A stretch of 64,000 nucleotides of DNA from Mesorhizobium sangaii (GTDB lineage: Bacteria > Pseudomonadota > Alphaproteobacteria > Rhizobiales > Rhizobiaceae): positions 372,001 to 436,000 of the forward strand of contig NZ_JACHEF010000001.1 in NCBI RefSeq assembly GCF_014207355.1, read 5' to 3'. Shown here in pieces: positions 1 to 64,000 of this stretch. The translations under genes were made by a program, and so were the position numbers. The notes below the pieces were generated by a model, which did no database searches, was not told where the DNA came from, and worked only from the letters and a program-made list of their open reading frames with translations. Position 1 is the stretch's first letter. Each line of letters starts with the position of its first letter.

Positions 1-91
1 CGGCGTCGACCAGGCGGCGTGCGACAGTCTCACCGTGGAAAGATCCGATGCGGCCGGCACCGATGAGACCGACATTGACGGGTTTGGGCAT
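1..91 (-). CDS. Gfo/Idh/MocA-family oxidoreductase, N-terminal fragment
   Basis: The first 30 codons of a minus-strand gene lie here and the rest is beyond the left edge. The start reads MPKPVNVGLIGAGRIGSFHG, a Rossmann dinucleotide-binding motif (GxGxxG) right at the N-terminus, typical of NAD(P)-dependent inositol/sugar dehydrogenases of the Gfo/Idh/MocA family. The ATG is at 91-89. It is the last visible gene of a minus-strand operon that begins with a sugar ABC importer, so a role in oxidising the imported sugar or inositol is likely (inference). The substrate cannot be judged from this fragment. Confidence 0.8.
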   Translation of the reverse strand, partial: MPKPVNVGLIGAGRIGSFHGETVARRLVDA

Positions 92-123
92 TCGAGAGGT
101 CCTATGAATGGGTTGGTGGTAAA

Positions 124-918
124 TCAGATGGTGAAGGCGTCGCGGAAGGCTCCCAGCGCGGCTTCGGGATCGCCGGCGGCCCACGCTTCCATGCCGACGG
201 GGCCGGAATAGCCAATGGCCTTCAGGGCCGTGGCAATCCCGCGCCAGTTGATCTCGCCAGTACCCGGTTCGCAGCGACCCGGAACGTCCGCTACCTGGAT
301 CTCGCCGATCCACGGCAGGCACTTGCGGCAAAGCTCAATCAGGTTCCCCTCGCCGATCTGGGCGTGGTAGAGATCGAGGTTCAGGCGCAGCCGCGGGTGG
401 TTGACGTTCGAAACCAGGGCCAGCGTGTCCTCAGCGCGCCCGAAGGGCACACCTGGATGGTCGACCGGCAGGTTGAGGTTCTCGAGCGTGAAGGTGACCC
501 CTTCCTTCTCGGCCAGTTCGACGACGCGGCAGAGTGTGTCGCGCGCCTTCAGCCACATGGCACCGGTCACCACTTCGATGGGCTGGACGGGGAGGCCCCT
601 GTCCCCCAGACCGGTACCGTGAAGGTTGAGGCGCTGCACACCGAGCCGCTTGCCGACCTGCGCAGTCTCGCGGGCCGTTCTGATCAGTTCGGCCGCGCCT
701 TCGTCGTCGGTCAGACGGCCGGCAAGGTAGCCGTTCATGATCGTGAAGGTCGCGCCAGTTGCTTCCAGCTTATTGAGGTCGTGCTCCGGCCAATTCCAGA
801 GACCGACACCAAAGCCCATCTCCTTCAGGCGCGAGGCGCGCCAATCGATCGGCTTGTCGCGCCACAGCATCTCGGCGCAGGCTGCGAGGGGGAAAGGAGA
901 GGTTGTGGATCCACTCAT
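124..918 (-). CDS. TIM-barrel sugar isomerase, hydroxypyruvate-isomerase-like
   Basis: A 264-residue AP-endonuclease-2/xylose-isomerase-type TIM barrel. The C-terminal part contains ADVPGRCEPGTGEINW, a signature shared with hydroxypyruvate isomerases (Hyi), and the middle has LENLN and LDLYHAQ, the usual metal-binding Glu and Asp/His positions. A longer reading frame starts 21 codons upstream, but that extension is arginine-rich and lacks family similarity, so I chose the ATG at 918 (MSGSTTSPFP). It sits 78 nt after the ABC ATPase and 32 nt before the Gfo/Idh gene on the same strand, so it is probably co-transcribed. Paralogues act on several keto-sugars, so substrate identity is open. Confidence 0.8.
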   Translation of the reverse strand: MSGSTTSPFPLAACAEMLWRDKPIDWRASRLKEMGFGVGLWNWPEHDLNKLEATGATFTIMNGYLAGRLTDDEGAAELIRTARETAQVGKRLGVQRLNLHGTGLGDRGLPVQPIEVVTGAMWLKARDTLCRVVELAEKEGVTFTLENLNLPVDHPGVPFGRAEDTLALVSNVNHPRLRLNLDLYHAQIGEGNLIELCRKCLPWIGEIQVADVPGRCEPGTGEINWRGIATALKAIGYSGPVGMEAWAAGDPEAALGAFRDAFTI

Positions 919-996
919 TGGCGGTTCTCGTATTCTGGGTATGACGACGGGTGGTGCGGCGCGATTGCGCCGCACCGACATGTGAAAAGCTCTCGA

Positions 997-1785
997 TCAG
1001 ATCGTTCCGCCGAGTTCCTCTGAGAGCGACTGCAGCTCCTTGCCGCCTGCCATCAGGTTCTGGAGCTCGTCGATGCCGATCTGATCTTTCCTATAAGTGC
1101 CGAGCGTCTTGCCGCGATTGAGCACCGTGAAGCGGTCGCCGACGGCATAGGCGTGACGGACATTGTGGGTGATGAAGATCACGCCGAGACCCTTGTTGCG
1201 GACCTGGCCGATGTACTTCAGCACCATGGAGGTCTGGGCAACGCCAAGAGCGGACGTCGGCTCGTCCAGGATGAGGACCTTGGCGCCGAAATAAACCGCG
1301 CGGGCGATCGCAACACACTGACGCTCGCCGCCTGAAAGCGTTCCAACGGCCTGCTGAGGGTCACGCACGTCGATGCCGATCCTGTGCATCTCGTCCCGTG
1401 TGATGTTGTCGGCGTGCTCCATATCCATGCGTTTGAAAGGTCCGAAACCGACCACGGGCTCGCGTCCCATGAAGAAGTTGCGGGTCACCGACATCAGCGG
1501 GATCATGGCAAGATCCTGATACACGGTGGCGATGCCGGCATCGAGGGCATCGCGCGGTCCCGAGAACAGGCGCGGCTGGCCTTCGACCAGGAATTGTCCG
1601 GACGTCGGCTTGTGCACGCCGGCGAGCGTGTTGATCAGCGTCGACTTGCCAGCGCCGTTGTCCCCCAATAGGCAAAGCACTTCGTTCGCATTGACGCTCA
1701 TCGACACACCGTTGAGCGCAATGACCGAACCGAAATGCTTGACGATGTCTTTGACCTCGATGAGGGGCGTTTGGGACGTGGCCAT
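997..1785 (-). CDS. Sugar ABC transporter ATP-binding protein (FrcA type)
   Basis: A 262-residue single ABC domain. Walker A is GDNGAGKST (about residues 41-49), the signature is LSGGERQ, and Walker B is [12 protein letters not shown] followed by the switch HN. Most ribose/xylose importers use a duplicated ATPase of about 500 residues. A single-domain ATPase paired with an RbsC-like permease is the arrangement of the rhizobial FrcBCA fructose importer. The upstream in-frame extension (64 codons) is dropped because ATG 1785 shares one base with the permease stop (TGATG), indicating translational coupling. It energises import through the neighbouring permease. Confidence 0.9.
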
Positions 1786-2888
1786 CAGCGTTCTCCCGTT
1801 ACGCGCTTGCGAATGACATTGTTGAAAATCACCGCGACCAGCAGCATGCCGCCGAGAAAGACGAGGTACCAATCCTGGTCGATCGAGGTGTAGGTCAGTC
1901 CGATCAGAACCATGCCGAACACGATCGATCCGAAGAAGGCGCCGATTGCCGAGCCATAGCCGCCGGTCAGCAGGCACCCGCCGATGACGGCAGCGATGAT
2001 CGCCTCGAACTCCTTCTGGAAGCCGCGGCGGGCGTCGGTCGAACCGGCATCCAGAACAGTGAGAATGGCAACCAGAGTGGCGCAGAGCGCGGTGATTACG
2101 AAGAGCGTTGTCTTTACCCTTGCGACCGGCACGGCCGATTTGCGAGCAGCGCGGGGGTCACCGCCGGCGGCGAAAATCCAGTTGCCAAAGCGCGTCCGCA
2201 GCAGAACCCATGTTGCAAGAAGGGCGATCGCGATGAACCACAGGATCTCGACGGGAATGCCCGGCACCTTTGGAGCGCCGCTGGGGAATGCATCGATGAT
2301 GCCCTTCGAGGCCAGCCATGAAAACAGACCAGAAAAAGCGTCTCCCGAGAAGAACGGCGCAAGCGGGCTGCCGGCGACTGCCTCCTTCATGCCGCGAAGC
2401 TGGGTGGAACCGCCGCTCGCCCATTTTAGGCCGACCAGGGTCAGCCCGCGCAGGATGAACAGAAACGCCAGCGTGACGATGAAGGACGGCAGGCCGGTGC
2501 GGATCGTGATCTGCGCGTTGGTGACGCCGATGAAGACGGCGAAGGCGACGGCAACCAGGATCGCAACGCTGAGCGGCACATGCCAAACGACGAGCGCGGT
2601 GCCGAAGACCAGCCCGGCAAAAGCCACCATCGATCCGATCGAGAGATCAAATTCGCCGCCGATCATCAGTAAAGCCGCGCCGGTGGCAAGAATGCCGAGT
2701 TGGGCGGCCGGTGCCATGAAATTCATGATGCCGGCGAGCGTGAACATCGCCGGATTCGCGGTGAAAAAGAAGAAGATTGATACGAGCACCAGGCCCGCAA
2801 CGGCGCCGAGTTCGGGTCGCCGCAGAAGCGCGGTCATCGTGGAGACCTTCTTCAGCCGCTCATCGGAATGAGATGTGGTCGCAGTCAT
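1785..2888 (-). CDS. Sugar ABC transporter permease (FrcC/RbsC type)
   Basis: A 367-residue hydrophobic protein of the BPD_transp_2 family. It has many transmembrane segments, the [12 protein letters not shown] motif of RbsC-like permeases, and a conserved C-terminal [17 protein letters not shown] stretch. A loop of about 70 residues in the middle is characteristic of the longer FrcC/XylH-like members. The start at 2888 follows a strong GGGAGGAAAG ribosome-binding site; the 36-codon upstream extension has no support. It overlaps the ATPase gene by one base and follows the binding-protein gene by 107 nt. Confidence 0.9.
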
Positions 2889-2995
2889 TATTCTTTCCTC
2901 CCGATTTTGGTCCAGATGCCAATCTGGCGGACGTGGTCCGCCTTCCGGCACTTGCAAAGGTGGCCCCCGCCGAAGCGAGGGCCGGCAGCTTCGCA

Positions 2996-3946
2996 TTAGC
3001 GGATGCCTTGGGAGGATTTCTCGATGACGGAAGCGGCCGTGTCCTTCTCGACGAAGCTCGGACCGGAGGGCACATTGCCAGCGGGGATCGTACCGTAGCG
3101 GGCATAGAGCGCGAGGAACGTCACCGGCAGATAGCCTTGCAGGTAGGGCTGCTGATCGACCGCGAACAAAGCCTTGCCGTCGGCAACCGCCTTCAGGAAG
3201 CCCGCCGACAGGTCATAGGAGGCAACCTTCACCTTGTCGCCGACGCCCATCTTCTCGACGACTGCGACCGCACGCTCGCCGACGAGCGGGGCCGAGAGAC
3301 CGAGCACCACGTCGATCGACGGATCGGATGTGAGCGCGGCCTGGATCTTCGCTTCGATTTCGGCCGGATCGGCCGTTGTCGGCAGCACGGTCACCTTGCC
3401 GCCCTCAAAACCCTTTTCGGTGCCGGCGCAACGCTGGTCGAGAGCGGCATTGCCCACTTCCTGGTTGACGCAGAGAACGTGCTTCAGGCCGAGGGATTTC
3501 AATTTCTCGCCGACCTTGATGCCCGCTGGGCCTTCGTCCTGGCCAACATGCAGCTTGATGCCGAGCTTCACTGCCGCCGAGATGCCTGAATTCATCGAAA
3601 TCACCGGAATGCCGGCCGCGACAGCCTTCTCGATTGCCGGACCGAGCGCATCCGGGTCAGGGTCCGAGATGACGATGCCGGCAGGCTTCTGATTAGCGGC
3701 AGCCTCGATCAGTTGGCCCATTGCCACCATGTCGAAGGTTTCCGGAGCGCGATAGTCGACTTTGACATTGCTGTCCTTCCCGGCCTGCATCATCCCGTTC
3801 TTCACGATGGACCAGAATGGATCTGACGCCTGTCCGTGGGTGACCGCGATAATGGAAATATCCTCAGCTCGGGCGCTGATGGCCACTGAAGCTGCTGCAC
3901 CGAGGATGACGGCACCGACTGCGAGTCTCTTTAGAATGGATTTCAT
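2996..3946 (-). CDS. Periplasmic sugar-binding protein (RbsB/FrcB-like)
   Basis: 316 residues with a clear Sec signal peptide (MKSILKRLAVGAVILGAAAS, cleavage probably after ARA near residue 27). The mature part is a peripla_BP_4-type fold: ISIIAVTHGQASDPFW at the start, then VISDPDP and VISMNSG. It captures the substrate for the permease/ATPase pair downstream. An AGGAGGAG site lies just before the ATG. It is the first gene of the minus-strand operon, divergent from a LacI regulator. Linkage to IolE-like and Gfo/Idh-like genes suggests an inositol, fructose or related polyol ligand, which is inference. Confidence 0.9.
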   Translation of the reverse strand: MKSILKRLAVGAVILGAAASVAISARAEDISIIAVTHGQASDPFWSIVKNGMMQAGKDSNVKVDYRAPETFDMVAMGQLIEAAANQKPAGIVISDPDPDALGPAIEKAVAAGIPVISMNSGISAAVKLGIKLHVGQDEGPAGIKVGEKLKSLGLKHVLCVNQEVGNAALDQRCAGTEKGFEGGKVTVLPTTADPAEIEAKIQAALTSDPSIDVVLGLSAPLVGERAVAVVEKMGVGDKVKVASYDLSAGFLKAVADGKALFAVDQQPYLQGYLPVTFLALYARYGTIPAGNVPSGPSFVEKDTAASVIEKSSQGIR

Positions 3947-3995
3947 CTGCTCCTCCTAACGTTGCCGTCTCCTCCTGAGGCGGCAAAAAAGCGAA

Positions 3996-4041
3996 TGCTA
4001 CCGGGTGCAAAAGTGCTTGCTACCGGGTGCAAACGCGTGCA
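3996..4041. promoter_or_regulatory. Tandem repeat and imperfect palindrome in the divergent lacI/ABC promoter region
   Basis: The 16-base sequence TGCTACCGGGTGCAAA occurs twice, at 3996-4011 and 4018-4033, a 22-bp period (about two helical turns). It merges into an imperfect palindrome TGCAAACGCGTGCA (4028-4041) with the central CG typical of LacI-family operators. It lies between the divergent binding-protein gene and the LacI-family gene, so these are likely operator sites for that regulator. The assignment is by position and symmetry only. Confidence 0.5.
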
Positions 4042-4124
4042 TCATAGCTTTTGATACGCTAAAAGCAAGCGTTCATTTCACGGAATCAGAAAATGGAATG
4101 GACGTTTCATTTTGTGGAGGCTTC

Positions 4125-5120
4125 ATGAGAAGGCGGGCAACGGCGAAGAACGTGGCAGATGCGGCCGGCGTCTCAAAATGGACAGTGATCCGTGCGTTCA
4201 CGCCGGGCGCATCGATTACCGAGGAGAGCAAACGTAGGGTTCTGCAGGCTGCAGCGGCGCTTAACTACTCGCCGAACCTCCTCGCCCGCAGCTTGGCCAC
4301 CAATCTCACGCATCAGGTGGCGGTCTTCGTCGACGACTTTGCCAACCCTCAGAAGTTGCCCTTCCTGGAGACTTTGACCGATCGGCTGCAGGCTGAAGGG
4401 CTGGTCGCCATGCTGATCAACATCAACAATCACTTCGATCATGTGCGTGCCCTGCTCAACGCGGATCAGCGCCAAGTCGATGCCATCATCATGTTCGGCA
4501 CTGCTTTTCGCAGCGAAACGTTGAATGACAGGCGGCTGGGCCGGAGCATGCCGCCGATGTTCGTGCTGGCAAGGGACAGCCAGATCGATGGCGTGCCTGC
4601 CGTTGTCTGTGACGCCGAGCTGGCATTGAAGGAGATCGTCGATCATCTTTATGAAAAGGGATACCGGCGTCCGGGCTTCATGGCTGGGGCGCCGGCCCTC
4701 TCCACGGCGCTCAGGCGCCGGCATCATTTCATCGATTTCTGGAAACAGAAGGGTGTAGACGAGACCGCGGTGATATCGGCGGAAAGGTATAGCGCGCAGG
4801 CCGGAGCAGAATCCGTTCGCCACTATCTTCAGAATACGGACGCCAAGGATAGGGTCGACGTCCTCATGTGCGAGAACGACATCCTGGCCATCGGCGCGCT
4901 TGACGAAATCCGCGGGCAGTTTGGCTTGCGTGTGCCGCAGGACATGGCCGTCATCGGCTTCGACAATTACGAGCTAGGCGGAGCATCGGTCTATGGCCTT
5001 TCCACATACGAGCAGCCGAAGGACGAAATGGTTGAGGTTGTCATCGAGATGATAACCGGGCGGCTGCCCCCTGAGACTGTCACACTGCCGGGAAAGCTCA
5101 TCGTCAGGAATTCTGCCTGA
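4125..5120 (+). CDS. LacI-family transcriptional regulator
   Basis: 331 residues. The N-terminal helix-turn-helix reads TAKNVADAAGVSKWTVIRAF, followed by a hinge (LNYSPNLLARSLAT) and a periplasmic-binding-protein-like effector domain ending in IGFDNYELGG. The start is set at 4125 by an excellent GTGGAGG site 5 nt upstream and because the HTH begins right after it; a 40-codon upstream extension is rejected. It is divergent from the sugar ABC operon and upstream of the IolE-like gene, and probably represses both until the sugar ligand binds (inference). Confidence 0.9.
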   Translation: MRRRATAKNVADAAGVSKWTVIRAFTPGASITEESKRRVLQAAAALNYSPNLLARSLATNLTHQVAVFVDDFANPQKLPFLETLTDRLQAEGLVAMLININNHFDHVRALLNADQRQVDAIIMFGTAFRSETLNDRRLGRSMPPMFVLARDSQIDGVPAVVCDAELALKEIVDHLYEKGYRRPGFMAGAPALSTALRRRHHFIDFWKQKGVDETAVISAERYSAQAGAESVRHYLQNTDAKDRVDVLMCENDILAIGALDEIRGQFGLRVPQDMAVIGFDNYELGGASVYGLSTYEQPKDEMVEVVIEMITGRLPPETVTLPGKLIVRNSA

Positions 5121-5207
5121 GCCACTTCTCAGAGCCAAGCGGGGACGCGGCGAACGTTGTCCTGCCGAGGCCTCTCAGTTCCAATCGAACATTATGCAGG
5201 GAATGCA

Positions 5208-6131
5208 ATGACCCAGATTGATATCTTGCTGCCGCCCTACGTGCGACTAGCCGTCAGTCCGCTGTCCTGGGCGAACGACGTTCTTGAAGACCTTGGCGAG
5301 GATATACCGCTGGAAACCTGCCTGCGTGACGCCGCCGATGCTGGATATCATGGCGTGGAGCTCGGGGGAAAGTTTCCGCGAGATGCAAACACCCTGAGCC
5401 CGCTGCTTGCTAGCCATGGTCTCGCCCTGGCGTCCGGCTGGCATTCGGGAAAACTAGCTGAACATGGCGTTGGCGAAGAAATGGAAGCGGTCGCCAGCCA
5501 TGCCGGCCTCCTGCACGCGATGGATTGCAAAGTGATGGTTTACGGCGAGGTCGCGATGATGACGCCGGGATCGCCGCTCGATGTTCCGATGTCAAAGCGA
5601 GTAATCATGCCGAAGGCAGACATGGCTGCGTATGCTGCGCGGTTGACCGAGTTCGCGAAGCGTCTTGCCGAGGAGTACGATCTTAAACTTGCGTACCATC
5701 ATCATCTGATGATGGTTGCCGAGACATTCGACGAGATCTCGGGAATCTTCGACAAAGTGGGACCAGAGACAGGCTTGCTGCTCGACACCGGTCACGCCGT
5801 GGCAGCCGGCTTTGACTACGTCCGACTGATCGAGCGCTTTGGAGACCGTATCAACCATATCCACCTCAAGGATATCCGCAGGCCGGTTCTGCAAGAAGTC
5901 CGTACCGGCGATCTGAGCTTCAATGCCGGTGTGCGCAGGGGAGTTTTCACAGTGCCGGGAGATGGGATCGTAGACTTCTTCCCAATTGCCCGCTTTGTCA
6001 GGGATCAAGGCTATGGCGGGTGGCTCGTGGTCGAAGCCGAGCAGGACCCAGCGGTCGCCCCACCCCGTCTCGCTGTCGCACGAGCCTTTGAGCATATGTG
6101 CGATGTTTTCGCCGACCGACCAGATGCGTAG
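5208..6131 (+). CDS. iolE: IolE-like inosose dehydratase / sugar epimerase TIM barrel
   Basis: 307 residues. The N-terminal block SPLSWANDVLEDLG, then LETCLRDAADAGY and VELGGKFPRD, closely matches the IolE (2-keto-myo-inositol dehydratase) pattern. LLLDTGHAVAAG and INHIHLKDIR supply metal-binding residues. The frame is open 17 codons further upstream, but ATG 5208 is preceded by a modest AGGGA site and begins where family similarity begins. Together with the Gfo/Idh dehydrogenase at the left edge it suggests a myo-inositol-like pathway, although iolB/C/D are not in view. Related epimerases share this fold, so the exact substrate is uncertain. Confidence 0.75.
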   Translation: MTQIDILLPPYVRLAVSPLSWANDVLEDLGEDIPLETCLRDAADAGYHGVELGGKFPRDANTLSPLLASHGLALASGWHSGKLAEHGVGEEMEAVASHAGLLHAMDCKVMVYGEVAMMTPGSPLDVPMSKRVIMPKADMAAYAARLTEFAKRLAEEYDLKLAYHHHLMMVAETFDEISGIFDKVGPETGLLLDTGHAVAAGFDYVRLIERFGDRINHIHLKDIRRPVLQEVRTGDLSFNAGVRRGVFTVPGDGIVDFFPIARFVRDQGYGGWLVVEAEQDPAVAPPRLAVARAFEHMCDVFADRPDA

Positions 6132-6358
6132 TGGAGGTTCAGTGCTGGCGCTATCAGGACCTCTAGTGTAGTCGCAGGACAATGTCTGCTTTCAGGAAGC
6201 GGCCAAGCTGGTCCTAGGGTCGACATGCGGCGCATTGCGGCCGGGCTGCTTTTGGCCGGTAGCGGAACGACCGGTTTCACTAAAGATCTCTCGCAACCTG
6301 ACGCTGTCCAAGCCGTGGCCAGCGTCAGTGGACATTTCGGTGAAGAACAAAGAATTGG

Positions 6359-7258
6359 TCAGGTTGGCCGGGCGTTGATCCGCAGAGCGTCAATGACAGC
6401 GCGAAGGCCAGCCGAGAGATATTTGCGCGTGGGGTAGTAGAGGTAAAGCCAGTCCTCACTTACGATCCAGTCAGTAAGGCATGCGACCAACCGCCCGCTT
6501 TCTACGTAAGGGCGTGCCCGATCTTCCCAGACATAGGCGATGGCAATGCCGGCGAGCGCCGCTTCGATCATGAGTTCGTGGTCATGAAGAGCAAGCGGGC
6601 CCCGGACGTCGACATCGATGTCCTTGCCGCCTTTGGAAAAGGACCAAGGGTAGCTCACGCCGCTCGGATAAAGGTTGCGGATGCAGACATGCGCGGCGAG
6701 GTCAGCCGGGGATTCCGGAGCCGGGTGTCGCGTGAAATAGTCCGGCGAGCCGACCACGGTGAGGCGAAGGCGCGGATTGATCTTCACCGCGGTCATGCCG
6801 TCACGCAGGCTCTCCCCCAGCCGGATGCCGGCGTCGAATCCTTCATCGACGATGTCGACCAGCCTGTCCGTCGCAACAATTTCCAGTTCGAGGTTCGGGT
6901 TGGCATCGATGAGCGGCCCGATCACCGGCCCAAGCACGAAGGGCGCGATCGAATTGGGTGCGTTGATGCGCACCTTGCCGAAAGGCGTGTCACGGAACTG
7001 GTTGAGTGCGTCGAGAGCGGAGCCGATATCGCCGAAGGCCGGCGACAGCTGGGACAAGAGCATTGCGCCCGCATCGGTCAGCGAGACGCTCCGCGTTGTG
7101 CGGTTCAGCAGACGGATGCCGACGCGAGACTCCAGGTTCGACACGGCATGGCTGATCGCCGAGGCCGTGACCCCGCGTTCTTCGCTTGCACGGCGAAAGC
7201 TGCGGTGCCGTGCGACCGCGTCGAAAGCGGCAAGTTCAGACAGGTCGGTGGCGCGCAT
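6359..7258 (-). CDS. LysR-family transcriptional regulator
   Basis: 299 residues. A winged HTH (about residues 7-65: LAAFDAVARHRSFRRAS, ASAISHAVSNLE, LLNRTTRSVSLTDAG) is followed by a LysR substrate domain with the HDHELMIEAALAGIAIAY stretch usual in the short-chain-dehydrogenase-linked subgroup. It is divergent from the GlcG/HbpS-like gene and the SDR cluster to its right, whose transcription it probably controls. A short inverted repeat lies 10-22 nt from its start. Confidence 0.9.
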   Translation of the reverse strand: MRATDLSELAAFDAVARHRSFRRASEERGVTASAISHAVSNLESRVGIRLLNRTTRSVSLTDAGAMLLSQLSPAFGDIGSALDALNQFRDTPFGKVRINAPNSIAPFVLGPVIGPLIDANPNLELEIVATDRLVDIVDEGFDAGIRLGESLRDGMTAVKINPRLRLTVVGSPDYFTRHPAPESPADLAAHVCIRNLYPSGVSYPWSFSKGGKDIDVDVRGPLALHDHELMIEAALAGIAIAYVWEDRARPYVESGRLVACLTDWIVSEDWLYLYYPTRKYLSAGLRAVIDALRINARPT

Positions 7259-7268
7259 TGATGATTCT

Positions 7269-7280
7269 CATTCAGGAATG
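7269..7280. promoter_or_regulatory. Possible LysR operator
   Basis: CATTCAGGAATG has 5-bp arms (CATTC/GAATG) around two bases, in the 105-nt divergent gap between the LysR gene and the GlcG/HbpS-like gene. LysR proteins normally bind interrupted dyads in such gaps. The site is short and could be chance. Confidence 0.3.
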
Positions 7281-7363
7281 ATGCGAAGAGTATCTCGCTA
7301 ATCGCCGCGAACGAAAAGACGCAATGTCCTCCTGTCAGCCGAGAGTTCCGGCAGGAGAACGCC

Positions 7364-7767
7364 ATGTCACTCACCATCGAACGCGCCTTTGCAGCCATCG
7401 TAGCCGGTACCGCGCATGCCACGACGATAGGCGTTGCCGCCAATCTTGCCGTGCTCGACGCGGCCGCGCATCTAAAAGCATTTGCCCGGATGGATGGCGC
7501 CGTCCTCGGCAGCATCGAGGTGGCGATCGGCAAGGCCCGCACCTCGGCGCTCTTCCAGATGAGCAGCGCGGCAGTCTGGGACTACTGCAGCCGGGGGCTG
7601 CTGCTCCCAATCTCGATGCCAGCAACGGCGGACTGATGCCCTTTCCCGGCGGACTTCCGATCTTCGACCGCGACGGCAACCTAGTGGGGGCAATCGGCGT
7701 CTCGGGCGGCGCTCCGTCGCAGGACCTCGAGATCGCGCAAGCCGGGCTCGCCGCCCTCGGCAACTGA
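7364..7767 (+). pseudogene. GlcG/HbpS (DUF336) family protein, interrupted by a frameshift
   Basis: The gene starts at 7364 after AGGAG and encodes a GlcG/HbpS-type protein through ...AHLKAFARMDGAVLGS and ...MSSAAVWDYC, then stops early at 7636 in that frame. The family's C-terminal half (PGAAAPNLDASNGG, PFPGGLPIFDRDGN, GAIGVSGG) continues at once in another frame from about 7588 and ends with TGA at 7765-7767. One extra C near 7587 (tactgc-c-agccg) would restore an uninterrupted protein of about 134 residues. This is a true single-base deletion or a homopolymer read error. The family binds haem or acts as a small accessory protein. It is the first gene of the SDR cluster. Confidence 0.75.
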
Positions 7768-7805
7768 ACGTCTCATTCCCTTTCACCCAAGCCAGGAGAT
7801 CACTC

Positions 7806-8609
7806 ATGACCAAGACAATCCTGATAACGGGAGCCGGCTCTGGCTTCGCCGAAGCCGCAGCAATCGGCATGGCGCAGCTCGGCCACACCATCATCGCCAC
7901 CGCGCAGATATCGCCGCAGGTCGCGGCTCTGCGCACAATGGCTGCCGAACTCGGCCTCGACAATCTGCGCGTCGAAAAGCTCGACCTCGCGGACCCTTAC
8001 GACATGGCCTTCATCGAGACCTTCGACATCGACGTGCTCTGGAACAACGCCGGTTACGGCGAGAGCGGCCCGGTCAGCGAGATTCCGCTCGACCTCGTGC
8101 GCAGGAACTATGAGATCAACGTCTTCAAGCCGCTCGAACTGACCCAGGCCTTCATCCGGAAATGGATCGCCCAAGGCAAGAAGGCCAAGATCGTTTTCAC
8201 GTCCTCGATGGGCGGGCTGTTCACCCCGGCCGGCTGGGGCACCTACGTCTCGACCAAGCACGCCTTGGAATCGATCTCGGAGGCTATCGCACAGGAAGTC
8301 GCGCCGTTCGGCATCAAGGTCCAGACCATCAACCCCGGCGCGTACTACACCGGCTTCAACGAGACCATGGCTGATACTGCGTTTCGCTGGCTCGACGCAG
8401 ACAGGAACTTCACCAAGCCCGCCGAGCTACGCGCAACCTTCGATGCGCTGCTGGCCTCGCCCATTGGCCATCTCGATCCGCAAGAAATGATCGACCGGAT
8501 GATCGCGATCGTGCCGGCGGAGATCGGCAAGGTCCGAAACGTCTTCCCGAAAGCGGTCGAGGACATGCTGAAGCAGGCGCAGGCCGACGCCTGGTCGGCC
8601 GAAATCTGA
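7806..8609 (+). CDS. Short-chain dehydrogenase/reductase
   Basis: 267 residues with a classical SDR layout. The glycine-rich coenzyme motif TGAGSGF is at residues 8-14, then NNAGYG, the active-site serine region FTSSMGG, and catalytic YVSTK. The Asp of the LDLADPYD stretch suits NAD(P) binding. AGGAG lies 6 nt before the ATG, and the gene begins 38 nt after the GlcG-like gene, so the two are probably co-transcribed. Substrate not predictable. Confidence 0.88.
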   Translation: MTKTILITGAGSGFAEAAAIGMAQLGHTIIATAQISPQVAALRTMAAELGLDNLRVEKLDLADPYDMAFIETFDIDVLWNNAGYGESGPVSEIPLDLVRRNYEINVFKPLELTQAFIRKWIAQGKKAKIVFTSSMGGLFTPAGWGTYVSTKHALESISEAIAQEVAPFGIKVQTINPGAYYTGFNETMADTAFRWLDADRNFTKPAELRATFDALLASPIGHLDPQEMIDRMIAIVPAEIGKVRNVFPKAVEDMLKQAQADAWSAEI

Positions 8610-8664
8610 GGCCGGTGGGAGCTCGCTGACGTCGTCCACGCATCAAGCCAAGAGGAGAATTGCC

Positions 8665-9174
8665 ATGTCCACGAACACCTTCCCCCAGCGCGTCATTCGC
8701 GGTGGTTTGATCTTCGCAGCCGTCAGTTGCGCGGCCATTGCGCTGGCTCCCGCAGCAAACGCGCAAACACCCGAGCAGAACAAGGCGGCCGTGCAAGAAA
8801 AGTTCGACGCCTGGAGTGCCGGGACCGGCAACCCCTTCGAGCTTCTGGCTGACGACGCTCGATGGACAATCGAAGGAAACTCGGCCGCGTCGAAAGCCTA
8901 TCCGAGCAAGGAAGCCTTTCTCGCCAATGTCATCCGTCCGTTCAACGCGCGTATGACGGTTGGCCTGAAGCCGACCGTCCGCAGCATCACGGCTGAGGAT
9001 GACCGCGTCGTCATCCTGTTTGACGCACAGGGAACCGCGCGCGACGGGAAACCCTACGTGAACACCTACGCGTGGTTCTTCACCTTGCGGTCCGGATCGG
9101 TCGTCGAAGCCAGTGCCTTCTTCGATTCAATCGCCTTCAACGATCTTTGGTCCCGCGTCGAACCCGGCCAGTAG
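8665..9174 (+). CDS. Secreted SnoaL/NTF2-like protein
   Basis: 169 residues. An N-terminal Sec signal (hydrophobic IFAAVSCAAIALAP, probable cleavage after ANAQ near residue 34) is followed by an NTF2-like cone fold: VQEKFDAW, LADDARWTIEGN, then VVILFDAQGTARDGKPYVNTY and WFFTLRSG. Such domains are ketosteroid-isomerase-like and may be enzymes, binders or scaffolds. The signal peptide puts it in the periplasm, unlike its cytosolic SDR neighbours. GAGGAG precedes the ATG. It lies 55 nt after the SDR in the same direction. Confidence 0.8.
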   Translation: MSTNTFPQRVIRGGLIFAAVSCAAIALAPAANAQTPEQNKAAVQEKFDAWSAGTGNPFELLADDARWTIEGNSAASKAYPSKEAFLANVIRPFNARMTVGLKPTVRSITAEDDRVVILFDAQGTARDGKPYVNTYAWFFTLRSGSVVEASAFFDSIAFNDLWSRVEPGQ

Positions 9175-9254
9175 ACCGAACTCTTCTGCGTTTCGAAGCA
9201 AGCCCCCAGGCCGGCGCGAACCCGCCTGGTCGTCCGTTCACGAAAGGACATGCA

Positions 9255-9905
9255 ATGCCCAAGGCAATCATGATCATCGGCGCCGGTCCCGGCATCGGCC
9301 AGGCCGTCGCGCGCAGGTTCGGCCGTGGGGGCTGGACCATTGTTCTATCCGCACGAAGCCGCAAGCGGCTGACGACACTGGTGGCCGAGTTGCAGCGGGC
9401 AGGCATCAAGGCCCACGCGATCGAGGCTGACGCGACCGATGCCGCAGCCCTGCGCGCAGCGATCACTGAGGCCGACAGGCTTACCGGCGGCCTGACCGCG
9501 ATCCACTTCAACGCCGCTGTTGTGCGCCAACAGGACCTGTTCAGCATGACGGACGACGAGGTCGCGCAGGATCTGGCGATCAACGTCGCGGGAGGCCTCA
9601 ACACCATTCGCGCGGCGGTAGCACAGTTCGGAACGCGCGCAGGCACCATCCTCGTGACTGGAGGCGGCCTTGGCATCACGCCACACGAAGGCTGGGCGAG
9701 CCTCGGCGTCGGCAAGGCGGCCCTGCGCAATATCGTGCAGGGACTGGCCGCGCCTTTGGCGAAGCGGGATATCCGGATCGCGATCGCGACTGTCGCCACG
9801 CTGGTCAGCCCCGACACTGAGGAATCGCGTGATGTCGCCGACGTCTTCTGGACACTTGCGACCGAACCGGATGCCTCCTGGGAGGCTGTCTATCCCGCCG
9901 CCTGA
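9255..9905 (+). CDS. SDR-family protein lacking the catalytic tyrosine
   Basis: 216 residues. The N-terminus (MIIGAGPGIGQAVARRFG) gives a normal SDR coenzyme motif, and IHFNAAVV replaces the usual NNAG. In the active-site helix the sequence WASLGVGKAAL keeps Lys, but the residue four before it, normally Tyr, is Leu. The protein is also shorter than typical SDRs (about 250). It may be an atypical or non-catalytic member. The start is set by AAAGGACA before ATG 9255; a 61-codon upstream extension overlaps the preceding gene and is rejected. Confidence 0.8.
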   Translation: MPKAIMIIGAGPGIGQAVARRFGRGGWTIVLSARSRKRLTTLVAELQRAGIKAHAIEADATDAAALRAAITEADRLTGGLTAIHFNAAVVRQQDLFSMTDDEVAQDLAINVAGGLNTIRAAVAQFGTRAGTILVTGGGLGITPHEGWASLGVGKAALRNIVQGLAAPLAKRDIRIAIATVATLVSPDTEESRDVADVFWTLATEPDASWEAVYPAA

Positions 9906-10043
9906 CTTATTCCTTGGCCGGCTTTATCCCATTCTGCCCAATCTCTCAGTCCAGGGCCGGCCGTCTACGGAAATCACACGATCCAGGTGCCGGCCCAGAT
10001 GTCGGCCGCGACATCCCGGACTATCAATTCATGGAGCTTCGCA

Positions 10044-10340
10044 ATGACTGAGCAACTCACACTGATCGCCCGCCTCACCGCGAAACCCGAACACGCAGAG
10101 GCGCTCGGCAACGGTCTGCACGACCTCATCTCCCCGACGTTGAAAGAGGAAGGTTCGATCGGCTACGTGCTTCACCGAGATAATGATGATCCCAATGTGT
10201 GGATCCTTTACGAGACCTGGCGTTCGCGCGCCGACCTCGACCTCCACTTCGCCCAGCCCTACACCAAAGCGATGCTGTCTCGCTTCCCCGAGTTGCTGAC
10301 GAAAGACATGGAGCTCACCTTCGCCACGGCTGTTGGTTGA
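10044..10340 (+). CDS. Antibiotic-biosynthesis-monooxygenase (ABM) domain protein
   Basis: 98 residues. TLIARLTAKPEHAEALGNGL, then GSIGYVLHRDNDDPN and ILYETWRSRADLDLH, are standard for the YgiN/ABM dimeric ferredoxin-like fold, often quinol monooxygenases or small-molecule oxygenases. ATG 10044 follows GGAG and matches the family start; 19 upstream in-frame codons are omitted. It is part of the rightward cluster of SDRs and may act on the same compound (inference). Confidence 0.82.
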   Translation: MTEQLTLIARLTAKPEHAEALGNGLHDLISPTLKEEGSIGYVLHRDNDDPNVWILYETWRSRADLDLHFAQPYTKAMLSRFPELLTKDMELTFATAVG

Positions 10341-10578
10341 AGTCTGCGAACTGACCGCGGCCAACATCTAGCGCGGCGCGAACTTCTGGAGGCATCCTTT
10401 GCAGGCTGGCACCGGCGATTTTTTGCCGGTTGCCGGCCTGTTCCGCTTTGTCCGCCCCTAGTTCGCAATTGATAAACCGGGCTCATCAGTGATCGGAAAA
10501 TAGATGAGCTAATCAAAGATCAGGCCGCGCGCCATTCTCCTCCTCGCAGACGCAATAAACCTTTAGAGGAGACCTCAA

Positions 10579-11040
10579 ATGGCCAACTTCCAAATACCCG
10601 CCCGCAACACCCGGTCGACCTTCGCTGATATGCGCGGTCACCACGTGGCACTGCGTGTCAGCGATTTCGCCAAGGCGAAGGCCTGGTACACAGAGAAACT
10701 CGACTTCCGCGTCGTCCATCAATGGCCCTACGCCGACGAGGAGCTTGCCTATCTCGCCCCGCCCAACGACGACAACTTCATGATCGAATTGTTGGCCGGC
10801 GGCGATCCGCTGCCGATCGCGGCGCCGTCATACACCGACTTGGGCGACAGCCTCCGCCATGCGGGCTACCACCACTTCTGCATTAACGTTGCCGACATGG
10901 ACAAAACCGTCGCGGAACTGAAGGCGCGCGGAGTGACCATTGTCACCGAGCCGTTCAAACTCGATGCCATCAGCCGCAAGCTGGCCTTCTTCGCCGATCC
11001 GTTCGGCAACCTGATCGAACTGGCCGAGGTAGTCGACTGA
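10579..11040 (+). CDS. VOC-family (glyoxalase/bleomycin-resistance fold) protein
   Basis: 153 residues. HHVALRVSDFAKAKAWYTEK opens the VOC domain at about residue 20; HHFCINVADMDKTVAELKAR begins the second beta-alpha-beta-beta-beta module, and FFADPFGNLIELAE closes it. Metal-site candidates are His21/22, the Glu of MIEL, a His of YHHF and the final Glu of LIEL. The family includes glyoxalases, extradiol dioxygenases and resistance proteins; I cannot tell which this is. GAGGAGACC precedes the ATG. A terminator-like hairpin follows the stop by 13 nt. Confidence 0.85.
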   Translation: MANFQIPARNTRSTFADMRGHHVALRVSDFAKAKAWYTEKLDFRVVHQWPYADEELAYLAPPNDDNFMIELLAGGDPLPIAAPSYTDLGDSLRHAGYHHFCINVADMDKTVAELKARGVTIVTEPFKLDAISRKLAFFADPFGNLIELAEVVD

Positions 11041-11053
11041 GCTGCCGAAACCA

Positions 11054-11080
11054 AAAGGCGTCCCCGTTGCGGACGCCTTT
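11054..11080 (+). terminator. Rho-independent-type hairpin after the VOC gene
   Basis: A perfect 10-bp stem AAAGGCGTCC / GGACGCCTTT (11054-11063 and 11071-11080) with a 7-nt loop. The A and T ends give a short U run in either direction. It lies between the VOC stop and the next SDR start, so it probably ends or attenuates transcription there. Confidence 0.6.
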
Positions 11081-11108
11081 ACAACTCACAGCCATGACGG
11101 AGACAAAC

Positions 11109-11954
11109 ATGCCCAAGACCTGGTTCATTACCGGGTGCTCGACCGGCTTCGGCCGAGCCATTGCCCAGCACCTTCTGGCGAACGGCCACAACGTCGCCGT
11201 GACCGCTCGCAATCCGGCGCAGGTCGAGGACCTCGTTGCCCGGCGCCCCGATGCCGCCGTTGCCATCAGGCTCGATGTGACGGATGCAAAGCAGATCGAC
11301 GAAGCACTCGAAATAGCGACCCGGCGCTTCGGCGCGATCGACGTTCTCGTCAACAATGCGGGCGTTGGATACTTCGGTTCATTCGAGGACAGCGATCTCG
11401 CGGCCGTACACGCGATGTTCGATCTCAACGTCTGGGGGCTAGTCAACATGACGCGCGCCGTGCTTCCGGCAATGCGGCAGGCCAGGGCCGGCACCATCGT
11501 CAACATCTCGTCGATCGGCGGCCTGCGCGCCTTCCCCTCCCTGAGCTTCTATGCTGCGACCAAGCATGCGGTCGAGGCGATCTCAGAATCGCTGTCGGCC
11601 GAGGTCTCGCCGCTGGGGCTCAAAGTTCTCATCGTCGAGCCCAGCGCGTTCCGCACCGACTGGGCCGGCCGTTCAGCGGCGGAAGCGGCCAACCCGACCT
11701 CCGACTACGACCAGACCGCCGGCGCAGTGCAGCGCATGATCCGCAGCTGGAGCGGCAATCAGGCAGGTGACCCTGCACGCGCCGCAGCAGCGATCGTACG
11801 CGCCGTCGAGGCAGAGCGTCCGCCGCTGCGGCTGCTGCTCGGGCGCGGCGCGCTGGCTGGTGCACGCGAAAAGCTCGAGACGCTCAAGGTCGATTTCGAC
11901 GCATGGGCCGTGACCACCGAAGGCGCGGACTTCCCCGGCACCGAACCGACCTGA
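11109..11954 (+). CDS. Short-chain dehydrogenase/reductase
   Basis: 281 residues. TGCSTGFGRAIA supplies the coenzyme loop, NNAGVGYFG the NNAG motif, NISSIGG the serine region and FYAATKHAVE the YxxxK pair. The C-terminal extension of about 30 residues is usual for the oxidoreductase subgroup annotated as SDR family NAD(P)-dependent. Three in-frame ATGs exist; I take 11109 because GGAG lies 7 nt upstream and the family begins at MPKTWFITG. It follows the terminator hairpin, so it may have its own promoter. Confidence 0.88.
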   Translation: MPKTWFITGCSTGFGRAIAQHLLANGHNVAVTARNPAQVEDLVARRPDAAVAIRLDVTDAKQIDEALEIATRRFGAIDVLVNNAGVGYFGSFEDSDLAAVHAMFDLNVWGLVNMTRAVLPAMRQARAGTIVNISSIGGLRAFPSLSFYAATKHAVEAISESLSAEVSPLGLKVLIVEPSAFRTDWAGRSAAEAANPTSDYDQTAGAVQRMIRSWSGNQAGDPARAAAAIVRAVEAERPPLRLLLGRGALAGAREKLETLKVDFDAWAVTTEGADFPGTEPT

Positions 11955-12024
11955 CGCGATCGCGCAATGCGGCTGCCGCGAGGCGGCCGCATCGTCGCGC
12001 CACGCCGTTGCGAACGCGACGCAG

Positions 12025-12330
12025 TCATCCGTCCAATGAATGGTGCACCTGCGAGATCGTCCAGTCGACACTGCGATGGTCGATCGTCACGTGAACCGGC
12101 GACTCCGCCATCTCCGTCATGATGCCGGCCGCCGAACGGTGGCCGTCCTCGGTGGTTTCCCAGAACACAATGTCGACGATCATGCCGTCGTCGCGCTCGC
12201 AGATGCGCCGCCCCATGAAACCGGGCTGACGTCGAATCCACGGGTCGATATCGGCATTTGCGGTGATGAAGTCGGCGATGGACAGTCCCGCCTTGAGCCT
12301 GAGCGTGGTGATCTCGATGGCATGGGTCAT
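12025..12330 (-). CDS. Small ABM-like protein of unknown role
   Basis: 101 residues. The layout LRLKAGLSIADFITANADID, then QPGFMGRRICERDDG and VDIVFWETTEDGHRS, resembles the dimeric alpha/beta-barrel (ABM/EthD-like) fold, but I do not recognise a named family. AGGAGA lies 9 nt upstream of the ATG. The gene sits 18 nt downstream of the minus-strand SDR, so the two form a short operon divergent from the AraC gene. Confidence 0.7.
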   Translation of the reverse strand: MTHAIEITTLRLKAGLSIADFITANADIDPWIRRQPGFMGRRICERDDGMIVDIVFWETTEDGHRSAAGIMTEMAESPVHVTIDHRSVDWTISQVHHSLDG

Positions 12331-12348
12331 GGGATGCGTCTCCTGAGA

Positions 12349-13074
12349 TCAGCCTTGTGTGGTCGGCCGGACGATCAATTCGTTGATGTCGACATCTGCC
12401 GGCTGGCTGATGGCGAAGGCGATTGCCTCCGCTATCGCCTGGGACGAGATCGACGTGTTTTCGAGCATGTCCTTGAAGAACGCGCGCGTGCCCGGCTCGG
12501 CGATGCCGTCAAACAGTTCGGTGCGTGTTAGGCCGGGGCTGATCATCGTTGCCCGGACGTGCCGGCTTTCCTGCCGCAGCCCTTCGGTGACGGCACGCAC
12601 GGCGAACTTCGTGGCCGCGTAAACTCCAGCCGTCGGGTCGACGCGATATGAAGAGACCGATCCGATGTTGATGATATGGCCCGACTTGCGTTCCGTCATC
12701 GTCGGCAGGACCGCGGCCACGCCATTCAGGACGCCGCGCAGATTGACGTCGATCATCCGGTTCCATTCGTCGACGCGCACGTCGGACATCGGCGCGAGGG
12801 GCATGACGCCGGCGTTGTTCACCAGCACGTCGACCTCACCGAAAGCTGCTTCGGCCTGCGCGACGAAGGCCCTCATGTCGGCAAGGCTGGTGACGTCCAA
12901 CGGAATTGCGATCGCCTTGCCGCCGGATAGGGGGATGTCCTCGGCGATGGATTGGATACGATCGAGGCGGCGGGCGCCGAGCGCAACACGATGGCCGAGC
13001 TGCGCCAGGTGGCGTGCCGCGGCCTCTCCTATGCCGCTCGACGCGCCTGTGATGAGGATGGTCTTGGTGGTCAT
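12349..13074 (-). CDS. Short-chain dehydrogenase/reductase
   Basis: 241 residues with textbook SDR motifs: TGASSGIGEAAA near the N-terminus, NNAGVMPL, INIGSVSSY and the catalytic YAATK. The C-terminal IVRPTTQG matches the SDR subgroup that resembles serine 3-dehydrogenase/YdfG. A 42-codon upstream extension reaches into the divergent AraC promoter region and is rejected in favour of ATG 13074. It is divergent from an AraC-family gene and probably its target. Confidence 0.9.
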   Translation of the reverse strand: MTTKTILITGASSGIGEAAARHLAQLGHRVALGARRLDRIQSIAEDIPLSGGKAIAIPLDVTSLADMRAFVAQAEAAFGEVDVLVNNAGVMPLAPMSDVRVDEWNRMIDVNLRGVLNGVAAVLPTMTERKSGHIINIGSVSSYRVDPTAGVYAATKFAVRAVTEGLRQESRHVRATMISPGLTRTELFDGIAEPGTRAFFKDMLENTSISSQAIAEAIAFAISQPADVDINELIVRPTTQG

Positions 13075-13143
13075 GGGTCCATTCCGGATGTTTGCGTTGA
13101 TGGTCCGCAGTACCGTCATAGAAGGCTGGATCGTTAGCTCGGT

Positions 13144-13171
13144 CCTGCAAGAGTCTTGCACGACCCTGCAA
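13144..13171. promoter_or_regulatory. Candidate AraC operator: palindrome plus 21-bp-spaced direct repeat
   Basis: In the 124-nt divergent gap between the SDR and the AraC gene, TGCAAGAGTCTTGCA (13146-13160) is a perfect dyad around one base. CCTGCAA appears at 13144-13150 and again at 13165-13171, exactly 21 bp apart, which places two half-sites on one face of the helix as AraC-family dimers prefer. The binding protein is inferred from position. Confidence 0.5.
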
Positions 13172-13198
13172 CGCCTCGCCGCGCTGTGATGACCGGAC

Positions 13199-14122
13199 AT
13201 GCAGAATTGTGTATGGGACCGCTGGAACGTGAGCCGCCAGATGCCGCATCGCCCGCCGTCCGAAATCTACGCTGACATGGCCGATATCCTGGAGCGCCAC
13301 TTGCCTCAGGATGGTGACTTGGCTTCGGCGGTCGCCGGCCTCTACCTCAGCCGCCGCTCGGCGCCGACCGAACCGGTATACCTGTCGCAATGGCCATGCT
13401 TTGCGTTCGTCATTCGAGGCAGGAAGAGCGTGACGTTGGGCGACGTCACGCACTCCTATGGTGTCGGGGACTATCTGGTCGTCTCGTTCGATCTGCCGGT
13501 CGTCTCCCGCGTCGTCGAGGCCGCAGCCGGCGAGCCGCACCTTGGCTTCGGCATGGCCATCAATCCCGATTGCGTCAGGGAACTGCTCGCTCGGATGCAG
13601 CCGCTGCCGACGTCGAAGTCCACTTTTGGCCTGACGGTCAACGACGCTTCGCAGGAGTTGCTGGACGCATCCGTTCGCTACCTTCGCTTGCTCGATAGTC
13701 CGGCCGACATTTCCGTGTTGGCGCCGGTGATCGAGCGCGAAATTCACTTTCGCCTTCTCACCGGTCCTATGGGCGGCCGGTTGCTTCAGATCGCCATGGC
13801 GGGCACGCCCGACAATCGTATCGCCCGTGCCATCGAATGGCTGCGTGGCAACTTCGCTCAACCGCTGCGCATCGAGGAGTTGGCGAGACGTGTTGGGATG
13901 AGCGTGTCATCTCTCCACCACCTCTTCAAGAGCGCTACCGCCATGACTCCGATGCAGTATCAGAAACGGCTGCGCCTGACCGAGGCGCGCCGCCTGATGC
14001 TCGCGGAACGCCTCGATGTCGGAGCCGCTGGCTACGCCGTTGGCTACCAGAGCCCGTCGCAGTTCAGCCGCGAGTACCGACGCCTTTTCGGTAAGCCACC
14101 AATTCGCGACATTCCAAATTAG
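13199..14122 (+). CDS. AraC-family transcriptional regulator
   Basis: 307 residues from ATG 13199, or 293 from the in-frame ATG at 13241 (MPHRPPSEIYAD), which may be the true start; neither has a strong ribosome-binding site. An AraC_N-type cupin domain occupies about residues 30-190 (FAFVIRGRKSVTLG, YGVGDYLVVSFDLPV). A double HTH follows: RIEELARRVGMSVSSLHHLF, then YAVGYQSPSQFSREYRRLFG. Proteins of this type commonly regulate a divergent dehydrogenase, here the SDR at 12349-13074. Confidence 0.9.
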   Translation: MQNCVWDRWNVSRQMPHRPPSEIYADMADILERHLPQDGDLASAVAGLYLSRRSAPTEPVYLSQWPCFAFVIRGRKSVTLGDVTHSYGVGDYLVVSFDLPVVSRVVEAAAGEPHLGFGMAINPDCVRELLARMQPLPTSKSTFGLTVNDASQELLDASVRYLRLLDSPADISVLAPVIEREIHFRLLTGPMGGRLLQIAMAGTPDNRIARAIEWLRGNFAQPLRIEELARRVGMSVSSLHHLFKSATAMTPMQYQKRLRLTEARRLMLAERLDVGAAGYAVGYQSPSQFSREYRRLFGKPPIRDIPN

Positions 14123-14346
14123 ACCGTTCGGAGTGGTGTTCTGCCCTGTATTCTTGGATTGCTTGGCGAGGGGTGACGTGCAGCCTAAAAGCACCCAACA
14201 CCTCGCTGTATTATGTCCGCTTTCAGCAAACGCTGGGAGCGTATTGTACGGCCGAACGCAGGCGCATTGCTGCCGCTCGTGCCCGGCGACATGTAGTGTG
14301 CCCGCTTTACCGGCCCCGGAATCGGACTAGCGACGCGGCCACGGGT

Positions 14347-15567
14347 TCAATCATGGCGAGGTGGCGCCTGTATGCTGGAAGCCAGGCCGGAATTGATCTG
14401 GTCCGGCTCGGGCGTCGCCTGTGCTTCCCATTCCGGGACCGATTGCGCCAGCTCGCCGTCGGCCATCTCTGTTGGGATACAGTCCGGGCGGGCCGAGGGA
14501 CCATCGAGCACGTTGGACAGACTTTCACGTGCGCTGTCGAGCCACGTAGAATGATCTGCGGCAGAGTGGTCCCGGATCGAGACAGTTGCGGTCATGCCAG
14601 AGACAAGCGGTACGCCGGGAGGCACTTCGTCTATCGCGATGCGAACGGGAACACGCTGGGCCAGCCGCACCCAGGTATAGATCGGATCCACATTCGGTAG
14701 TCCCTGGGCGCCGGCGGCTGCGTTGGAAACGCTGAGGCCACGTGTGATCGTGCTGACGTGCCCGATGATCGGCGCGGAGTAACCCATCAGCTTCGCCTCG
14801 ACCGGGGCGCCGGTGCAGACGCGCGCCATCTTGGTCTCTTCGAAATATCCGTCGATCCAGAAACTGTCGGTATCGATTATCGAAACATTGGCGATGCCCT
14901 GGCGGGCATAGTCGCCGGCCCGCAGCAGCAGGTTCGTCACATATCCATTCACTGGACTGCGAACCTCGGTGCGCTTCAGGTTCACTTCAGCCAAGGCGAC
15001 CTGGGACTGCGCCGCTTCGAATGCGGCCTCAGCCTGGATCGCATTGCCGGCATAGATCTGCTGCTGTTCGGGGGTGGTCGCAAGGCTTGACAGTTTTCCC
15101 TGCCGTTCGGATTGCCGCTGCTTTACCTGCACATCCGCTGCCCTTTGCTGCAGCGCAGCTTTACTGCTCGTCAGGGCCACGTCGAAATCGAACTGGTCGA
15201 GCACGTACAGAACATCGCCCTTGTGCACGAACTGGTTGTCGGCAACGCGCAGCTCCTTGATCCGGCCGGTAACTTCAGGAGCGACGCTTGCCACCTGAAC
15301 GCGGACACGTCCGTCGCGAGTCCACGGGGCGGTCAAATAGTGGTCCCAGGCGACGACGGAAATGAGCACCGCGACCAGCGCCAACGCCAGCGTGGCAAGT
15401 CGCTTCCCTGCTGCTGCCAGCGCGAGGCGCATCCCGGCGAGCTTGAGGTTCGGCGCCAGCAATGCCGTAGCGTCCGTTTGCATAGGTGGCAAAGCGAGAG
15501 GCAGCGGGGTCGTCATCGCTTCCTGAACAAACTCTTCGTTGAGTAGCGCGTCCATAACAGTCTCCAT
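14347..15567 (-). CDS. HlyD/AaeA-family membrane-fusion efflux subunit
   Basis: 406 residues. One N-terminal membrane anchor (LATLALALVAVLISVVAW, about residues 57-75) is followed by the biotin/lipoyl-like entry VQVASVAPEVTGRIKEL, a coiled-coil hairpin rich in Gln/Ala, and the beta-barrel region VRSPVNGYVTNLLLRAGDY. The C-terminal tail of about 60 residues is unusually Pro/Ser-rich. ATG 15567 shares one base with the preceding DUF1656 stop (TTGATG). It forms an AaeXAB-type exporter for aromatic or organic acids with the two genes before it. Confidence 0.88.
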   Translation of the reverse strand: METVMDALLNEEFVQEAMTTPLPLALPPMQTDATALLAPNLKLAGMRLALAAAGKRLATLALALVAVLISVVAWDHYLTAPWTRDGRVRVQVASVAPEVTGRIKELRVADNQFVHKGDVLYVLDQFDFDVALTSSKAALQQRAADVQVKQRQSERQGKLSSLATTPEQQQIYAGNAIQAEAAFEAAQSQVALAEVNLKRTEVRSPVNGYVTNLLLRAGDYARQGIANVSIIDTDSFWIDGYFEETKMARVCTGAPVEAKLMGYSAPIIGHVSTITRGLSVSNAAAGAQGLPNVDPIYTWVRLAQRVPVRIAIDEVPPGVPLVSGMTATVSIRDHSAADHSTWLDSARESLSNVLDGPSARPDCIPTEMADGELAQSVPEWEAQATPEPDQINSGLASSIQAPPRHD

Positions 15568-15770
15568 CAAGCGAGAAGCACAAGGCCGCCAAGCACAACC
15601 ACATAAAGGCTGAACTCGGCGATCGACACGTGGCTGAAGATGCTGGCGAAACCGACGAGGTGTAGGATCGGCCGAAGCCCGAGAATGACGACGAGCGCCG
15701 CGACCGCGTAGGTGATGAGAGGCGCGAACATGACCCCGCCGATCACAAGCTCATGAAAATCGTGCGTCAT
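15567..15770 (-). CDS. DUF1656 small membrane protein (AaeX-like)
   Basis: 67 residues with two transmembrane helices (ITYAVAALVVILGLRPIL and FSLYVVVLGGLVLLA). The start HDFHELVIGGVMFAP is the hallmark of the DUF1656/AaeX family, which always sits between an FUSC-type permease and an HlyD-type subunit. It overlaps the permease gene by four bases (ATGA) and the HlyD gene by one. Confidence 0.9.
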   Translation of the reverse strand: MTHDFHELVIGGVMFAPLITYAVAALVVILGLRPILHLVGFASIFSHVSIAEFSLYVVVLGGLVLLA

Positions 15771-17722
15771 AACCTGGCTCCTTGAGCATCAATGGTTCCT
15801 GCCGGTGCCTGCTCGACAATTGCACTGGCAGTGACGAGCGCTGCACGCGCGGCGGCGACGGCATGATCGGTCTCGGCGCTGGCATGCAGATCGTCGGCGG
15901 CTGCGCGGATAAGCTGCGGATCGCGTGCGGCCAAAGCTGCGCGCGCGTTCACGACCAATGTGCCTAGGGAGCGATCCGTCAGCCGGGCAAGCCGGGCTGC
16001 AGAACAGCGGATTGCGGCGGCTTGATCGAAATACGCCAGAGCGTGCTCGACCGAGCTGCGGTACTCCGCCTCGTTCGGTCCGGCTGCGGCGATCTGCCCG
16101 ACCCGCACGGCATCTCTGAATGCAGCCTCCTCGGGCGCGTAGCGCCGATCGGAGCGATCCAGCAGCTGCCGAAGATCATCCTTCGCCGACGCGAGCAGCC
16201 AGCGCCTGCGCTGACGGTCCGATACCGGCGGGATGAGATACTGGGTTGCGAGCAGTACGCTCATCGCCGCACAGGTGAACAGCGACGTGAAAAGGAATGC
16301 CTGCGGATTGTAGGTTTGCGGATTGCTTGCGGCGAATATCGCCGAGATGAAAATCAGGTTCACCTTTCCGAGACCCGCCCAGACCGGGTTCGGCGAGGTC
16401 GCCACGAGCGCGGCTCCGATCAGGAATGGGGCAAGGCCGAGCGCCAGCAGCGGAAAATCGGAAACGCCGTTGAGGACGACGAACTCCTGGACGAAGGTCA
16501 GAGCGACCGCGATCGGCACGCCGATAAACCCGAGCGTTGTAAACATGCGCGGCGATGGCGTCGTTGCACCCAGTCCGAGGGCGACTGCAACCAGGGACAG
16601 CGCCGAGCTCGCGCTTGGCCAGCCGGCCAACACGAAAAAGAGGGAAGCTGCTGCAACACATGCTGTCGCCCGGACTCCATTTTCTATCGCAATCCGCTGC
16701 GACCGGTAGAGTGGCGCGCGCCATGACCATTGTGGGCGCACGACGGATTTCAGCGCCATAAGGTTAAGCTGAACCTCCGCATCCCGCCGCATAAGGTCGC
16801 CGAGCGCCCAGCGATGTGGCGTTTGATCAGCATCGAGCGAGTCGGGGTGTTGATCTCGGAATGATACGTCCGAAAGGTCTTCGGAGGTCAAGTCAAACGA
16901 GCAGGCCCACTGTTCGCGCAGTGCCATATCCGGGATGGCCGGGAGCGCGGCCAAGGCACGCGCCGCCTGCAGCTCCGCCACCAGCGCCACCATCGCGCTG
17001 CGGGCTGAAGCGCTTCTCACCGGACCACTGCTCGATTCGGCTGCGAGGCTCGATATGTCCGGGCGCAGCGTGACGATCTCTCCGATCAGGGCTGTTACCG
17101 CCACGGCATCGGTGGCCTCGCGGCGAATGACCGCCCGTGCATAGTTCCGCACGCGCTGGTGAAGGGCTGCGAGCTGCGCGCCAAGCTGCGGATGACGATC
17201 GGGAGCCAGCAGCAGGTCGTTCACGAGCGTGATCGACAGCACCCCAACCGCAATGGCGGCACCGCGCTCCATGGCTGCTTCAAAGACATTCTGCGGGTTG
17301 TCAATCTGCTGGATGGCGATGAACGCAACGGTATAGCCAGACAGCACCGCGGCGTATGCGCGATAGCCGTCGAGCAGGCTGCACGCATAGATGCAAAGGC
17401 CCATCCACAAAGCGAAGGCCACGAGAAGCAGATCTCTCGTTTGCGAAAGCGAGCCGACGATCACAATCGAGACAACCACGCCCAGCGTGGTTGCAATCAG
17501 GCGAAATCCGGCCTTCTCCAGCGCCTGCCCACGCGTTGGTTCCGCCAGTATCATGACGGTGAGCATGGCTGAGACCGGCGCCTCGAGTTGAAGCCAGAAA
17601 CTCGCCAGCAGGGCAACGACCGCGGCCATCCAGATGCGGATGGCAAAAGCCCACGACCGGAGAGGAAATCCGGCGATGACGAGGGGCATTTGTGTCGTGG
17701 TTGCGCTCACGGCCGGACCCAT
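15767..17722 (-). CDS. FUSC/AaeB-family aromatic acid exporter permease
   Basis: 651 residues in the FUSC layout: an N-terminal block of about six transmembrane helices (from WAFAIRIWMAAVVALLASFW), a long soluble region (about residues 180-330), a second block of helices (ATACVAAASLFFVLAGW onwards) and a soluble C-terminal tail. This is the AaeB/YdhK architecture for efflux of p-hydroxybenzoate-like acids. It starts 4 nt after the stop of a 48-residue membrane protein, and the whole operon is preceded by the recurring 30-bp motif described at 17929. Confidence 0.9.
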   Translation of the reverse strand: MGPAVSATTTQMPLVIAGFPLRSWAFAIRIWMAAVVALLASFWLQLEAPVSAMLTVMILAEPTRGQALEKAGFRLIATTLGVVVSIVIVGSLSQTRDLLLVAFALWMGLCIYACSLLDGYRAYAAVLSGYTVAFIAIQQIDNPQNVFEAAMERGAAIAVGVLSITLVNDLLLAPDRHPQLGAQLAALHQRVRNYARAVIRREATDAVAVTALIGEIVTLRPDISSLAAESSSGPVRSASARSAMVALVAELQAARALAALPAIPDMALREQWACSFDLTSEDLSDVSFRDQHPDSLDADQTPHRWALGDLMRRDAEVQLNLMALKSVVRPQWSWRAPLYRSQRIAIENGVRATACVAAASLFFVLAGWPSASSALSLVAVALGLGATTPSPRMFTTLGFIGVPIAVALTFVQEFVVLNGVSDFPLLALGLAPFLIGAALVATSPNPVWAGLGKVNLIFISAIFAASNPQTYNPQAFLFTSLFTCAAMSVLLATQYLIPPVSDRQRRRWLLASAKDDLRQLLDRSDRRYAPEEAAFRDAVRVGQIAAAGPNEAEYRSSVEHALAYFDQAAAIRCSAARLARLTDRSLGTLVVNARAALAARDPQLIRAAADDLHASAETDHAVAAARAALVTASAIVEQAPAGTIDAQGARL

Positions 17723-17726
17723 TTCC

Positions 17727-17873
17727 TCACTGAAGGATCACGCTTGCGGCGGAAACCAGGATCCACAATCCGAACAGCGGAATAAGTATCCACCGCGCCT
17801 GGGTGACGCTGATGTCACTCTTCGTCCTGACGATTGCAGCGACGCGTGAATTGCTAAGCCGGGGATCGCGCAT
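17727..17873 (-). CDS. 48-residue membrane protein heading the efflux operon
   Basis: A short gene encodes 48 residues: a basic N-terminal half (MRDPRLSNSRVAAIVRTKSD) followed by one hydrophobic helix (ILIPLFGLWILVSAASVIL). CAGGAG lies 7 nt before the ATG, a strong site, and the stop is only 4 nt ahead of the AaeB-type permease start, so translation is likely coupled. I recognise no family. The N-in, one-helix form suggests an accessory subunit of the exporter. A non-coding reading is possible, but the ribosome-binding site and spacing argue for a real gene. Confidence 0.7.
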   Translation of the reverse strand: MRDPRLSNSRVAAIVRTKSDISVTQARWILIPLFGLWILVSAASVILQ

Positions 17874-17928
17874 GACACATCTCCTGTGTTGGATGCGCTA
17901 GAGATCGACTGTCGGCGGCCGCAAATCC

Positions 17929-17959
17929 ATTGCACGATAGTGTCGGCAATACTTTTGGA
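17929..17959 (-). promoter_or_regulatory. 30-bp regulon motif, copy 1 (efflux operon)
   Basis: On the minus strand: TCCAAAA, then core GTATTGCCGACAC (17952-17940), three bases, then CGTGCAAT. It ends 55 nt before the start of the 48-residue protein that heads the AaeXAB-type operon. Four further strong copies in the same orientation relative to a gene are listed below. It is probably an activator or repressor binding site. Confidence 0.75.
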
Positions 17960-18095
17960 TTGGTTTACGAAGCAGCGTCTCTCGGCTTGAGGCCGAGGCA
18001 AGACAGATTGCCCCAACGGTTGGGTGCTGTTGCTTTGGCAGGGTTGCCTCAGGGTTGATGTCGTCGCGGCTTGGGAGTGGCCTGCAGCGCTTAGG

Positions 18096-18557
18096 TCACA
18101 GCCTTCGCGGGACCACAAGCTTGGCCGTGAGGTTCTGAACAACCTCACCACGCTGATTGATCGTCCGGCTGACGATAGTAGCGATGCCTCGACCTGGCTT
18201 CGATCGGGAGGGTGTGATTTCGACGACTTCGCTCTCCACGTGCAGGACGTCGCCGGGGCGTGTCGGCGCCGGCCAGTTTATCTCTCCTCCTGCCCCGATA
18301 ATTCCGCCGGCCAGCGGCAAGCCGCCTTCGACATTCAGCCGCATGGTGATCGCGGCGGTGTGCCAGCCGCTTGCCGCCAACCCCTTGAACAGGGTGTCCC
18401 CGGCTGCCGCCGCATCCAGATGAAACGGCTGCGGATCAAATTGCGCGGCGAAAGCCTTGATCTGCGGTTCATCGATGGTATGGCTGGCGCTGACAAAGCG
18501 CTGTCCGACGTGGAGATCGTCGAGATGAAAACGACCTGCCGGGATCCGGTCACTCAT
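18096..18557 (-). CDS. MaoC-like (R)-specific enoyl-CoA hydratase/dehydratase
   Basis: 153 residues, a single hotdog domain. FAAQFDPQPFHLD carries the D-x(4)-H catalytic pair of MaoC-like hydratases, and FKGLAASGWHTAAITMRL is the following hotdog helix. The ATG at 18557 is chosen over 18578 because GGGAGG lies 8 nt upstream. It is the last gene of the acyl-CoA operon, 17 nt after the CoA ligase. It likely hydrates or dehydrates an unsaturated acyl-CoA intermediate. Confidence 0.87.
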   Translation of the reverse strand: MSDRIPAGRFHLDDLHVGQRFVSASHTIDEPQIKAFAAQFDPQPFHLDAAAAGDTLFKGLAASGWHTAAITMRLNVEGGLPLAGGIIGAGGEINWPAPTRPGDVLHVESEVVEITPSRSKPGRGIATIVSRTINQRGEVVQNLTAKLVVPRRL

Positions 18558-18574
18558 GATGCAGTTCCTCCCTT

Positions 18575-20239
18575 TCATTCAACGACCGCCATATTGCCAT
18601 AGGTCGCTCTGAGTTGCTTCTTGTCGAACTTTCCGACGCTGGTCCGGGGAAGTGTGTCTACAAACAGTATTTTGTCGGGAATGCCGACCTTCGAGATCAC
18701 ACCTGAATCGGCAAACGACTTCAGATGCGCCATTATCCTGATGTCGCTGAGTTCGCTGCCGGTCTTGGCATTCCTGATGACCAGAGCCAGGGGTCGCTCG
18801 CCCCATTTCTCGTCCTTGATGCCGATCACCGCCGCTTCGGACACACCCTCGCACTGAGAAATGAGGTCTTCAATCTGCAACGATGAGACCCATTCGCCAC
18901 CGGACTTGATGACGTCCTTTATCCGGTCGACGACACGGAGATAACCACCGGCGTCGATGACACCGATATCGCCAGTATGCAGATAGCCACCGGACCACAA
19001 TTGTTCGGACGCTTCCGGGTCGCCGGCATAGCCCTGCGTGAGCCACGGTGCGCGCACCACGATTTCGCCGGTGGTTTTGCCGTCGCGCGCCGCCTCATCC
19101 CGGTTCCTGTCGACCAGGCGCAGGTCGACAAGCGGTGCCGAGATGCCGGCCATGGTTCGGATATCGAGTTGTCTGTCCACATCGGCAGTCAGGTCCTCGG
19201 TTCTGACCTGTGCAAGTGAAAGCAGGGGCGCAGTTTCAGACATGCCATAGCCGGCATAGACGTCAACGCCGAGCGCAAGCGCTTGCCTGGCAAGCGCCTT
19301 CGGTAGCTCGGAGCCCCCGACCGCCATCTTCAATCCGGCAAGGTCGGTGTTTGCCGCCGTGGCGGCGCCGAGAAGCATCTGCAGGATTGTCGGAACGCCA
19401 TGCGTGACCGTCACGCCTTCAGTCTTGATCAGCTTGACGAGCAAATGCGGATCGTACCGGCCCGGATAGACTTGCTTGGCTCCGCTAAGCGTCGCCGTCC
19501 ATGGCAATCCCCAGGCGTGCGCATGAAACATCGGGGTCATCGGCATATAGACGTCGTCGCGGCCGAAACGTCCCTGTTTCGTGGCTGTGCCCAGGAAAGC
19601 CATTTGAGCGAGCGTGTGGAGCACCAGCTGTCGATGGCTGAAATTGACGCCTTTTGGCTTACCCGTTGTCCCTGACGTATAAAAGGTCGTGGCGAGGGTG
19701 TCTTCGTCGAAGTCCGGGAAATCGTAGTCGGCCGAGGCGCCGGCCAGCAGGTGCTCATATTCGCCTGCAAAGGAGAGGCTGCCAGTCTGGGGAACCGCTC
19801 GGTCCGACATCACAATCAGCGTCTTCACTTTGGGCAGTTGCTGCCTGATCCCTTCCAGGACCGGCACGAAATCATCGTTGACGAGAAGCACTGAGGGGCC
19901 TGCATGATCGATCGTGTAGGCGATCTGCTCCGGCGACAGCCGGACGTTCACGGTTTGCAGGACAGCCCCCATCATTGGAACCGCAAAATAGGCTTCCAGA
20001 AACCGATTGCTGTCCCAGTCGAGCACGCCGACTGTGTCGCCGGCTGCAACACCCAATCCGGCGAGGCTGGACGCGAGCCGGCCGATGCGTTCGCGCAACT
20101 GGCGATACGTGAAGCGCCTCACGTCGCGATAGACGATCTCCTGATCCGGTGCCTGCACGAGCGGCGTATGCCACAGCTGCTTTATGAGCAGCGGATACCG
20201 ATATGCGGAGTTGGCGCCTGCTATGAGCCTGCCCGTCAT
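18575..20239 (-). CDS. Acyl-CoA synthetase (AlkK-like AMP-forming ligase)
   Basis: 554 residues of the ANL superfamily. The P-loop YTSGTTGKPKG is at about residues 187-197; YGMSETAP, the GDIGVID core, the hinge VDRIKDVIKSGGEW and the C-terminal Lys of TSVGKFDKK are all intact. Length and the start region match medium-chain fatty-acid ligases such as AlkK. It activates a carboxylic acid to its CoA thioester to feed the operon's beta-oxidation-like enzymes. The first gene of this operon lies some 6 kb upstream. Confidence 0.9.
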   Translation of the reverse strand: MTGRLIAGANSAYRYPLLIKQLWHTPLVQAPDQEIVYRDVRRFTYRQLRERIGRLASSLAGLGVAAGDTVGVLDWDSNRFLEAYFAVPMMGAVLQTVNVRLSPEQIAYTIDHAGPSVLLVNDDFVPVLEGIRQQLPKVKTLIVMSDRAVPQTGSLSFAGEYEHLLAGASADYDFPDFDEDTLATTFYTSGTTGKPKGVNFSHRQLVLHTLAQMAFLGTATKQGRFGRDDVYMPMTPMFHAHAWGLPWTATLSGAKQVYPGRYDPHLLVKLIKTEGVTVTHGVPTILQMLLGAATAANTDLAGLKMAVGGSELPKALARQALALGVDVYAGYGMSETAPLLSLAQVRTEDLTADVDRQLDIRTMAGISAPLVDLRLVDRNRDEAARDGKTTGEIVVRAPWLTQGYAGDPEASEQLWSGGYLHTGDIGVIDAGGYLRVVDRIKDVIKSGGEWVSSLQIEDLISQCEGVSEAAVIGIKDEKWGERPLALVIRNAKTGSELSDIRIMAHLKSFADSGVISKVGIPDKILFVDTLPRTSVGKFDKKQLRATYGNMAVVE

Positions 20240-20319
20240 GGCGGCATCCTCTGTAGTTTAGGAAAGCAAATTGCAGGAGCGGTCGCGATCGGTGATCGCG
20301 GCCGATGCCGATACTGAGC

Positions 20320-21285
20320 CTAAGCCGCGCGCTCGCCGGCTGTTCCCGAAGCGTTGGTGCGCAATTCGAGCAGGCCGAGCAGCAGTTCGTCGCGTTCCGC
20401 CTCAAGCTCCGCGACTGTGCGCGATCCGATCTCGGCATGGACGCTGTCGATGAGCTTCTGCTGCACCTCCTTCGTCAGCACCGGCGCGCCGAGGGACTTC
20501 CACGAAGCGGTCATTGGGCCTGCGAACTGCTCGAAGAAGTGGTCGATGCCGCCTTGGCCACCGCCGAGATGGTTGAGCATCATGTTGCCCATAATGCCCC
20601 AACGCAGGCCTGGCCCATAAGACAGAGCGGTATCGACGTCGGCTGCGCTCAGCACGTCTTCGGCGACAAGGTAATAGACCTCGCGTGCCAACGCACCCTG
20701 GAGACGATTGGCGACGTGCCCCGGCAGTTCCTTGTTGATGCGCACCGTCTTCTTGCCGATCGAGGTGTAGAATGCTTCTGCGCGCCCGATCGTCTCTTCC
20801 GAGGTCTTTGCGCCGCCGACGATTTCGACCAGTGGCATCAGGTGCGGCGGATTGAACGGATGGCCAATGACGCAGCGCTCGGGATGCGCCGCAGCGCCCA
20901 GCTGGATCTGACTCATCGGCAGTCCCGATGAGCTCGAGGCAATGATGACGTCGGGCGGCAACAACTGGTCGAGCTGGCCGTAGAGCTTCTGCTTGAAATC
21001 GAGCCGCTCGGGCCCGTTCTCCTGCACCAGATGAGCGTCTTTCACGGCCTCAGCCAGATCGGCGGTAAAGACGAGCCGCAGCGGCGAAGCTCCGGGAGCG
21101 AGCCCAAGCCTCTCGAGCGCCGGCCACGCGGCGTCGACGAACCGTCTCAAACCGGCTTCAGCATTGGGCGCAACGTCGGTTGCGACGACGTCGAGACCTT
21201 TGGCCAGGAAGAGCGCCGTCCAGCTCGCGCCGATAACGCCTGTTCCGATGACAGCGATCTGGCGAATGGTTTTGGTGTCGGACAT
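20320..21285 (-). CDS. 3-hydroxyacyl-CoA dehydrogenase
   Basis: 321 residues. The NAD-binding motif GTGVIG is at residues 14-19, then IIASSSSGLPMSQIQ, the catalytic HPFNPPHLMPLVEIVGG loop with its His, and GHVANRLQGALAREVYYL in the C-terminal domain. This is a single-function enzyme similar to L-carnitine/3-hydroxybutyryl-CoA dehydrogenases rather than a FadB-type fusion. AAGGAG precedes ATG 21285; a 49-codon upstream extension overlaps the intergenic space and is rejected. It lies 22 nt after the YWTD propeller gene. Confidence 0.9.
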   Translation of the reverse strand: MSDTKTIRQIAVIGTGVIGASWTALFLAKGLDVVATDVAPNAEAGLRRFVDAAWPALERLGLAPGASPLRLVFTADLAEAVKDAHLVQENGPERLDFKQKLYGQLDQLLPPDVIIASSSSGLPMSQIQLGAAAHPERCVIGHPFNPPHLMPLVEIVGGAKTSEETIGRAEAFYTSIGKKTVRINKELPGHVANRLQGALAREVYYLVAEDVLSAADVDTALSYGPGLRWGIMGNMMLNHLGGGQGGIDHFFEQFAGPMTASWKSLGAPVLTKEVQQKLIDSVHAEIGSRTVAELEAERDELLLGLLELRTNASGTAGERAA

Positions 21286-21307
21286 GATCTGATCTCCTTG
21301 AGAATTG

Positions 21308-22228
21308 TCAGGCGTAGGCAATGCCGGTGAGATTGCCCTGGGCATAACGAAGCGTCCGCTGCTCAGTCCCGTCGAGCTTGGCGGAATACACCGACCCGCC
21401 AAGGTCCGTGATGAACATGCGGTCGCCGGCAATATCGAGGGCGATGCCGATACCCTCCATCAGGCTGGCGAGCAGGATCTCTGGCGCACGCCCACGGCCG
21501 GGGGCCGGCTCGATCGGTGCGCGATTGACCGTGTTGCCGAAGGGAGGATCGCCGCGGTCGGTCCAATAGAGGAAGCCGTTTTTGAGATCGAGTTCGAGGT
21601 CGATTGGCTCAGGCAGGTCGTCGAACAGCACCTGGATGTCGGAGCGGTTAAATCCGTCCTCACCCTTCGGGAAATCCAGGCCTGCCCGCAAAATTCTGCC
21701 GAGGCCCGCATTATCCGGCCCCTTTTGTGTCCAGTAGACGTGGCGCCGGATCGGGTCCACGGCAATGCCGACGCACCATCTTGTCGCGTCGCTTCGATCG
21801 TCTTCGCCCTGCCCGGTCTGAACCAGTGTCTCGACGTCGGTGCCGTCAAGGTTGGCACGCATAACCCGCATCCCCTCGCGGTCAGACCAATAGAGCTTGC
21901 CGCTGCGCTGCTCCAGATGAAGCTGTTTTGGCGTGTGGGTGACGCCGTTCGGTATGATGATTTGACGATTGCTTCCGTCGAGATTGGCACGCTCGATGGA
22001 GCCGTCGTTGAGTTTGAGCGTCCCCATGTTGGTCCAGTAGATATGGCCGGCTTCGGCATCGACCACGATGCCGTCGGGAAACCGGCAGCCGGTGACGATG
22101 ACGCTTTGGTCGGAGCCGTCCGAATTCATGGCTTGAATGCGACCGCCGCTGAGTTCCAGCACGAACAGCCGGCCCATGCGGGCCGCGCCCGAAATGGTCT
22201 TTGCCTTGGTAGCTTCTAATATGCTCAT
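21308..22228 (-). CDS. YWTD (LDL-receptor class B) beta-propeller protein
   Basis: 306 residues with four clear YWTD-type repeats: IYWTNMG, LYWSDREG, VYWTQKG and LYWTDRGD, each about 45-65 residues apart and followed by LDG-containing strands (ANLDGSNRQ, ANLDGTDVE). This predicts a six-bladed propeller. There is no signal peptide, so it should be cytoplasmic. Its role inside a beta-oxidation-like operon is not established; a lactonase-like or scaffold function is possible by analogy with other six-bladed propellers (inference). Confidence 0.82.
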   Translation of the reverse strand: MSILEATKAKTISGAARMGRLFVLELSGGRIQAMNSDGSDQSVIVTGCRFPDGIVVDAEAGHIYWTNMGTLKLNDGSIERANLDGSNRQIIIPNGVTHTPKQLHLEQRSGKLYWSDREGMRVMRANLDGTDVETLVQTGQGEDDRSDATRWCVGIAVDPIRRHVYWTQKGPDNAGLGRILRAGLDFPKGEDGFNRSDIQVLFDDLPEPIDLELDLKNGFLYWTDRGDPPFGNTVNRAPIEPAPGRGRAPEILLASLMEGIGIALDIAGDRMFITDLGGSVYSAKLDGTEQRTLRYAQGNLTGIAYA

Positions 22229-22264
22229 GACCTGTCCCTTTCATGTCGCGGATGGCGGCAACGC

Positions 22265-23047
22265 CTATTCGGCCGCCATCGCTGACGTCTTCGTGAAATT
22301 CGGTGGACGCTTCTTGAGGAAGGCAGACAGCGCTTCCTTGGTGTCAGCGGAACGCAGGCGCTCGGCAAACTCCTGCCCTTCCGCGTCGATCGCCGCCTTG
22401 ATCTGGTCGATGAAACCCCGTTTGAGGAGCCGCTTGCTGGCCTGCAATGCGCCACCTGGCTTGGCTGCAAGCTTCTGTGCCGTCTCCATCGCCGTGGCGA
22501 ACAAGCCATCGTCAGGCACCACGCGGGTCACGAGACCCAGCTCCGCCGCCCGCGCAGCGCTGAACCGCTCTCCCAGCAGGAACAGTTCCGCGGCCCGAAG
22601 ATGCCCAATGCGCGCCGGCAGCGAGTAGCTCGATCCAAACTCCGGCGTCAGCGCCAGATTGATGAAGGGCAGCTGAAACCGCGCACCTTCGCCGGCGTAG
22701 ACCACGTCACAATGGGTCAGCATCGTTGTTCCGCCGCCGACCGCGGCACCCTGTACCGCCGCGACGATTGGCTTTTCGAACCCTACAAAAGCGTGCATCA
22801 GTTGCGTCTGCGGAGACTCCCCCGGCCCAGGCGGTGCTTTGAGGAACTCGCCTGCATCGTTGCCGGCGCAGAAGTCATCTCCTGCGCCATGCCAGAGGAC
22901 AACACGGGTTTCTCCGTCCTTCGCGGCATCGATCAGGATATTCGCCAGCTGCGTGTACATGGCGCCGGTCATCGCATTCTTCTTCTCCGGGCGATTGAGC
23001 TCGACCCGCAGGATGCCGCCGGAACGTTCGGTGAGGATGTCGGTCAT
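22265..23047 (-). CDS. Enoyl-CoA hydratase/isomerase family protein
   Basis: 260 residues of the crotonase fold. LNRPEKKNAMTGAMYTQL begins the domain; GAGDDFCAGNDAGEF forms the CoA pocket and oxyanion region; QGAAVGGGTTMLTHCD supplies the second oxyanion glycine. The two acidic residues of classical hydratases are not obvious at the LALTPEFGSSYSLP site, where Glu is present once, so isomerase or hydrolase activity is possible. The start is at ATG 23047, where family similarity begins. It lies 31 nt after the CoA transferase gene. Confidence 0.87.
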   Translation of the reverse strand: MTDILTERSGGILRVELNRPEKKNAMTGAMYTQLANILIDAAKDGETRVVLWHGAGDDFCAGNDAGEFLKAPPGPGESPQTQLMHAFVGFEKPIVAAVQGAAVGGGTTMLTHCDVVYAGEGARFQLPFINLALTPEFGSSYSLPARIGHLRAAELFLLGERFSAARAAELGLVTRVVPDDGLFATAMETAQKLAAKPGGALQASKRLLKRGFIDQIKAAIDAEGQEFAERLRSADTKEALSAFLKKRPPNFTKTSAMAAE

Positions 23048-23078
23048 TGTTTGTCTCCGTACTGTCGTTTGCGATCCG

Positions 23079-24305
23079 CTATGCAGCGCGTTCCTGTGCC
23101 TTCGGCACGGCGCCGCTGGCACGCAGGCTGTCGATGCCCTTGGCGTCGAATCCGACCTGCCGCAGGATCTCCTCGGTGTGTTCACCAAGACCGGGAGCGC
23201 CCCTGGCAGGAGCCTTGGTTACGCCGCGCACCTGAATTGGACTGCTGATCGTTTCGGTCAGCCTGCCTCCCGCGCCCTCGAGCGGAACGACGATGTCGTT
23301 CAGCCGCAGCTGCGGATCCTGGATGACCTCCTGCGGGCCGCGAATGGCGCCGAACGTGACGTGGACACCGTTGAAGACATCGTACCAATGCGCCATCGGC
23401 TGCGCGCCAAAAACCTGGTCGAGAATAGCCGTCAGTTGCGGCCTGTTTGCCGCGAGCTTTGCGCGGTCGGAAAAGCGCGGGTCGGCGAGGAGGTCTTCGC
23501 GCCCGATCGCCTTTGCCACATCCGCGACTTTGTCGGCTGTAATGATCAGGGCGAACCAAGTCCCGTCGGAAGCTTTGTAGATGTTAAGCCCCGCATTGGC
23601 GGGATTCTCGCGATCGTGCGGGGCGGCAAACTTCGCGCCGGCCAACGCTCCCTGGATCGAGACGCTTGCCGACCAGACGCCCTCGGCAAGCAGCGAGGTC
23701 GTAACGTAGGCACCCTTGCCCGTGCGCTCACGCCGATAAAGCGCGGTGACGATCGCCGAATAAAGCCCCATGGCCGTCGCGTTGTCGCCGCTGCCGCCCA
23801 CCGGCCAGGTTGGCGGCGCGCCGGCATCGCGCGTCATCGACAGCAGCCCGCTGCGTGCCCAATAGGAGGTGATGTCGAAGCCGGGCAGGTTCGCGTCCGG
23901 CCCGTTTTCGCCGAAACCCGTAAGGTCGGCGTAGATCAGCCTCGGATTCCATTCCACGACGTCGCTGTATTCAAGCTTGAGCTTGGCACGGGCGTGATGC
24001 GGCGTGTTGACGACGAAGACGTCGGCCCAGGTGACGAGCTTCTGCAGCACCTGCTGCGCGCTGGGCGATTTCAGATCGAGCGCGATGCTGCGCTTGTTGC
24101 GATTGGCGAGATGCCATTGATAGGGATCCTCTGCCAGCGGCTGCGGTGCGACCTGGTGCCCGTGTCTCCAGGGGTCGCCTGTCGGCGGCTCGACCTTGAT
24201 GACGTCGGCGCCGAAGTCCGACAGGATCACGGCGGCACTGGGACCGGCGACGAAGCTTGAGAAGTCCACCACCTTCAGCCCGGAAAAGATGTTGTCGGTC
24301 GTCAT
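23079..24305 (-). CDS. CaiB/BaiF family III CoA transferase
   Basis: 408 residues. GLKVVDFSSFVAGPSAAVILSD is the canonical N-terminus of family III CoA transferases; the catalytic Asp falls in LTGFGENGPDANLPGFDITSYWARSG, and GEHTEEILRQVGFD closes the protein. AGGAG lies close to the ATG. Its presence beside a CoA ligase means the pathway has two ways to load CoA, which may reflect a dicarboxylate or exchange step (inference). Confidence 0.9.
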   Translation of the reverse strand: MTTDNIFSGLKVVDFSSFVAGPSAAVILSDFGADVIKVEPPTGDPWRHGHQVAPQPLAEDPYQWHLANRNKRSIALDLKSPSAQQVLQKLVTWADVFVVNTPHHARAKLKLEYSDVVEWNPRLIYADLTGFGENGPDANLPGFDITSYWARSGLLSMTRDAGAPPTWPVGGSGDNATAMGLYSAIVTALYRRERTGKGAYVTTSLLAEGVWSASVSIQGALAGAKFAAPHDRENPANAGLNIYKASDGTWFALIITADKVADVAKAIGREDLLADPRFSDRAKLAANRPQLTAILDQVFGAQPMAHWYDVFNGVHVTFGAIRGPQEVIQDPQLRLNDIVVPLEGAGGRLTETISSPIQVRGVTKAPARGAPGLGEHTEEILRQVGFDAKGIDSLRASGAVPKAQERAA

Positions 24306-24331
24306 TTTTCGTTCTCCTGAAATCTTGCGGT

Positions 24332-25174
24332 TCAGTGCCCGTGGAATTGGGGCGCGCGTTTCTCGAGGAAGGCGGACGTGCCCTCTTTCTTGTCTTCTGT
24401 TCCGGCGCTGAGGCCGAAATAGGCGGCTTCGAGGGCCAGGCCTTCGCTCTGGCCCGTGTCCAAGCCCTTGTGCGTGGCTTCGAGCGCATAGCGCACGGCT
24501 ATCGGTCCGTTGGCGGCGATCTGGTGGAGGATGGCTTCGGCGCGCGCCAGTAGTTCGGCTGCCGGCACGATCTCGTTGACAAGGCCGATGCGGTACGCCT
24601 CGTCGGCACTGATCAGACCGCCGGTCAAAATGAGCTGAAGCGCGCGACCCTTGCCGATCAGACGGGGCAACCTCTGGGTTCCACCGCCGCCAGGGAGCAA
24701 TCCCAGCTTCACTTCAGGTTGGCCGAATTTGGCCTGGGGCACGGCGATGCGGATGGTGCAGGCCATTGCCGTCTCGCAGCCACCGCCCAGCGCAAAGCCG
24801 TTGATTGCAGCAATGACCGGCTTGCCAAGATTTTCCACCAGATCGAGCACTGCCTGTCCAAGACGGCTCGATGCCTCCGCCTCGACCGCGCTTACATGCG
24901 CCAGCTCGCTGATATCGGCGCCCGCGACAAACGCCTTGTCGCCGGTGCCTGTAAGAATGACGCCGCGCACCGCGACGTCGTCACGGGCATCCTCGAACGC
25001 CGAGCGGAGATCCAGCCAGGTCGCCCGATTGAGCGCGTTCAACACCTTCGGACGATTGATCGTCACATAGGCGATGGCGCCTTTCTTCTCGTAGAGCACG
25101 TTGGCGGCGTACATTTCGCTTACCGGCAAGCTCGTGGCGTGCTCGAGTGTCTGTGCAACAGCGGGCGAGCTCAT
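24332..25174 (-). CDS. Enoyl-CoA hydratase (crotonase)
   Basis: 280 residues. It has an N-terminal extension of about 25 residues, then [34 protein letters not shown] and [43 protein letters not shown] contains the catalytic Glu pair region of true enoyl-CoA hydratases, so this is the more likely hydratase of the two crotonases here. AGGAGACG precedes the ATG. It lies 62 nt after the acyl-CoA dehydrogenase. Confidence 0.9.
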
Positions 25175-25236
25175 GGATCGTCTCCTGAGTTTCGAAGTGA
25201 ATGACGGGATGTTTGACCGCTCCGGCCGTCAGCGCC

Positions 25237-26442
25237 TCACACGAAGGCGCTGAACCCGGTTGCGGCCTTGCCGACGATAAGGTTCTGCATCTGGAAGGTG
25301 CCCTCGTAGGAGTAGAGCGCCTCGGCGTCGGCAAACAGGCGTCCGACATTGTTGTCGACGATGATGCCGTTGGCGCCATGCACCTCACGCGCCCAGGCGA
25401 CCGTCTCGCGCATACGCTGCGTCGTGAATGCCTTGGCGAGCGACGCATGCTGGTCGAGAAGCTTGCCCTCGCCGTGGAGTTCTTCGAGGCGGAACATCAG
25501 CGCCTGGCACGCCGTCACATTGGCGAGCATTTTGGCGATGAGATCCTGGATCATCTGGAACGAGGCGATCGGCTTGCCGAACTGCATGCGCTGCTGGGTG
25601 TATTTCACCGCGGCTTCATAGGCGCCCATCTGCACGCCGGTGGACATCCAGCCAACGCCGGACCGGGTCTCGCGCAACACGTGGGCGGTATCGCGGAACG
25701 AATTGGCGTTCTGCAGACGGTTGGCTTCCGGAACGCGGCAGTTCTTCATGGTGATCAGGCCGTTCTGGACCACCTTGAGCGCCATCTTGTTCTCGATCTT
25801 CGCCACGCTGAAGCCGGGCGTGGTCTTGTTCTCGACGATGAACCCCTTGACCTGGTTGTCATCCAGATCGCGCGCCCAGATGATCGACACGTCGCACCAG
25901 GGTGCGTTGCCAATCCACTTCTTCTCGCCGTTGAGGATCCACGTATCGCCTTCGCGCTTTGCGGTTGTGAGGAGTCCGCCACCCGTCCCCGAGCCAACCA
26001 GCGGCTCGGTCAGGCCGAAGCAGCCGATCATCTCCAGCCGCGCCATCGGCGGCAGCCATTTCTGCCGCTGCTCCTCGGAGCCCAGCAGGGCAATCGTCCC
26101 CATGGCCAGCCCGGTGTGAACACCAAAGAAAGTCGTGAACGACGGGTCGACGCGCGACATCTCCATCGCCACCAAGCCCTTCAGCTTCGAGCTGTAGTCG
26201 CCAACGTTGAGGCCGCCAATATTGAGTTCCTTCAGCGGTTCGATCAGCTCGAAGGGAAAAGCATCTCTCACCCAATAATCGTTGATGATCGGCGCGACCC
26301 TGGTCTCCATGAAATCGTGCACCTTTGTGAGGATCGCTCGTTCCTCGGCGCTCAACGTGTCTTCGATTTGATAGAAATCGGCGTTGGGCGCCGGCAGCGG
26401 TTTCGGCTCACGGGCCTGCTTCAAGGCAGTTGCAGAAGGCAT
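25237..26442 (-). CDS. Acyl-CoA dehydrogenase (glutaryl-CoA dehydrogenase/ACX4-like)
   Basis: 401 residues. CFGLTEPLVGSGTGG and WILNGEKKWIGNAP form the FAD/substrate region; YTQQRMQFGKPIASFQMIQDL and the C-terminal YSYEGTFQMQNLIVGKAATG keep the Glu that acts as base in glutaryl-CoA dehydrogenases. The enzyme oxidises an acyl-CoA as the first step of the pathway. ATG 26442 is favoured by GGAGAG. It is the first gene of an eight-gene minus-strand operon, and the 30-bp motif lies 103 nt upstream. Confidence 0.9.
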   Translation of the reverse strand: MPSATALKQAREPKPLPAPNADFYQIEDTLSAEERAILTKVHDFMETRVAPIINDYWVRDAFPFELIEPLKELNIGGLNVGDYSSKLKGLVAMEMSRVDPSFTTFFGVHTGLAMGTIALLGSEEQRQKWLPPMARLEMIGCFGLTEPLVGSGTGGGLLTTAKREGDTWILNGEKKWIGNAPWCDVSIIWARDLDDNQVKGFIVENKTTPGFSVAKIENKMALKVVQNGLITMKNCRVPEANRLQNANSFRDTAHVLRETRSGVGWMSTGVQMGAYEAAVKYTQQRMQFGKPIASFQMIQDLIAKMLANVTACQALMFRLEELHGEGKLLDQHASLAKAFTTQRMRETVAWAREVHGANGIIVDNNVGRLFADAEALYSYEGTFQMQNLIVGKAATGFSAFV

Positions 26443-26545
26443 CTCGATCTCTCCATGAATGCACCGCCGCCACAACAGTACGTCTTTGCTGTGAAAGTCG
26501 GTTCGTTGAATATGATAAATATGTAAGAATATTTCTGTGAAATCT

Positions 26546-26575
26546 ATAGTACGATTGTATCGCCGATACTTTGGT
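26546..26575 (-). promoter_or_regulatory. 30-bp regulon motif, copy 2 (acyl-CoA operon)
   Basis: On the minus strand: ACCAAA, then core GTATCGGCGATAC (26569-26557), three bases, then CGTACTAT. Here the 13-bp core is a perfect dyad around one base, the most symmetrical copy. It ends 103 nt before the acyl-CoA dehydrogenase start, in the 119-nt gap behind the MscS gene. Confidence 0.75.
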
Positions 26576-26594
26576 ATCGAGAGTCAGAGTTCAA

Positions 26595-28115
26595 TCAAAG
26601 ATGAAACAGATGCCGGATCCTAGCGGTCAGGCCGGGATCTGATCTCGGCAGTACAGAGCCATTGCGCTCATCCAGCCTGGACTGTTCCGCAGCGGTTCGC
26701 CTTGACAGGAGCAAGCCGAGTTCGTCCGCGATGGTGGGCCGGTCCCGCATGAGCGGTGCCAACCCTTCCTGGGTAATCTCATAGACGACGACAGGGGTCA
26801 GCGCTGTGATCGAACCGGGTTCGCCCGCGCCGGTCAGCAGACCGCCCTCGCCAAAGAAATCGCCTGGTGCCAGCCTGGCCAGTTCGGCAGCCTCGCCGAT
26901 TGCACCCTCGCGCCCGCGCGTGACCACGGCCACGCCGCTGCGAAGGATCATAAGGGATTTCAGCACGCTTCCCTGTTCAACGAATACGTCGCCTTTGCGA
27001 AAGGTACGGCGCGTCATCGTCGAAGCAAGGGCTTCCTTTTCATCCTCGGTCAGATGGGCAAACAGCGGAACGGCATCGAGCAGCCGCAGCTGCGTGGCGC
27101 GCAGTCCGGCGGACAGGGAGCCAGAAGCCGATGCGGCAACAGCAAGGCCACTATCCGCAGGTGGGGCAAGAGCCAGTCCTGCGGCCTTCGCGTGGCGATA
27201 GGTTAGATCTAATATCTCGGTTTTTGCAATGCCCACCAGCGAGACATCGGCGACCCTGAACGTGACCTCCAGTTCGACTGCGTTCGCATCGAGCGAGGTT
27301 ACATGAACACTGGGCTCTGGCGTTCTCAAAATGGACGTGCTGCTGAGCAGGACGGAATGCATCAACTCGATCATGGCAGACGGCGCTGTAGTCGGCCGTA
27401 GACGTATCGTGAGTGTCACCCCGTGGCTGGGCTCGGGAGTACTCAGATTTGTGAGTCTCGCCTTCGCGAGGTCGCTGTTGGGAACGATGACGAGATCATT
27501 GGCGCCAGTCAGCAGATGCGTTGCGCGCCAATTGGTCTCGACGACCTTGCCTTCAATAGCATTGCCGAGGACAAGCCAGTCACCGATCCCATACGGCCTG
27601 GCCAGATTGAGCGCGATCCCCGAGAACACATCGCTTAATGTGCTCTGCAAGGCCAGGCCAAAGATCACTGCGATGGCGCCGGAGGTGGCGATGAGAGTAC
27701 CGACCGGAGCATTGAAGACGTAGGCGATCACCGACAGTGCCGCCCCGATATAGATAATGCCGACAACGAGATCTTGCAGGAAACGACCTTCACGAGCCCG
27801 GCCCTCGAAAATCACGAAAACGCGCACGAGACTGATCAGTGCCCATGCCGCGCTGATCCACCACGCGATCTTGGCGAGCCCAAGGAAAAAGCGCAGCAGA
27901 CCGGAGGCATGCTGCGGCCCCGGCGCGTATGGGACGATGCCCTGCGACATCAGCAGGGCAGTCAGCGCGGCAAACAGAGCCAGTTGGCTGACCAGCTGGC
28001 GTTCGGATCGCCTGCGAAGCGCCAGCCGCGTAGACACCGTTCCGAGCGCGGCGAGCGCCCCCGTCTGCACGATAGGGTCAGCGGCCAGCTGAGCGATGTC
28101 GCCATAACTCGACAT
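26595..28115 (-). CDS. MscS-like channel with C-terminal cyclic-nucleotide-binding domain
   Basis: 506 residues. Several N-terminal helices lead into an MscS pore (TLIATSGAIAVIFGLALQ, then the beta-domain entry DVFSGIALNLARPYGIGDWL, then TNWRATHLLTGANDLVIVPNS). After an alpha/beta vestibule region a CNBD begins at about residue 345 (LFAHLTEDEKEALASTMTRR, VFVEQGSVLKSLMILRSG, GDFFGEGGLL). This is the bacterial bCNG layout, in which cyclic nucleotide rather than tension gates the pore. The phosphate-binding loop looks degenerate (GAGEPGSITA), so ligand binding is uncertain. It is preceded by the 30-bp motif. Confidence 0.9.
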   Translation of the reverse strand: MSSYGDIAQLAADPIVQTGALAALGTVSTRLALRRRSERQLVSQLALFAALTALLMSQGIVPYAPGPQHASGLLRFFLGLAKIAWWISAAWALISLVRVFVIFEGRAREGRFLQDLVVGIIYIGAALSVIAYVFNAPVGTLIATSGAIAVIFGLALQSTLSDVFSGIALNLARPYGIGDWLVLGNAIEGKVVETNWRATHLLTGANDLVIVPNSDLAKARLTNLSTPEPSHGVTLTIRLRPTTAPSAMIELMHSVLLSSTSILRTPEPSVHVTSLDANAVELEVTFRVADVSLVGIAKTEILDLTYRHAKAAGLALAPPADSGLAVAASASGSLSAGLRATQLRLLDAVPLFAHLTEDEKEALASTMTRRTFRKGDVFVEQGSVLKSLMILRSGVAVVTRGREGAIGEAAELARLAPGDFFGEGGLLTGAGEPGSITALTPVVVYEITQEGLAPLMRDRPTIADELGLLLSRRTAAEQSRLDERNGSVLPRSDPGLTARIRHLFHL

Positions 28116-28270
28116 TGATCTCGGTTCCCTCGGCGACTTACCGCTCCTCCCGCCGGTCGGACCGTCAGTCAGGCCGTGAAGCCACGATGGTTCCGGTAGG
28201 ATCGAGCCGAAAGCGAGTGCCAGATGCTCCCGTGTCCAAATGCATATTTGATCAGTGTGCCTGGATATCT

Positions 28271-28300
28271 ATTGTACGTTGGTATCGACAACACTTTGGA
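28271..28300 (-). promoter_or_regulatory. 30-bp regulon motif, copy 3 (MscS-CNBD gene)
   Basis: On the minus strand: TCCAAA, then core GTGTTGTCGATAC (28294-28282), three bases, then CGTACAAT. It ends 155 nt before the channel start codon, the longest spacing among the copies. It lies between the broken FixJ-type regulator and the channel gene. Confidence 0.7.
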
Positions 28301-28387
28301 CTCGGTTTTTGTCCAGTCCTCGAAAGCTAGTGACATCGCCGACAGGGGTGTTGGTATTGAAGAAACCAAACCGTGGTCGGCGTGACG

Positions 28388-28998
28388 CTAGTGGCCGATG
28401 TGCAACCTGCCGGCCATGTTAACGAGATCGGCGAAGGATGCGGCCTGCATTTTTTCCATCACCCGGCCGCGGTGTGCCTTGACGGTGATCTCGCTGATGC
28501 CGAGCTCGTACGCGACCTGCTTGTTCAGCAATCCCGTGATGACATCACTTCCTGTTCGCGACGGCTGAGCGATGCGTGGCGCTCGCGCAATGCCCGCATC
28601 TCGATTTCGAGGGCGAGTGCTGTCCTGCTCCGGTCGAGAGCCTGTTCCAGGGCCGCCAACATCTCGTCTTCACCGAAAGGCTTGGTCAGGAACTCGACGG
28701 CCCCCGCCTTCATTGCCTTTACAGTCATGGGCACGTCGCCGTAGCCGGTAACGAAGATGATCGGCATCTCCGTCCGTTCCACGGAAACCAGCTTCTGCAG
28801 ATCCAGCCCGTTCAAATCGGGAAGGTTGACGTCGAGGACAAGGCAGTTCGGAACCAGTGCCCTCGGGCGGGACAGGAAGTGCTGCGCCGACTCGAACATC
28901 TCAGCTTGCCAGCCCGCCGATTGGATCAGCAATTCGAGCGATTCGCGGACCGAAATATCGTCGTCTACGACGAAGACGAGAGGGATTTCCTGCGGCAT
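28388..28998 (-). pseudogene. FixJ-type response regulator split by a frameshift
   Basis: The receiver domain is intact (VFVVDDDISVRESLELL, phospho-acceptor Asp in LVLDVNLPDLNG, VTGYGDVPMTVKAMKAG, FLTKPF). After the linker LSRREQEVM the frame runs into a premature stop at 28525. The LuxR-type HTH continues in another frame as [20 protein letters not shown], then [20 protein letters not shown], to TAG at 28390-28388. Between ATG (EVM) and GGA (GLL) there are 8 nt where relatives have about 15, so the lesion looks like a 7-nt deletion. As it stands the protein is a receiver without a DNA-binding domain. Confidence 0.8.
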
Positions 28999-29090
28999 AG
29001 GCGTCAGCTCCCCAAGTCACCGGGTGAATTCGCCAGGTTCGTATGCACAGCTATTACCCCCCTTGCCATGTGTCTATCAAGCGGTGCGCG

Positions 29091-29462
29091 TCAGTCCGGT
29101 AGCGCCGAACTCAAAGCCTCCTGCAGGGCGTCCTCTGTGAACGGTTTGAACAGGCAATCCACAGCCCCTTGCTCGATGAGCCGCGGCCGCACCGTGTCAT
29201 CCTTGAGAGCCGTGATGAATATGGTTGGAATTCTCTGCCCGCGGCGCAGCAACTCGAGATGCAATTCCGGACCGGTCATGCCGGGCATAGCGACGTCGAG
29301 GATCAGGCATCTGGTTTGGCCGAGGTAGTCAGATGCCAGGAACCCTTCAGCCGAGGGAAACGCGTTGGCGCTAAAGCCGAGCTCCCTAAGAAGATCGGGG
29401 AGAGACTCGCGTACGGACTCGTCATCATCGACAATCGACACGAGGGGATGCGCAATTTTCAT
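29091..29462 (-). CDS. Stand-alone receiver-domain response regulator
   Basis: 123 residues, receiver only: VSIVDDDESVRESLPDLL, phospho-acceptor Asp in CLILDVAMPGMTG, Thr of IFITALKDD, and Lys of CLFKPF. There is no output domain. ATG 29462 overlaps the kinase stop by four bases (ATGA), so the kinase and receiver are translationally coupled; the 46-codon upstream extension lies inside the kinase gene and is rejected. It may act as a phosphate sink, or relay between the kinase and the FixJ-type regulator. Confidence 0.9.
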   Translation of the reverse strand: MKIAHPLVSIVDDDESVRESLPDLLRELGFSANAFPSAEGFLASDYLGQTRCLILDVAMPGMTGPELHLELLRRGQRIPTIFITALKDDTVRPRLIEQGAVDCLFKPFTEDALQEALSSALPD

Positions 29463-32400
29463 GAAAACTCCGATGGGATTTGGGTAGTGCCACGCGCCAC
29501 CGTGGTCATGACAACATCGTCGACGGACATTGCATCCGTCGAACAATGCGGGATTGAAAACGCGAATGTTGCTCCGGGGCCATCGTTGGCTTGCGCCCAA
29601 AGACGTCCATTGTGTCTTTCTATGATCGATCGGCTGACGGAGAGGCCAATACCCATGCCATCGCTCTTTGTCGTGTAGAACGCCTCGAACAGCCGTTCAG
29701 CCCCTTCGGGGCTAAAACCGATGCCCGCATCGCGCACGGTGAGGCGAACCTGTCCATCTTCGTCATCTGCGGTCCGAACCTGCAAAAGCCGCGGCCGGTC
29801 TTTGATGTCACGCATTGCATCCGCCGCATTGCGCAAGAGGTTCATGATAACCTGCTGGAGCTGGACGCGATCGCCGGCAACCATCGGCAGTTCGTCAGCC
29901 AGCTCTATGCGCAGCATCACGCGGTTGCGTTGCAGATCCGCCGATAGCAGTGCGACGACCTCCTGCGCTGCGTCGTTGAGATCGACCGGCTCGACGGTCA
30001 CCGCGCGCTTGGTGAACAAGGCGCGCAATCGCGCGATCACGTCCGCCGCACGCTTGCCGTCGCGTATCGTGCGCCGCGCTGTTTCCTGCGCTCCATCGAC
30101 GTTGGGCGGGTCGCTGGCCAGCATGCGAAGGCACGTGCTGGCATTGGTTATGATGCCCGCCAGCGGTTGGTTGACCTCGTGGGCGATCGAGGCGGTCAAG
30201 GCGCCGAGGCTCATGATGCGGGTGACCTGCGCAAGCTCCGATCTAAGCTTCTCGAGCGCCTCTTCAGAAAGCCGGCGTTGCGTTATGTCGAGAACGGCGC
30301 CGATATATTCGATCTGGCCATCGCCGTGGCATCCAGCCCGGTGCGCGATCAGGTGCAGATATTTGACCGACTGATCGGGCAGCACGATCCGGGGCTGGCA
30401 TTCGAACTCGCGATCGCCGCGTTGCGCCCGCTCAACCGTATTGACAATCATCGGCATGTCTTCGGGGTGGACGCGGCTGGCCATCCGATCGATCGTAATG
30501 ACCGTGTCCGGCTCAAACTCGAAGATGCGGTAGAGCTGCTCAGACCAGATGATCTCGCCGCTGGTGACGTGCCAGGAAAGATTGCCCATCCGTGCGAGAT
30601 GCTGGCCTTCCGCCAGGAACGCCTCGCTGCGCCTGAGGGCGTCTTCCGCTCGCTTGCGCGCCGTCATGTCGCGCGTGACACCAAGCTGTGCGATTGAGCC
30701 ATCGCTGGTGCGCAGCGGAGCGGCGTGCGTCTCCATGTGCCGGCGAACGCCATGAGCATTGATGAGGTCGAACTCCAGAAAGCCTTTCTCGCCGGCGCAA
30801 ATCTGCTCGTGGAACTGGTGATATTTTTCCTGATGCTCGGGAGCCACGAAGTCGAAAAATCGCTGCCCGATGACGTTATCTATGGATGGCACACCTGCCA
30901 TTATCGCGCCGGCCGCATTGGTGCGCAGAACCGTGCCGTCGCGGGCTACGACTTTCACGCATTCGGGCGTCGTTTCCACGATGGCGCGGAAACCCTCTTC
31001 ACTGCGCTTGCGGTCTTCGATGTCGGTGTTGACGCCATACCATCTGACGATGTTGCCATGTTCGTCGTGCAGCGGATTGGCGCGGAACAGGAACCATCGG
31101 TATTCGCCGTCATGGCGCCGCAGCCGCGCTTCGGTCTCTCCCGGCTTTCCCGAAGCCATGATGGTTTGCCAAGTATCGGCCAAACCAGTCATATCGTCGG
31201 GATGAACCGCGGCCGCCCAGCCCCAATCCTTCGCCCCTTCGGCGGTAAGGCCGATATAGTCGAGATAGTGCTTGTTAAGGAACTCGGCGGTGCCATCCAA
31301 ACGCGCCGCCCAGGCAAGAGTCGGAATCGTATCGATGGTAAGCTGCAGATTGCGCTCGCTTGCCGCCAGCGCCTGCTCGGTCCTCATTCGATCCTCGATG
31401 TCGGTGGCCAGGCAATACCAGCGAATAACATCGCCCGCGGCATCCCGAGCCGGATTGCTCCGAATCTGGAACCAGCGATAGATGCCGTCGAAACGTCGCA
31501 GCCTGGTTTCGAAATCCATCGGAACATGGGTATCGAGCGATCGTTTTACGGTCTCGGTGTGACGCACAAGATCGTCAGGATGAACCGTGCCGTTGATTGG
31601 CCAATTCGCGAATTCGTCCCGTGTCTGACCGAGATAGCCAAGGAATTGCTTGCTCAGCTCTTCAGCCTCTCCGGTTGCGTCGAAAACGGCGACCATCCCG
31701 GGAATGCTGTCCAGGATCTGCCGGGACCACCGCTCGCTTACGCGCAGCGCCTCTTCGGCACGTTTCAAATCCTCGATATCCGAGGTGACGCCATACCAAC
31801 GGATCACCTTTCCTGTCTCGTCGCGCATCGGCACGCGTCGGCCTATGTGCCAGCGATACGACCCGTCGGCCATGATGGCGCGATACTCGCATTCGAACGG
31901 TTCCTCGGTGGCCAGGCATTCTCGCCAGCGACTTTCGACGAGCGGCAAGTCGTCGGGATGGAAAAGGCGCCGAAAATCGGTGCCGCTGGGCTGGCCACTC
32001 AGTTCGAGCGTACGCTTGTTGACGTACACGTTTGTGCCGTCCGCGTTGTAAATGCCAACCCGTACCGGAATGCTGTCGATGGTCGCCTGCAGATTGCGCT
32101 CGCTCGCCGCCAGCGCCTGCTCGGCACGCTTTCGATCCTCGATGTCGGAGCTGACGCCATACCAGCGGATCACCTTTCCCGTCTCGTCGCGGATTGGCAC
32201 CCGGCGCCCTAGATGCCAACGATATGTGCCATCCGCCATCCGCGCGCGGTATTCAGCCTCGAAGGGCTCTTCCTTGGCGAGGCTCTCTCGCCATAGCCTT
32301 TCCGCGAGCCCAACGTCATCCGGATGGAACAGCTCCCTCCAATCGGCATCCCCCGGCAGTCCACTGAGCTCGATCGCTTGCCTGTTGGCGGAAACACGGA

Positions 32401-34336
32401 TGCCATTGGTGTCGTGTACGCTGACCCTTGCAGGAATCGAGTCCAGGATCAGACGTAATTCACGTTCGCTTGCCGCAAGCGCCTGCTCGGCGCGCTTTCG
32501 ATCCTCGATGTCGGTGCTGACACCATACCAGCGGATCACCTTTCCGGTCTCGTCGCGCATCGCCACTCGGCGCCCTATGTGCCAGCGATACGTCCCGTCA
32601 GCCATGCGCGCGCGATACTCGCATTCGAACGGCTCGCCGCTGGCCAGAGATGCACGCCAGAGTTCCTCGGCGCGTTCCAGATCGTCGGGATGAAAAACCT
32701 CTCGCCAATCTGACCCAACGGCGTAGCCACTCAACTCGAGCGCTTGCTTGTTGGCGGAAATGCGGTTTCCCTCTGTATCGTAGATGCCAACCCTGGCCGG
32801 GATGCTGTCGACAATCAGGCGAGACTGGCGCTCGCTTTCCTGCAACGCTTGCTCCGCGCGCTTACGATCCTCGATATCGTGGGCGATGCCATACCAGCGG
32901 ACTATCTTCCCAGCTTCGTCGCGCATCGGCACGCGGCGCCCCAAGTGCCATCGATACGTCCCGTCTGCCATGCGAGCGCGATACTCGCATTCGAAATCCT
33001 CTCCAGTGATCCGGCATTCGTTCCATCGGCTCTCGGCGAGCGGCAGATCGTCAGGATGGAAGATGAGCCTCCAGTCGGCGACGCTGGGAATACCGGACAG
33101 CTGGACTGTACGTTTGTTGACGGATACGAGCCTTCCGTCATCGCTGAAGACGCCTACCCTGGCAGGAATGGTATCCAAGGTCGCCTGTAGATTGCGCTCG
33201 CTCGTAGCTAGCGCTTCCTGCGCGCGCTTCAAGTCGTCAATGTCGGTGTACAGGAGATTCCAGCCCAAGAGCCGGTGCTCGCCATCTCGGATCGGAGAGC
33301 CACGCACCTGGAACCATCGATACACGCCATCGAAGCGGCGATGCCTCTGCTCATATTCATAGGCCTCGCCCGTCGCCATGGCGTGCTTGAAGCGTTGCAG
33401 CAAACCGGGAAGATCGCCTGGATGGACCGCGTCGCCGGTGGACCAGCGCTGCAGTTCCTCGAGGGTTTTGCCGAAGTATTCACACATCTGGCGGTTAGCA
33501 ACTCTGATTTCGCCGGAGGGACTCAGCAGCGAAGCGCAGGATGGAATGCTGTCGACGATGAGACGTAACTGGTATTCGCTCTCGCGCAGTGCCTGTTCGG
33601 CCTGCTTGCGATCCTCGATATCGATCAGGAAGTGGAACCAGCGCAGGATTTGACCGCGCGCATCACGCAAAGGCATGCCGAGCACGTTGTACCAGCGATA
33701 GACTCCGTCGGCGCGACGGTGGCGACTCTCGACGTTATAAGAGCCGCCCTTCTGGTGCGCAGCGACCTGGGCCGCGATGGTGTGCTCGAGGTCATTGGGG
33801 TGGACGACCTCGGACACCTTCCAGTCTCTCAACTCCTCAAACGTTTTGCCAAAATAGTCGAGGGTCAGCTGATTGAGACCTTCGACCTCGCCTGTCGGCG
33901 TGGTCACGGCAACCGGAATTGGAATGCTCTCTACGAGCGACTGAAAATCGAACTCCTGCTGATTGAATGTCTCCTCCGCGCTCCGCGCGCCCCCGACTTC
34001 GGTTGCAACTCCGCACCATTTGCCGAGCTGTCCTGTCTGGTCGTGCACCGGGCTGCATTGGATCAGGAACCTGCGATACTCTCCGTCCGCGCGGCGTATA
34101 CGCGCATCAATCTCGGCGGGCTGACCGGAAGCGATGATCGATTGCCAGTCTTGGAGTAGTCTTTCCAGATCGTCTGGATGGACAACGGCCTGCCAACCGC
34201 GGCTGCGCTGCTCGTCCCAACAGATGCCGCAGTAGTCGCACCAGCGTCGATTTATAAGGTCAATGCTTCCGTCGGGCAGCGCGGTCCACGCCATGGCCGG
34301 CAGCGCATCCAGTATGCCGCCCTGACCACTCTTCAT
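29459..34336 (-). CDS. Giant soluble multi-PAS histidine kinase
   Basis: 1625 residues with no transmembrane segment. I count about eleven PAS/PAC units of 120-130 residues from the N-terminus, then a HisKA domain with phospho-acceptor His1386 (SLGALTASIAHEVNQPLAG) and an HATPase_c domain (VIMNLLRNAADAM, RDAGIGFSPEGAERLFEAFY, GMGIGLSVSRSI). The kinase core is of the FixL/TodS/DctB class. PAS units 4-7 are nearly identical in many stretches (HIGRRVPMRDETGKVIRWYG) and repeat every 366 bp at DNA level. No haem-PAS histidine pattern is evident to me. It is coupled to the receiver gene downstream. Confidence 0.93.
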   Translation of the reverse strand: MKSGQGGILDALPAMAWTALPDGSIDLINRRWCDYCGICWDEQRSRGWQAVVHPDDLERLLQDWQSIIASGQPAEIDARIRRADGEYRRFLIQCSPVHDQTGQLGKWCGVATEVGGARSAEETFNQQEFDFQSLVESIPIPVAVTTPTGEVEGLNQLTLDYFGKTFEELRDWKVSEVVHPNDLEHTIAAQVAAHQKGGSYNVESRHRRADGVYRWYNVLGMPLRDARGQILRWFHFLIDIEDRKQAEQALRESEYQLRLIVDSIPSCASLLSPSGEIRVANRQMCEYFGKTLEELQRWSTGDAVHPGDLPGLLQRFKHAMATGEAYEYEQRHRRFDGVYRWFQVRGSPIRDGEHRLLGWNLLYTDIDDLKRAQEALATSERNLQATLDTIPARVGVFSDDGRLVSVNKRTVQLSGIPSVADWRLIFHPDDLPLAESRWNECRITGEDFECEYRARMADGTYRWHLGRRVPMRDEAGKIVRWYGIAHDIEDRKRAEQALQESERQSRLIVDSIPARVGIYDTEGNRISANKQALELSGYAVGSDWREVFHPDDLERAEELWRASLASGEPFECEYRARMADGTYRWHIGRRVAMRDETGKVIRWYGVSTDIEDRKRAEQALAASERELRLILDSIPARVSVHDTNGIRVSANRQAIELSGLPGDADWRELFHPDDVGLAERLWRESLAKEEPFEAEYRARMADGTYRWHLGRRVPIRDETGKVIRWYGVSSDIEDRKRAEQALAASERNLQATIDSIPVRVGIYNADGTNVYVNKRTLELSGQPSGTDFRRLFHPDDLPLVESRWRECLATEEPFECEYRAIMADGSYRWHIGRRVPMRDETGKVIRWYGVTSDIEDLKRAEEALRVSERWSRQILDSIPGMVAVFDATGEAEELSKQFLGYLGQTRDEFANWPINGTVHPDDLVRHTETVKRSLDTHVPMDFETRLRRFDGIYRWFQIRSNPARDAAGDVIRWYCLATDIEDRMRTEQALAASERNLQLTIDTIPTLAWAARLDGTAEFLNKHYLDYIGLTAEGAKDWGWAAAVHPDDMTGLADTWQTIMASGKPGETEARLRRHDGEYRWFLFRANPLHDEHGNIVRWYGVNTDIEDRKRSEEGFRAIVETTPECVKVVARDGTVLRTNAAGAIMAGVPSIDNVIGQRFFDFVAPEHQEKYHQFHEQICAGEKGFLEFDLINAHGVRRHMETHAAPLRTSDGSIAQLGVTRDMTARKRAEDALRRSEAFLAEGQHLARMGNLSWHVTSGEIIWSEQLYRIFEFEPDTVITIDRMASRVHPEDMPMIVNTVERAQRGDREFECQPRIVLPDQSVKYLHLIAHRAGCHGDGQIEYIGAVLDITQRRLSEEALEKLRSELAQVTRIMSLGALTASIAHEVNQPLAGIITNASTCLRMLASDPPNVDGAQETARRTIRDGKRAADVIARLRALFTKRAVTVEPVDLNDAAQEVVALLSADLQRNRVMLRIELADELPMVAGDRVQLQQVIMNLLRNAADAMRDIKDRPRLLQVRTADDEDGQVRLTVRDAGIGFSPEGAERLFEAFYTTKSDGMGIGLSVSRSIIERHNGRLWAQANDGPGATFAFSIPHCSTDAMSVDDVVMTTVARGTTQIPSEFS
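31801..32911. repeat. Tandem 366-bp PAS-encoding repeats
   Basis: The plus-strand anchor ggatcacctttcc occurs at 31801, 32167 and 32533, with a diverged version (ggactatcttcc) at 32899, so successive units are exactly 366 bp (122 codons). The bases around each anchor are also very similar. This indicates in-frame tandem duplication of one PAS unit inside the kinase gene. The interval given runs from the first to the fourth anchor. Confidence 0.8.
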
Positions 34337-34388
34337 GCGCTATCCTTTCCAGCCTGTCGGCTAAACTGCGCCAGCGTCCGGCAAACGT

Positions 34389-34408
34389 CTATTATGCCTT
34401 GGTGTCGG
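34389..34408 (-). promoter_or_regulatory. Degenerate half of the regulon motif ahead of the kinase gene
   Basis: Read on the minus strand, CCGACACCAAGGCATAATAG resembles the right part of the motif (CCGAYACC, then GTGCAATAG) with several mismatches. It ends 52 nt before the kinase start. If real, it would mean autoregulation; it could be chance. Confidence 0.3.
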
Positions 34409-34432
34409 TTTTGTCGGTCTCGCCACGGACAG

Positions 34433-34463
34433 TCCAAAAGTATTGCCGACACCTTCGTGCAAT
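34433..34463 (+). promoter_or_regulatory. 30-bp regulon motif, copy 4 (DUF1127 gene)
   Basis: TCCAAAA, then core GTATTGCCGACAC (34440-34452), three bases, then CGTGCAAT. It differs from copy 1 at only two positions. It ends 62 nt before the DUF1127 start codon and lies in the divergent gap with the kinase gene. Confidence 0.75.
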
Positions 34464-34525
34464 CGATTCTTCTGCGGCGACGGGCCAGTTCTACCAAGGT
34501 TCAGTTGGAACCAAAGGATACGTCA

Positions 34526-34756
34526 ATGGCCACGATCAAGACAAATTACCTGATGCCGAAGGGGCTGGACGACGACCTCGAACAGACCTGCGATTCGGCT
34601 TTCTCGGTCACGTCCAGGATGGCCTGGTTGGAGCGGCAGGTGAAGAAGCGGCGCTCGCGCAAGGCCCTGCTCGAACTGAGCGACGAACTGCTGAAAGACA
34701 TTGGTCGGTCGCGCCTTGAAGCCAACCGCGAAGCGCGCCGCTGGTTCGCTGATTGA
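34526..34756 (+). CDS. DUF1127 (YjiS-like) small protein
   Basis: 76 residues ending in an arginine-rich DUF1127 domain: KKRRSRKALLELSDELLKDI, then GRSRLEANREARRWF. Short DUF1127 proteins are known from Agrobacterium as RNA-related regulators of phosphate and carbon metabolism. The first 30 residues are unfamiliar. AAAGGAT precedes ATG 34526. It is divergent from the PAS kinase and 62 nt behind a copy of the 30-bp motif, so it is likely co-regulated with the surrounding genes. Confidence 0.85.
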   Translation: MATIKTNYLMPKGLDDDLEQTCDSAFSVTSRMAWLERQVKKRRSRKALLELSDELLKDIGRSRLEANREARRWFAD

Positions 34757-34770
34757 CGTAACCGCCTAAA

Positions 34771-34798
34771 TCCGCGGCGCTGTTGCTTGCGCCGCGGA
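34771..34798 (+). terminator. Terminator-like hairpin after the DUF1127 gene
   Basis: A perfect 10-bp GC-rich stem TCCGCGGCGC / GCGCCGCGGA with an 8-nt loop, 14 nt after the DUF1127 stop. No T run follows, so it may be a Rho-assisted terminator or an mRNA-stabilising hairpin. Confidence 0.45.
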
Positions 34799-34849
34799 CA
34801 GCTCGGCTGAACTTCCGACACACAGTCAACGGGAAGCTGGAGTTTCCGC

Positions 34850-35608
34850 ATGGAGCTGACGGCCGCCACGATAATTGTCGCTTTTGCCGGCGTTTTCCTG
34901 ATCTCGTTCATGCGGGGCGCGTTCGGCGGTGGAGTTGCCATCATTGGCATTCCGCTGTTGTCGATTGTCATGGATCCGGTGACGGCGGGTGGCCTCCTGG
35001 CGCCGCTTTTCGTTGCGACGGACCTGGTCGCATTGCGCTACTGGAAGTCGTCGACATGGTCGAAGCCCGACCTATTGCTGTTGTTGCCAGGCCTCGTGGT
35101 CGGGATAGGACTTGGCTATCTGCTGTTTCGCGTTCTGGACCACCGCGCCATATCGATCGTCATGGCGGTGACCACCCTGATCTTCGTCGGCCTTTGGTTT
35201 GCCGCGGGAGCGAACGTCACGATTCGACCGCGCTCATCGCCGAAGGCGGTTGGCGCCGGCCTAGCATCGGGTATCACAACTATGGTGGCACATTCGGGCG
35301 GACCGCCGCTTGCCATGTATCTGCTGCCGCTCGGGCTCAGCAAGGACGTCTATGCGGGGACGACGAGCCTGTTCTTCACTGTCGGCAACTTGATCAAGGC
35401 GGTGCCTTGGCTGGTGCTGTCGAGGCCGGAGGGCAACACCTGGGTCGTGATGGCCGTTTGTCTGCTCGCCATTCCCGCCGGCGTATGGCTGGGTTGGCGG
35501 CTTCACGGAAAGCTCGATCAGCGCCAGCTTTATAGAGCCTGCTACGGACTCCTGATCGTGACGGCGTTCAAGTTGTTATGGGACGGCGTCTGCGGCTATC
35601 TTGTGTAG
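34850..35608 (+). CDS. TauE/SafE-family membrane permease
   Basis: 252 residues with about eight transmembrane helices. The two TauE/SafE half-repeats show as MRGAFGGGVAIIGIPLLS near the N-terminus and AHSGGPPLAMYLLPLGLS in the second half. The family exports sulfite, sulfoacetate and similar organic anions; the substrate here is unknown. CTGGAG lies before the ATG. It is separated from the DUF1127 gene by a hairpin and could be read through from the same promoter. Confidence 0.88.
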   Translation: MELTAATIIVAFAGVFLISFMRGAFGGGVAIIGIPLLSIVMDPVTAGGLLAPLFVATDLVALRYWKSSTWSKPDLLLLLPGLVVGIGLGYLLFRVLDHRAISIVMAVTTLIFVGLWFAAGANVTIRPRSSPKAVGAGLASGITTMVAHSGGPPLAMYLLPLGLSKDVYAGTTSLFFTVGNLIKAVPWLVLSRPEGNTWVVMAVCLLAIPAGVWLGWRLHGKLDQRQLYRACYGLLIVTAFKLLWDGVCGYLV

Positions 35609-35701
35609 ACCGCGCTCGGGAGATGATTGCCATCTGCCGGCGCGAGAGGGTGGCCTGGCTCATCAACACGACGCCTGTCCGTCTCTGTGATCTCGAGCCG
35701 A

Positions 35702-35737
35702 TCCAAACGTATGGCGAATCCAATACCAATGTGCAAT
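35702..35737 (+). promoter_or_regulatory. Regulon motif, degenerate copy 5 (alpha/beta hydrolase)
   Basis: TCCAAA is followed by a diverged core and then CCAATACCAATGTGCAAT. The right-hand 18 bases match the consensus well (CC-ATACC-GTGCAAT), while the left half of the core is poor. It ends 74 nt before the start of the exported hydrolase gene, in the same orientation as the other copies. Confidence 0.5.
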
Positions 35738-35811
35738 GGCACTGCCGTCGTTGAACGGGCATCAGTCTGGGCATCACAAGCAAAATGACGTAGCCACGAA
35801 GGAGAGAATTC

Positions 35812-36594
35812 ATGACAAGCATCTCAAAACTTGGCATTCGGCGAGCGATCTTTGCGGGAGCCTTGCTCCTCGCCGCCGCTGCCGGTTCGACGCCAACATT
35901 GGCGGAGCCTGCCGCAACGACAGTCGTTCTCGTTCATGGCGCTTTCGCCGACGGCTCCTCCTGGGCGAAGGTCATTCCGCTGCTGCAGAAAAAGGGATTG
36001 CACGTTGTCGCGGTCCAAAATCCACTGACCTCGCTTGCTGACGACGTCGCCGCAACGCAGCGCGCCATTGCGGAGCAGAAAGGTCCGGTGGTTCTGGTCG
36101 GCCATTCCTGGGCAGGTACCGTCATTACCCAGGCCGGCAATGACGACCACGTCAAGGCGCTGGTCTATGTCGCCGCTTTCTCGCCCGGCGATGGTCAGTC
36201 GACGTCCGATCTCATCAAGAACTACCCCACCCCGCCCGGATTGGCGCATCCGCAGGTTGATGCCGCGGGCTTTCTGACACTGTCACACGACGATATCGCC
36301 AAATACTTTGCCCCGGATGTTCCCAAGGCGGAGTCCAACCTGATCGCGGTCACGCAAGGCCCTGTGCGCGGCGCGAACTTCGACGAGAAGGTGACGACGG
36401 CTGCATGGAAGTCGAAGCCAAGCTGGGCGGTGGTCACCGAGAATGACCAGATGATCGACCCCAAGCTGCTCGCGGACGGCGCGAAGGCCATGAAAGCCCA
36501 TGTCACGGCCATCGCGTCCAGCCATGTTCCGATGCTGTCGCACCCAAAAGAAGTGACCGCGGTCATTCTGGAGGCGGTCGAAGCCGTCAAATGA
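35812..36594 (+). CDS. Exported alpha/beta hydrolase
   Basis: 260 residues. An N-terminal signal (AIFAGALLLAAAAGSTPTLA, cleavage near residue 31) is followed by an alpha/beta hydrolase of the EstC/pyrethroid-hydrolase type: VVLVHGAFADGSSW (oxyanion region), nucleophile Ser99 in GHSWAG, and a late His238 in ASSHVPML. An acidic residue near ENDQMIDP probably completes the triad. It should act as a periplasmic esterase or lactonase. AAGGAGAG lies just upstream. Confidence 0.88.
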   Translation: MTSISKLGIRRAIFAGALLLAAAAGSTPTLAEPAATTVVLVHGAFADGSSWAKVIPLLQKKGLHVVAVQNPLTSLADDVAATQRAIAEQKGPVVLVGHSWAGTVITQAGNDDHVKALVYVAAFSPGDGQSTSDLIKNYPTPPGLAHPQVDAAGFLTLSHDDIAKYFAPDVPKAESNLIAVTQGPVRGANFDEKVTTAAWKSKPSWAVVTENDQMIDPKLLADGAKAMKAHVTAIASSHVPMLSHPKEVTAVILEAVEAVK

Positions 36595-36846
36595 CGTTTG
36601 GAGCAGTAAAGAGCGGCGGCCTCGCCGGCTCCACGTGGTGTCGCACTGGATAGACCCCACAAATGCAACATTGCCGATCTGAGTGCGGCGGGCGCCTTGG
36701 CGCCCGCCGCACTCACGTCACGACGCGAAACTGCATTCTTACCAAGCCCCACACCCGCACGCGCAATGCGGTCGAGCTCCAGCGCCGACACGCGTGCATT
36801 GCTCCGCGGCTTCACCTCCAAGTTGCGCAATCAGGCTTCGGACCAA
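36595..36846. other. Gene-free stretch with a long palindrome
   Basis: No supportable gene lies between the alpha/beta hydrolase and the regulon motif. The main structure is a 16-bp perfect stem GAGTGCGGCGGGCGCC with a 2-nt TT loop (36681-36714). The remaining sequence shows no repeat or reading frame that I recognise. Confidence 0.5.
36681..36714. terminator. 34-nt near-perfect palindrome
   Basis: GAGTGCGGCGGGCGCC is followed by TT and its exact reverse complement. No T run flanks it. It lies 84 nt past the alpha/beta hydrolase stop and could end transcription of that gene, or be a cruciform-type or transposed palindromic unit. Confidence 0.45.
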
Positions 36847-36877
36847 TCCCAAAGTATTGCCGATACCTTGGTGCAAT
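36847..36877 (+). promoter_or_regulatory. 30-bp regulon motif, copy 6 (epoxide hydrolase operon)
   Basis: TCCCAAA, then core GTATTGCCGATAC (36854-36866), three bases, then GGTGCAAT. It ends 68 nt before the epoxide hydrolase start codon. It comes close to the consensus of the whole set. Confidence 0.75.
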
Positions 36878-36945
36878 AGCCTAAGCGTCGATGGCGACAG
36901 AACTATGCATAAGTCAAACGAGTTTTCTTTGCATAGGAGGACGCT

Positions 36946-38247
36946 ATGTCAAAAGATCTCCTTTCCCCCACGAGACGTGAGCTTCTCGCCGCTACCGCCG
37001 CGGTCGGCGCTATGAGCATGATGCCGAAAGCCCTGGGCGCGGAAGCAGCGGAAGCGATCCGTCCCTTCACGATCAATATCCCCCAAGAGCAGCTCGACGA
37101 TCTGCGCGGCCGTGTGGCAGCGACCCGTTGGCCTGACAAGGAAACCGTCCCGGATCACTCCCAGGGTGTGCAGTTGGCGACGGTCCAGAAGCTCGCGCAG
37201 TACTGGGCGACCGATCACGACTGGCGCAAGGTGGAAGCGCGGCTCAATGCCCTGCCCCAGTTCGTCACCGAGATCAATGGACTGGACATTCACTTCATTC
37301 ACGTGCGTTCAAAGCACGAGAACGCATTGCCGCTGATCGTGACACATGGGTGGCCGGGCTCGATCATCGAACAGCTAAAGATCATCGGCCCGCTTACCGA
37401 TCCGACGGCGCATGGTGGCAGGGCGGCCGACGCGTTTGACGTCGTGATCCCCTCGCTGCCTGGTCACGGATTCTCCGGCAAACCGACGGCGCCCGGCTGG
37501 ACCCCTGTCACCATCGGCCAGGCCTGGGCAACGCTGATGCAGCGTCTTGGCTACACGAAATATGTGGCCCAGGGCGGAGACTGGGGCAATGCCGTCTCCG
37601 AGATCATGGCCCTACAGCAGCCGCGGGGATTGCTTGGCATCCACACCAACATGGCTGCCACCGTCCCGGCCAACATCTCGAAGGCGCTGGCCTTCCACGA
37701 GGCGCCTCCCGCCGACCTTACCGCCGAAGAGCGCAATGCGTGGGACCAGCTGGTTGAATTCTACGGCAAGGGGCTGGGCTATGCGCTGGAAATGTCGAAC
37801 CGGCCGCAGAGCCTCTACGGCATCGCCGACTCGCCGGTCGGCCTGGCGGCGTGGATGCTCGACCATGACATCCGCAGCTATGACCTCATCGCACGCGTCT
37901 TTGACGGGGCGACCGAGGGCCTGACGCGCGATGACATCCTCGACAACGTCACGCTTTACTGGCTGACGAATACGGCGGTCTCTTCGGCACGGCTCTACTG
38001 GGATACGACGCAGATCTCGAATGGCGCAGGCTTCTTCGACGTTCGCGGCGTCAAGCTGCCGGTTGCCGTGAGTGCCTTCCCCGATGAGATCTATGCAGCG
38101 CCGAAGAGCTGGGCAGAGAAAGCCTACCCGAAGCTCATTCACTACAACAAGCTCGATGAGGGCGGCCACTTCGCTGCCTGGGAACAGCCGAAAGTCTTTT
38201 CCGAAGAGCTGCGCGCTGCGTTCCGGCCGCTGCGCCAGCAGATCTAA
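36946..38247 (+). CDS. Tat-exported epoxide hydrolase (EHN-type)
   Basis: 433 residues. A twin-arginine signal (SPTRRELLAATAAVGAMSMM) precedes an epoxide-hydrolase N-terminal (EHN) domain (FTINIPQEQLDDLRGRVAAT), then the alpha/beta core with HGWPGS (residues 134-139), nucleophile Asp212 in GGDWGN and His408 in DEGGHFAAWEQP. This is the juvenile-hormone/microsomal epoxide hydrolase class, which opens epoxides to diols. Tat export of this class implies a periplasmic substrate. AGGAGG lies before the ATG, and the 30-bp motif is 68 nt upstream. It is probably co-transcribed with the following SDR. Confidence 0.92.
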   Translation: MSKDLLSPTRRELLAATAAVGAMSMMPKALGAEAAEAIRPFTINIPQEQLDDLRGRVAATRWPDKETVPDHSQGVQLATVQKLAQYWATDHDWRKVEARLNALPQFVTEINGLDIHFIHVRSKHENALPLIVTHGWPGSIIEQLKIIGPLTDPTAHGGRAADAFDVVIPSLPGHGFSGKPTAPGWTPVTIGQAWATLMQRLGYTKYVAQGGDWGNAVSEIMALQQPRGLLGIHTNMAATVPANISKALAFHEAPPADLTAEERNAWDQLVEFYGKGLGYALEMSNRPQSLYGIADSPVGLAAWMLDHDIRSYDLIARVFDGATEGLTRDDILDNVTLYWLTNTAVSSARLYWDTTQISNGAGFFDVRGVKLPVAVSAFPDEIYAAPKSWAEKAYPKLIHYNKLDEGGHFAAWEQPKVFSEELRAAFRPLRQQI

Positions 38248-38362
38248 CAGCGACAGGGCGGCCTCCCCCACCGCTCACTGCCGCACGCGCGGCCGGGTCC
38301 TCCCCCCGGCCGCGCATTCCGCAATCGCCCAGCCGGCGCAAAAAACTGATCGGAGAATAAAA

Positions 38363-39169
38363 ATGTCTACTCCTTCCAAAGGCATCGCAGTTGTCACAGG
38401 CGCCTCTTCAGGGATCGGCGCGATCTACGCCGACAGGCTCGCACGCCGCGGCTACGACCTCATCCTGGTTGCGCGCAGCCGGAATAAACTCGACGAGGTG
38501 GCGGGACGCATTGCCGGTGCGACTGGCCGCGCCGTCAACGTCATTGCCGCGGATCTCAACGACAGAGCCGACCTGAAGCGGGTCGAGACACTGCTCGCAA
38601 CAGAGCCGGGCATCACCATGCTGGTCAACAATGCCGGCATCGGTTCGGTCGCCCCATTGCTGGAGGCCGATGTAGATGCGATGGAGCGGATGATTGCACT
38701 GAATGTGACCGCGCTGACCCGCCTCACCTATGCCGCAGCGCCATCCTTCGCAGCGCGTGGCGCAGGGGCGATTGTCAACGTCGCGTCGATCGTTGCCATC
38801 CGGCCCGAATCTCTGAACGGCGTCTATGGCGGCACGAAAGCCTTCGTTCTGGCGCTCAGCCTGTCGCTGTTCAAGGAGCTGTCCGCCAGTAACGTGCGCA
38901 TCCAGGCGGTACTGCCGGGCGCCACCGCCACCGATTTCTGGGACCTCTCCGGCAGGCCGCTCGAAAACCTTCCAAGCGCGATCCTGATGTCCGCTGAGGA
39001 CATGGTCGATGCTGCTCTTGCCGGCTTCGACCAGGGTGAGCTGGTGACCATTCCCGCACTGCCCGACGCTGCCGACTGGGACGCCTACGAAGCGGCCCGT
39101 CAAAAACTCTTCCCCAACCTGTCAAATCGCCTTCCGGCAGCACGCTACGGGGTTGCGGCAGCGGCCTGA
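38363..39169 (+). CDS. Short-chain dehydrogenase/reductase
   Basis: 268 residues. VVTGASSGIGAIYADRLARR is the coenzyme loop, then NNAGIGS, NVASIVAI and the YxxxK motif as YGGTK. The start at 38363 has CGGAGAA 7 nt upstream; a long upstream extension through the previous gene's 3' end is rejected. It lies 115 nt after the epoxide hydrolase on the same strand and may oxidise the diol that enzyme releases (inference), although the two would be in different compartments. Confidence 0.88.
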   Translation: MSTPSKGIAVVTGASSGIGAIYADRLARRGYDLILVARSRNKLDEVAGRIAGATGRAVNVIAADLNDRADLKRVETLLATEPGITMLVNNAGIGSVAPLLEADVDAMERMIALNVTALTRLTYAAAPSFAARGAGAIVNVASIVAIRPESLNGVYGGTKAFVLALSLSLFKELSASNVRIQAVLPGATATDFWDLSGRPLENLPSAILMSAEDMVDAALAGFDQGELVTIPALPDAADWDAYEAARQKLFPNLSNRLPAARYGVAAAA

Positions 39170-39223
39170 CGCAGGCCTCCGAAGGTTTTTCCCGACAATC
39201 TTCAAAAACCGATAGGAACGATC

Positions 39224-39431
39224 ATGTCACAAGCAGCAACGGCCCCCAGGGGGAGAAGCTCCTCTATACAGGCAGGGCCGCGATCACGGCATCGCCCACA
39301 GCGACGACGGCCAGCTCGAACTCAAGTTCTCGCCGCCCGGCTCCGGACGGGCGGGCACCAACCTGGAGCAGATGCTGGCGGCCGGTTGGTCGGCCTGCTT
39401 CCCGATCGGCGTCTATTTCCATTGGTATTGA
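39224..39431 (+). pseudogene. ohr/osmC-family remnant, frameshifted and truncated
   Basis: The start MSQAATAP is in one frame, then GEKLLYTGR in a second, then GRDHGIAHSDDGQLELKFS and GRAGTNLEQMLAAGWSACF in the frame that ends at TGA 39429-39431. This order matches the first half of organic-hydroperoxide-resistance (Ohr) proteins, including the first redox Cys (SACF). Several residues between the second and third blocks and the whole C-terminal half with the second Cys are missing. It is a decayed copy. AGGAACGATC precedes the start codon. Confidence 0.75.
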
Positions 39432-39950
39432 ACTAGACCTACTCGTCAAACTGTTGCAGGCACTTCACCTGAATGTGGTCGCGGAACTCGCTTACGGCGC
39501 GCTCTTACAGATCGAGGGCGCATCACAATTGCATCGTTCTGACCGCCAAGGGGCGAGCCCGCCGCAATTGGCGGCGGGCTCGATTGCGAGTTGGACACGA
39601 TGGGGTGCAGCTATTTGTAGTATCCGCGAGAGCTTTCCGGTGCGATGCCGCCGACGAGGTAGGTAAGCCTTGCCATTTCACCCTTCCGTAACATCATTCC
39701 GGAACACTAAACCGGAACAGTTTGATTTCAGTGGCTTGAAGAACCTTGGATTACTGTCCAGGTTCCCCAGCCAAAGAGTTGCCAAGTTAAATCAGCTCGT
39801 TATCCAGACCCGAGGCGATCGGCGGTCGCCTCCTCGCCTTGGAGCAGGTGGACGCCCAAGCGGGGTTAGCTCTTGCCAATCGCGTACCTTTGGCCGCAAT
39901 CTCGGCTCGAAGAGCCGCTCATCGGATGTCGGCGTGATGGGGATTTTGCC
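39432..39950. other. Gene-free stretch
   Basis: 519 nt without a supportable gene; short open frames here lack family resemblance and ribosome-binding sites. The only clear structure is the GC-rich hairpin at 39554-39582. It may be leftover sequence from the truncated ohr copy. Confidence 0.5.
39554..39582. terminator. GC-rich hairpin
   Basis: A 12-bp perfect stem CGAGCCCGCCGC / GCGGCGGGCTCG with a 5-nt loop AATTG. No T run follows. It is similar in style to the palindrome at 36681 and may be a terminator or a small mobile palindromic unit. Confidence 0.4.
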
Positions 39951-40421
39951 ATGACCCGCGATCAGATGCTCGCCCACCTCCGATCCGCCGACGCGGTCGC
40001 GCGCGAGGCGGCGGCGCATGGGCACCATCCGTTCGGCTGCGTGCTGGTCGGGCCGGACGACCACGTGCTGATGCGGCAGGGCAATCTCGACACGGTGCGC
40101 CATGCCGAGACCGAGCTTGCCCGACGCGCGGCGGTGACCTACGAGCCGGAGTTCCTGTGGCAATGCACGCTGGTCTCGACCGGTGAGCCCTGCGCGATGT
40201 GCACCGGAACGCTCTACTGGGCGAATATCGGCCGGCTGGTCTACGGCTTCGAGGAGAGCAAGCTGCTGGCGCTCACCGGGAATCACGCGGAGAATCCGAC
40301 GATGAGCCTTTCTTCGCGCACCGTACTCGACTCCGGCCAGAAAAAGATCGAGGTCTTTGGCCCCTTCCCCGAAATCGCGGACGAGCTGATCGCACCGCAC
40401 CGCGAATTCTGGAAGCGCTGA
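39951..40421 (+). CDS. Nucleoside/guanine deaminase-type CDA-fold protein
   Basis: 156 residues of the cytidine/deoxycytidylate deaminase fold. The zinc site is complete: His51 and Glu53 in RHAETE, Cys81 and Cys84 in GEPCAMC. The C-terminal EIADELIAPHREFW matches nucleoside deaminases of the TadA/GuaD-like group. ATG 39951 follows GGGGA; a 26-codon upstream extension is rejected. The substrate could be guanine, a nucleoside or a pterin. Confidence 0.87.
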   Translation: MTRDQMLAHLRSADAVAREAAAHGHHPFGCVLVGPDDHVLMRQGNLDTVRHAETELARRAAVTYEPEFLWQCTLVSTGEPCAMCTGTLYWANIGRLVYGFEESKLLALTGNHAENPTMSLSSRTVLDSGQKKIEVFGPFPEIADELIAPHREFWKR

Positions 40422-40657
40422 CGCGGTCTCCAACCTCGGCCGGAGCGCTCTGTTAGCTCGCTATGAGGGCCAGTGTTAACAGGAGAACTCGGGTGCTTAC
40501 CCTGGAAGCACCCGTCTTCATGCCGACGAGTTGGCAAGGCAACCAGTCCTCCCGCCCAGCGGTGCTGCCGCGGTGTTGCCATACCAGCCCATCCCGCACA
40601 CATTGACAGCAACCTTTCCGTCCAAAGCCCCGGCCAGCCGCCAAGCACGATTGACCC

Positions 40658-42343
40658 ATGGATCGCTTCAACCTCGGCAGCTACCGCCGCCTCATCTCCA
40701 CCGGCTCGGAGGAAACCCAGCGCTGGTTCGATATCGGCCTGAACTGGTGCTACGGCTTCAACCATGAGGAAGGCATCAGGTGTTTTGAGAAGGCACTCGA
40801 AACGGATCCTGATTGCCCGATGGTGCATTGGGGCATCGCCTATACCGCCGGGCCTTTCTACAATTTGACCTGGAAGGAGCATGGCGAGGCCGAGGCGAAC
40901 ATCGCGACGAAACGCTGCTTCGAGCATGTTCAACTCGCACGCGCCAATGCGGCTTCCGCCAGCGAGGTCGAAAGGCGATTGATCGAGGCGCTGGCCTGCC
41001 GCTTCCAGAAGCCGCACCGGGTGACGCCGCCGGAATTCGAGCAGTGGGATGACGCCTACGCCGCCGCGATGCGGCTGGCGTATCAAAGCTTTCCCGACGA
41101 CCATGACGTGATGGCGCTGCTGGTCGAGGCGCTGATGATGCGCACGGTGCGGCGGCTGTGGAACCTCAAGACCGGCGCGCCGGCGCCGAACTCGGACGTG
41201 GTCGAGGCGCTCGCGGTTTGCGAGCGGTCGAACCAGCTTGCCGACGAGGCGGGCGCAGCACAGCATCCGGCGATCGTCCACCTGCACATCCATCTCCTGG
41301 AAATGTCCACCATGCCGGAACGCGGCATGCGCTCAGCCGACCTGCTCGGCGAAATGTGCCCCGATGCCGGGCACATGAACCACATGCCGGGTCACATCTA
41401 TGTGCTGTGCGGCGCGTACGAGAAGGCCAAGCTCGCCAGTGAGAAGGCGGTTCGCGCCAACGACCTCTATCTCGCCTATGCGGACGAGCCGACCTACTAC
41501 CTGCTCGGCTGCTGCCACGACCTGCATCTGATGATGTTCACCTGCATGTTGCTCGGCCAGCACAGGCCGGCACATTGGGCCGCCGACAAGGTGCGCAGCC
41601 TGGTGACGCGCGATGTGGTCAGCCTGCCCGACCGGCCCAAGCTCACGCAGACGGTGGAAGGCTACCACGCGATGAAATCGCATGTTGAGGTGCGGTTCGG
41701 CCGCTGGCAGGAGATCATCGACGAGCCGCTGTCCCAGGAGCCCGGCCTCTATGTGCTGACGGCGGCCATGCAGCACTATGCCAAGGGTGTGGCGCACGCG
41801 ACGCTCAGGCATTTCGCCGAGGCGGAACGCGAGCGCGAAAAATTCCACCGGCATCTGGAAGGCATTCCTGCCGAACGGCGCTTCCTCAGCAACCCGACCC
41901 GCGCTTCGCTGGCTGTCGGCGCGGCTCTCCTCGATGGCGAGCTTGAATATCACCAGGGCCGGCATGAGGAGGCGTACGTCCATCTGCGGCAAGCAGTCGA
42001 GCTTGACGACAATCTCTCCTACACCGAGCCGTGGGCGTGGATGCACCCGCCGCGCCATGCGCTGGCGGCGCTGCTTCTCGACCAGGGTCACGCGCAAGAG
42101 GCCGAACAGGTCTATCGCGACGATCTGGGCCTGAGCGGCAAGGTGCAGCGCTGCGCCCAGCACCCAAACAATGTCTGGGCGTTGCACGGGCTGGTGGAAT
42201 GCCTGAAACGACGCGGCGAAACCGAAGAACTGCCCGCGCTGCAGGCGAGCCTTGCCGTGGCGCTGGCCAAGGCGGACGTCCCGATCAGCTCGTCCTGCCT
42301 GTGCAGGACGAGCGTACAGTCAGCGCCAGGCTGCTGTCACTGA
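40658..42343 (+). CDS. TPR-repeat protein of unknown function
   Basis: 561 residues, cytoplasmic. Helical repeats resemble TPR units: WFDIGLNWCYGFNHEEGIRC with FEKALETDPDCP, HIYVLCGAYEKAKLASEKAV, and YHQGRHEEAYVHLRQAVELD. The stretch HPAIVHLHIHLLEMS and the phrase DAGHMNHMPGHIYV are rich in His and Met and recur in this family, so a metal site is conceivable (inference). There is no signal peptide and no obvious Shine-Dalgarno site. Function unknown; it is convergent with the D-lyxose isomerase gene. Confidence 0.85.
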   Translation: MDRFNLGSYRRLISTGSEETQRWFDIGLNWCYGFNHEEGIRCFEKALETDPDCPMVHWGIAYTAGPFYNLTWKEHGEAEANIATKRCFEHVQLARANAASASEVERRLIEALACRFQKPHRVTPPEFEQWDDAYAAAMRLAYQSFPDDHDVMALLVEALMMRTVRRLWNLKTGAPAPNSDVVEALAVCERSNQLADEAGAAQHPAIVHLHIHLLEMSTMPERGMRSADLLGEMCPDAGHMNHMPGHIYVLCGAYEKAKLASEKAVRANDLYLAYADEPTYYLLGCCHDLHLMMFTCMLLGQHRPAHWAADKVRSLVTRDVVSLPDRPKLTQTVEGYHAMKSHVEVRFGRWQEIIDEPLSQEPGLYVLTAAMQHYAKGVAHATLRHFAEAEREREKFHRHLEGIPAERRFLSNPTRASLAVGAALLDGELEYHQGRHEEAYVHLRQAVELDDNLSYTEPWAWMHPPRHALAALLLDQGHAQEAEQVYRDDLGLSGKVQRCAQHPNNVWALHGLVECLKRRGETEELPALQASLAVALAKADVPISSSCLCRTSVQSAPGCCH

Positions 42344-42352
42344 GGCCCGGAC

Positions 42353-43039
42353 CTACCCCAGCCACTTCTCATAGTCGGACACCAGCAGGTGCACCGGGGC
42401 GACGTCCTCGTCGATGTTGGAGAAACGGCCGATCGGCTCGCGGAACACGTTGTCGGTGAGATCGTCATTGACGGTCGACACCTCGCCGATCAGCACATCC
42501 TTGCCCTCGGCCCAGAAGGCATGCCAGACGCCGGGCAGCAGCGTGACGCTCTGGCCCGGATCGAGCTTCAGGAGGCCGCCCGCCGGCAGCCTGTGGATGG
42601 TTCCGTCGACGGGCACCGATACTTCCGCCTTCGGATCGATGCCTCCGTCGCGATCGTGCATGAACAGCTCCAGCACCAGCTTGCCGCCACCGCGATTGAT
42701 GATGTCCTCGGCCTTGATGTTGTGGCGGTGCATCGGCGACAGCTGGTCCTTGCGCGAGATCATGATCTTCTCGGCATAGAGCATGCCCATGCCCTTCTTC
42801 ATGTCCTCGTAGCGGCCGTTGCGGACGGTGAACAGGAAGAGGCCGAGTTCATCGAACTTTTCCTGGCCGTAATCGGTGATGTCCCAGCCGAGCCGTGAGG
42901 TGAAAACGGCCGAGGAATCGACCTGGCGCGCCTTCGCCTCCTGCGGCGACCAATAGGCGAAGGGCGGCATGATGTAGCCGAACGAGCGGATGAAAGCGTC
43001 GGCTTCGCGGATGATATCGTTGATGGCGGAGCGTTTCAT
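42353..43039 (-). CDS. D-lyxose isomerase family sugar isomerase (cupin)
   Basis: 228 residues. The cupin metal motif SPMHRHNIKAEDII (two His and Glu) and a later His in PGVWHAFWAEG match the D-lyxose ketol-isomerase family (DUF1498), which converts D-lyxose and D-xylulose or D-mannose and D-fructose. AAGGA is better spaced for ATG 43039 than for the ATG two codons upstream. It ends 9 nt from the convergent TPR gene. A pentose or hexose role fits the nearby aldolase only loosely. Confidence 0.87.
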   Translation of the reverse strand: MKRSAINDIIREADAFIRSFGYIMPPFAYWSPQEAKARQVDSSAVFTSRLGWDITDYGQEKFDELGLFLFTVRNGRYEDMKKGMGMLYAEKIMISRKDQLSPMHRHNIKAEDIINRGGGKLVLELFMHDRDGGIDPKAEVSVPVDGTIHRLPAGGLLKLDPGQSVTLLPGVWHAFWAEGKDVLIGEVSTVNDDLTDNVFREPIGRFSNIDEDVAPVHLLVSDYEKWLG

Positions 43040-43119
43040 GATCATGGTCCTTCGTGTCGATTTTGCTAAAGCGCGTCGCGTCCGACGGGGTTCAAGCAAT
43101 GCGCTTCAGCTTGTTAGCA

Positions 43120-43166
43120 TGCATGTCGTTGTCCCAAAACCGCTACGCACTTTTGGGCGACATGCA
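43120..43166. repeat. Palindromic intergenic repeat, Mesorhizobium type
   Basis: TGCATGTCG (43120-43128) pairs with CGACATGCA (43158-43166), and inside it CCCAAAA pairs with TTTTGGG. From memory, sequences of this form (a tgcatgtcgtt start, a central cccaaaa, a ttttgggcgacatgca end) recur in Mesorhizobium intergenic DNA. It fills much of the divergent gap between the isomerase and aldolase genes. Confidence 0.65.
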
Positions 43167-43330
43167 TTGGCAAATCGCATAGCTGAACGCCGATCCGGTG
43201 TCGATCCATCTTGCCGCCCTGCCCGTCCTTGCGGCTTCAGCGCATGGACCACAGATCCGCTGCGCTGGCCGCGTGACATCATGCGCTTTCAGCGTCATAA
43301 ACCCTGCGGATTTCCATAGGGTGACAGACG

Positions 43331-44389
43331 ATGCCGACCATACACGATCTCGATACGCCATCGATCCTGATCGACGCGGCGCGCGCCGAAGCCAACATTG
43401 CCCGCGCCCAGGCCCATGCCGACAAGAACGGGCTGAAGCTGCGGCCGCATATCAAGACGCACAAATTGCCCTATTGGGCGAAGAAGCAGGTCGCGGCCGG
43501 CGCCGTCGGCATCACCTGCCAGAAGATCGGCGAGGCCGAGGTGATGGCCGACGCCGGGCTTGCCGATATTTTTCTACCCTACAACATCCTTGGGCGGGCC
43601 AAGCTGGAACGGCTTCTGGCGCTGCATGGCCGTGTCACGCTGTCGGTGACGGCTGACAGCGTCGACACGATCGAGGGGCTGGCGGCCACCTTCACCGATG
43701 CCGGTCATCGTCTGCCGGTGCTGGTCGAGTTCGACACCGGCATGGGCCGCTGCGGCGTGCAGACGGCCGGTGAAGCCGTTGCGCTGGCAAGACAGATCGA
43801 CAAGGCCGGCGGCCTCGCCTTCGGCGGGCTGATGACCTACCCGGCTGCCGGCCGCGCGGCGGAGGCCGAAGCGTGGCTTGCCGACGTCAGGCAGGCCTTG
43901 GCCGTTTCGGGCGTCGCCTGCGACCGCATCTCCAGTGGCGGCACGCCGGATATGTGGCGCTCCAACGAGGCATCGGTCGTCACCGAGTATCGCCCCGGCA
44001 CCTACATCTATCTCGACCGCTATCAGGTCGCCAAAGGCGTCGGCACTCTCGACGATTGCGCGCTGACCGTGTTGTCGACGGTGGTCAGCCATCCCACGCC
44101 AACGCGGGCCATCCTCGATGCCGGCAGCAAGGCGCTGTCCAGCGACACGCTGGGGCTCGCCGATTTCGGCGAACTGCTCGGCGTTTCGGGAGCGCGGGTG
44201 ACGGGTTTGAGCGAGGAACACGGCACCGTCACGCTTTCAGACCATGCCAAGCTGCGCATAGGCGAGCGCGTCCGCGTCGTGCCCGACCATTGCTGCGTGG
44301 TCACCAACCTGTTCAACGAGGTCAATCTGATCGACGGCGACAAGGTGCTGGAAACACTGCCGGTGGCAGCGCGCGGACGGATGGGATGA
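43331..44389 (+). CDS. D-threonine aldolase/D-serine dehydratase-like PLP enzyme
   Basis: 352 residues of the alanine-racemase-N fold. PLP Lys42 lies in RPHIKTHK; VEFDTGMGRCGVQ and SSGGTPDMW shape the active site. The late PDHCCVVTNLFNEV segment provides the His/Cys metal ligands of the D-threonine aldolase/D-serine dehydratase (DSD1) family. It cleaves or dehydrates D-hydroxy amino acids. The start MPTIHDLDTPS is standard for the family. It is convergent with ccmC, with 33 nt between stops. Confidence 0.88.
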   Translation: MPTIHDLDTPSILIDAARAEANIARAQAHADKNGLKLRPHIKTHKLPYWAKKQVAAGAVGITCQKIGEAEVMADAGLADIFLPYNILGRAKLERLLALHGRVTLSVTADSVDTIEGLAATFTDAGHRLPVLVEFDTGMGRCGVQTAGEAVALARQIDKAGGLAFGGLMTYPAAGRAAEAEAWLADVRQALAVSGVACDRISSGGTPDMWRSNEASVVTEYRPGTYIYLDRYQVAKGVGTLDDCALTVLSTVVSHPTPTRAILDAGSKALSSDTLGLADFGELLGVSGARVTGLSEEHGTVTLSDHAKLRIGERVRVVPDHCCVVTNLFNEVNLIDGDKVLETLPVAARGRMG

Positions 44390-44422
44390 GACGAGCGGTC
44401 ACTAAGGCAGGATTGTTGCCGA

Positions 44423-45187
44423 TCAGCCTGGCTGCCGCTCGGCCTGTCGTGCCGCCACACGCCGCATTGCGATAACCCGTCGGCGGCGAATTTCCGTGCG
44501 CATCGCCATCAGGTGCAGCGCGAAGAACAGTACGGTGAAGCCGACGGCCATCACCAGCAGCGGCCACAGCAGGCTGGGGTCGATGGTCGGACCGCCGAGC
44601 CTGAACACCGAGGCCGGCTGGTGCAGCGTGTTCCACCAGTCGACCGAGAATTTGATGATCGGGATGTTGATGAAGCCGACCAACGTGATGATGGCGGCGG
44701 CCCAGGCGGCGCGTCCGGCATCGTCGAGCGCGCGGGTCAGCGCGATGATGCCGAGATACATCAGGAACAGCACGAAGACCGAGGTCAGCCGCGCATCCCA
44801 GACCCACCAGGTGCCCCACATCGGCTTGCCCCAGATCGAGCCGGTGATCAGCGCCAGCGCGGTGAAGACCGCGCCGATGGGGGCAGCCGATTTCAGCGCG
44901 ACATCGGCCAGCGGATGCCGCCAGACCAGCGTGCCGAGTGCGGAGACCGCCATCAGCGTGTAGCACATCATGGCGAGCCAGGCGAAAGGCACGTGGATGT
45001 ACATGATGCGAACGGTGATGCCTTGCTGGAAATCCTCAGGCGCAGTGAAGCTCATATAGAGCCCGACGGCAAGGACAAGCGCGGCGATGGACACCAGCCA
45101 TGGCACGACCCTGTCGGCCAGCCCGACAAAGCGCGTCGGGTTGGCAAGATCCATCCAGCCGGTCAGGCGTGAAGTCGTGTCGCTCAT
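44423..45187 (-). CDS. ccmC: Haem exporter/lyase subunit CcmC
   Basis: 254 residues with six transmembrane helices and the tryptophan-rich motif WGTWWVWDARLTSVF on the periplasmic face, plus periplasmic His residues (MYIHVPFAW, TLHQPAS). CcmC hands haem to CcmE in cytochrome c maturation. The usual partners are not adjacent: no ccmB upstream within reach and no room for ccmD downstream (33 nt to the next stop). Confidence 0.93.
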   Translation of the reverse strand: MSDTTSRLTGWMDLANPTRFVGLADRVVPWLVSIAALVLAVGLYMSFTAPEDFQQGITVRIMYIHVPFAWLAMMCYTLMAVSALGTLVWRHPLADVALKSAAPIGAVFTALALITGSIWGKPMWGTWWVWDARLTSVFVLFLMYLGIIALTRALDDAGRAAWAAAIITLVGFINIPIIKFSVDWWNTLHQPASVFRLGGPTIDPSLLWPLLVMAVGFTVLFFALHLMAMRTEIRRRRVIAMRRVAARQAERQPG

Positions 45188-45244
45188 GCGGCTCTACATA
45201 GACCGCCGGCGCGTTTGGGGCAATCGAGCGGCAGTGTCGCACTT

Positions 45245-45425
45245 CCTTTCTCCCCTTGTGGGAGAAGGTGGATTGGCGCGCAGCGCCAAGACGGTTGAGG
45301 GGTGCTGGAAGAAATAGGGCGTTGGTGACCCTGTCAGCCGTGCGTCTGAAATCTCGTTTGCGTCAAGCTGACACCCTCATCCGACCGAGCTTCGCTCGGC
45401 CACCTTCTCCCACAAGGGGAGAAGG
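45245..45425. repeat. RIME-like intergenic mosaic element
   Basis: The ends are inverted copies: CTCCCCTTGTGGGAGAAGG with GTGG at 45250-45271, and its reverse complement at 45400-45425 (26 of 27 bases). Each end is itself a hairpin, and smaller palindromes lie inside (CCGAGCTTCGCTCGG near 45385; ggcgcgcagcgcc near 45273). This is the layout of Rhizobium intergenic mosaic elements. It lies between ccmC and the ndvA 3' end. Confidence 0.75.
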
Positions 45426-45441
45426 CAGAGGCACCACCTGC

Positions 45442-47223
45442 TCAGGCGGCGGCTTCCTGCTGTTGCTGCACGGTGCGGCTGAGGCGGCGAACCTCCTCGT
45501 CGTTGAGCAGGCCACCGGCGCGCAGCAGGCTGGCAAAGCGGCCATTGCGCATCGACAGTTCGGCAAAGCCGCCCATCTCGACCACCCTGCCCTTGTCCAT
45601 GAACACGACCAGATCGGCATCGCGAACGGTGGTCAGGCGGTGGGCGATGATGAAGGTGGTGCGGTCGCGCCGCAATTCGTCGATCGCTTCCTTGACGCGG
45701 TCCTCGGTCTCGACGTCGAGGGCGCTGGTCGCCTCGTCGAGCACCAGGATAGGCGCATCCTTCAGCACGGCGCGGGCAATGGCGATGCGCTGGCGCTCGC
45801 CACCCGACAGCTGGCCGCCACGTTCGCCGACCAGCGTGTCATAGCCATTGCTCTTGGACAGGATGAAGTCCTGCGCGGCAGCCGCGTTGGCGGCGGCATG
45901 GACTTCGTCATTGGTCGCGTCGGCCCGGCCGACGCGAATGTTGTCCTCGATCGAGCGATTAAGCAGGCCCGCGTCCTGGAACACGGTGGCGATCGAATGG
46001 CGCAGCGACTTGCGGGTCACGTTCCGCGTGTCGATGCCGTCGATCAGGATACGGCCATGGGACGGCGAGAAGACGCGCTGCAGCAGATTGATGAGCGTGG
46101 TCTTGCCGGCGCCAGTCGGGCCGACGATGGCGACCGTCTGACCGGCCTGGACCTCGAAGGAGACGTCATCGATGCCCTGGCCCGAATTGGCGAATTCGAA
46201 GCCGACATTCTCGAAGCGGACATGGCCGGTGACGTTGGTAAGATCGCGCAAGCCGTCCGGCTCGGCGGAGTCGGCCGCGGAATCCTCAAGGTGGTAGAAG
46301 TCCTCAAGCTTGGCACGGGCCTCCGAAATCTGGTTGGCGAAAGCCGACATCTGGTCGAGCCTCGCGATCAGCAGCGTGGCAAAGCCGGTGAAGGCGATGA
46401 CGTCGCCGATGCGCAGCTGGCCATGGGTGACCAGATAGGCGCCGATCAAAAGCACCACCATCATCGAGATCGTCGACGACAGACGGTGTAGCGCATTGGC
46501 CATCGCCCACCAGTCGAGCACCGGGTTCTGCGCGTCGAGCAGGTTCTTGACATAGCGGCGCAGCGTGTCTGCCTCGTGGCCGAGGCGGTTGTAGCTCTGC
46601 AGCACGGCGACGTTGGAGACCGAGTCCGTCACATGCGCGAACACCTTGTGGTAGTGGCGCTCAACAGCGGCCTGACCTTCCTTGGTCCGCTTCATCACCA
46701 GCCGGCCGATGCCGACATAGAGCACGCCGAGCGCCAGCAGCACCATCGACATGCGCAGGTCCATGCTGATCGCGGTCGGGATCAGCAGGAACAGCGCGAC
46801 CGCCGTCGAGAGGTGCTGACGCATGAATTCTAGCCACAGGCTGAACAGGGTCTCGACCGCGCGCAACAGGGTGTGCAAGGCATTGGAGGTACCGCGCTGG
46901 TGATGCCAGGCAAGCGGCATGGTGATCACGCGCTCGAACGACTGGCAAAGCACCTCGCTGCGCCGCTTGTGCGCAAAGCGATCGGCGCCGCGCGCCACCA
47001 GCACGAAGGCAACGATGTTGAAGGCGCCAAGGCCCGCCCACAGGGCAAGCGTGGCAAACACCGAGCCGCGTTCGGAAATCGCATCGATCACTCGTCCGAA
47101 CATGATCGGCTCGAGAATGGCGATGATCGCGAGGGCGATATTGGCCGAACAGATCAACGCGACGCGTTTCCTGTCTGCGGCCAGATAACCGAGCGCTCGC
47201 CAGTAGATTTGCAGAAGGGTCAC
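45442..47223 (-). CDS. ndvA: Cyclic beta-1,2-glucan ABC exporter NdvA/ChvA
   Basis: 593 residues. A six-helix ABC membrane domain leads to an ATPase domain with [16 protein letters not shown] and ILVLDEATSALD. The N-terminus LLQIYWRALGYLAADRKRV matches rhizobial NdvA. No ATG fits: I assign a GTG start at 47223, with GGAG 8 nt upstream, which gives the usual ChvA/NdvA length (about 590). It exports the cyclic glucan made by NdvB, needed for osmoadaptation and root-nodule invasion in relatives. It lies downstream of ndvB on the same strand, across a 515-nt gap. Confidence 0.9.
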   Translation of the reverse strand: MTLLQIYWRALGYLAADRKRVALICSANIALAIIAILEPIMFGRVIDAISERGSVFATLALWAGLGAFNIVAFVLVARGADRFAHKRRSEVLCQSFERVITMPLAWHHQRGTSNALHTLLRAVETLFSLWLEFMRQHLSTAVALFLLIPTAISMDLRMSMVLLALGVLYVGIGRLVMKRTKEGQAAVERHYHKVFAHVTDSVSNVAVLQSYNRLGHEADTLRRYVKNLLDAQNPVLDWWAMANALHRLSSTISMMVVLLIGAYLVTHGQLRIGDVIAFTGFATLLIARLDQMSAFANQISEARAKLEDFYHLEDSAADSAEPDGLRDLTNVTGHVRFENVGFEFANSGQGIDDVSFEVQAGQTVAIVGPTGAGKTTLINLLQRVFSPSHGRILIDGIDTRNVTRKSLRHSIATVFQDAGLLNRSIEDNIRVGRADATNDEVHAAANAAAAQDFILSKSNGYDTLVGERGGQLSGGERQRIAIARAVLKDAPILVLDEATSALDVETEDRVKEAIDELRRDRTTFIIAHRLTTVRDADLVVFMDKGRVVEMGGFAELSMRNGRFASLLRAGGLLNDEEVRRLSRTVQQQQEAAA

Positions 47224-47738
47224 CCCAGTTACTCCGCCATGCTGTTTATTGTGCACTGCATCATTTGACTCGTATCGGTTGATACGTCGCAAAACAATGG
47301 CCGTGTACCTCTTCAGTTCCCAATTCGCGAACAAAAGATGGCGACGTTCCGAAATCTGCCGTGATCACCTAACGGTTTGAGAAGACAGGTAAAATGTCAG
47401 GCATGCGGCAAAATCATGGCAGCCGGCATGTGCTGCCACAATTTTAATCAACAACCATGTCTGGCGGATGACCAAGGCCGAAATCGCCTTCTACACAGTA
47501 TAGCGCGAAACAAAGCGGCCTGGCGCCCGCCAAGGGCGACGAGATACCAAGCCCAACCAGCCTGGGCGGCGTATCCATTTGGCATCAAGCCTTTGATTTT
47601 ATGGGCTTCTCAGCGGCGCGCCCTTCACCCAGGGCGATGACAACGCCGGGGTTAGCACGGCGCCTTTCATCCTGCCGTGGTCCCGAAACCGCCCCCCGGG
47701 CTCTTGAGCCCGAGAGCACGCTTTCTGGGCAAAATGCC
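47224..47738. other. Gene-free stretch between ndvB and ndvA
   Basis: 515 nt without a supportable gene. CGGGCTC-TT-GAGCCCG at 47697-47712 is a short hairpin 27 nt past the ndvB stop and may terminate it. The rest probably holds the ndvA promoter; no clear consensus was found. Confidence 0.5.
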
Positions 47739-50700
47739 TCAGGCCGGGATCCTGATGACGACGTCGGTAACTTCGCCATCCTTCAGTTCGACTGCCGAAA
47801 CCTTGGTCTTTGCCCCATTCAGCTCCAGCGAAACCGCCTTGGCCTTATTGTCGCGGACGACGCGAACCTTGAGTTCCGCCCCCAGCATCTTGAGGGTTGC
47901 CGAGTATCCGTCCCAATGGCGGGGGAGTTTTGGCTTGAACTGAACACGCTTGCCGCGCCGTTCGATGCCGAGGATCCCTTCGACCGCAGCCCGGTAGAGC
48001 CAGCCGGCCGAGCCGGTGTACCAGGTCCAGCCGCCACGGCCGCCCTTGTCGTCCCCGGCGTAGATGTCGGCCGCCACGACATAGGGCTCGACGCGATAGT
48101 GCTCGGCCGAGGCCTCGTCGGTCGCATGGTTGACCGGGTTCAGCATCGAGAAACAGCGATAGGCCTCGTCGGTCCGCCCCATCTCGGCAAGGGCGATGAC
48201 GAACCAGGTGGCGGCGTGGGTGTACTGGCCGCCATTTTCGCGGACACCGGGCGGATAGCTCTTGATGTAACCGGGTTCCTTGTCCGTCTTCGAGAAGGGC
48301 GGCGTGAACAGCTTGACGATCTTGAGCTTGTCATCGACGAGCAGTTTGGTCGCCTGCTCCATCGCCGTCGTCGACCGGGCCGGATCACCCTCTCCCGAAA
48401 GCACGCTCCAGGACTGGGCGATCGAGTCGATCTTGCACTCCTGCGAGGACCGCGACCCGAGCGGCGTGCCGTCGTCGAAACTGCCGCGCCGGTACCATTC
48501 GCCATCCCATGCCGTGCTTTCAAGCGCCCGCTTCAGCGCATCGGCATGCTTTGCCCAGGCTTGCGCGTGCTTGGCGTCGCCTTCGGTCTTGGCGACGGCG
48601 GCGAAGTCGCCCAGCGTCTTCAGCAGGAACCAGCCTAGCCAGACGCTCTCGCCCTTGCCGTGTTCGCCAACGCGATTCATGCCGTCGTTCCAGTCGCCGC
48701 CGAGGATCAGCGGAAGCCCGGCGGGACTGCAGCGCTTGATGGCAAGATCGAGCGCCCGCGCGCAATGGTCGTAGAGCGACGCCGTCTTCTTGGAAACCTC
48801 CGGAGTGAAGAAGGCATCGTGCTCGCCCTCGCCCAGCGCCTGCCCATCGATGAAGGGCAGCTGCTGCTTCAGGATGGTGGCATCGCCAGTGACCAGCAAA
48901 TAGCGCGCCGTGGCGTGGGCCAGCCAGACCACATCGTCGGAGATCATGGTGCGCACGCCGGCCCCGGTGCGCGGCAGCCACCAATGCTGCACGTCGCCTT
49001 CGGGGAACTGCCGCCGCGCCGCATTGAGGATCTGGTCGCGCGCCAGTTGCGGGTCATGCGCCAGCAATGCCAGCGTGTCCTGCAACTGGTCGCGGAAGCC
49101 GAACGCACCGCTAGCCTGGTAGAAGGCCGAGCGGGCGCGAATGCGGCAGGCGAGGCTCTGATAGGGCAGCCAGTGGTTGACCATGGCGTCGAGCGCCTTG
49201 TCCGGCGTCTCGACCTGGATGGTGTCGAGGAAGCCGCGCCATTCGCGCTCGTTGTCGGCCAGCCGCCGGTCGAAATCCCTAGCCCGGTGCTCCTGCACCA
49301 GGGCGCTGGCCTCCTCGACGGTCTCGGCATCGCCGAGCAGCCAGAGCATGGTCACGTCGCCGCCGGCCGGGATCTCGATGTCGCGGGCAATCGCCGCGCA
49401 GGGGTCGTCTCCGGCCTCGACACGGCCCGACAACGCAGCGCCGCTCAGCACCGCCTGTGGAAGCTCGCTGGAGCCATGCCGGCCGAGGAACTCCGAACGG
49501 TCGGTGGTCACCGAATGGACGCCACCGTCGGCGGCAAGGAAAGCCACCCGCTCGCTGAAGTCGAGCCCGTACGGGTTTTGCGCTAGCAACGCACCGGTGG
49601 CAGCGTCGCGGGACGGGACGATGGTTGCCGCCGTGCGCGACCGATGCCCGCCGAGCACCCATTCGGCATAGGCATAGACACGCAGCCGCGCCGGCACCGA
49701 GCCGGAATTCTGGATGCGCAGCCGCGAGATCTTCACCGGGTCGATCGGGTCGACGACATGGGTGAGGTCCATCGACAATGGCCCGCGCCTCGAACGGAAG
49801 GTCGAGAAACCCTGGCCGTGCCAGGCCTCGTAGGTCATCGAGGGGTCGCGTACCACGGCGGCGAGCGGCGAGAACGCCTTGCCGCTGGCCTGATCGTAGA
49901 TGTAGACGCCTTCGCCCGGCCGGTTCGAGACCGGATCGTTCGACCACGGCGTCAGCTGGTAGTCGCGGCTGTTGCGGCTCCAGGTGAAGGCGGCACCCTC
50001 GGCAGACGTGTGGAAGCCGAACGAAGCGTTTGAGACGACGTTGATCCATGGCTGCGGCGTGGTGCGCCGGCCAGCCAGACGCACGACATAGTGCCGCCCG
50101 TCGCCATCGAAACCACCGAAGCCGTTCCATTGGCTGAGGCCGCTTCCATCGGCGCTGACATCCGCCACGGCCTGCGAGGCGTGCATTACGGGCACCGGCG
50201 ACGGCAATTCGCGCGCGACCGCCAAGGCTGCCGGCTGCAGGGCGTCGCGCGCCTGCAGGGCGGCCGCCTCGGCCCGCTCGATCTGGTCGAAGATGGTGCC
50301 GTTGCGCGTGTGCAGGACGACGCGGGCGACAGCGAGCAGCGTCTTGTAGGTGGTCTCGTCCATCAGGTCGCGGCGCACCGCGAAAATGTGCTGGCGGGGC
50401 CCGAGTTCCTTGCCGCGCAGGCGGCTGTTTTCGCACAGGGTCTCCACTGCCCGCTGCAGATCCTGGACATAGGAGGACGCCTGCTCGTTGACGACGACGA
50501 AGTCGATCATCATTCCGCGGGTGCGCATGTATTCCTGGAAACGCAGCGCCTGGGCGACGATTTCGAGATCGGCGACGTCGCCGATCCTGACCAGGAAGAT
50601 TGGGAAATCGCCCGAAATGCTGGTCGGCCAGAGGCTCGACTGCTTGCCCAGTCCCGTGGCGATGGATTCGGCCGGAAGACGCAGGAACGGATCCGGATAG

Positions 50701-53700
50701 ATCAGATAGCGCGCCAGTTTCTGCACATTGGCGGCATCGGTCAGGCTGAGGCCCATATGGCGGGTTTGCACCTGGCTGCGCGTCCAGGCAAGCATGGCCT
50801 GGCGGGCAAAACTCTCCGGATGGTCAAGCCGGGCAAGGGCCTCTTCCAGTTCGGCGCGGCTGGCGCCGACGACGGTCCAGAAGGTCAGCGATATCTTCTT
50901 GTTGGCAGGCACGCGCACCTGCCGGCGCAGCGCGGCGACGGGATCGAGCGTGAAGCCCGAATGGCCGCCAAGCCTGGCGCCGGGATCGAAGGCGGCCGCG
51001 TCGACGATGCTGCGGCCACGACCGATGAAGGCACGCCGGTCGGTCTCGGCTTCGGCATCGCGCGCCGATCCGGAGGGATCGGTGACGAAATGCACCATGG
51101 CGATATCGGGCTCGCTGGTCTCCCGCTTGCGCCGCGTCGCAAATATCTGCGCGTTGTTCGACGCGATTTCAGTTTCGACGAACATCTTCGAGAAGGCCGG
51201 ATGCGCGTTGTCCGACGCCTCCAGACCGAGCACCAGTTCGGCAAAGGAGGTGACTTCGATGTGACGGTCAGACGGCCCGTCATTGTAGAGCGTGACCCGA
51301 CGGCCCTCGCCATTGCCTTCCGAAATGACGATGCATTCGACTTCGGAGCGCAACGTGCCCACCGATTTGACGAAGCTCGCCTTGTCGTCGGAGAACAAGG
51401 TCTGCGCCTTTTCCTCGGCCGCACGCTTCGGCTCGGCCGTCGCCGACCACCAGTCGCCGGTGCCGGCGTCACGCAGGAAGATGTAGGAGCCGAGCCGGTC
51501 CTCGGTCGGATCCGGTTGCCAGCGGGTGATGGAGAGATCGCCCCAGCGGCTGTAGCCCGAGCCGGTCGCGGTGACCATCACCGAATAGCGGCCGTTCGAC
51601 ATCACACTGGTCGACCGCAGCGACCGCAATGGATCGAGCACGATGCGGGTGTCGGGGCTCTCGACTTCTGTCTCGTCCTTGGAGCGTTCGTCGGCCTCGG
51701 TCCTGACGGTCGCGGTCGGGATGTCGCGCGGCGCCCTCTCCTGCAGCAGCAATTCGGCCGATTCGATGACCGGATCACTGTGGAAGCGATCGCGCATGCG
51801 GCCTTCGAAGATGGCGTCGGCGACGGCCACAATCGACATGCCCGAATGGTGGGCCATGTAGTTCTGCACGACGACGTGATCGGTGCCTTCCGGCACGCGC
51901 TGCGGCGTGAAGTCGACGGCGTCGTAGTAACCGTGGCGGCCAAGCGCGCCGATCTCCCGCAGCCGGGCGAGATTCTGCACGGCTTCGCGCGGATTGAACT
52001 GTGCCGCGAGCACGGTGGCGTAGGGCGCGATCACCGTGTTCTGGCCAAGGCCGCGCTTCAGGCCGAGCCCGGGTACGCCGAAATTGGTGTACTGGTAGGT
52101 CAGCTCACGGTCGCGGGCGTTGTAGGCCGCTTCCGAAATGCCCCACGGCACGTTCTTCTGGCGGCCATACTGGATCTGGCGCTTGATGATCAGCTTGCTG
52201 GTCTGGTTGAGAATGCTGCCTTGCGGCTCCTTCATCACCAGCGGCGGCATCAGATATTCGAACATCGAGCCGGACCAGGACATCAGCGCGCCCTTGAAAC
52301 CGATCTCGACGATAGGCCGGCCAAGCCGGAACCAGTGCTCGGTCGGCAGGTCGCCCTTGGCGATAGCGAACAGGCTGGTTAGCCGCGCCTCGGAAGCCAT
52401 AAGGTCGTAGCAGCTTTCATCGAGCTGGTGTTCTTCGACCCGGTAGCCGATCGACAGCAGCTTGCGCTCGGGCCGCATCAGGAAGGAGAAATCCATCTCG
52501 AAGGCGAAGCGGCGCGTGCGCTCGCGCAAGGTGAGCAGCTTGGCGCGCAGCGCCTCGACGGCATTGTCGTCGCTGTGCGCGTCGTGGACATGCGCCTCGC
52601 AAGTGGCCTCGAGCCTGGCCGCCCAGTCGACGATGACGTCGCTCTGAGCCGACGCCGCCTCGGTGTGGATGGCGGTGGCGAGCTTGCGGATCTCGCCGGC
52701 CAGCACGGCCAGATTGATGGTGCGGATCGACGCCATTTCCGGCTGCGCCTTGATGGTCTCGACCGCGCGCCGCATGCCGTCCAGACGGTCGACGAGGCGC
52801 TGGCGCAAGGGCCGCAGCTGGCGGCGGTCGTCGGGCAGCTCGTCGAGGCTCTCGCTGAGGATGGTCACCGTGTCGAGAATGCCTTCGAAATCGCCCTGGA
52901 GATGGACGGAGGGCGCTTCCGCCCATTCGGCGCAAGCCGCCGCCACCGCCACCAGATGGCCGGCTAGATTGCCGCTGTCGACCGCCGAAATGTAGAGCGG
53001 GTAGAGCGGCTTCAGCGTCGTCGTGTCATACCAGTTGAAGAGGTGGCCACGGTCGCGCGGCATGCCTTCGATCGTCGTCATGGTGGCGTCGATGCGGGTG
53101 ATGGCGTCGGACAGGCTGATCCAGCCGAAGTCGCGGGCCGAGACGACCGACAGCAGATAGACGCCGATATTGGTCGGCGAGGTGCGCGGCGCCACGACCG
53201 GCGCAGGGCTTTCCTGGAAATTGTCCGGCGGCAGATTGTGGTGTTCGGCCGTCACGAAGCTTTCGAAATAATGCCAGGTGCGCCGCGCCACCGTACGCAG
53301 CGCGTGGATATCGGCTTGCGATATGCGCAAGCGATCCTCGGTTTCGGCCGAACGGCTGATCCAACTGGCGATGGCCGGCGAAGCGATCCAGAACAGCGCG
53401 AAGAAGAAAGCGACGAAGGCGCCGGTGGAATCGGCCAGCACCGGAATGGCGAGGCCGACGAAGCCGATGATCACGGCGCCATACATCATGCCGTAGTAGG
53501 AGCCGACATCGTTGTCGCCGGCCTTGTGCGCCTGCGAAGCGGTGCGCCATTCCAGCAGGTTCTGGCGGCTGACGAACAGCCGGTAAATCGTGCGGATGAT
53601 GGCGTCGCCCATCATCCAGGCGTTGTGCGCCATCAGCACGATCTTCAGCGCCACCATGGCGGTGCCGAAGGCGACGTCGCGCGCCAGGGCCGAGAAATGG

Positions 53701-56321
53701 CCGCGCGGCGTCTGGTCGCCGCTCTTGGGCAGGATGGCGTTTACGATGTCGAATGTCGGCGCCATGAACAGGCTGAGGATCAGCAGCGCCTGCCATTGCG
53801 CCGCCTGCGTGAAGGGCAGCAGCGTCCAGCCGGCGATCGCCGCCATGACCCAGAAAATCGGCGTCAGCGAGCGGCGCAGATTGTCGACCATCTTCCAGCG
53901 CGACAGAGCCGGCACGCCGGAGCGCGGATCGAGCATGAAGCCGAGAAGCTGCCAGTCGCCGCGTGCCCAGCGATGGTGGCGCGAGGCGTCGACCGAATAA
54001 CGGGTCGGATAGTCCTCGACCAGTTCGACGTCGGTCACAAGCGCCGAGCGCGCCAGCGCGCCTTCCAGCAGATCGTGGCTGAGGATGGTGTTTTCCTCGA
54101 TGCGGCCCTGCAGTGCCGCCTCGAAAGCATCGACGTGATAAAGGCCCTTGCCGGTGAAGGACCCGTCGCCGAAAACGTCCTGATAGAGATCGGAGACGGC
54201 AAAGACATAAGGGTCGAGGCCGCGATTGGCCGAGAAGACCCGCTGGAAAAACGACGCATCGTCGCCGCTGGTCAGCGACGCGGTGATGCGCGGCTGCAGG
54301 ATGGCATAGCCGGCCGTGACAACACGCCTGGCGGCATCGAAATGCGGTCGGTTGAGCGGATGGCAGAGCTTGCCGACCAGGGTCGCGACCGCGTCGCGGG
54401 TGGTGCGCGTGTCGGCATCGAGCGTCATCACATGGACGACGTTTTCCGGCAGCGGCACGTCGAGCGGCAGGAAAGTGGTGTCGCTGTCGCCGCGCAGCAG
54501 AAGGTCGAGCTCGTGCAGCTTGCCGCGCTTGCGCTCCCAGCCCATCCAGGACCCCTGCGCCGCGTTGAAGAGCCGGCGCCGGTGCAGGATGTAGAAACGC
54601 GGCGCGCCTTCAGAGGGATAGCGGGCGTTGAGACGAGCGATCTCGGCGCGGGCGAATTCGAGGATTTCGGTATCGGCCGCATCGATCTCGATCTTGCTGT
54701 CGGGCCAGTCCGACAGCAGCGCGAAATAGATTTCATCCGCCGTGTTGGCGAGATGATGTACCTCGATATTGCGGATGTTTTCCTCGACGTCGTCGCGTGA
54801 GCCGATGAGCGACGGCACCACCACCAGCGTGCGCGCCTCGGGCGGCACGCCGTGCCTGTAATCATAGCCAACGAGGCGCGTCGGTTTCAGGAACAGCGAT
54901 ACGACGGTGTTGAAGAAGGCGAGAGCGCCCTCGCTGGCGGGTACGGCAAACAGCGCCAGCATCACGACGATCGACGGCACCGACAGGCCGAGATTGGCCA
55001 GCGCGTTGCCGGTGAGGACGAGAAGCAGGGCCGTCAGCGCAAACACCGGTACGACGATGCCAAGCCATCCGGTCTTGCGGAAGGTGCGCTTGACCGTCTG
55101 GCTGATCGTCGGCCGGTAGCCGATCGCCTTCTCCAGTTCCAGCCGGCGCGGACCGACGAGGAAGAAACCGACATCGGTGTGGGGGGATGCAACTTGAGCG
55201 GCAGCGCCTTCATCATCGGCCGATAGGGTCTCGGTGGCGACGTCATCGGCCAGTTCGATGGCCTTCTCGGCGACGCGGTATTCCGAAAGGTCGGAGCGGC
55301 GCGCCAGTTCCTCGATCGCGGTCCGGTACTGGTCACGCGAGAAGAAGTCGAGCGCGGCGAAATCGGTGCGCTCGCGAAGCACGGTGTCGATGCGGCTGAC
55401 GCCTTCAAACCACACCGTCCAGTCGACGTCGTTGATGAGGCGCAGGCCGCGGATGATGTTTCCGGTCGTCACATTGCCGCTGGACAGCGTGTGATGTTCG
55501 GAAATGATGATTTCCTCGGCGTCGGAGCCGGTCTTTTCTAGTTCGCCTTCGAGCCATTCCAGGGCCTTGCCGGCATTCTGCGATCCATCGCGCAAGCGAT
55601 AGAGCAGTTGGGTGGCAAAGGTGGTGTCCTGTGCGTGAGCGCTGAATTTGGACAGGATCGCCTGCCGGTCCGGGCTGTCGTCGGTCGCCAGAACCTTGTC
55701 GGCGACATCGTTGGCGATCTGGCGCATCTGGCGGGTGCGGTTGACCCTGACCGCCAGCCGGCGGAGATTTTCGATCAGGACGAAGCGCAGAAGCGACGGC
55801 AGCGCCCAGAGTTCGCCGATCTTCAGCGGCTCGAGCGACTGGAAACCCTGGACGATGGACTTGAACATCGTCGCCGAGACGGAACTGTCCGAATGCGCCA
55901 CATAGGTCCAGGCCAGCGCCAGCGCGCGCGGCACGCTGCCGCCCTCGGGCAATTTCAGATTGGGCAGCTGTCGGTAGAAGCGACGCGGCAGATCGCGCTT
56001 GACCTGGAAAATGGTTTCTTCGACCAGATAATTGTTGTCGAGCAGCCACTGCGCCGCCGGCGTGATCGTCTCGCCCCTCGCCTGCGCGGCATTGGTCGAA
56101 CGGTAAACTTCCAGGATCTTCTTGGCGCTGTCGCGGATGCGGGCCTGAAAGTCGAAGGGCGTCAGGCCGAACAGATCGGTAAGGTCGCCTTTTGCCAGGC
56201 TTTCGCCAAGCAGGCGAAGACGCTCTTCGGGCAGGAAATTGGATCGGATCGGCTCTTCCGTGATGGCCGGGAAGCTCGCGCTCGTCTTCTCGATCTGGGC
56301 CGGGGTCGTCTGAATATTCAT
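47739..56321 (-). CDS. ndvB: Cyclic beta-1,2-glucan synthase NdvB/ChvB
   Basis: 2860 residues, the right size for the family. The N-terminal third is a membrane GT84 glycosyltransferase: helices at about 420-480, DADTRTTRDAV, QDVFGDGSFTGKG and RHHRWARGDWQL, then more helices. The middle has a glycoamylase-like domain (AYNARDRELTYQYTNFGVPG; MAHHSGMSIVAVADAIF). The C-terminal GH94 phosphorylase-like domain has LGGDWNDGMNRVG with its catalytic Asp and RENGGQYTHAATW. It builds, cyclises and trims periplasmic beta-1,2-glucans from UDP-glucose. The frame is intact throughout. ATG 56321 has a weak GGAA site. Confidence 0.96.
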   Translation of the reverse strand: MNIQTTPAQIEKTSASFPAITEEPIRSNFLPEERLRLLGESLAKGDLTDLFGLTPFDFQARIRDSAKKILEVYRSTNAAQARGETITPAAQWLLDNNYLVEETIFQVKRDLPRRFYRQLPNLKLPEGGSVPRALALAWTYVAHSDSSVSATMFKSIVQGFQSLEPLKIGELWALPSLLRFVLIENLRRLAVRVNRTRQMRQIANDVADKVLATDDSPDRQAILSKFSAHAQDTTFATQLLYRLRDGSQNAGKALEWLEGELEKTGSDAEEIIISEHHTLSSGNVTTGNIIRGLRLINDVDWTVWFEGVSRIDTVLRERTDFAALDFFSRDQYRTAIEELARRSDLSEYRVAEKAIELADDVATETLSADDEGAAAQVASPHTDVGFFLVGPRRLELEKAIGYRPTISQTVKRTFRKTGWLGIVVPVFALTALLLVLTGNALANLGLSVPSIVVMLALFAVPASEGALAFFNTVVSLFLKPTRLVGYDYRHGVPPEARTLVVVPSLIGSRDDVEENIRNIEVHHLANTADEIYFALLSDWPDSKIEIDAADTEILEFARAEIARLNARYPSEGAPRFYILHRRRLFNAAQGSWMGWERKRGKLHELDLLLRGDSDTTFLPLDVPLPENVVHVMTLDADTRTTRDAVATLVGKLCHPLNRPHFDAARRVVTAGYAILQPRITASLTSGDDASFFQRVFSANRGLDPYVFAVSDLYQDVFGDGSFTGKGLYHVDAFEAALQGRIEENTILSHDLLEGALARSALVTDVELVEDYPTRYSVDASRHHRWARGDWQLLGFMLDPRSGVPALSRWKMVDNLRRSLTPIFWVMAAIAGWTLLPFTQAAQWQALLILSLFMAPTFDIVNAILPKSGDQTPRGHFSALARDVAFGTAMVALKIVLMAHNAWMMGDAIIRTIYRLFVSRQNLLEWRTASQAHKAGDNDVGSYYGMMYGAVIIGFVGLAIPVLADSTGAFVAFFFALFWIASPAIASWISRSAETEDRLRISQADIHALRTVARRTWHYFESFVTAEHHNLPPDNFQESPAPVVAPRTSPTNIGVYLLSVVSARDFGWISLSDAITRIDATMTTIEGMPRDRGHLFNWYDTTTLKPLYPLYISAVDSGNLAGHLVAVAAACAEWAEAPSVHLQGDFEGILDTVTILSESLDELPDDRRQLRPLRQRLVDRLDGMRRAVETIKAQPEMASIRTINLAVLAGEIRKLATAIHTEAASAQSDVIVDWAARLEATCEAHVHDAHSDDNAVEALRAKLLTLRERTRRFAFEMDFSFLMRPERKLLSIGYRVEEHQLDESCYDLMASEARLTSLFAIAKGDLPTEHWFRLGRPIVEIGFKGALMSWSGSMFEYLMPPLVMKEPQGSILNQTSKLIIKRQIQYGRQKNVPWGISEAAYNARDRELTYQYTNFGVPGLGLKRGLGQNTVIAPYATVLAAQFNPREAVQNLARLREIGALGRHGYYDAVDFTPQRVPEGTDHVVVQNYMAHHSGMSIVAVADAIFEGRMRDRFHSDPVIESAELLLQERAPRDIPTATVRTEADERSKDETEVESPDTRIVLDPLRSLRSTSVMSNGRYSVMVTATGSGYSRWGDLSITRWQPDPTEDRLGSYIFLRDAGTGDWWSATAEPKRAAEEKAQTLFSDDKASFVKSVGTLRSEVECIVISEGNGEGRRVTLYNDGPSDRHIEVTSFAELVLGLEASDNAHPAFSKMFVETEIASNNAQIFATRRKRETSEPDIAMVHFVTDPSGSARDAEAETDRRAFIGRGRSIVDAAAFDPGARLGGHSGFTLDPVAALRRQVRVPANKKISLTFWTVVGASRAELEEALARLDHPESFARQAMLAWTRSQVQTRHMGLSLTDAANVQKLARYLIYPDPFLRLPAESIATGLGKQSSLWPTSISGDFPIFLVRIGDVADLEIVAQALRFQEYMRTRGMMIDFVVVNEQASSYVQDLQRAVETLCENSRLRGKELGPRQHIFAVRRDLMDETTYKTLLAVARVVLHTRNGTIFDQIERAEAAALQARDALQPAALAVARELPSPVPVMHASQAVADVSADGSGLSQWNGFGGFDGDGRHYVVRLAGRRTTPQPWINVVSNASFGFHTSAEGAAFTWSRNSRDYQLTPWSNDPVSNRPGEGVYIYDQASGKAFSPLAAVVRDPSMTYEAWHGQGFSTFRSRRGPLSMDLTHVVDPIDPVKISRLRIQNSGSVPARLRVYAYAEWVLGGHRSRTAATIVPSRDAATGALLAQNPYGLDFSERVAFLAADGGVHSVTTDRSEFLGRHGSSELPQAVLSGAALSGRVEAGDDPCAAIARDIEIPAGGDVTMLWLLGDAETVEEASALVQEHRARDFDRRLADNEREWRGFLDTIQVETPDKALDAMVNHWLPYQSLACRIRARSAFYQASGAFGFRDQLQDTLALLAHDPQLARDQILNAARRQFPEGDVQHWWLPRTGAGVRTMISDDVVWLAHATARYLLVTGDATILKQQLPFIDGQALGEGEHDAFFTPEVSKKTASLYDHCARALDLAIKRCSPAGLPLILGGDWNDGMNRVGEHGKGESVWLGWFLLKTLGDFAAVAKTEGDAKHAQAWAKHADALKRALESTAWDGEWYRRGSFDDGTPLGSRSSQECKIDSIAQSWSVLSGEGDPARSTTAMEQATKLLVDDKLKIVKLFTPPFSKTDKEPGYIKSYPPGVRENGGQYTHAATWFVIALAEMGRTDEAYRCFSMLNPVNHATDEASAEHYRVEPYVVAADIYAGDDKGGRGGWTWYTGSAGWLYRAAVEGILGIERRGKRVQFKPKLPRHWDGYSATLKMLGAELKVRVVRDNKAKAVSLELNGAKTKVSAVELKDGEVTDVVIRIPA

Positions 56322-56588
56322 TGAAAATTCCGTATGCGGACACTGAGCGGCGTCACCGCCACGGCAATGGCCCTAAAACCGATTCAAATGCAATTGGTTG
56401 CATAATCCCACTTGCTGAAAGTTTGTTTCCGCACCACGACAGGGCGTTATCTCTCAGCACGAATTCCAAGACGAGCGCCCCTCTTCCCGTCAGGCTGGAT
56501 CGACGGGGAGGATTTAGGCTTTTTCGTGATGCCACCGACAGCTTACGCTATATTTCGCCGGCACTGCGATCATGTTTGGAAACAAACG

Positions 56589-57176
56589 TTAATCGTTGCC
56601 GGAGATGCCGCGAATCCGGGTCACGAACAGCGTCGTCTCCTGGGTGGGCTGAACAAAGAGGCTGGCGGTGTCCGGGCCGGGCAGCAGGGTGTCGAGCGGC
56701 CCGAGGTGAACCGGCTCGATGCCGGACACGGTGACTTCGCCGTTCAAACACAGGACCAGGATCGTCCCGGTCCCCGTCCTGATTTCCACAGGGTTCGAAA
56801 CCATGAGGCGTTCGACCGAATGCGTCATGCGGCTGCGGCGAGTCATGACATTGAGGTCGGTGATCGGCCCGCCGATCAGCGCGGCCGCGGTCGCCACGTC
56901 AGCCGGGAAGGAAAGCGGGTCGGTCGCCCTGGTGACTAATCTCGGCGGGCGGCCCGCAATATCGAGCACGATGCCCTCGCCTTCGAGCACGGTAAGCGTG
57001 CGATCGATACCGGCAAATTGCGAGAATGGGCCGCTACCTTCGACGCGCGCCATCGAGACCCGCCAGTCGAAGTCGTCGAGCCCGGCGTCGGCCGGCGAGA
57101 CGGCGACCTCGGTCGTTACCCCGCCGCCGTTCTTCCACGGCATGGACTTGTATTCGGCTGCCCGCAGGACGCGCAT
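56589..57176 (-). CDS. hutD: HutD-family cupin protein
   Basis: 195 residues. The family start SMPWKNGGGVTTEVAV and the block DFDWRVSMARVEGSGPFSQF are diagnostic for HutD, a small bicupin linked to histidine utilisation and thought to limit Hut pathway activity. It follows hutU by 11 nt as the last gene of the operon. Its stop lies near a short GTTTG/CAAAC dyad (56574-56587). Confidence 0.92.
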   Translation of the reverse strand: MRVLRAAEYKSMPWKNGGGVTTEVAVSPADAGLDDFDWRVSMARVEGSGPFSQFAGIDRTLTVLEGEGIVLDIAGRPPRLVTRATDPLSFPADVATAAALIGGPITDLNVMTRRSRMTHSVERLMVSNPVEIRTGTGTILVLCLNGEVTVSGIEPVHLGPLDTLLPGPDTASLFVQPTQETTLFVTRIRGISGND

Positions 57177-57187
57177 CTGTCAATCCA

Positions 57188-58858
57188 TCACCCGAGAATG
57201 CCGGGCAGGTTGAGCTGGTGCTCCTTGGCGCACTCGATAGCGATGTCGTAGCCGGCATCGGCATGGCGCATGACGCCGGTCGCCGGGTCGTTCCACAACA
57301 CCCGCTCGAGGCGCCTGGCCGCTTCACGCGTGCCGTCGGCGACGATGACCATGCCGGCGTGCTGAGAGAAGCCCATGCCGACACCGCCGCCATGGTGCAG
57401 CGACACCCAGGTGGCGCCCGACGCGGTGTTGAGCAATGCGTTGAGCAAAGGCCAGTCGGACACCGCGTCCGAGCCGTCCTTCATCGATTCCGTCTCGCGG
57501 TTCGGCGAGGCGACCGAGCCGGAATCGAGGTGATCGCGGCCGATGACGACAGGCGCCTTGAGCTCGCCCTTGGCCACCATCTCGTTGAAGGCGAGGCCAA
57601 GCCTGTGCCGGTCGCCAAGGCCGACCCAGCAGATGCGCGCCGGCAGGCCCTGGAAGGCGATGCGCTCGCGCGCCATGTCGAGCCAGTTGTGCAGGTGGGT
57701 GTTGCCGGGCGTCAGTTCGCGCACCTTGGCGTCGGTCTTGTAGATATCCTCCGGATCGCCCGACAGGGCTGCCCAGCGGAACGGGCCGATGCCGCGGCAA
57801 AACAGCGGACGGATATAGGCCGGCACGAAGCCGGGGAAGGCAAAGGCGTTCTCGAACCCCTCCTCCTTGGCCACCTGCCGGATGTTGTTGCCGTAGTCGA
57901 GCGTCGGCACGCCGGCATTCCAGAACGCCACCATCGCCTCGACATGTTCGCGCATCGAGGCGCGGGCGGCTTTTTCAACTGCCTTCGGGTCGCTGACGCG
58001 CTTCTCACGCCACTCAGCCATCGTCCAGCCCTTGGGCAGATAGCCGTTGATGGGATCGTGGGCCGAGGTCTGGTCGGTGACCATATCGGGGCGAATGCCG
58101 CGCCTGAACATTTCCGGAACGATCTCGGCCGTATTGCCGAGCAGGCCCACCGACTTCGCCTCGCCTGCCTTGGTCCAGCGCTCGATCATCGCCATCGCCT
58201 CGTCGAGTGTCTCGGCCTTCTCGTCGACATAACGGGTGCGCAGGCGGAAATCGATCGAATCCGGGTTGCATTCGATCGCCAGGCAGCAGGCGCCGGCCAT
58301 GACGGCGGCGAGCGGCTGGGCGCCGCCCATGCCACCGAGGCCGCCGGTCAGGATCCACTTGCCCTTGAGATTGCCGCCATAGTGCTGGCGGCCGGCCTCG
58401 ACAAAGGTCTCGTAGGTGCCCTGCACGATGCCTTGCGTGCCGATGTAGATCCACGAGCCGGCCGTCATCTGGCCGTACATCATCAGGCCCTTCTTATCGA
58501 GCTCGTTGAACTTTTCCCATGTCGCCCAGTGCGGCACCAGGTTAGAGTTGGCGATCAGCACGCGGGGCGCGTCGGGATGGGTGCGGAAGACGCCGACCGG
58601 CTTGCCCGACTGCACCAGCAAGGTCTCGTCATCGGCCAGCGTCCTCAACGAGGCGACGATGCGGTCAAAGTCGTTCCAGGTGCGCGCCGCACGGCCGATG
58701 CCGCCATAGACGACCAGCTCGTTGGGGTTTTCGGCGACGTCCGGGTCGAGATTGTTCATCAGCATGCGCAGCGGCGCTTCCGTCAGCCAGGAACGGGCGC
58801 TGATTTCCGTGCCGCGCGGGCTGCGGACTTCGCGGATGTTGTGGCGAGGATTGTTCAT
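57188..58858 (-). CDS. hutU: Urocanate hydratase HutU
   Basis: 556 residues. The NAD-binding glycine region [13 protein letters not shown] and the active-site stretch [17 protein letters not shown], plus [20 protein letters not shown], match urocanase. It converts urocanate to imidazolonepropionate. Two adjacent ATGs (58861, 58858) follow AAAGGGAC; the second has better spacing. The upstream DUF995 stop overlaps these start codons (ATGATG), so the two are coupled. Confidence 0.96.
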
Positions 58859-59231
58859 CATTGTCCCTTTCGAATGAGGTGCGCGGCATTGCGGTGGCCG
58901 TCAGCACTGATCCAGGTGACCTGCTCATGGGCAGGGTCGGAAATATCGATGGTCATGGCGTAGCAGGCCCAGACATCCGAGGGCGGCCACAGCGAGCAGT
59001 ACTGGTCGCCGCGAACATCCAACGCCCCGGCGACTGGGTGCCGCCTTTCGTGTAGATGGTGGCGCCGCCGTCATCGAAGCTCTGCGACCAGTCCGGCCCT
59101 TCGACATGCGCGCCTTTCAAGGTGGCGAGGATGTCGGCGCCCTTCATCGTCGCCTCACCGGCGGACGCACCCAAGCCCGGCGTCGTTGCGAACAGAATGG
59201 CGAGAAAGCCGATCCTGGCATGGCGGTTCAT
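58858..59231 (-). pseudogene. DUF995-like secreted protein with a frameshift, inside the hut operon
   Basis: It starts at 59231 behind a strong GGGAGG site. A Sec signal (IGFLAILFATTPGLGASAG) and EATMKGADILATLKGAHVEG, then SFDDGGATIYTKGGTQSPGR, are in the first frame, which then derails and ends at 58953. The family's C-terminal part continues in a second frame ([40 protein letters not shown]) to TGA 58860-58858. One extra A near 59038 (tgga-a-tgttcgc) restores a protein of about 124 residues. It is either a recent lesion or a homopolymer read error. Confidence 0.75.
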
Positions 59232-59254
59232 GACATCCTCCCGATGTTTCGATG

Positions 59255-60067
59255 TCAGCTCTGCGCCCAGGTGATAGCGGTCTCGAGTATCTTCTTCAGC
59301 TTCGCGGCCATGGGTGCGGCGAACGCGGCATCATAGGGCACCGGCCAATTGTCCGGTTCGCCCTTGCCCTCGGGCTCATGCAAGTAGCCGCGATTTGCGA
59401 GTTCCATCTGCAGCGCATGGAAGCCGCCCTGCGGATTGCCGAAGTAGCGCGTGATCCAGCCACCCTTGAAACGGCCGTTGATGACGTAGCTGTCGCCGCT
59501 TTCGGCCATGATCTGGCCGACCAGGCCCTGCAGCACCGGATCGGCGGTCTGGCCGTCATTGGTGCCGAGATTGAAAACCGGCAGCGTGCCATAGAACAGG
59601 CGAGGCAGAACCGAGCGGATCGAGTGGCAATCATAGATGACGACCTTCTGATGCAGGCCGCGCAGCCTGGTCGCCTGAAACCCGAGCATTTCATGGTAGG
59701 GCGCGAAATACGACTGATAGCGCTGGCTGATTTCCGCCGGCGTCGGTTCCTCGCCAGGGAGGTAAAGTGGATCGCCGTCGAAAGTCTCTGTCGGGCAAAG
59801 CGTCGTCGTCGTCTGCCCGGGATAGAGCGAGGCGCCGGAGGGATCGCGGTTGACGTCGATGACGGTGCGCGAGATCGAGGTATGCACGACTGTCGCGCCA
59901 AGGCCGGCGGCGAAATCGTAGAGCTGGTCGATCCACCAGTCGCAGTCGCGGCGGCCGAGCCAGGGCGAGACCAGCCGGTTGTCGATCCCGGCGAGATCGA
60001 TGCCGGTATGCGGGATCGACACCACCAGAGGTGCCGTGCCTTCCGTCACTGTCAGCCAGTCGGTCAT
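59255..60067 (-). CDS. hutG: N-formylglutamate deformylase HutG
   Basis: 270 residues. VVSIPHTGIDL opens the FGase domain; SRTVIDVNRDPSGASLYPGQ, IYDCHSIRSVLPRLF and NGRFKGGWITRYFG contain the metal and substrate residues. It hydrolyses N-formylglutamate made by HutF, to glutamate plus formate. It starts 2 nt after the hutH stop and is followed by the DUF995 gene after 23 nt. Confidence 0.95.
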   Translation of the reverse strand: MTDWLTVTEGTAPLVVSIPHTGIDLAGIDNRLVSPWLGRRDCDWWIDQLYDFAAGLGATVVHTSISRTVIDVNRDPSGASLYPGQTTTTLCPTETFDGDPLYLPGEEPTPAEISQRYQSYFAPYHEMLGFQATRLRGLHQKVVIYDCHSIRSVLPRLFYGTLPVFNLGTNDGQTADPVLQGLVGQIMAESGDSYVINGRFKGGWITRYFGNPQGGFHALQMELANRGYLHEPEGKGEPDNWPVPYDAAFAAPMAAKLKKILETAITWAQS

Positions 60068-60069
60068 GT

Positions 60070-61608
60070 TCAGGCTCCCGAGATCGAAGGCAGCGTTACC
60101 GCGCCGGCTGCCTTGACGGTCGCGCCGCTGCGCACCATGGCGATGGCTTTTTCCATATCAGGATGGAAGTGGCGGTCATTGTCGAGATGCGGCACCTCGG
60201 CACGGACCAGCTTGCGTACCGCTTCCAGCGCATCGCTCGATGCCAACGGCGCATGGAAATCGCAGCCTTGCGCCGCGGCGAGCAATTCGATGCCGATCAC
60301 CGCCGTCGCATTCTCGACCATGCCGATCAGCCGGCGCGCACCGTGCGCCGCCATCGAAACGTGGTCTTCCTGATTGGCCGAGGTCGGGATGGAATCGACG
60401 CTGGCCGGATAGGCTTTCTGCTTGTTCTCCGAAACGAGGGCCGCCGCCGTCACCTGCGGGATCATGAAACCGGAATTCAGGCCGGGCTTGGGCGTCAGGA
60501 AGGCCGGCATGCCGGACAGCGCGGGATCGACCAGCATGGCGATGCGGCGTTCCGACAGCGAGCCGATCTCGCAGACCGCGAGCGCGATCATATCGGCGGC
60601 GAAGGCAACCGGCTCGGCATGAAAATTGCCACCGGAAAGCGCCGTATCGTCCTCGGCGAAGATCAGCGGATTGTCGGTGACGCCATTGGCCTCGGTACCG
60701 AGCGTGTCCGCTGCCTGACGCAGAACGGTGAGTGCCGCACCCATCACCTGCGGCTGGCAGCGCAGGCAATATGGATCCTGCACGCGCTCGTCGCCGACAC
60801 GATGTGATTCACGGATGGCACTGCCGGCCATCAGATTGCGTAGCGCATCCGCCGTCTCGATCTGGCCGGGATGCTTTCTCAGCAGATGGATGCGCGGATC
60901 GAAGGGGGCATCGGAGCCCTTTGCCGCGTCGGTCGACAAGGCGCCGGCGACCAGCGCCGACTGGTAGAGCACTTCGGCCTCGAACAAAGCGGCGAGCGCA
61001 TAGGCCGTCGAGAACTGCGTACCGTTGAGCAGTGCCAGGCCTTCCTTGGCACCCAATGTCACCGGCTCCAGCCCGTGCGAGACGAAGGCGACCTTGGCCG
61101 GGAAACGGCCATGCGGGGTAAAGCATTCGCCGACGCCGATCATCACCGCCGTCATGTGCGACAGTGGGGCAAGGTCGCCGGAGGCGCCGACGGAACCTTG
61201 CGCCGGCACCACCGGGATGACGTCGTTGGCCAGCATCGCCTCAAGCAAATCGATGGTCTGCGACCGCACGCCCGAGGCGCCCTGCGCCAGGCTGGCGAGC
61301 TTCAGCGCCATCATCAACCGGCAGACAGCGACCGGCATCGACTCTCCGACGCCGGCGGCATGCGAAAGCACGATGTTGCGCTGCAGGGTCTCGAGGTCCC
61401 CGGCGGGGATGCGGACGCTGGCCAGTTTGCCGAAGCCGGTGTTGATGCCATAGACCGGCTCGCCCTTGGCGACGATCCTGGCGACGGCCTCGGCGCTCGC
61501 CTTGATCTTTGGCCTGCAGGCATCGTCTAGCTTGGGCACGGCGCCACGGTAGATGGCGCGCCAGTCGGCCAGCGATGCATTGCCGGGCTTCAGGGTCAGT
61601 TCGGTCAT
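60070..61608 (-). CDS. hutH: Histidine ammonia-lyase HutH
   Basis: 512 residues. The MIO-forming Ala-Ser-Gly triad is at residues 142-144 in [14 protein letters not shown]; Tyr53 lies in [25 protein letters not shown] and [10 protein letters not shown] follow. It deaminates histidine to urocanate, the first step of the pathway. Its start overlaps the hutI stop by four bases (ATGA). Confidence 0.97.
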
Positions 61609-62843
61609 TGTCCTCTCCAGATGCGGGCATGCAGCGGGTTGAAGCCCATGCGGTAGACGAGTTCAGCGGGGCGCTCGATGTCCCAGATCGCCAGATCGGC
61701 GGACTTTCCGGCTTCCAGCGTGCCGGTCTCTCCCAGCAGGCCGAGCGCTCGGGCGGCCTCTCGGGTAACGCCGGCCAGGCATTCGTCGACCGTCAAGCCG
61801 AACAAGGTCGCCGCCATGTTCATGGTCAGCAACAGCGAGGTCAGCGGCGAGGTGCCGGGATTGTTGTCGGTGGCGACCGCCATCCTGACGCCGTGCTGGC
61901 GGAACAGGCCGACCGGCGGCTTCTTGGTCTCGCGAATGAAGTAGTAGGCGCCGGGCAGGATTGTCGCCACGGTTCCCGCCTTCGCCATCGCCACGGCGCC
62001 TGCCTCGTCGGTGTATTCGAGATGATCGGCCGACAGCGCACCATAGCGCGCTGCAAGTTCGGCGCCATGCAGGTTGGACAGCTGGTCGGCATGCAGCTTG
62101 ACCGGCAAGCCCGCCGCCTTGGCGGCATCGAACACGCGCGCCATCTGCTCCGGCGAAAAGGCGATGCCTTCGCAGAACCCGTCGACGGCGTCAGCCAGCC
62201 CTTCGGCGGCAACCGCCGGGAGAATCTCCTTGGCGACCAGATCGATGAAGGCGTCCTTGTCACCCTTGGCTTCCGGTGGCAGCGCATGCGCGCCAAGGAA
62301 AGTCGTGCGGATCGTCACCGGCCGCTCACCGCCCAGCCGCCGCGCGGCGCGCAGCGACTTCTTTTCGTTTTCCAGATCGAGCCCATAGCCCGACTTTACT
62401 TCTACGGTCGTTACGCCCTCGGCGATCAGCGCATCGAGGCGCGGCAGCGATTGCGCGACCAGATCGTCTTCGCCGGCGGCACGCAAGGATTTGACCGAAG
62501 AGACAATGCCTCCGCCGGCCCTGGCGACCTCTTCGTAGGTGGCGCCGGCCAGCCGCATCTCGAATTCATTGGCCCGGTTGCCGGCATGGACCAGATGGGT
62601 ATGGCAGTCGATCAGGCCGGGCGTGATCCAGCGCTGCTCGCAATCGATCGTCTCGGCACCTTGGGCAAGCGTTGCGGGCATCCCCGATTCAGGGCCGGCG
62701 TAGACAATGCGGCCGTCGCGCACGGCGACCGCGCCGTGTTCGACGACACCAAGTCCGGAGGCCCCCTCGGCCATGGTCGCCAGGCGCGCATTGCGCCATA
62801 GACGAAGACCCCCTGCCCGGCTTTTGCTCTCTGCGGCCATCAT
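61605..62843 (-). CDS. hutI: Imidazolonepropionase HutI
   Basis: 412 residues of the amidohydrolase superfamily. The metal site [20 protein letters not shown] lies near residue 82; [27 protein letters not shown] and DNNPGTSP supply the remaining ligands. It opens the ring of imidazolone-5-propionate to give formimidoylglutamate. Two ATGs (62843, 62840) are possible. It is the first gene of the minus-strand hut operon, divergent from hutF. Confidence 0.96.
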
Positions 62844-62868
62844 CTTTTCCGTTTCAATCGGTGGCGAT

Positions 62869-62882
62869 TATGTATATACATA
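62869..62882. promoter_or_regulatory. Candidate HutC operator between hutI and hutF
   Basis: TATGTATATACATA is a perfect 14-bp palindrome in the 95-nt divergent gap. It contains TGTATATACA, the form bound by HutC-type GntR repressors. Outer arms GTTTCAAT (62851-62858) and ATTGAAAC (62882-62889) extend the symmetry. hutC itself is not in this window. Confidence 0.65.
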
Positions 62883-62938
62883 TTGAAACGCACTGCAAGT
62901 GCCATCATCGCATATGAGACAGGGAACCGGAGAGAAAA

Positions 62939-64000
62939 TTGACTGATATCTTCGCGGAACAGGCGCTCCTCCCCAATGGCTGGCACAGCAATGTGCGGAT
63001 CACCTTGGCCAAGGGACGCATAGCCACTGTCGAACCAGGAGCCACCGCCGTGACCGGCGACGAACGCCACGCGATCCTGCTGCCCGGCATGCCCAATTTG
63101 CACAGCCATGCCTTCCAGCGCGGCATGGCCGGATTGGCCGAGCTTCGCGGGCCCTCCGCCGACAGTTTCTGGAGCTGGCGCGAAGTGATGTATCGCTTCG
63201 CGCTGTCGATGACGCCCGACCAGGTCGAGGCAGTTGCCGCGCAGCTCTATGTCGAGATGCTGGAGGCCGGCTTTTCACGCGTCGGCGAATTTCACTATCT
63301 GCATCACGACCGCGACGGACAACCCTATGCCAACCCTGCTGAGATGGCCGAACGCATCGCAGCGGCGGCCGGCGAAACCGGCATCGGCCTGACGCTGCTG
63401 CCGGTGTTCTACGCGCACTCTTCTTTCGGAGGTGCGGCGCCAAACGAAGGCCAACGGCGTTTCATCAACGATGTGAATCGCTTCTCCATGCTTGTTGAGA
63501 AAAGCCGGGAATGCGTTCGCGCTTTGAATCAAGCTGTTGTCGGCGTTGCCCCACACAGTTTGCGCGCCGCGACACCCGAGGAATTGACCGAGGTGGCCGC
63601 CATGGCGCCGGAGGGGCCGATCCACATCCATATTGCCGAGCAGGTGAAGGAAGTCGAGGATTGCCTTGCCTGGTCGGGCGCGCGGCCGGTTGAATTCCTG
63701 CTGGCCAACGCGAAAGTAGACCAACGCTGGTGCCTCATCCACGCCACGCACGTGACCGATGCGGAAACGGTCGGGATCGCGAAGAGCGGAGCGATCGCCG
63801 GCCTTTGTCCGATCACCGAGGCCAATCTTGGCGACGGCACTTTTGCAGCGCCGCTGTTCGGGGAGCATGGCGGCCGCTTCGGCGTCGGCTCCGATTCCAA
63901 TGTGCTGATCGGCCTGCCCGACGAGCTGCGGCAGCTCGAATATTCGCAGCGCCTTGCGCACCGCGCCCGCAATGTGCTGGCGGTGGCCGGCGGCTCGACC
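62939..64000 (+). CDS. hutF: Formimidoylglutamate deiminase HutF, 3'-truncated by window edge
   Basis: At least 353 codons, open to the right edge. No ATG fits; a TTG at 62939 follows GGAGAG by 6 nt, and the protein starts TDIFAEQALLPNGWHSNVRI, as HutF does. The metal-binding HxH lies in MPNLHSHAFQRGMAG; FHYLHHDRDG, VAPHSLRAATPEEL, HIHIAEQ and GVGSDSNVLI follow. HutF deiminates formimidoylglutamate to N-formylglutamate, the substrate of HutG, so the five-enzyme route is complete here. It is divergent from hutI. Confidence 0.92.
   Translation, partial: MTDIFAEQALLPNGWHSNVRITLAKGRIATVEPGATAVTGDERHAILLPGMPNLHSHAFQRGMAGLAELRGPSADSFWSWREVMYRFALSMTPDQVEAVAAQLYVEMLEAGFSRVGEFHYLHHDRDGQPYANPAEMAERIAAAAGETGIGLTLLPVFYAHSSFGGAAPNEGQRRFINDVNRFSMLVEKSRECVRALNQAVVGVAPHSLRAATPEELTEVAAMAPEGPIHIHIAEQVKEVEDCLAWSGARPVEFLLANAKVDQRWCLIHATHVTDAETVGIAKSGAIAGLCPITEANLGDGTFAAPLFGEHGGRFGVGSDSNVLIGLPDELRQLEYSQRLAHRARNVLAVAGGST

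Follow-up and report, generated by a model that had tools for sequence, protein, structure and literature searches.

The window analysed here, a stretch of 64,000 nucleotides from Mesorhizobium sangaii, contains a gene cluster for a multi-PAS histidine kinase, a single-domain receiver (REC2) and a FixJ-type regulator, and copies of a conserved motif lie in front of the genes around it. The features are the following, where E values are those of the motif profile.

14347..15567, minus strand: HlyD/AaeA-like adaptor
15567..15770, minus: DUF1656 (AaeX-like) small protein
15767..17722, minus: FUSC/AaeB-like efflux protein
17727..17873, minus: 48-aa ORF, unlisted and containing a hydrophobic stretch; it comes first after site 1
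17923..17962, minus: full 40-bp site 1 (E 2.0e-10), toward the 48-aa ORF and the FUSC/AaeB-like, DUF1656 and HlyD/AaeA-like genes
18096..26475, minus: acyl-CoA operon, including acyl-CoA dehydrogenase, enoyl-CoA hydratases, CoA-transferase and acyl-CoA ligase
26540..26579, minus: full site 2 (E 1.4e-9), toward acyl-CoA dehydrogenase and the acyl-CoA operon
26595..28115, minus: channel with MscS beta-domain and cNMP-binding domain (MscS-CNBD)
28265..28304, minus: full site 3 (E 6.3e-7), toward the MscS-CNBD channel
28388..28531, minus: GerE/LuxR HTH remainder in another frame (profile positions 20-57 of 57), with a TVKAHRG recognition helix
28525..28998, minus: receiver part of the FixJ-type regulator, whose frame breaks just before or inside the HTH domain
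29091..29462, minus: single-domain receiver REC2, its start overlapping the kinase stop
29459..34336, minus: multi-PAS histidine kinase, 1625 aa, HisKA and HATPase_c
34385..34407, minus: half-length (proximal-half) site, 21.5 bits, 48 nt before the kinase start
34430..34469, plus: full site 4 (E 4.3e-10), toward the DUF1127 gene and then the TauE-like gene
34526..34756, plus: DUF1127 protein
34850..35608, plus: TauE/SafE family exporter
35699..35743, plus: decayed sixth site, aligned to relatives, before the exported alpha/beta hydrolase
35812..36594, plus: alpha/beta hydrolase
36844..36883, plus: full site 5 (E 1.2e-9), toward the Tat epoxide-hydrolase-like gene and an SDR
36946..38247, plus: epoxide-hydrolase-like protein, EHN and abhydrolase domains

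The earlier note on this DNA described five strong copies and one degenerate copy of a 30-bp motif, ending 55-155 nt before the next gene. All six were found in the window at the positions and on the strands given there, and the strong copies lie 55, 70, 155, 62 and 68 nt, and the degenerate one 74 nt, ahead of the start codon that follows. The five strong copies are intergenic, each points at the next gene, and they precede five gene groups; after site 1 the first ORF met is the 48-aa one, which has no Pfam match, with the FUSC/AaeB-like gene following, and a similar 48-aa ORF comes first after a site in another genome, G068. The length had to be revised: conservation in relatives covers 40 bp, CRATMCMAARGTATYGSCGAYACCWTCGTGCAATRGATTT, extending about 10 bp to the left of the core and 6 bp to the right of the box. 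A core followed by a box near GTRCAAT was correctly described, but not the three bases between them, because the spacer from GTATYGNCGAYAC to GTRCAAT is four bases; the four-base pattern matches all five copies at 0-1 mismatch (the box of the copy at 26546 is GTACTAT), while a three-base-spacer pattern has zero matches in the window. Alignment of the decayed site with intact sites in two relatives, G035 and G049, reveals a 5-nt insertion between its halves. The half-length site, which is absent from the earlier note, occupies the same position in both relatives and, lying before the kinase gene, is likely to be autoregulatory.

The kinase has about ten PAS domains, one C-terminal histidine kinase core, no receiver domain and no strongly hydrophobic stretch. 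Both Response_reg and GerE are present in the window regulator, as two pieces, a break that seems to have been suspected already, and relatives carry intact full-length orthologues of 205 aa that match FixJ and 1yio end to end. The N-terminal receiver and C-terminal GerE/LuxR HTH of the FixJ/NarL family are there, with the frame broken in the window; the presumed cognate kinase adjoins, and kinase and REC2 are found near the regulator in many distant loci. The inverted-repeat operator of a dimer would correspond to the predicted half-sites. Since the reading frame is broken in this strain, its response is probably impaired, with most sites persisting.

How is the 40-bp motif built? The distal half, CRATMC-N4-GTATYG, and the proximal half, CGAYAC-N4-GTRCAAT, would each bind one regulator dimer, and the dyad spacing is 17 bp in most loci; Acidobacteria and a single Burkholderiales locus have 18 bp. 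Only the centres -2.5 and 6.0 stand out in the symmetry score and 14.5 does not, so that the dyad of the proximal half is imperfect. This half overlaps a degenerate -35-like hexamer (T-R-G-A), and a -10-like element follows the motif at a fixed distance, an A+T box 17 nt downstream, with A at +47 in 110 and T at +51 in 84 of 156 sites. The next gene is on the same strand at 154 of 168 sites (the other 14 have no same-strand gene after them), and 161 of the 168 cores are intergenic in stretches that are 80.6% coding by the gene calls made in this analysis. Among the three closest strains, conservation of the sites does not clearly exceed that of their flanks, which are 81-95% identical around intact sites. 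Half sites amount to 67 in 43 motif stretches, compared with 0-2 matches for each of ten permuted profiles on these stretches, and 29 of the 67 precede kinase, REC2 or FixJ genes; it is to be noted that the half-length profile alone is less specific, since among 80 loci there were 12 where one or more of the 20 permuted profiles scored 18 bits.

Within the genome, strong matches to the motif are confined to this place. With up to 3 mismatches allowed, CCAAANGTATTGCCGACACNNNNGTGCAAT is matched at 3 places in the window, and 100 shuffles yield no match; at the same tolerance, the core pattern occurs 8 times in the whole 7.2-Mb genome and a reversed control pattern once. Of the 8, five have 0-1 mismatch and all of these lie in the window, and the other three have 3 mismatches. 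With the profile, too, every one of the five strong places is in the window, and a weak sixth match falls on another contig (E 0.0066 over 21 nt). A similar density inside genes or at random loci, which would have spoken against a regulatory motif, is therefore not what the searches found. In the window, an Rfam scan gave no family and a tRNA scan for an integration site found none. The motif had been thought to be unlisted, and a search of the literature with motif strings found no description of it and no relevant paper.

Among 146 genomes of the genus, strong sites (E<=1e-5) occur in 19 of 19 with an orthologue of the FixJ-type regulator (E<=1.1e-78; next best match 1.2e-61) and in 3 of 127 without it (Fisher 4.8e-21), the three being G040, G082 and G102 with one strong site each. 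One of the 19, G087, was absent from the training data and has no pattern match at up to 2 mismatches, yet it has a profile site of 44.8 bits. In held-out plasmid loci, 27 full sites were found in 11 of 12, and none in 20 permuted controls; one plasmid locus with the regulator, L254, is without a site. The profile trained in Mesorhizobium finds 63 sites above 18 bits in 80 FixJ-family loci (1.38 Mb), on which five column-permuted profiles and the reversed sequence gave 0. Because many loci were picked through the regulator or the motif, the genus association and the held-out plasmid test are the sole results free of such selection. At the 41 motif loci, the FixJ-type regulator is the most frequent family (37), next to which come REC2 (27) and epoxide hydrolases (24), and the VKAHR helix is present at 37, that of L175 having been read by eye. 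Bradyrhizobium, Dyella and Acidobacteria also have sites that adjoin regulator orthologues. The module is sparse beyond the genus under E<=1e-5 and stricter filters: in an order-wide profile search, 3 of 249 genomes passed E<=1e-5, and each of them belongs to the window's own genus. With a looser family pattern search, 10 of 297 genomes came up, one of which, G355, has no site above 18 bits. The earlier proposal of a shared binding site for the local two-component regulator is thus supported comparatively, as a prediction. The link it expected with a regulon and the PAS-kinase locus holds for the FixJ-type regulator and not for the gene set, as target genes differ between loci.

In the regulator tree, all 33 motif rows fall in one 47-row clade (SH-aLRT 99), and the 48 rows outside have none. 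An Ala in the recognition helix goes with a full site in 23 of 35 loci, vs 0 of 45 without it, and with a proximal half of at least 18 bits in 32 of 35 vs 2 of 45, a link confounded with descent since the Ala marks a clade; three Ala loci (L187, L212, L235) have no site. When operators were searched de novo in motif-less loci, the 18-bp-spaced form was found in L188 and half sites in L238, and three Paraburkholderia loci with M or T at the helix residue showed no convincing shared motif.

What the regulon does can be read with less certainty. An EHN-type epoxide hydrolase is the most frequent first gene after sites; that of the window has EHN and alpha/beta hydrolase domains, matches 5f4z (E 1.7e-93) and aligns at both the GGDxG and GGHF motifs, its activity being predicted. 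The acyl-CoA operon also holds an Ldl_recept_b-repeat protein, 3-hydroxyacyl-CoA dehydrogenase and MaoC. Epoxide-hydrolase-like enzymes, SDRs, enoyl-CoA hydratases, VOC/glyoxalase, DJ-1/PfpI, quinone-oxidoreductase-like ADH, FMN reductase, MsrB and efflux genes suggest that the regulon may handle reactive or toxic small molecules.

The closest solved chain to the regulator by sequence is 1yio/1zn2 (E 3e-54), named 'response regulatory protein' in the PDB, which we take to be StyR. The StyS/StyR system of styrene catabolism in Pseudomonas shares a FixJ-type regulator with the present one, and two dimers are predicted to occupy two sites cooperatively here, as in that system. The recognition helix is TVKVHR in 1yio and TVKAHR here, and in many loci a single-domain receiver gene lies between kinase and regulator, unlike in StyS/StyR, from which the targets differ too. 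Kinases of the StySR/TodST type are hybrids with PAS-HK-REC-PAS-HK order, in systems that respond to monoaromatics; the window kinase does not have this order. PMC2442086 describes separate StyR sites, one of them used in repression, whereas the two halves here are fused at 17-18 bp. FixL/FixJ has a regulator of the same family (5xso, E 1.3e-43) and a PAS-containing kinase, but its helix is TIEVYR and fix genes are not what is targeted here. NodV/NodW and other rhizobial FixJ paralogues presumably share family and hosts with the regulator; the paralogues in the same genomes have VKV or VKI helices, and no row of the tree outside the clade has the motif.

We consider it highly probable that the motif is the operator of the cluster's FixJ-type regulator. 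The multi-PAS kinase would phosphorylate the regulator, two dimers would sit side by side just upstream of the predicted promoter, with the proximal half over the -35 in the position of a class II activator, and the next gene would then be switched on. Single proximal halves before the kinase operon or the regulator gene would give autoregulation. Could the same regulator at the same operator mainly repress, covering the -35 region until displaced through the kinase signal? The overlap of the proximal half with the -35-like hexamer fits this, and FixJ-family proteins can repress, as StyR does from a second site in the catabolite-repressed state according to PMC2442086; however, a site wholly upstream of a -10-like box with a poor -35 is the layout of an activated promoter, and the same paper places activation by StyR at a site near -40. 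We regard repression as unlikely.

The remaining explanations are far less probable. The reading of the motif as an alternative sigma factor's promoter, which we very much doubt, agrees with the fixed spacing to the A+T box but not with a 40-bp block of four half-sites upstream of a separate -10-like box, instead of two short boxes only at -35/-10 or -24/-12, nor with dyad spacings of both 17 and 18 bp and half-length versions; moreover, the gene in common encodes a GerE-domain regulator, not a sigma factor. It is equally hard to credit that another DNA-binding protein of the cluster is the binder, either the AraC type (13199-14122), whose gene is near the first site of the window, or the LysR/MarR types seen elsewhere, since the clusters of 21 relatives give one weak partial match to the AraC type (34% over 29%, G013) and no other family is present at 28 or more of the 41 motif loci. 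The cluster is patchy between genomes, as mobile DNA or a dispersed repeat with no part in regulation might be, but sites are in one cluster per genome, intergenic, oriented and linked to the regulator, with unrelated flanks and fixed -10 spacing, which contradicts this idea and leaves it almost no chance.

The best reading is that the copies would be operators of an autoregulated activator with a detoxification-like regulon. Beyond this, we are evenly divided over a wider scenario in which the kinase/receiver/FixJ module spread from phylum to phylum without change to its operator grammar, with a two-dimer operator (17/18 bp) serving induced detoxification genes and a one-dimer operator serving the module's own operon; new enzymes and pumps would have been plugged in behind ready-made operators, one recognition-helix Ala would set the DNA code, and this strain would be a natural regulator-broken mutant whose operators are starting to decay.

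To our knowledge, only a few of the many FixJ-type regulators have a known operator, and in silico support is strong for the predicted operator-regulator pair as a new one of the FixJ/NarL kind. The predictions cover operator, regulator, promoter geometry, autoregulation and targets at once and extend across phyla, so that one protein and one 40-bp oligonucleotide can test the whole scheme. If true, it would provide a signature with which a regulon of reactive-compound enzymes can be searched for in plant-associated and soil bacteria, inducible promoters ready for use, and a case for how the DNA specificity of FixJ-type regulators evolves.

The five motif copies in the window are present as the earlier note described them, except that the spacer before the last box has four bases and not three. 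When the copies are aligned with their flanks, the shared sequence exceeds 30 bp. The core pattern has eight matches with up to three mismatches in the strain's genome, 7.2 Mb on 39 contigs, and those with 0-1 mismatch are the window's five; a profile search gives these rough E-values of 2e-10 to 6e-7 and finds no further match above chance level in this genome. Across the genus Mesorhizobium, 36 of 146 genomes match the pattern at two mismatches or fewer, and stretches from 21 of the 35 others were compared. The refined weight matrix (22 genomes including the window) gives 117 sites and a 40-column consensus, with a distal half (CRATMC-N4-GTATYG) and a proximal half (CGAYAC-N4-GTRCAAT).

The proposal that the motif belongs to the local two-component regulator is supported across the genus. 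Among the 21 compared stretches, 17 contain matches to the receiver and HTH pieces of the window's FixJ-type regulator, and the four that lack them come from G040 (a 4-kb contig), G053, G082 and G102; the weight-matrix scan of G053 gives zero sites above 18 bits. By whole-genome search, 19 of the 146 genomes carry orthologues (best E at most 1.1e-78), set apart from paralogues at E 1.2e-61 and weaker. Profile-search sites at E<=1e-5 occur in 22 of the 146, namely all 19 orthologue carriers together with G040, G082 and G102 (Fisher 4.8e-21), and in seven more genomes a single match lies at about chance level (E 0.0018-0.00995). The three genomes without regulator have single strong sites (G040:C10, G082:C454 and G102:C1; loci L059, L070 and L074), which are possibly relics. 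In G040, the first ORF behind the site resembles a shortened relative of a target seen at other loci. When called proteins are grouped, the FixJ-type family is found in 37 of 41 motif loci, a count that takes in some paralogues, the single-domain receiver protein REC2 in 27 and the epoxide-hydrolase-like (EH) protein in 24, followed by families in 19, 17 and 15.

A similar density inside genes would have spoken against this reading, and it is not what is seen: 161 of 168 site cores are intergenic in stretches that are 80.6% coding, and 154 of the 168 have a next gene on their own strand at a median distance of 94 nt, both counts resting on home-made gene calls. Among 156 non-redundant sites, dyad symmetry scores highest at centres 6.0 and -2.5, with an imperfect proximal dyad; taken alone, a centre at 14.5 does not stand out. 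The best direct-repeat score is at shift 17, matched only by shift 25, where 15 columns overlap. We read the motif as four half-sites, which would take two dimers 17 bp apart. Downstream composition is flat apart from +47 to +52, with A at +47 in 110/156 sites (p 1.8e-30) and T at +48, +50, +51 and +52 in 82, 80, 84 and 75. Motif bases T23, G25 and A26 (153, 142 and 104 of 156) sit where one would expect a -35, and if +58 is the transcription start, the proximal half would be centred near -43.

Proximal-only sites of at least 18 bits number 67 in 43 motif stretches, against 0-2 matches in each of ten permuted controls, and 62 of them face a same-strand gene. The genes behind them include 29 of the system itself (kinase 20, REC2 6, FixJ 3), which suggests autoregulation; 15 of the 20 kinase half sites lie 41-58 nt ahead of the called start. 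The window has one of these:

34385-34407, minus strand: half site, 48 nt upstream of the multi-PAS kinase

Another proximal-half match (25040-25062, plus strand, 19.0 bits) lies within an enoyl-CoA hydratase coding region and is probably due to chance. In seven plasmid loci (L250, L251, L255-L259) a proximal half stands about 170-220 nt upstream of the regulator match; the one in L256 is overlapped by a full-site call.

With the intact regulator of M. neociceri CCANP35 (G035) as query, 80 FixJ-family loci were taken from GTDB genomes. The Mesorhizobium matrix finds 63 sites above 18 bits there, and permuted and reversed controls none. Loci with sites include, among others:

Bradyrhizobium: L163, L167, L184, L185
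Hyphomicrobiales: L176
Acidisphaera: L216
Tistlia: L225
Dyella: L189
Acidobacteria: L173, L175, L177

If a two-base middle gap is allowed, sites in an 18-bp register appear in L175, L177, L178, L188 and L189. The sites follow the residue that precedes HR in the recognition helix, presumably a DNA contact by NarL residue numbers: a full site is found in 23/35 loci with Ala versus 0/45 others, and a proximal half of at least 18 bits in 32/35 versus 2/45. Nine of these 35 loci come from genomes on which the matrix was trained; once these are dropped, the counts are 15/26 and 23/26. Checked directly, the VKAHR helix is present in 36 of the 41 motif loci and in L175, where NKE precedes it, and in 24 of the 28 loci that were found by way of genomes and not of the regulator; one of these (G087) was chosen because of its regulator. 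In a 95-row regulator tree by a quick method, every motif row falls in one 47-row clade (SH-aLRT 99). In three Paraburkholderia rows inside the clade (L181-L183), which lack a full site, Ala is replaced by M or T; these may use a changed operator. L203 has a regulator outside the Ala group (VKVHR) and a 26-bit proximal half nearby.

Plasmids provided a held-out sample, 12 of the 21 records with a regulator match at E<=1e-60, including S. fredii CCBAU 45436, M. ciceri R30, R. leguminosarum WSM1325, S. medicae WSM419 and pSymA of S. meliloti CCMM B554. An 11-residue protein string (letters not shown) is carried by 12/12 loci, and 11/12 have full sites, 27 in total, with L254 having the regulator and no full site; 20 permuted controls on these loci gave 0. 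Annotated neighbours in L248, L249, L250 and L255 include a PAS-domain kinase, response regulator, epoxide hydrolase, FMN reductase, VOC protein and SDR.

In the window strain the regulator (28388-28998, minus strand) is split inside its HTH domain between two frames: the receiver ORF stops, and what is left of GerE (profile positions 20-57) begins in another frame. In relatives it is one intact 205-aa frame. Five other regulator matches are listed for this genome; those read have V or I, never Ala, and in one of them the helix is altered to IYR. One of six full-site positions in the window carries a 5-nt insertion. The frame break could be an assembly error; loss of the regulator, with the operators then slowly decaying, fits the split frame and the insertion. 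In G075 and G095, the regulator ORFs (L068, L072) remain open far upstream, and a stretch like the EH protein start precedes the receiver.

Literature searches with motif strings found no relevant paper, and in topic searches no description of the system was evident. The family and the mechanism class are known already; within the literature searched, the operator, the regulator subfamily and the regulon appear not yet described.

Two window ORFs may be mentioned here. One of 48 aa (17727-17873, minus strand) has a hydrophobic stretch and AGGAG upstream, and a similar one is the first gene behind a site in G068. The other, of 2860 aa (47739-56321, minus strand), is ordinary, with the GH94 and glucoamylase-like domains that cyclic beta-glucan synthases carry.

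Among 154 same-strand first genes, the largest group is EH-like (28 sites, 21 loci), and the protein aligns with solved epoxide hydrolases across both GGDxG and GGHF. SDR (12), enoyl-CoA hydratase (10), [2Fe-2S] subunit (6) and kinase (6) follow, and groups of five or fewer include VOC, DJ-1/PfpI, metallo-beta-lactamase fold, AhpC-TSA, SelR/MsrB, FMN reductase, zinc-ADH, MFS, FUSC, MscS, DUF1127, DUF4331 and cytochrome P460; for several groups Pfam gives no match. From this mix of genes we infer, least firmly of all our readings, that the regulon would serve detoxification.
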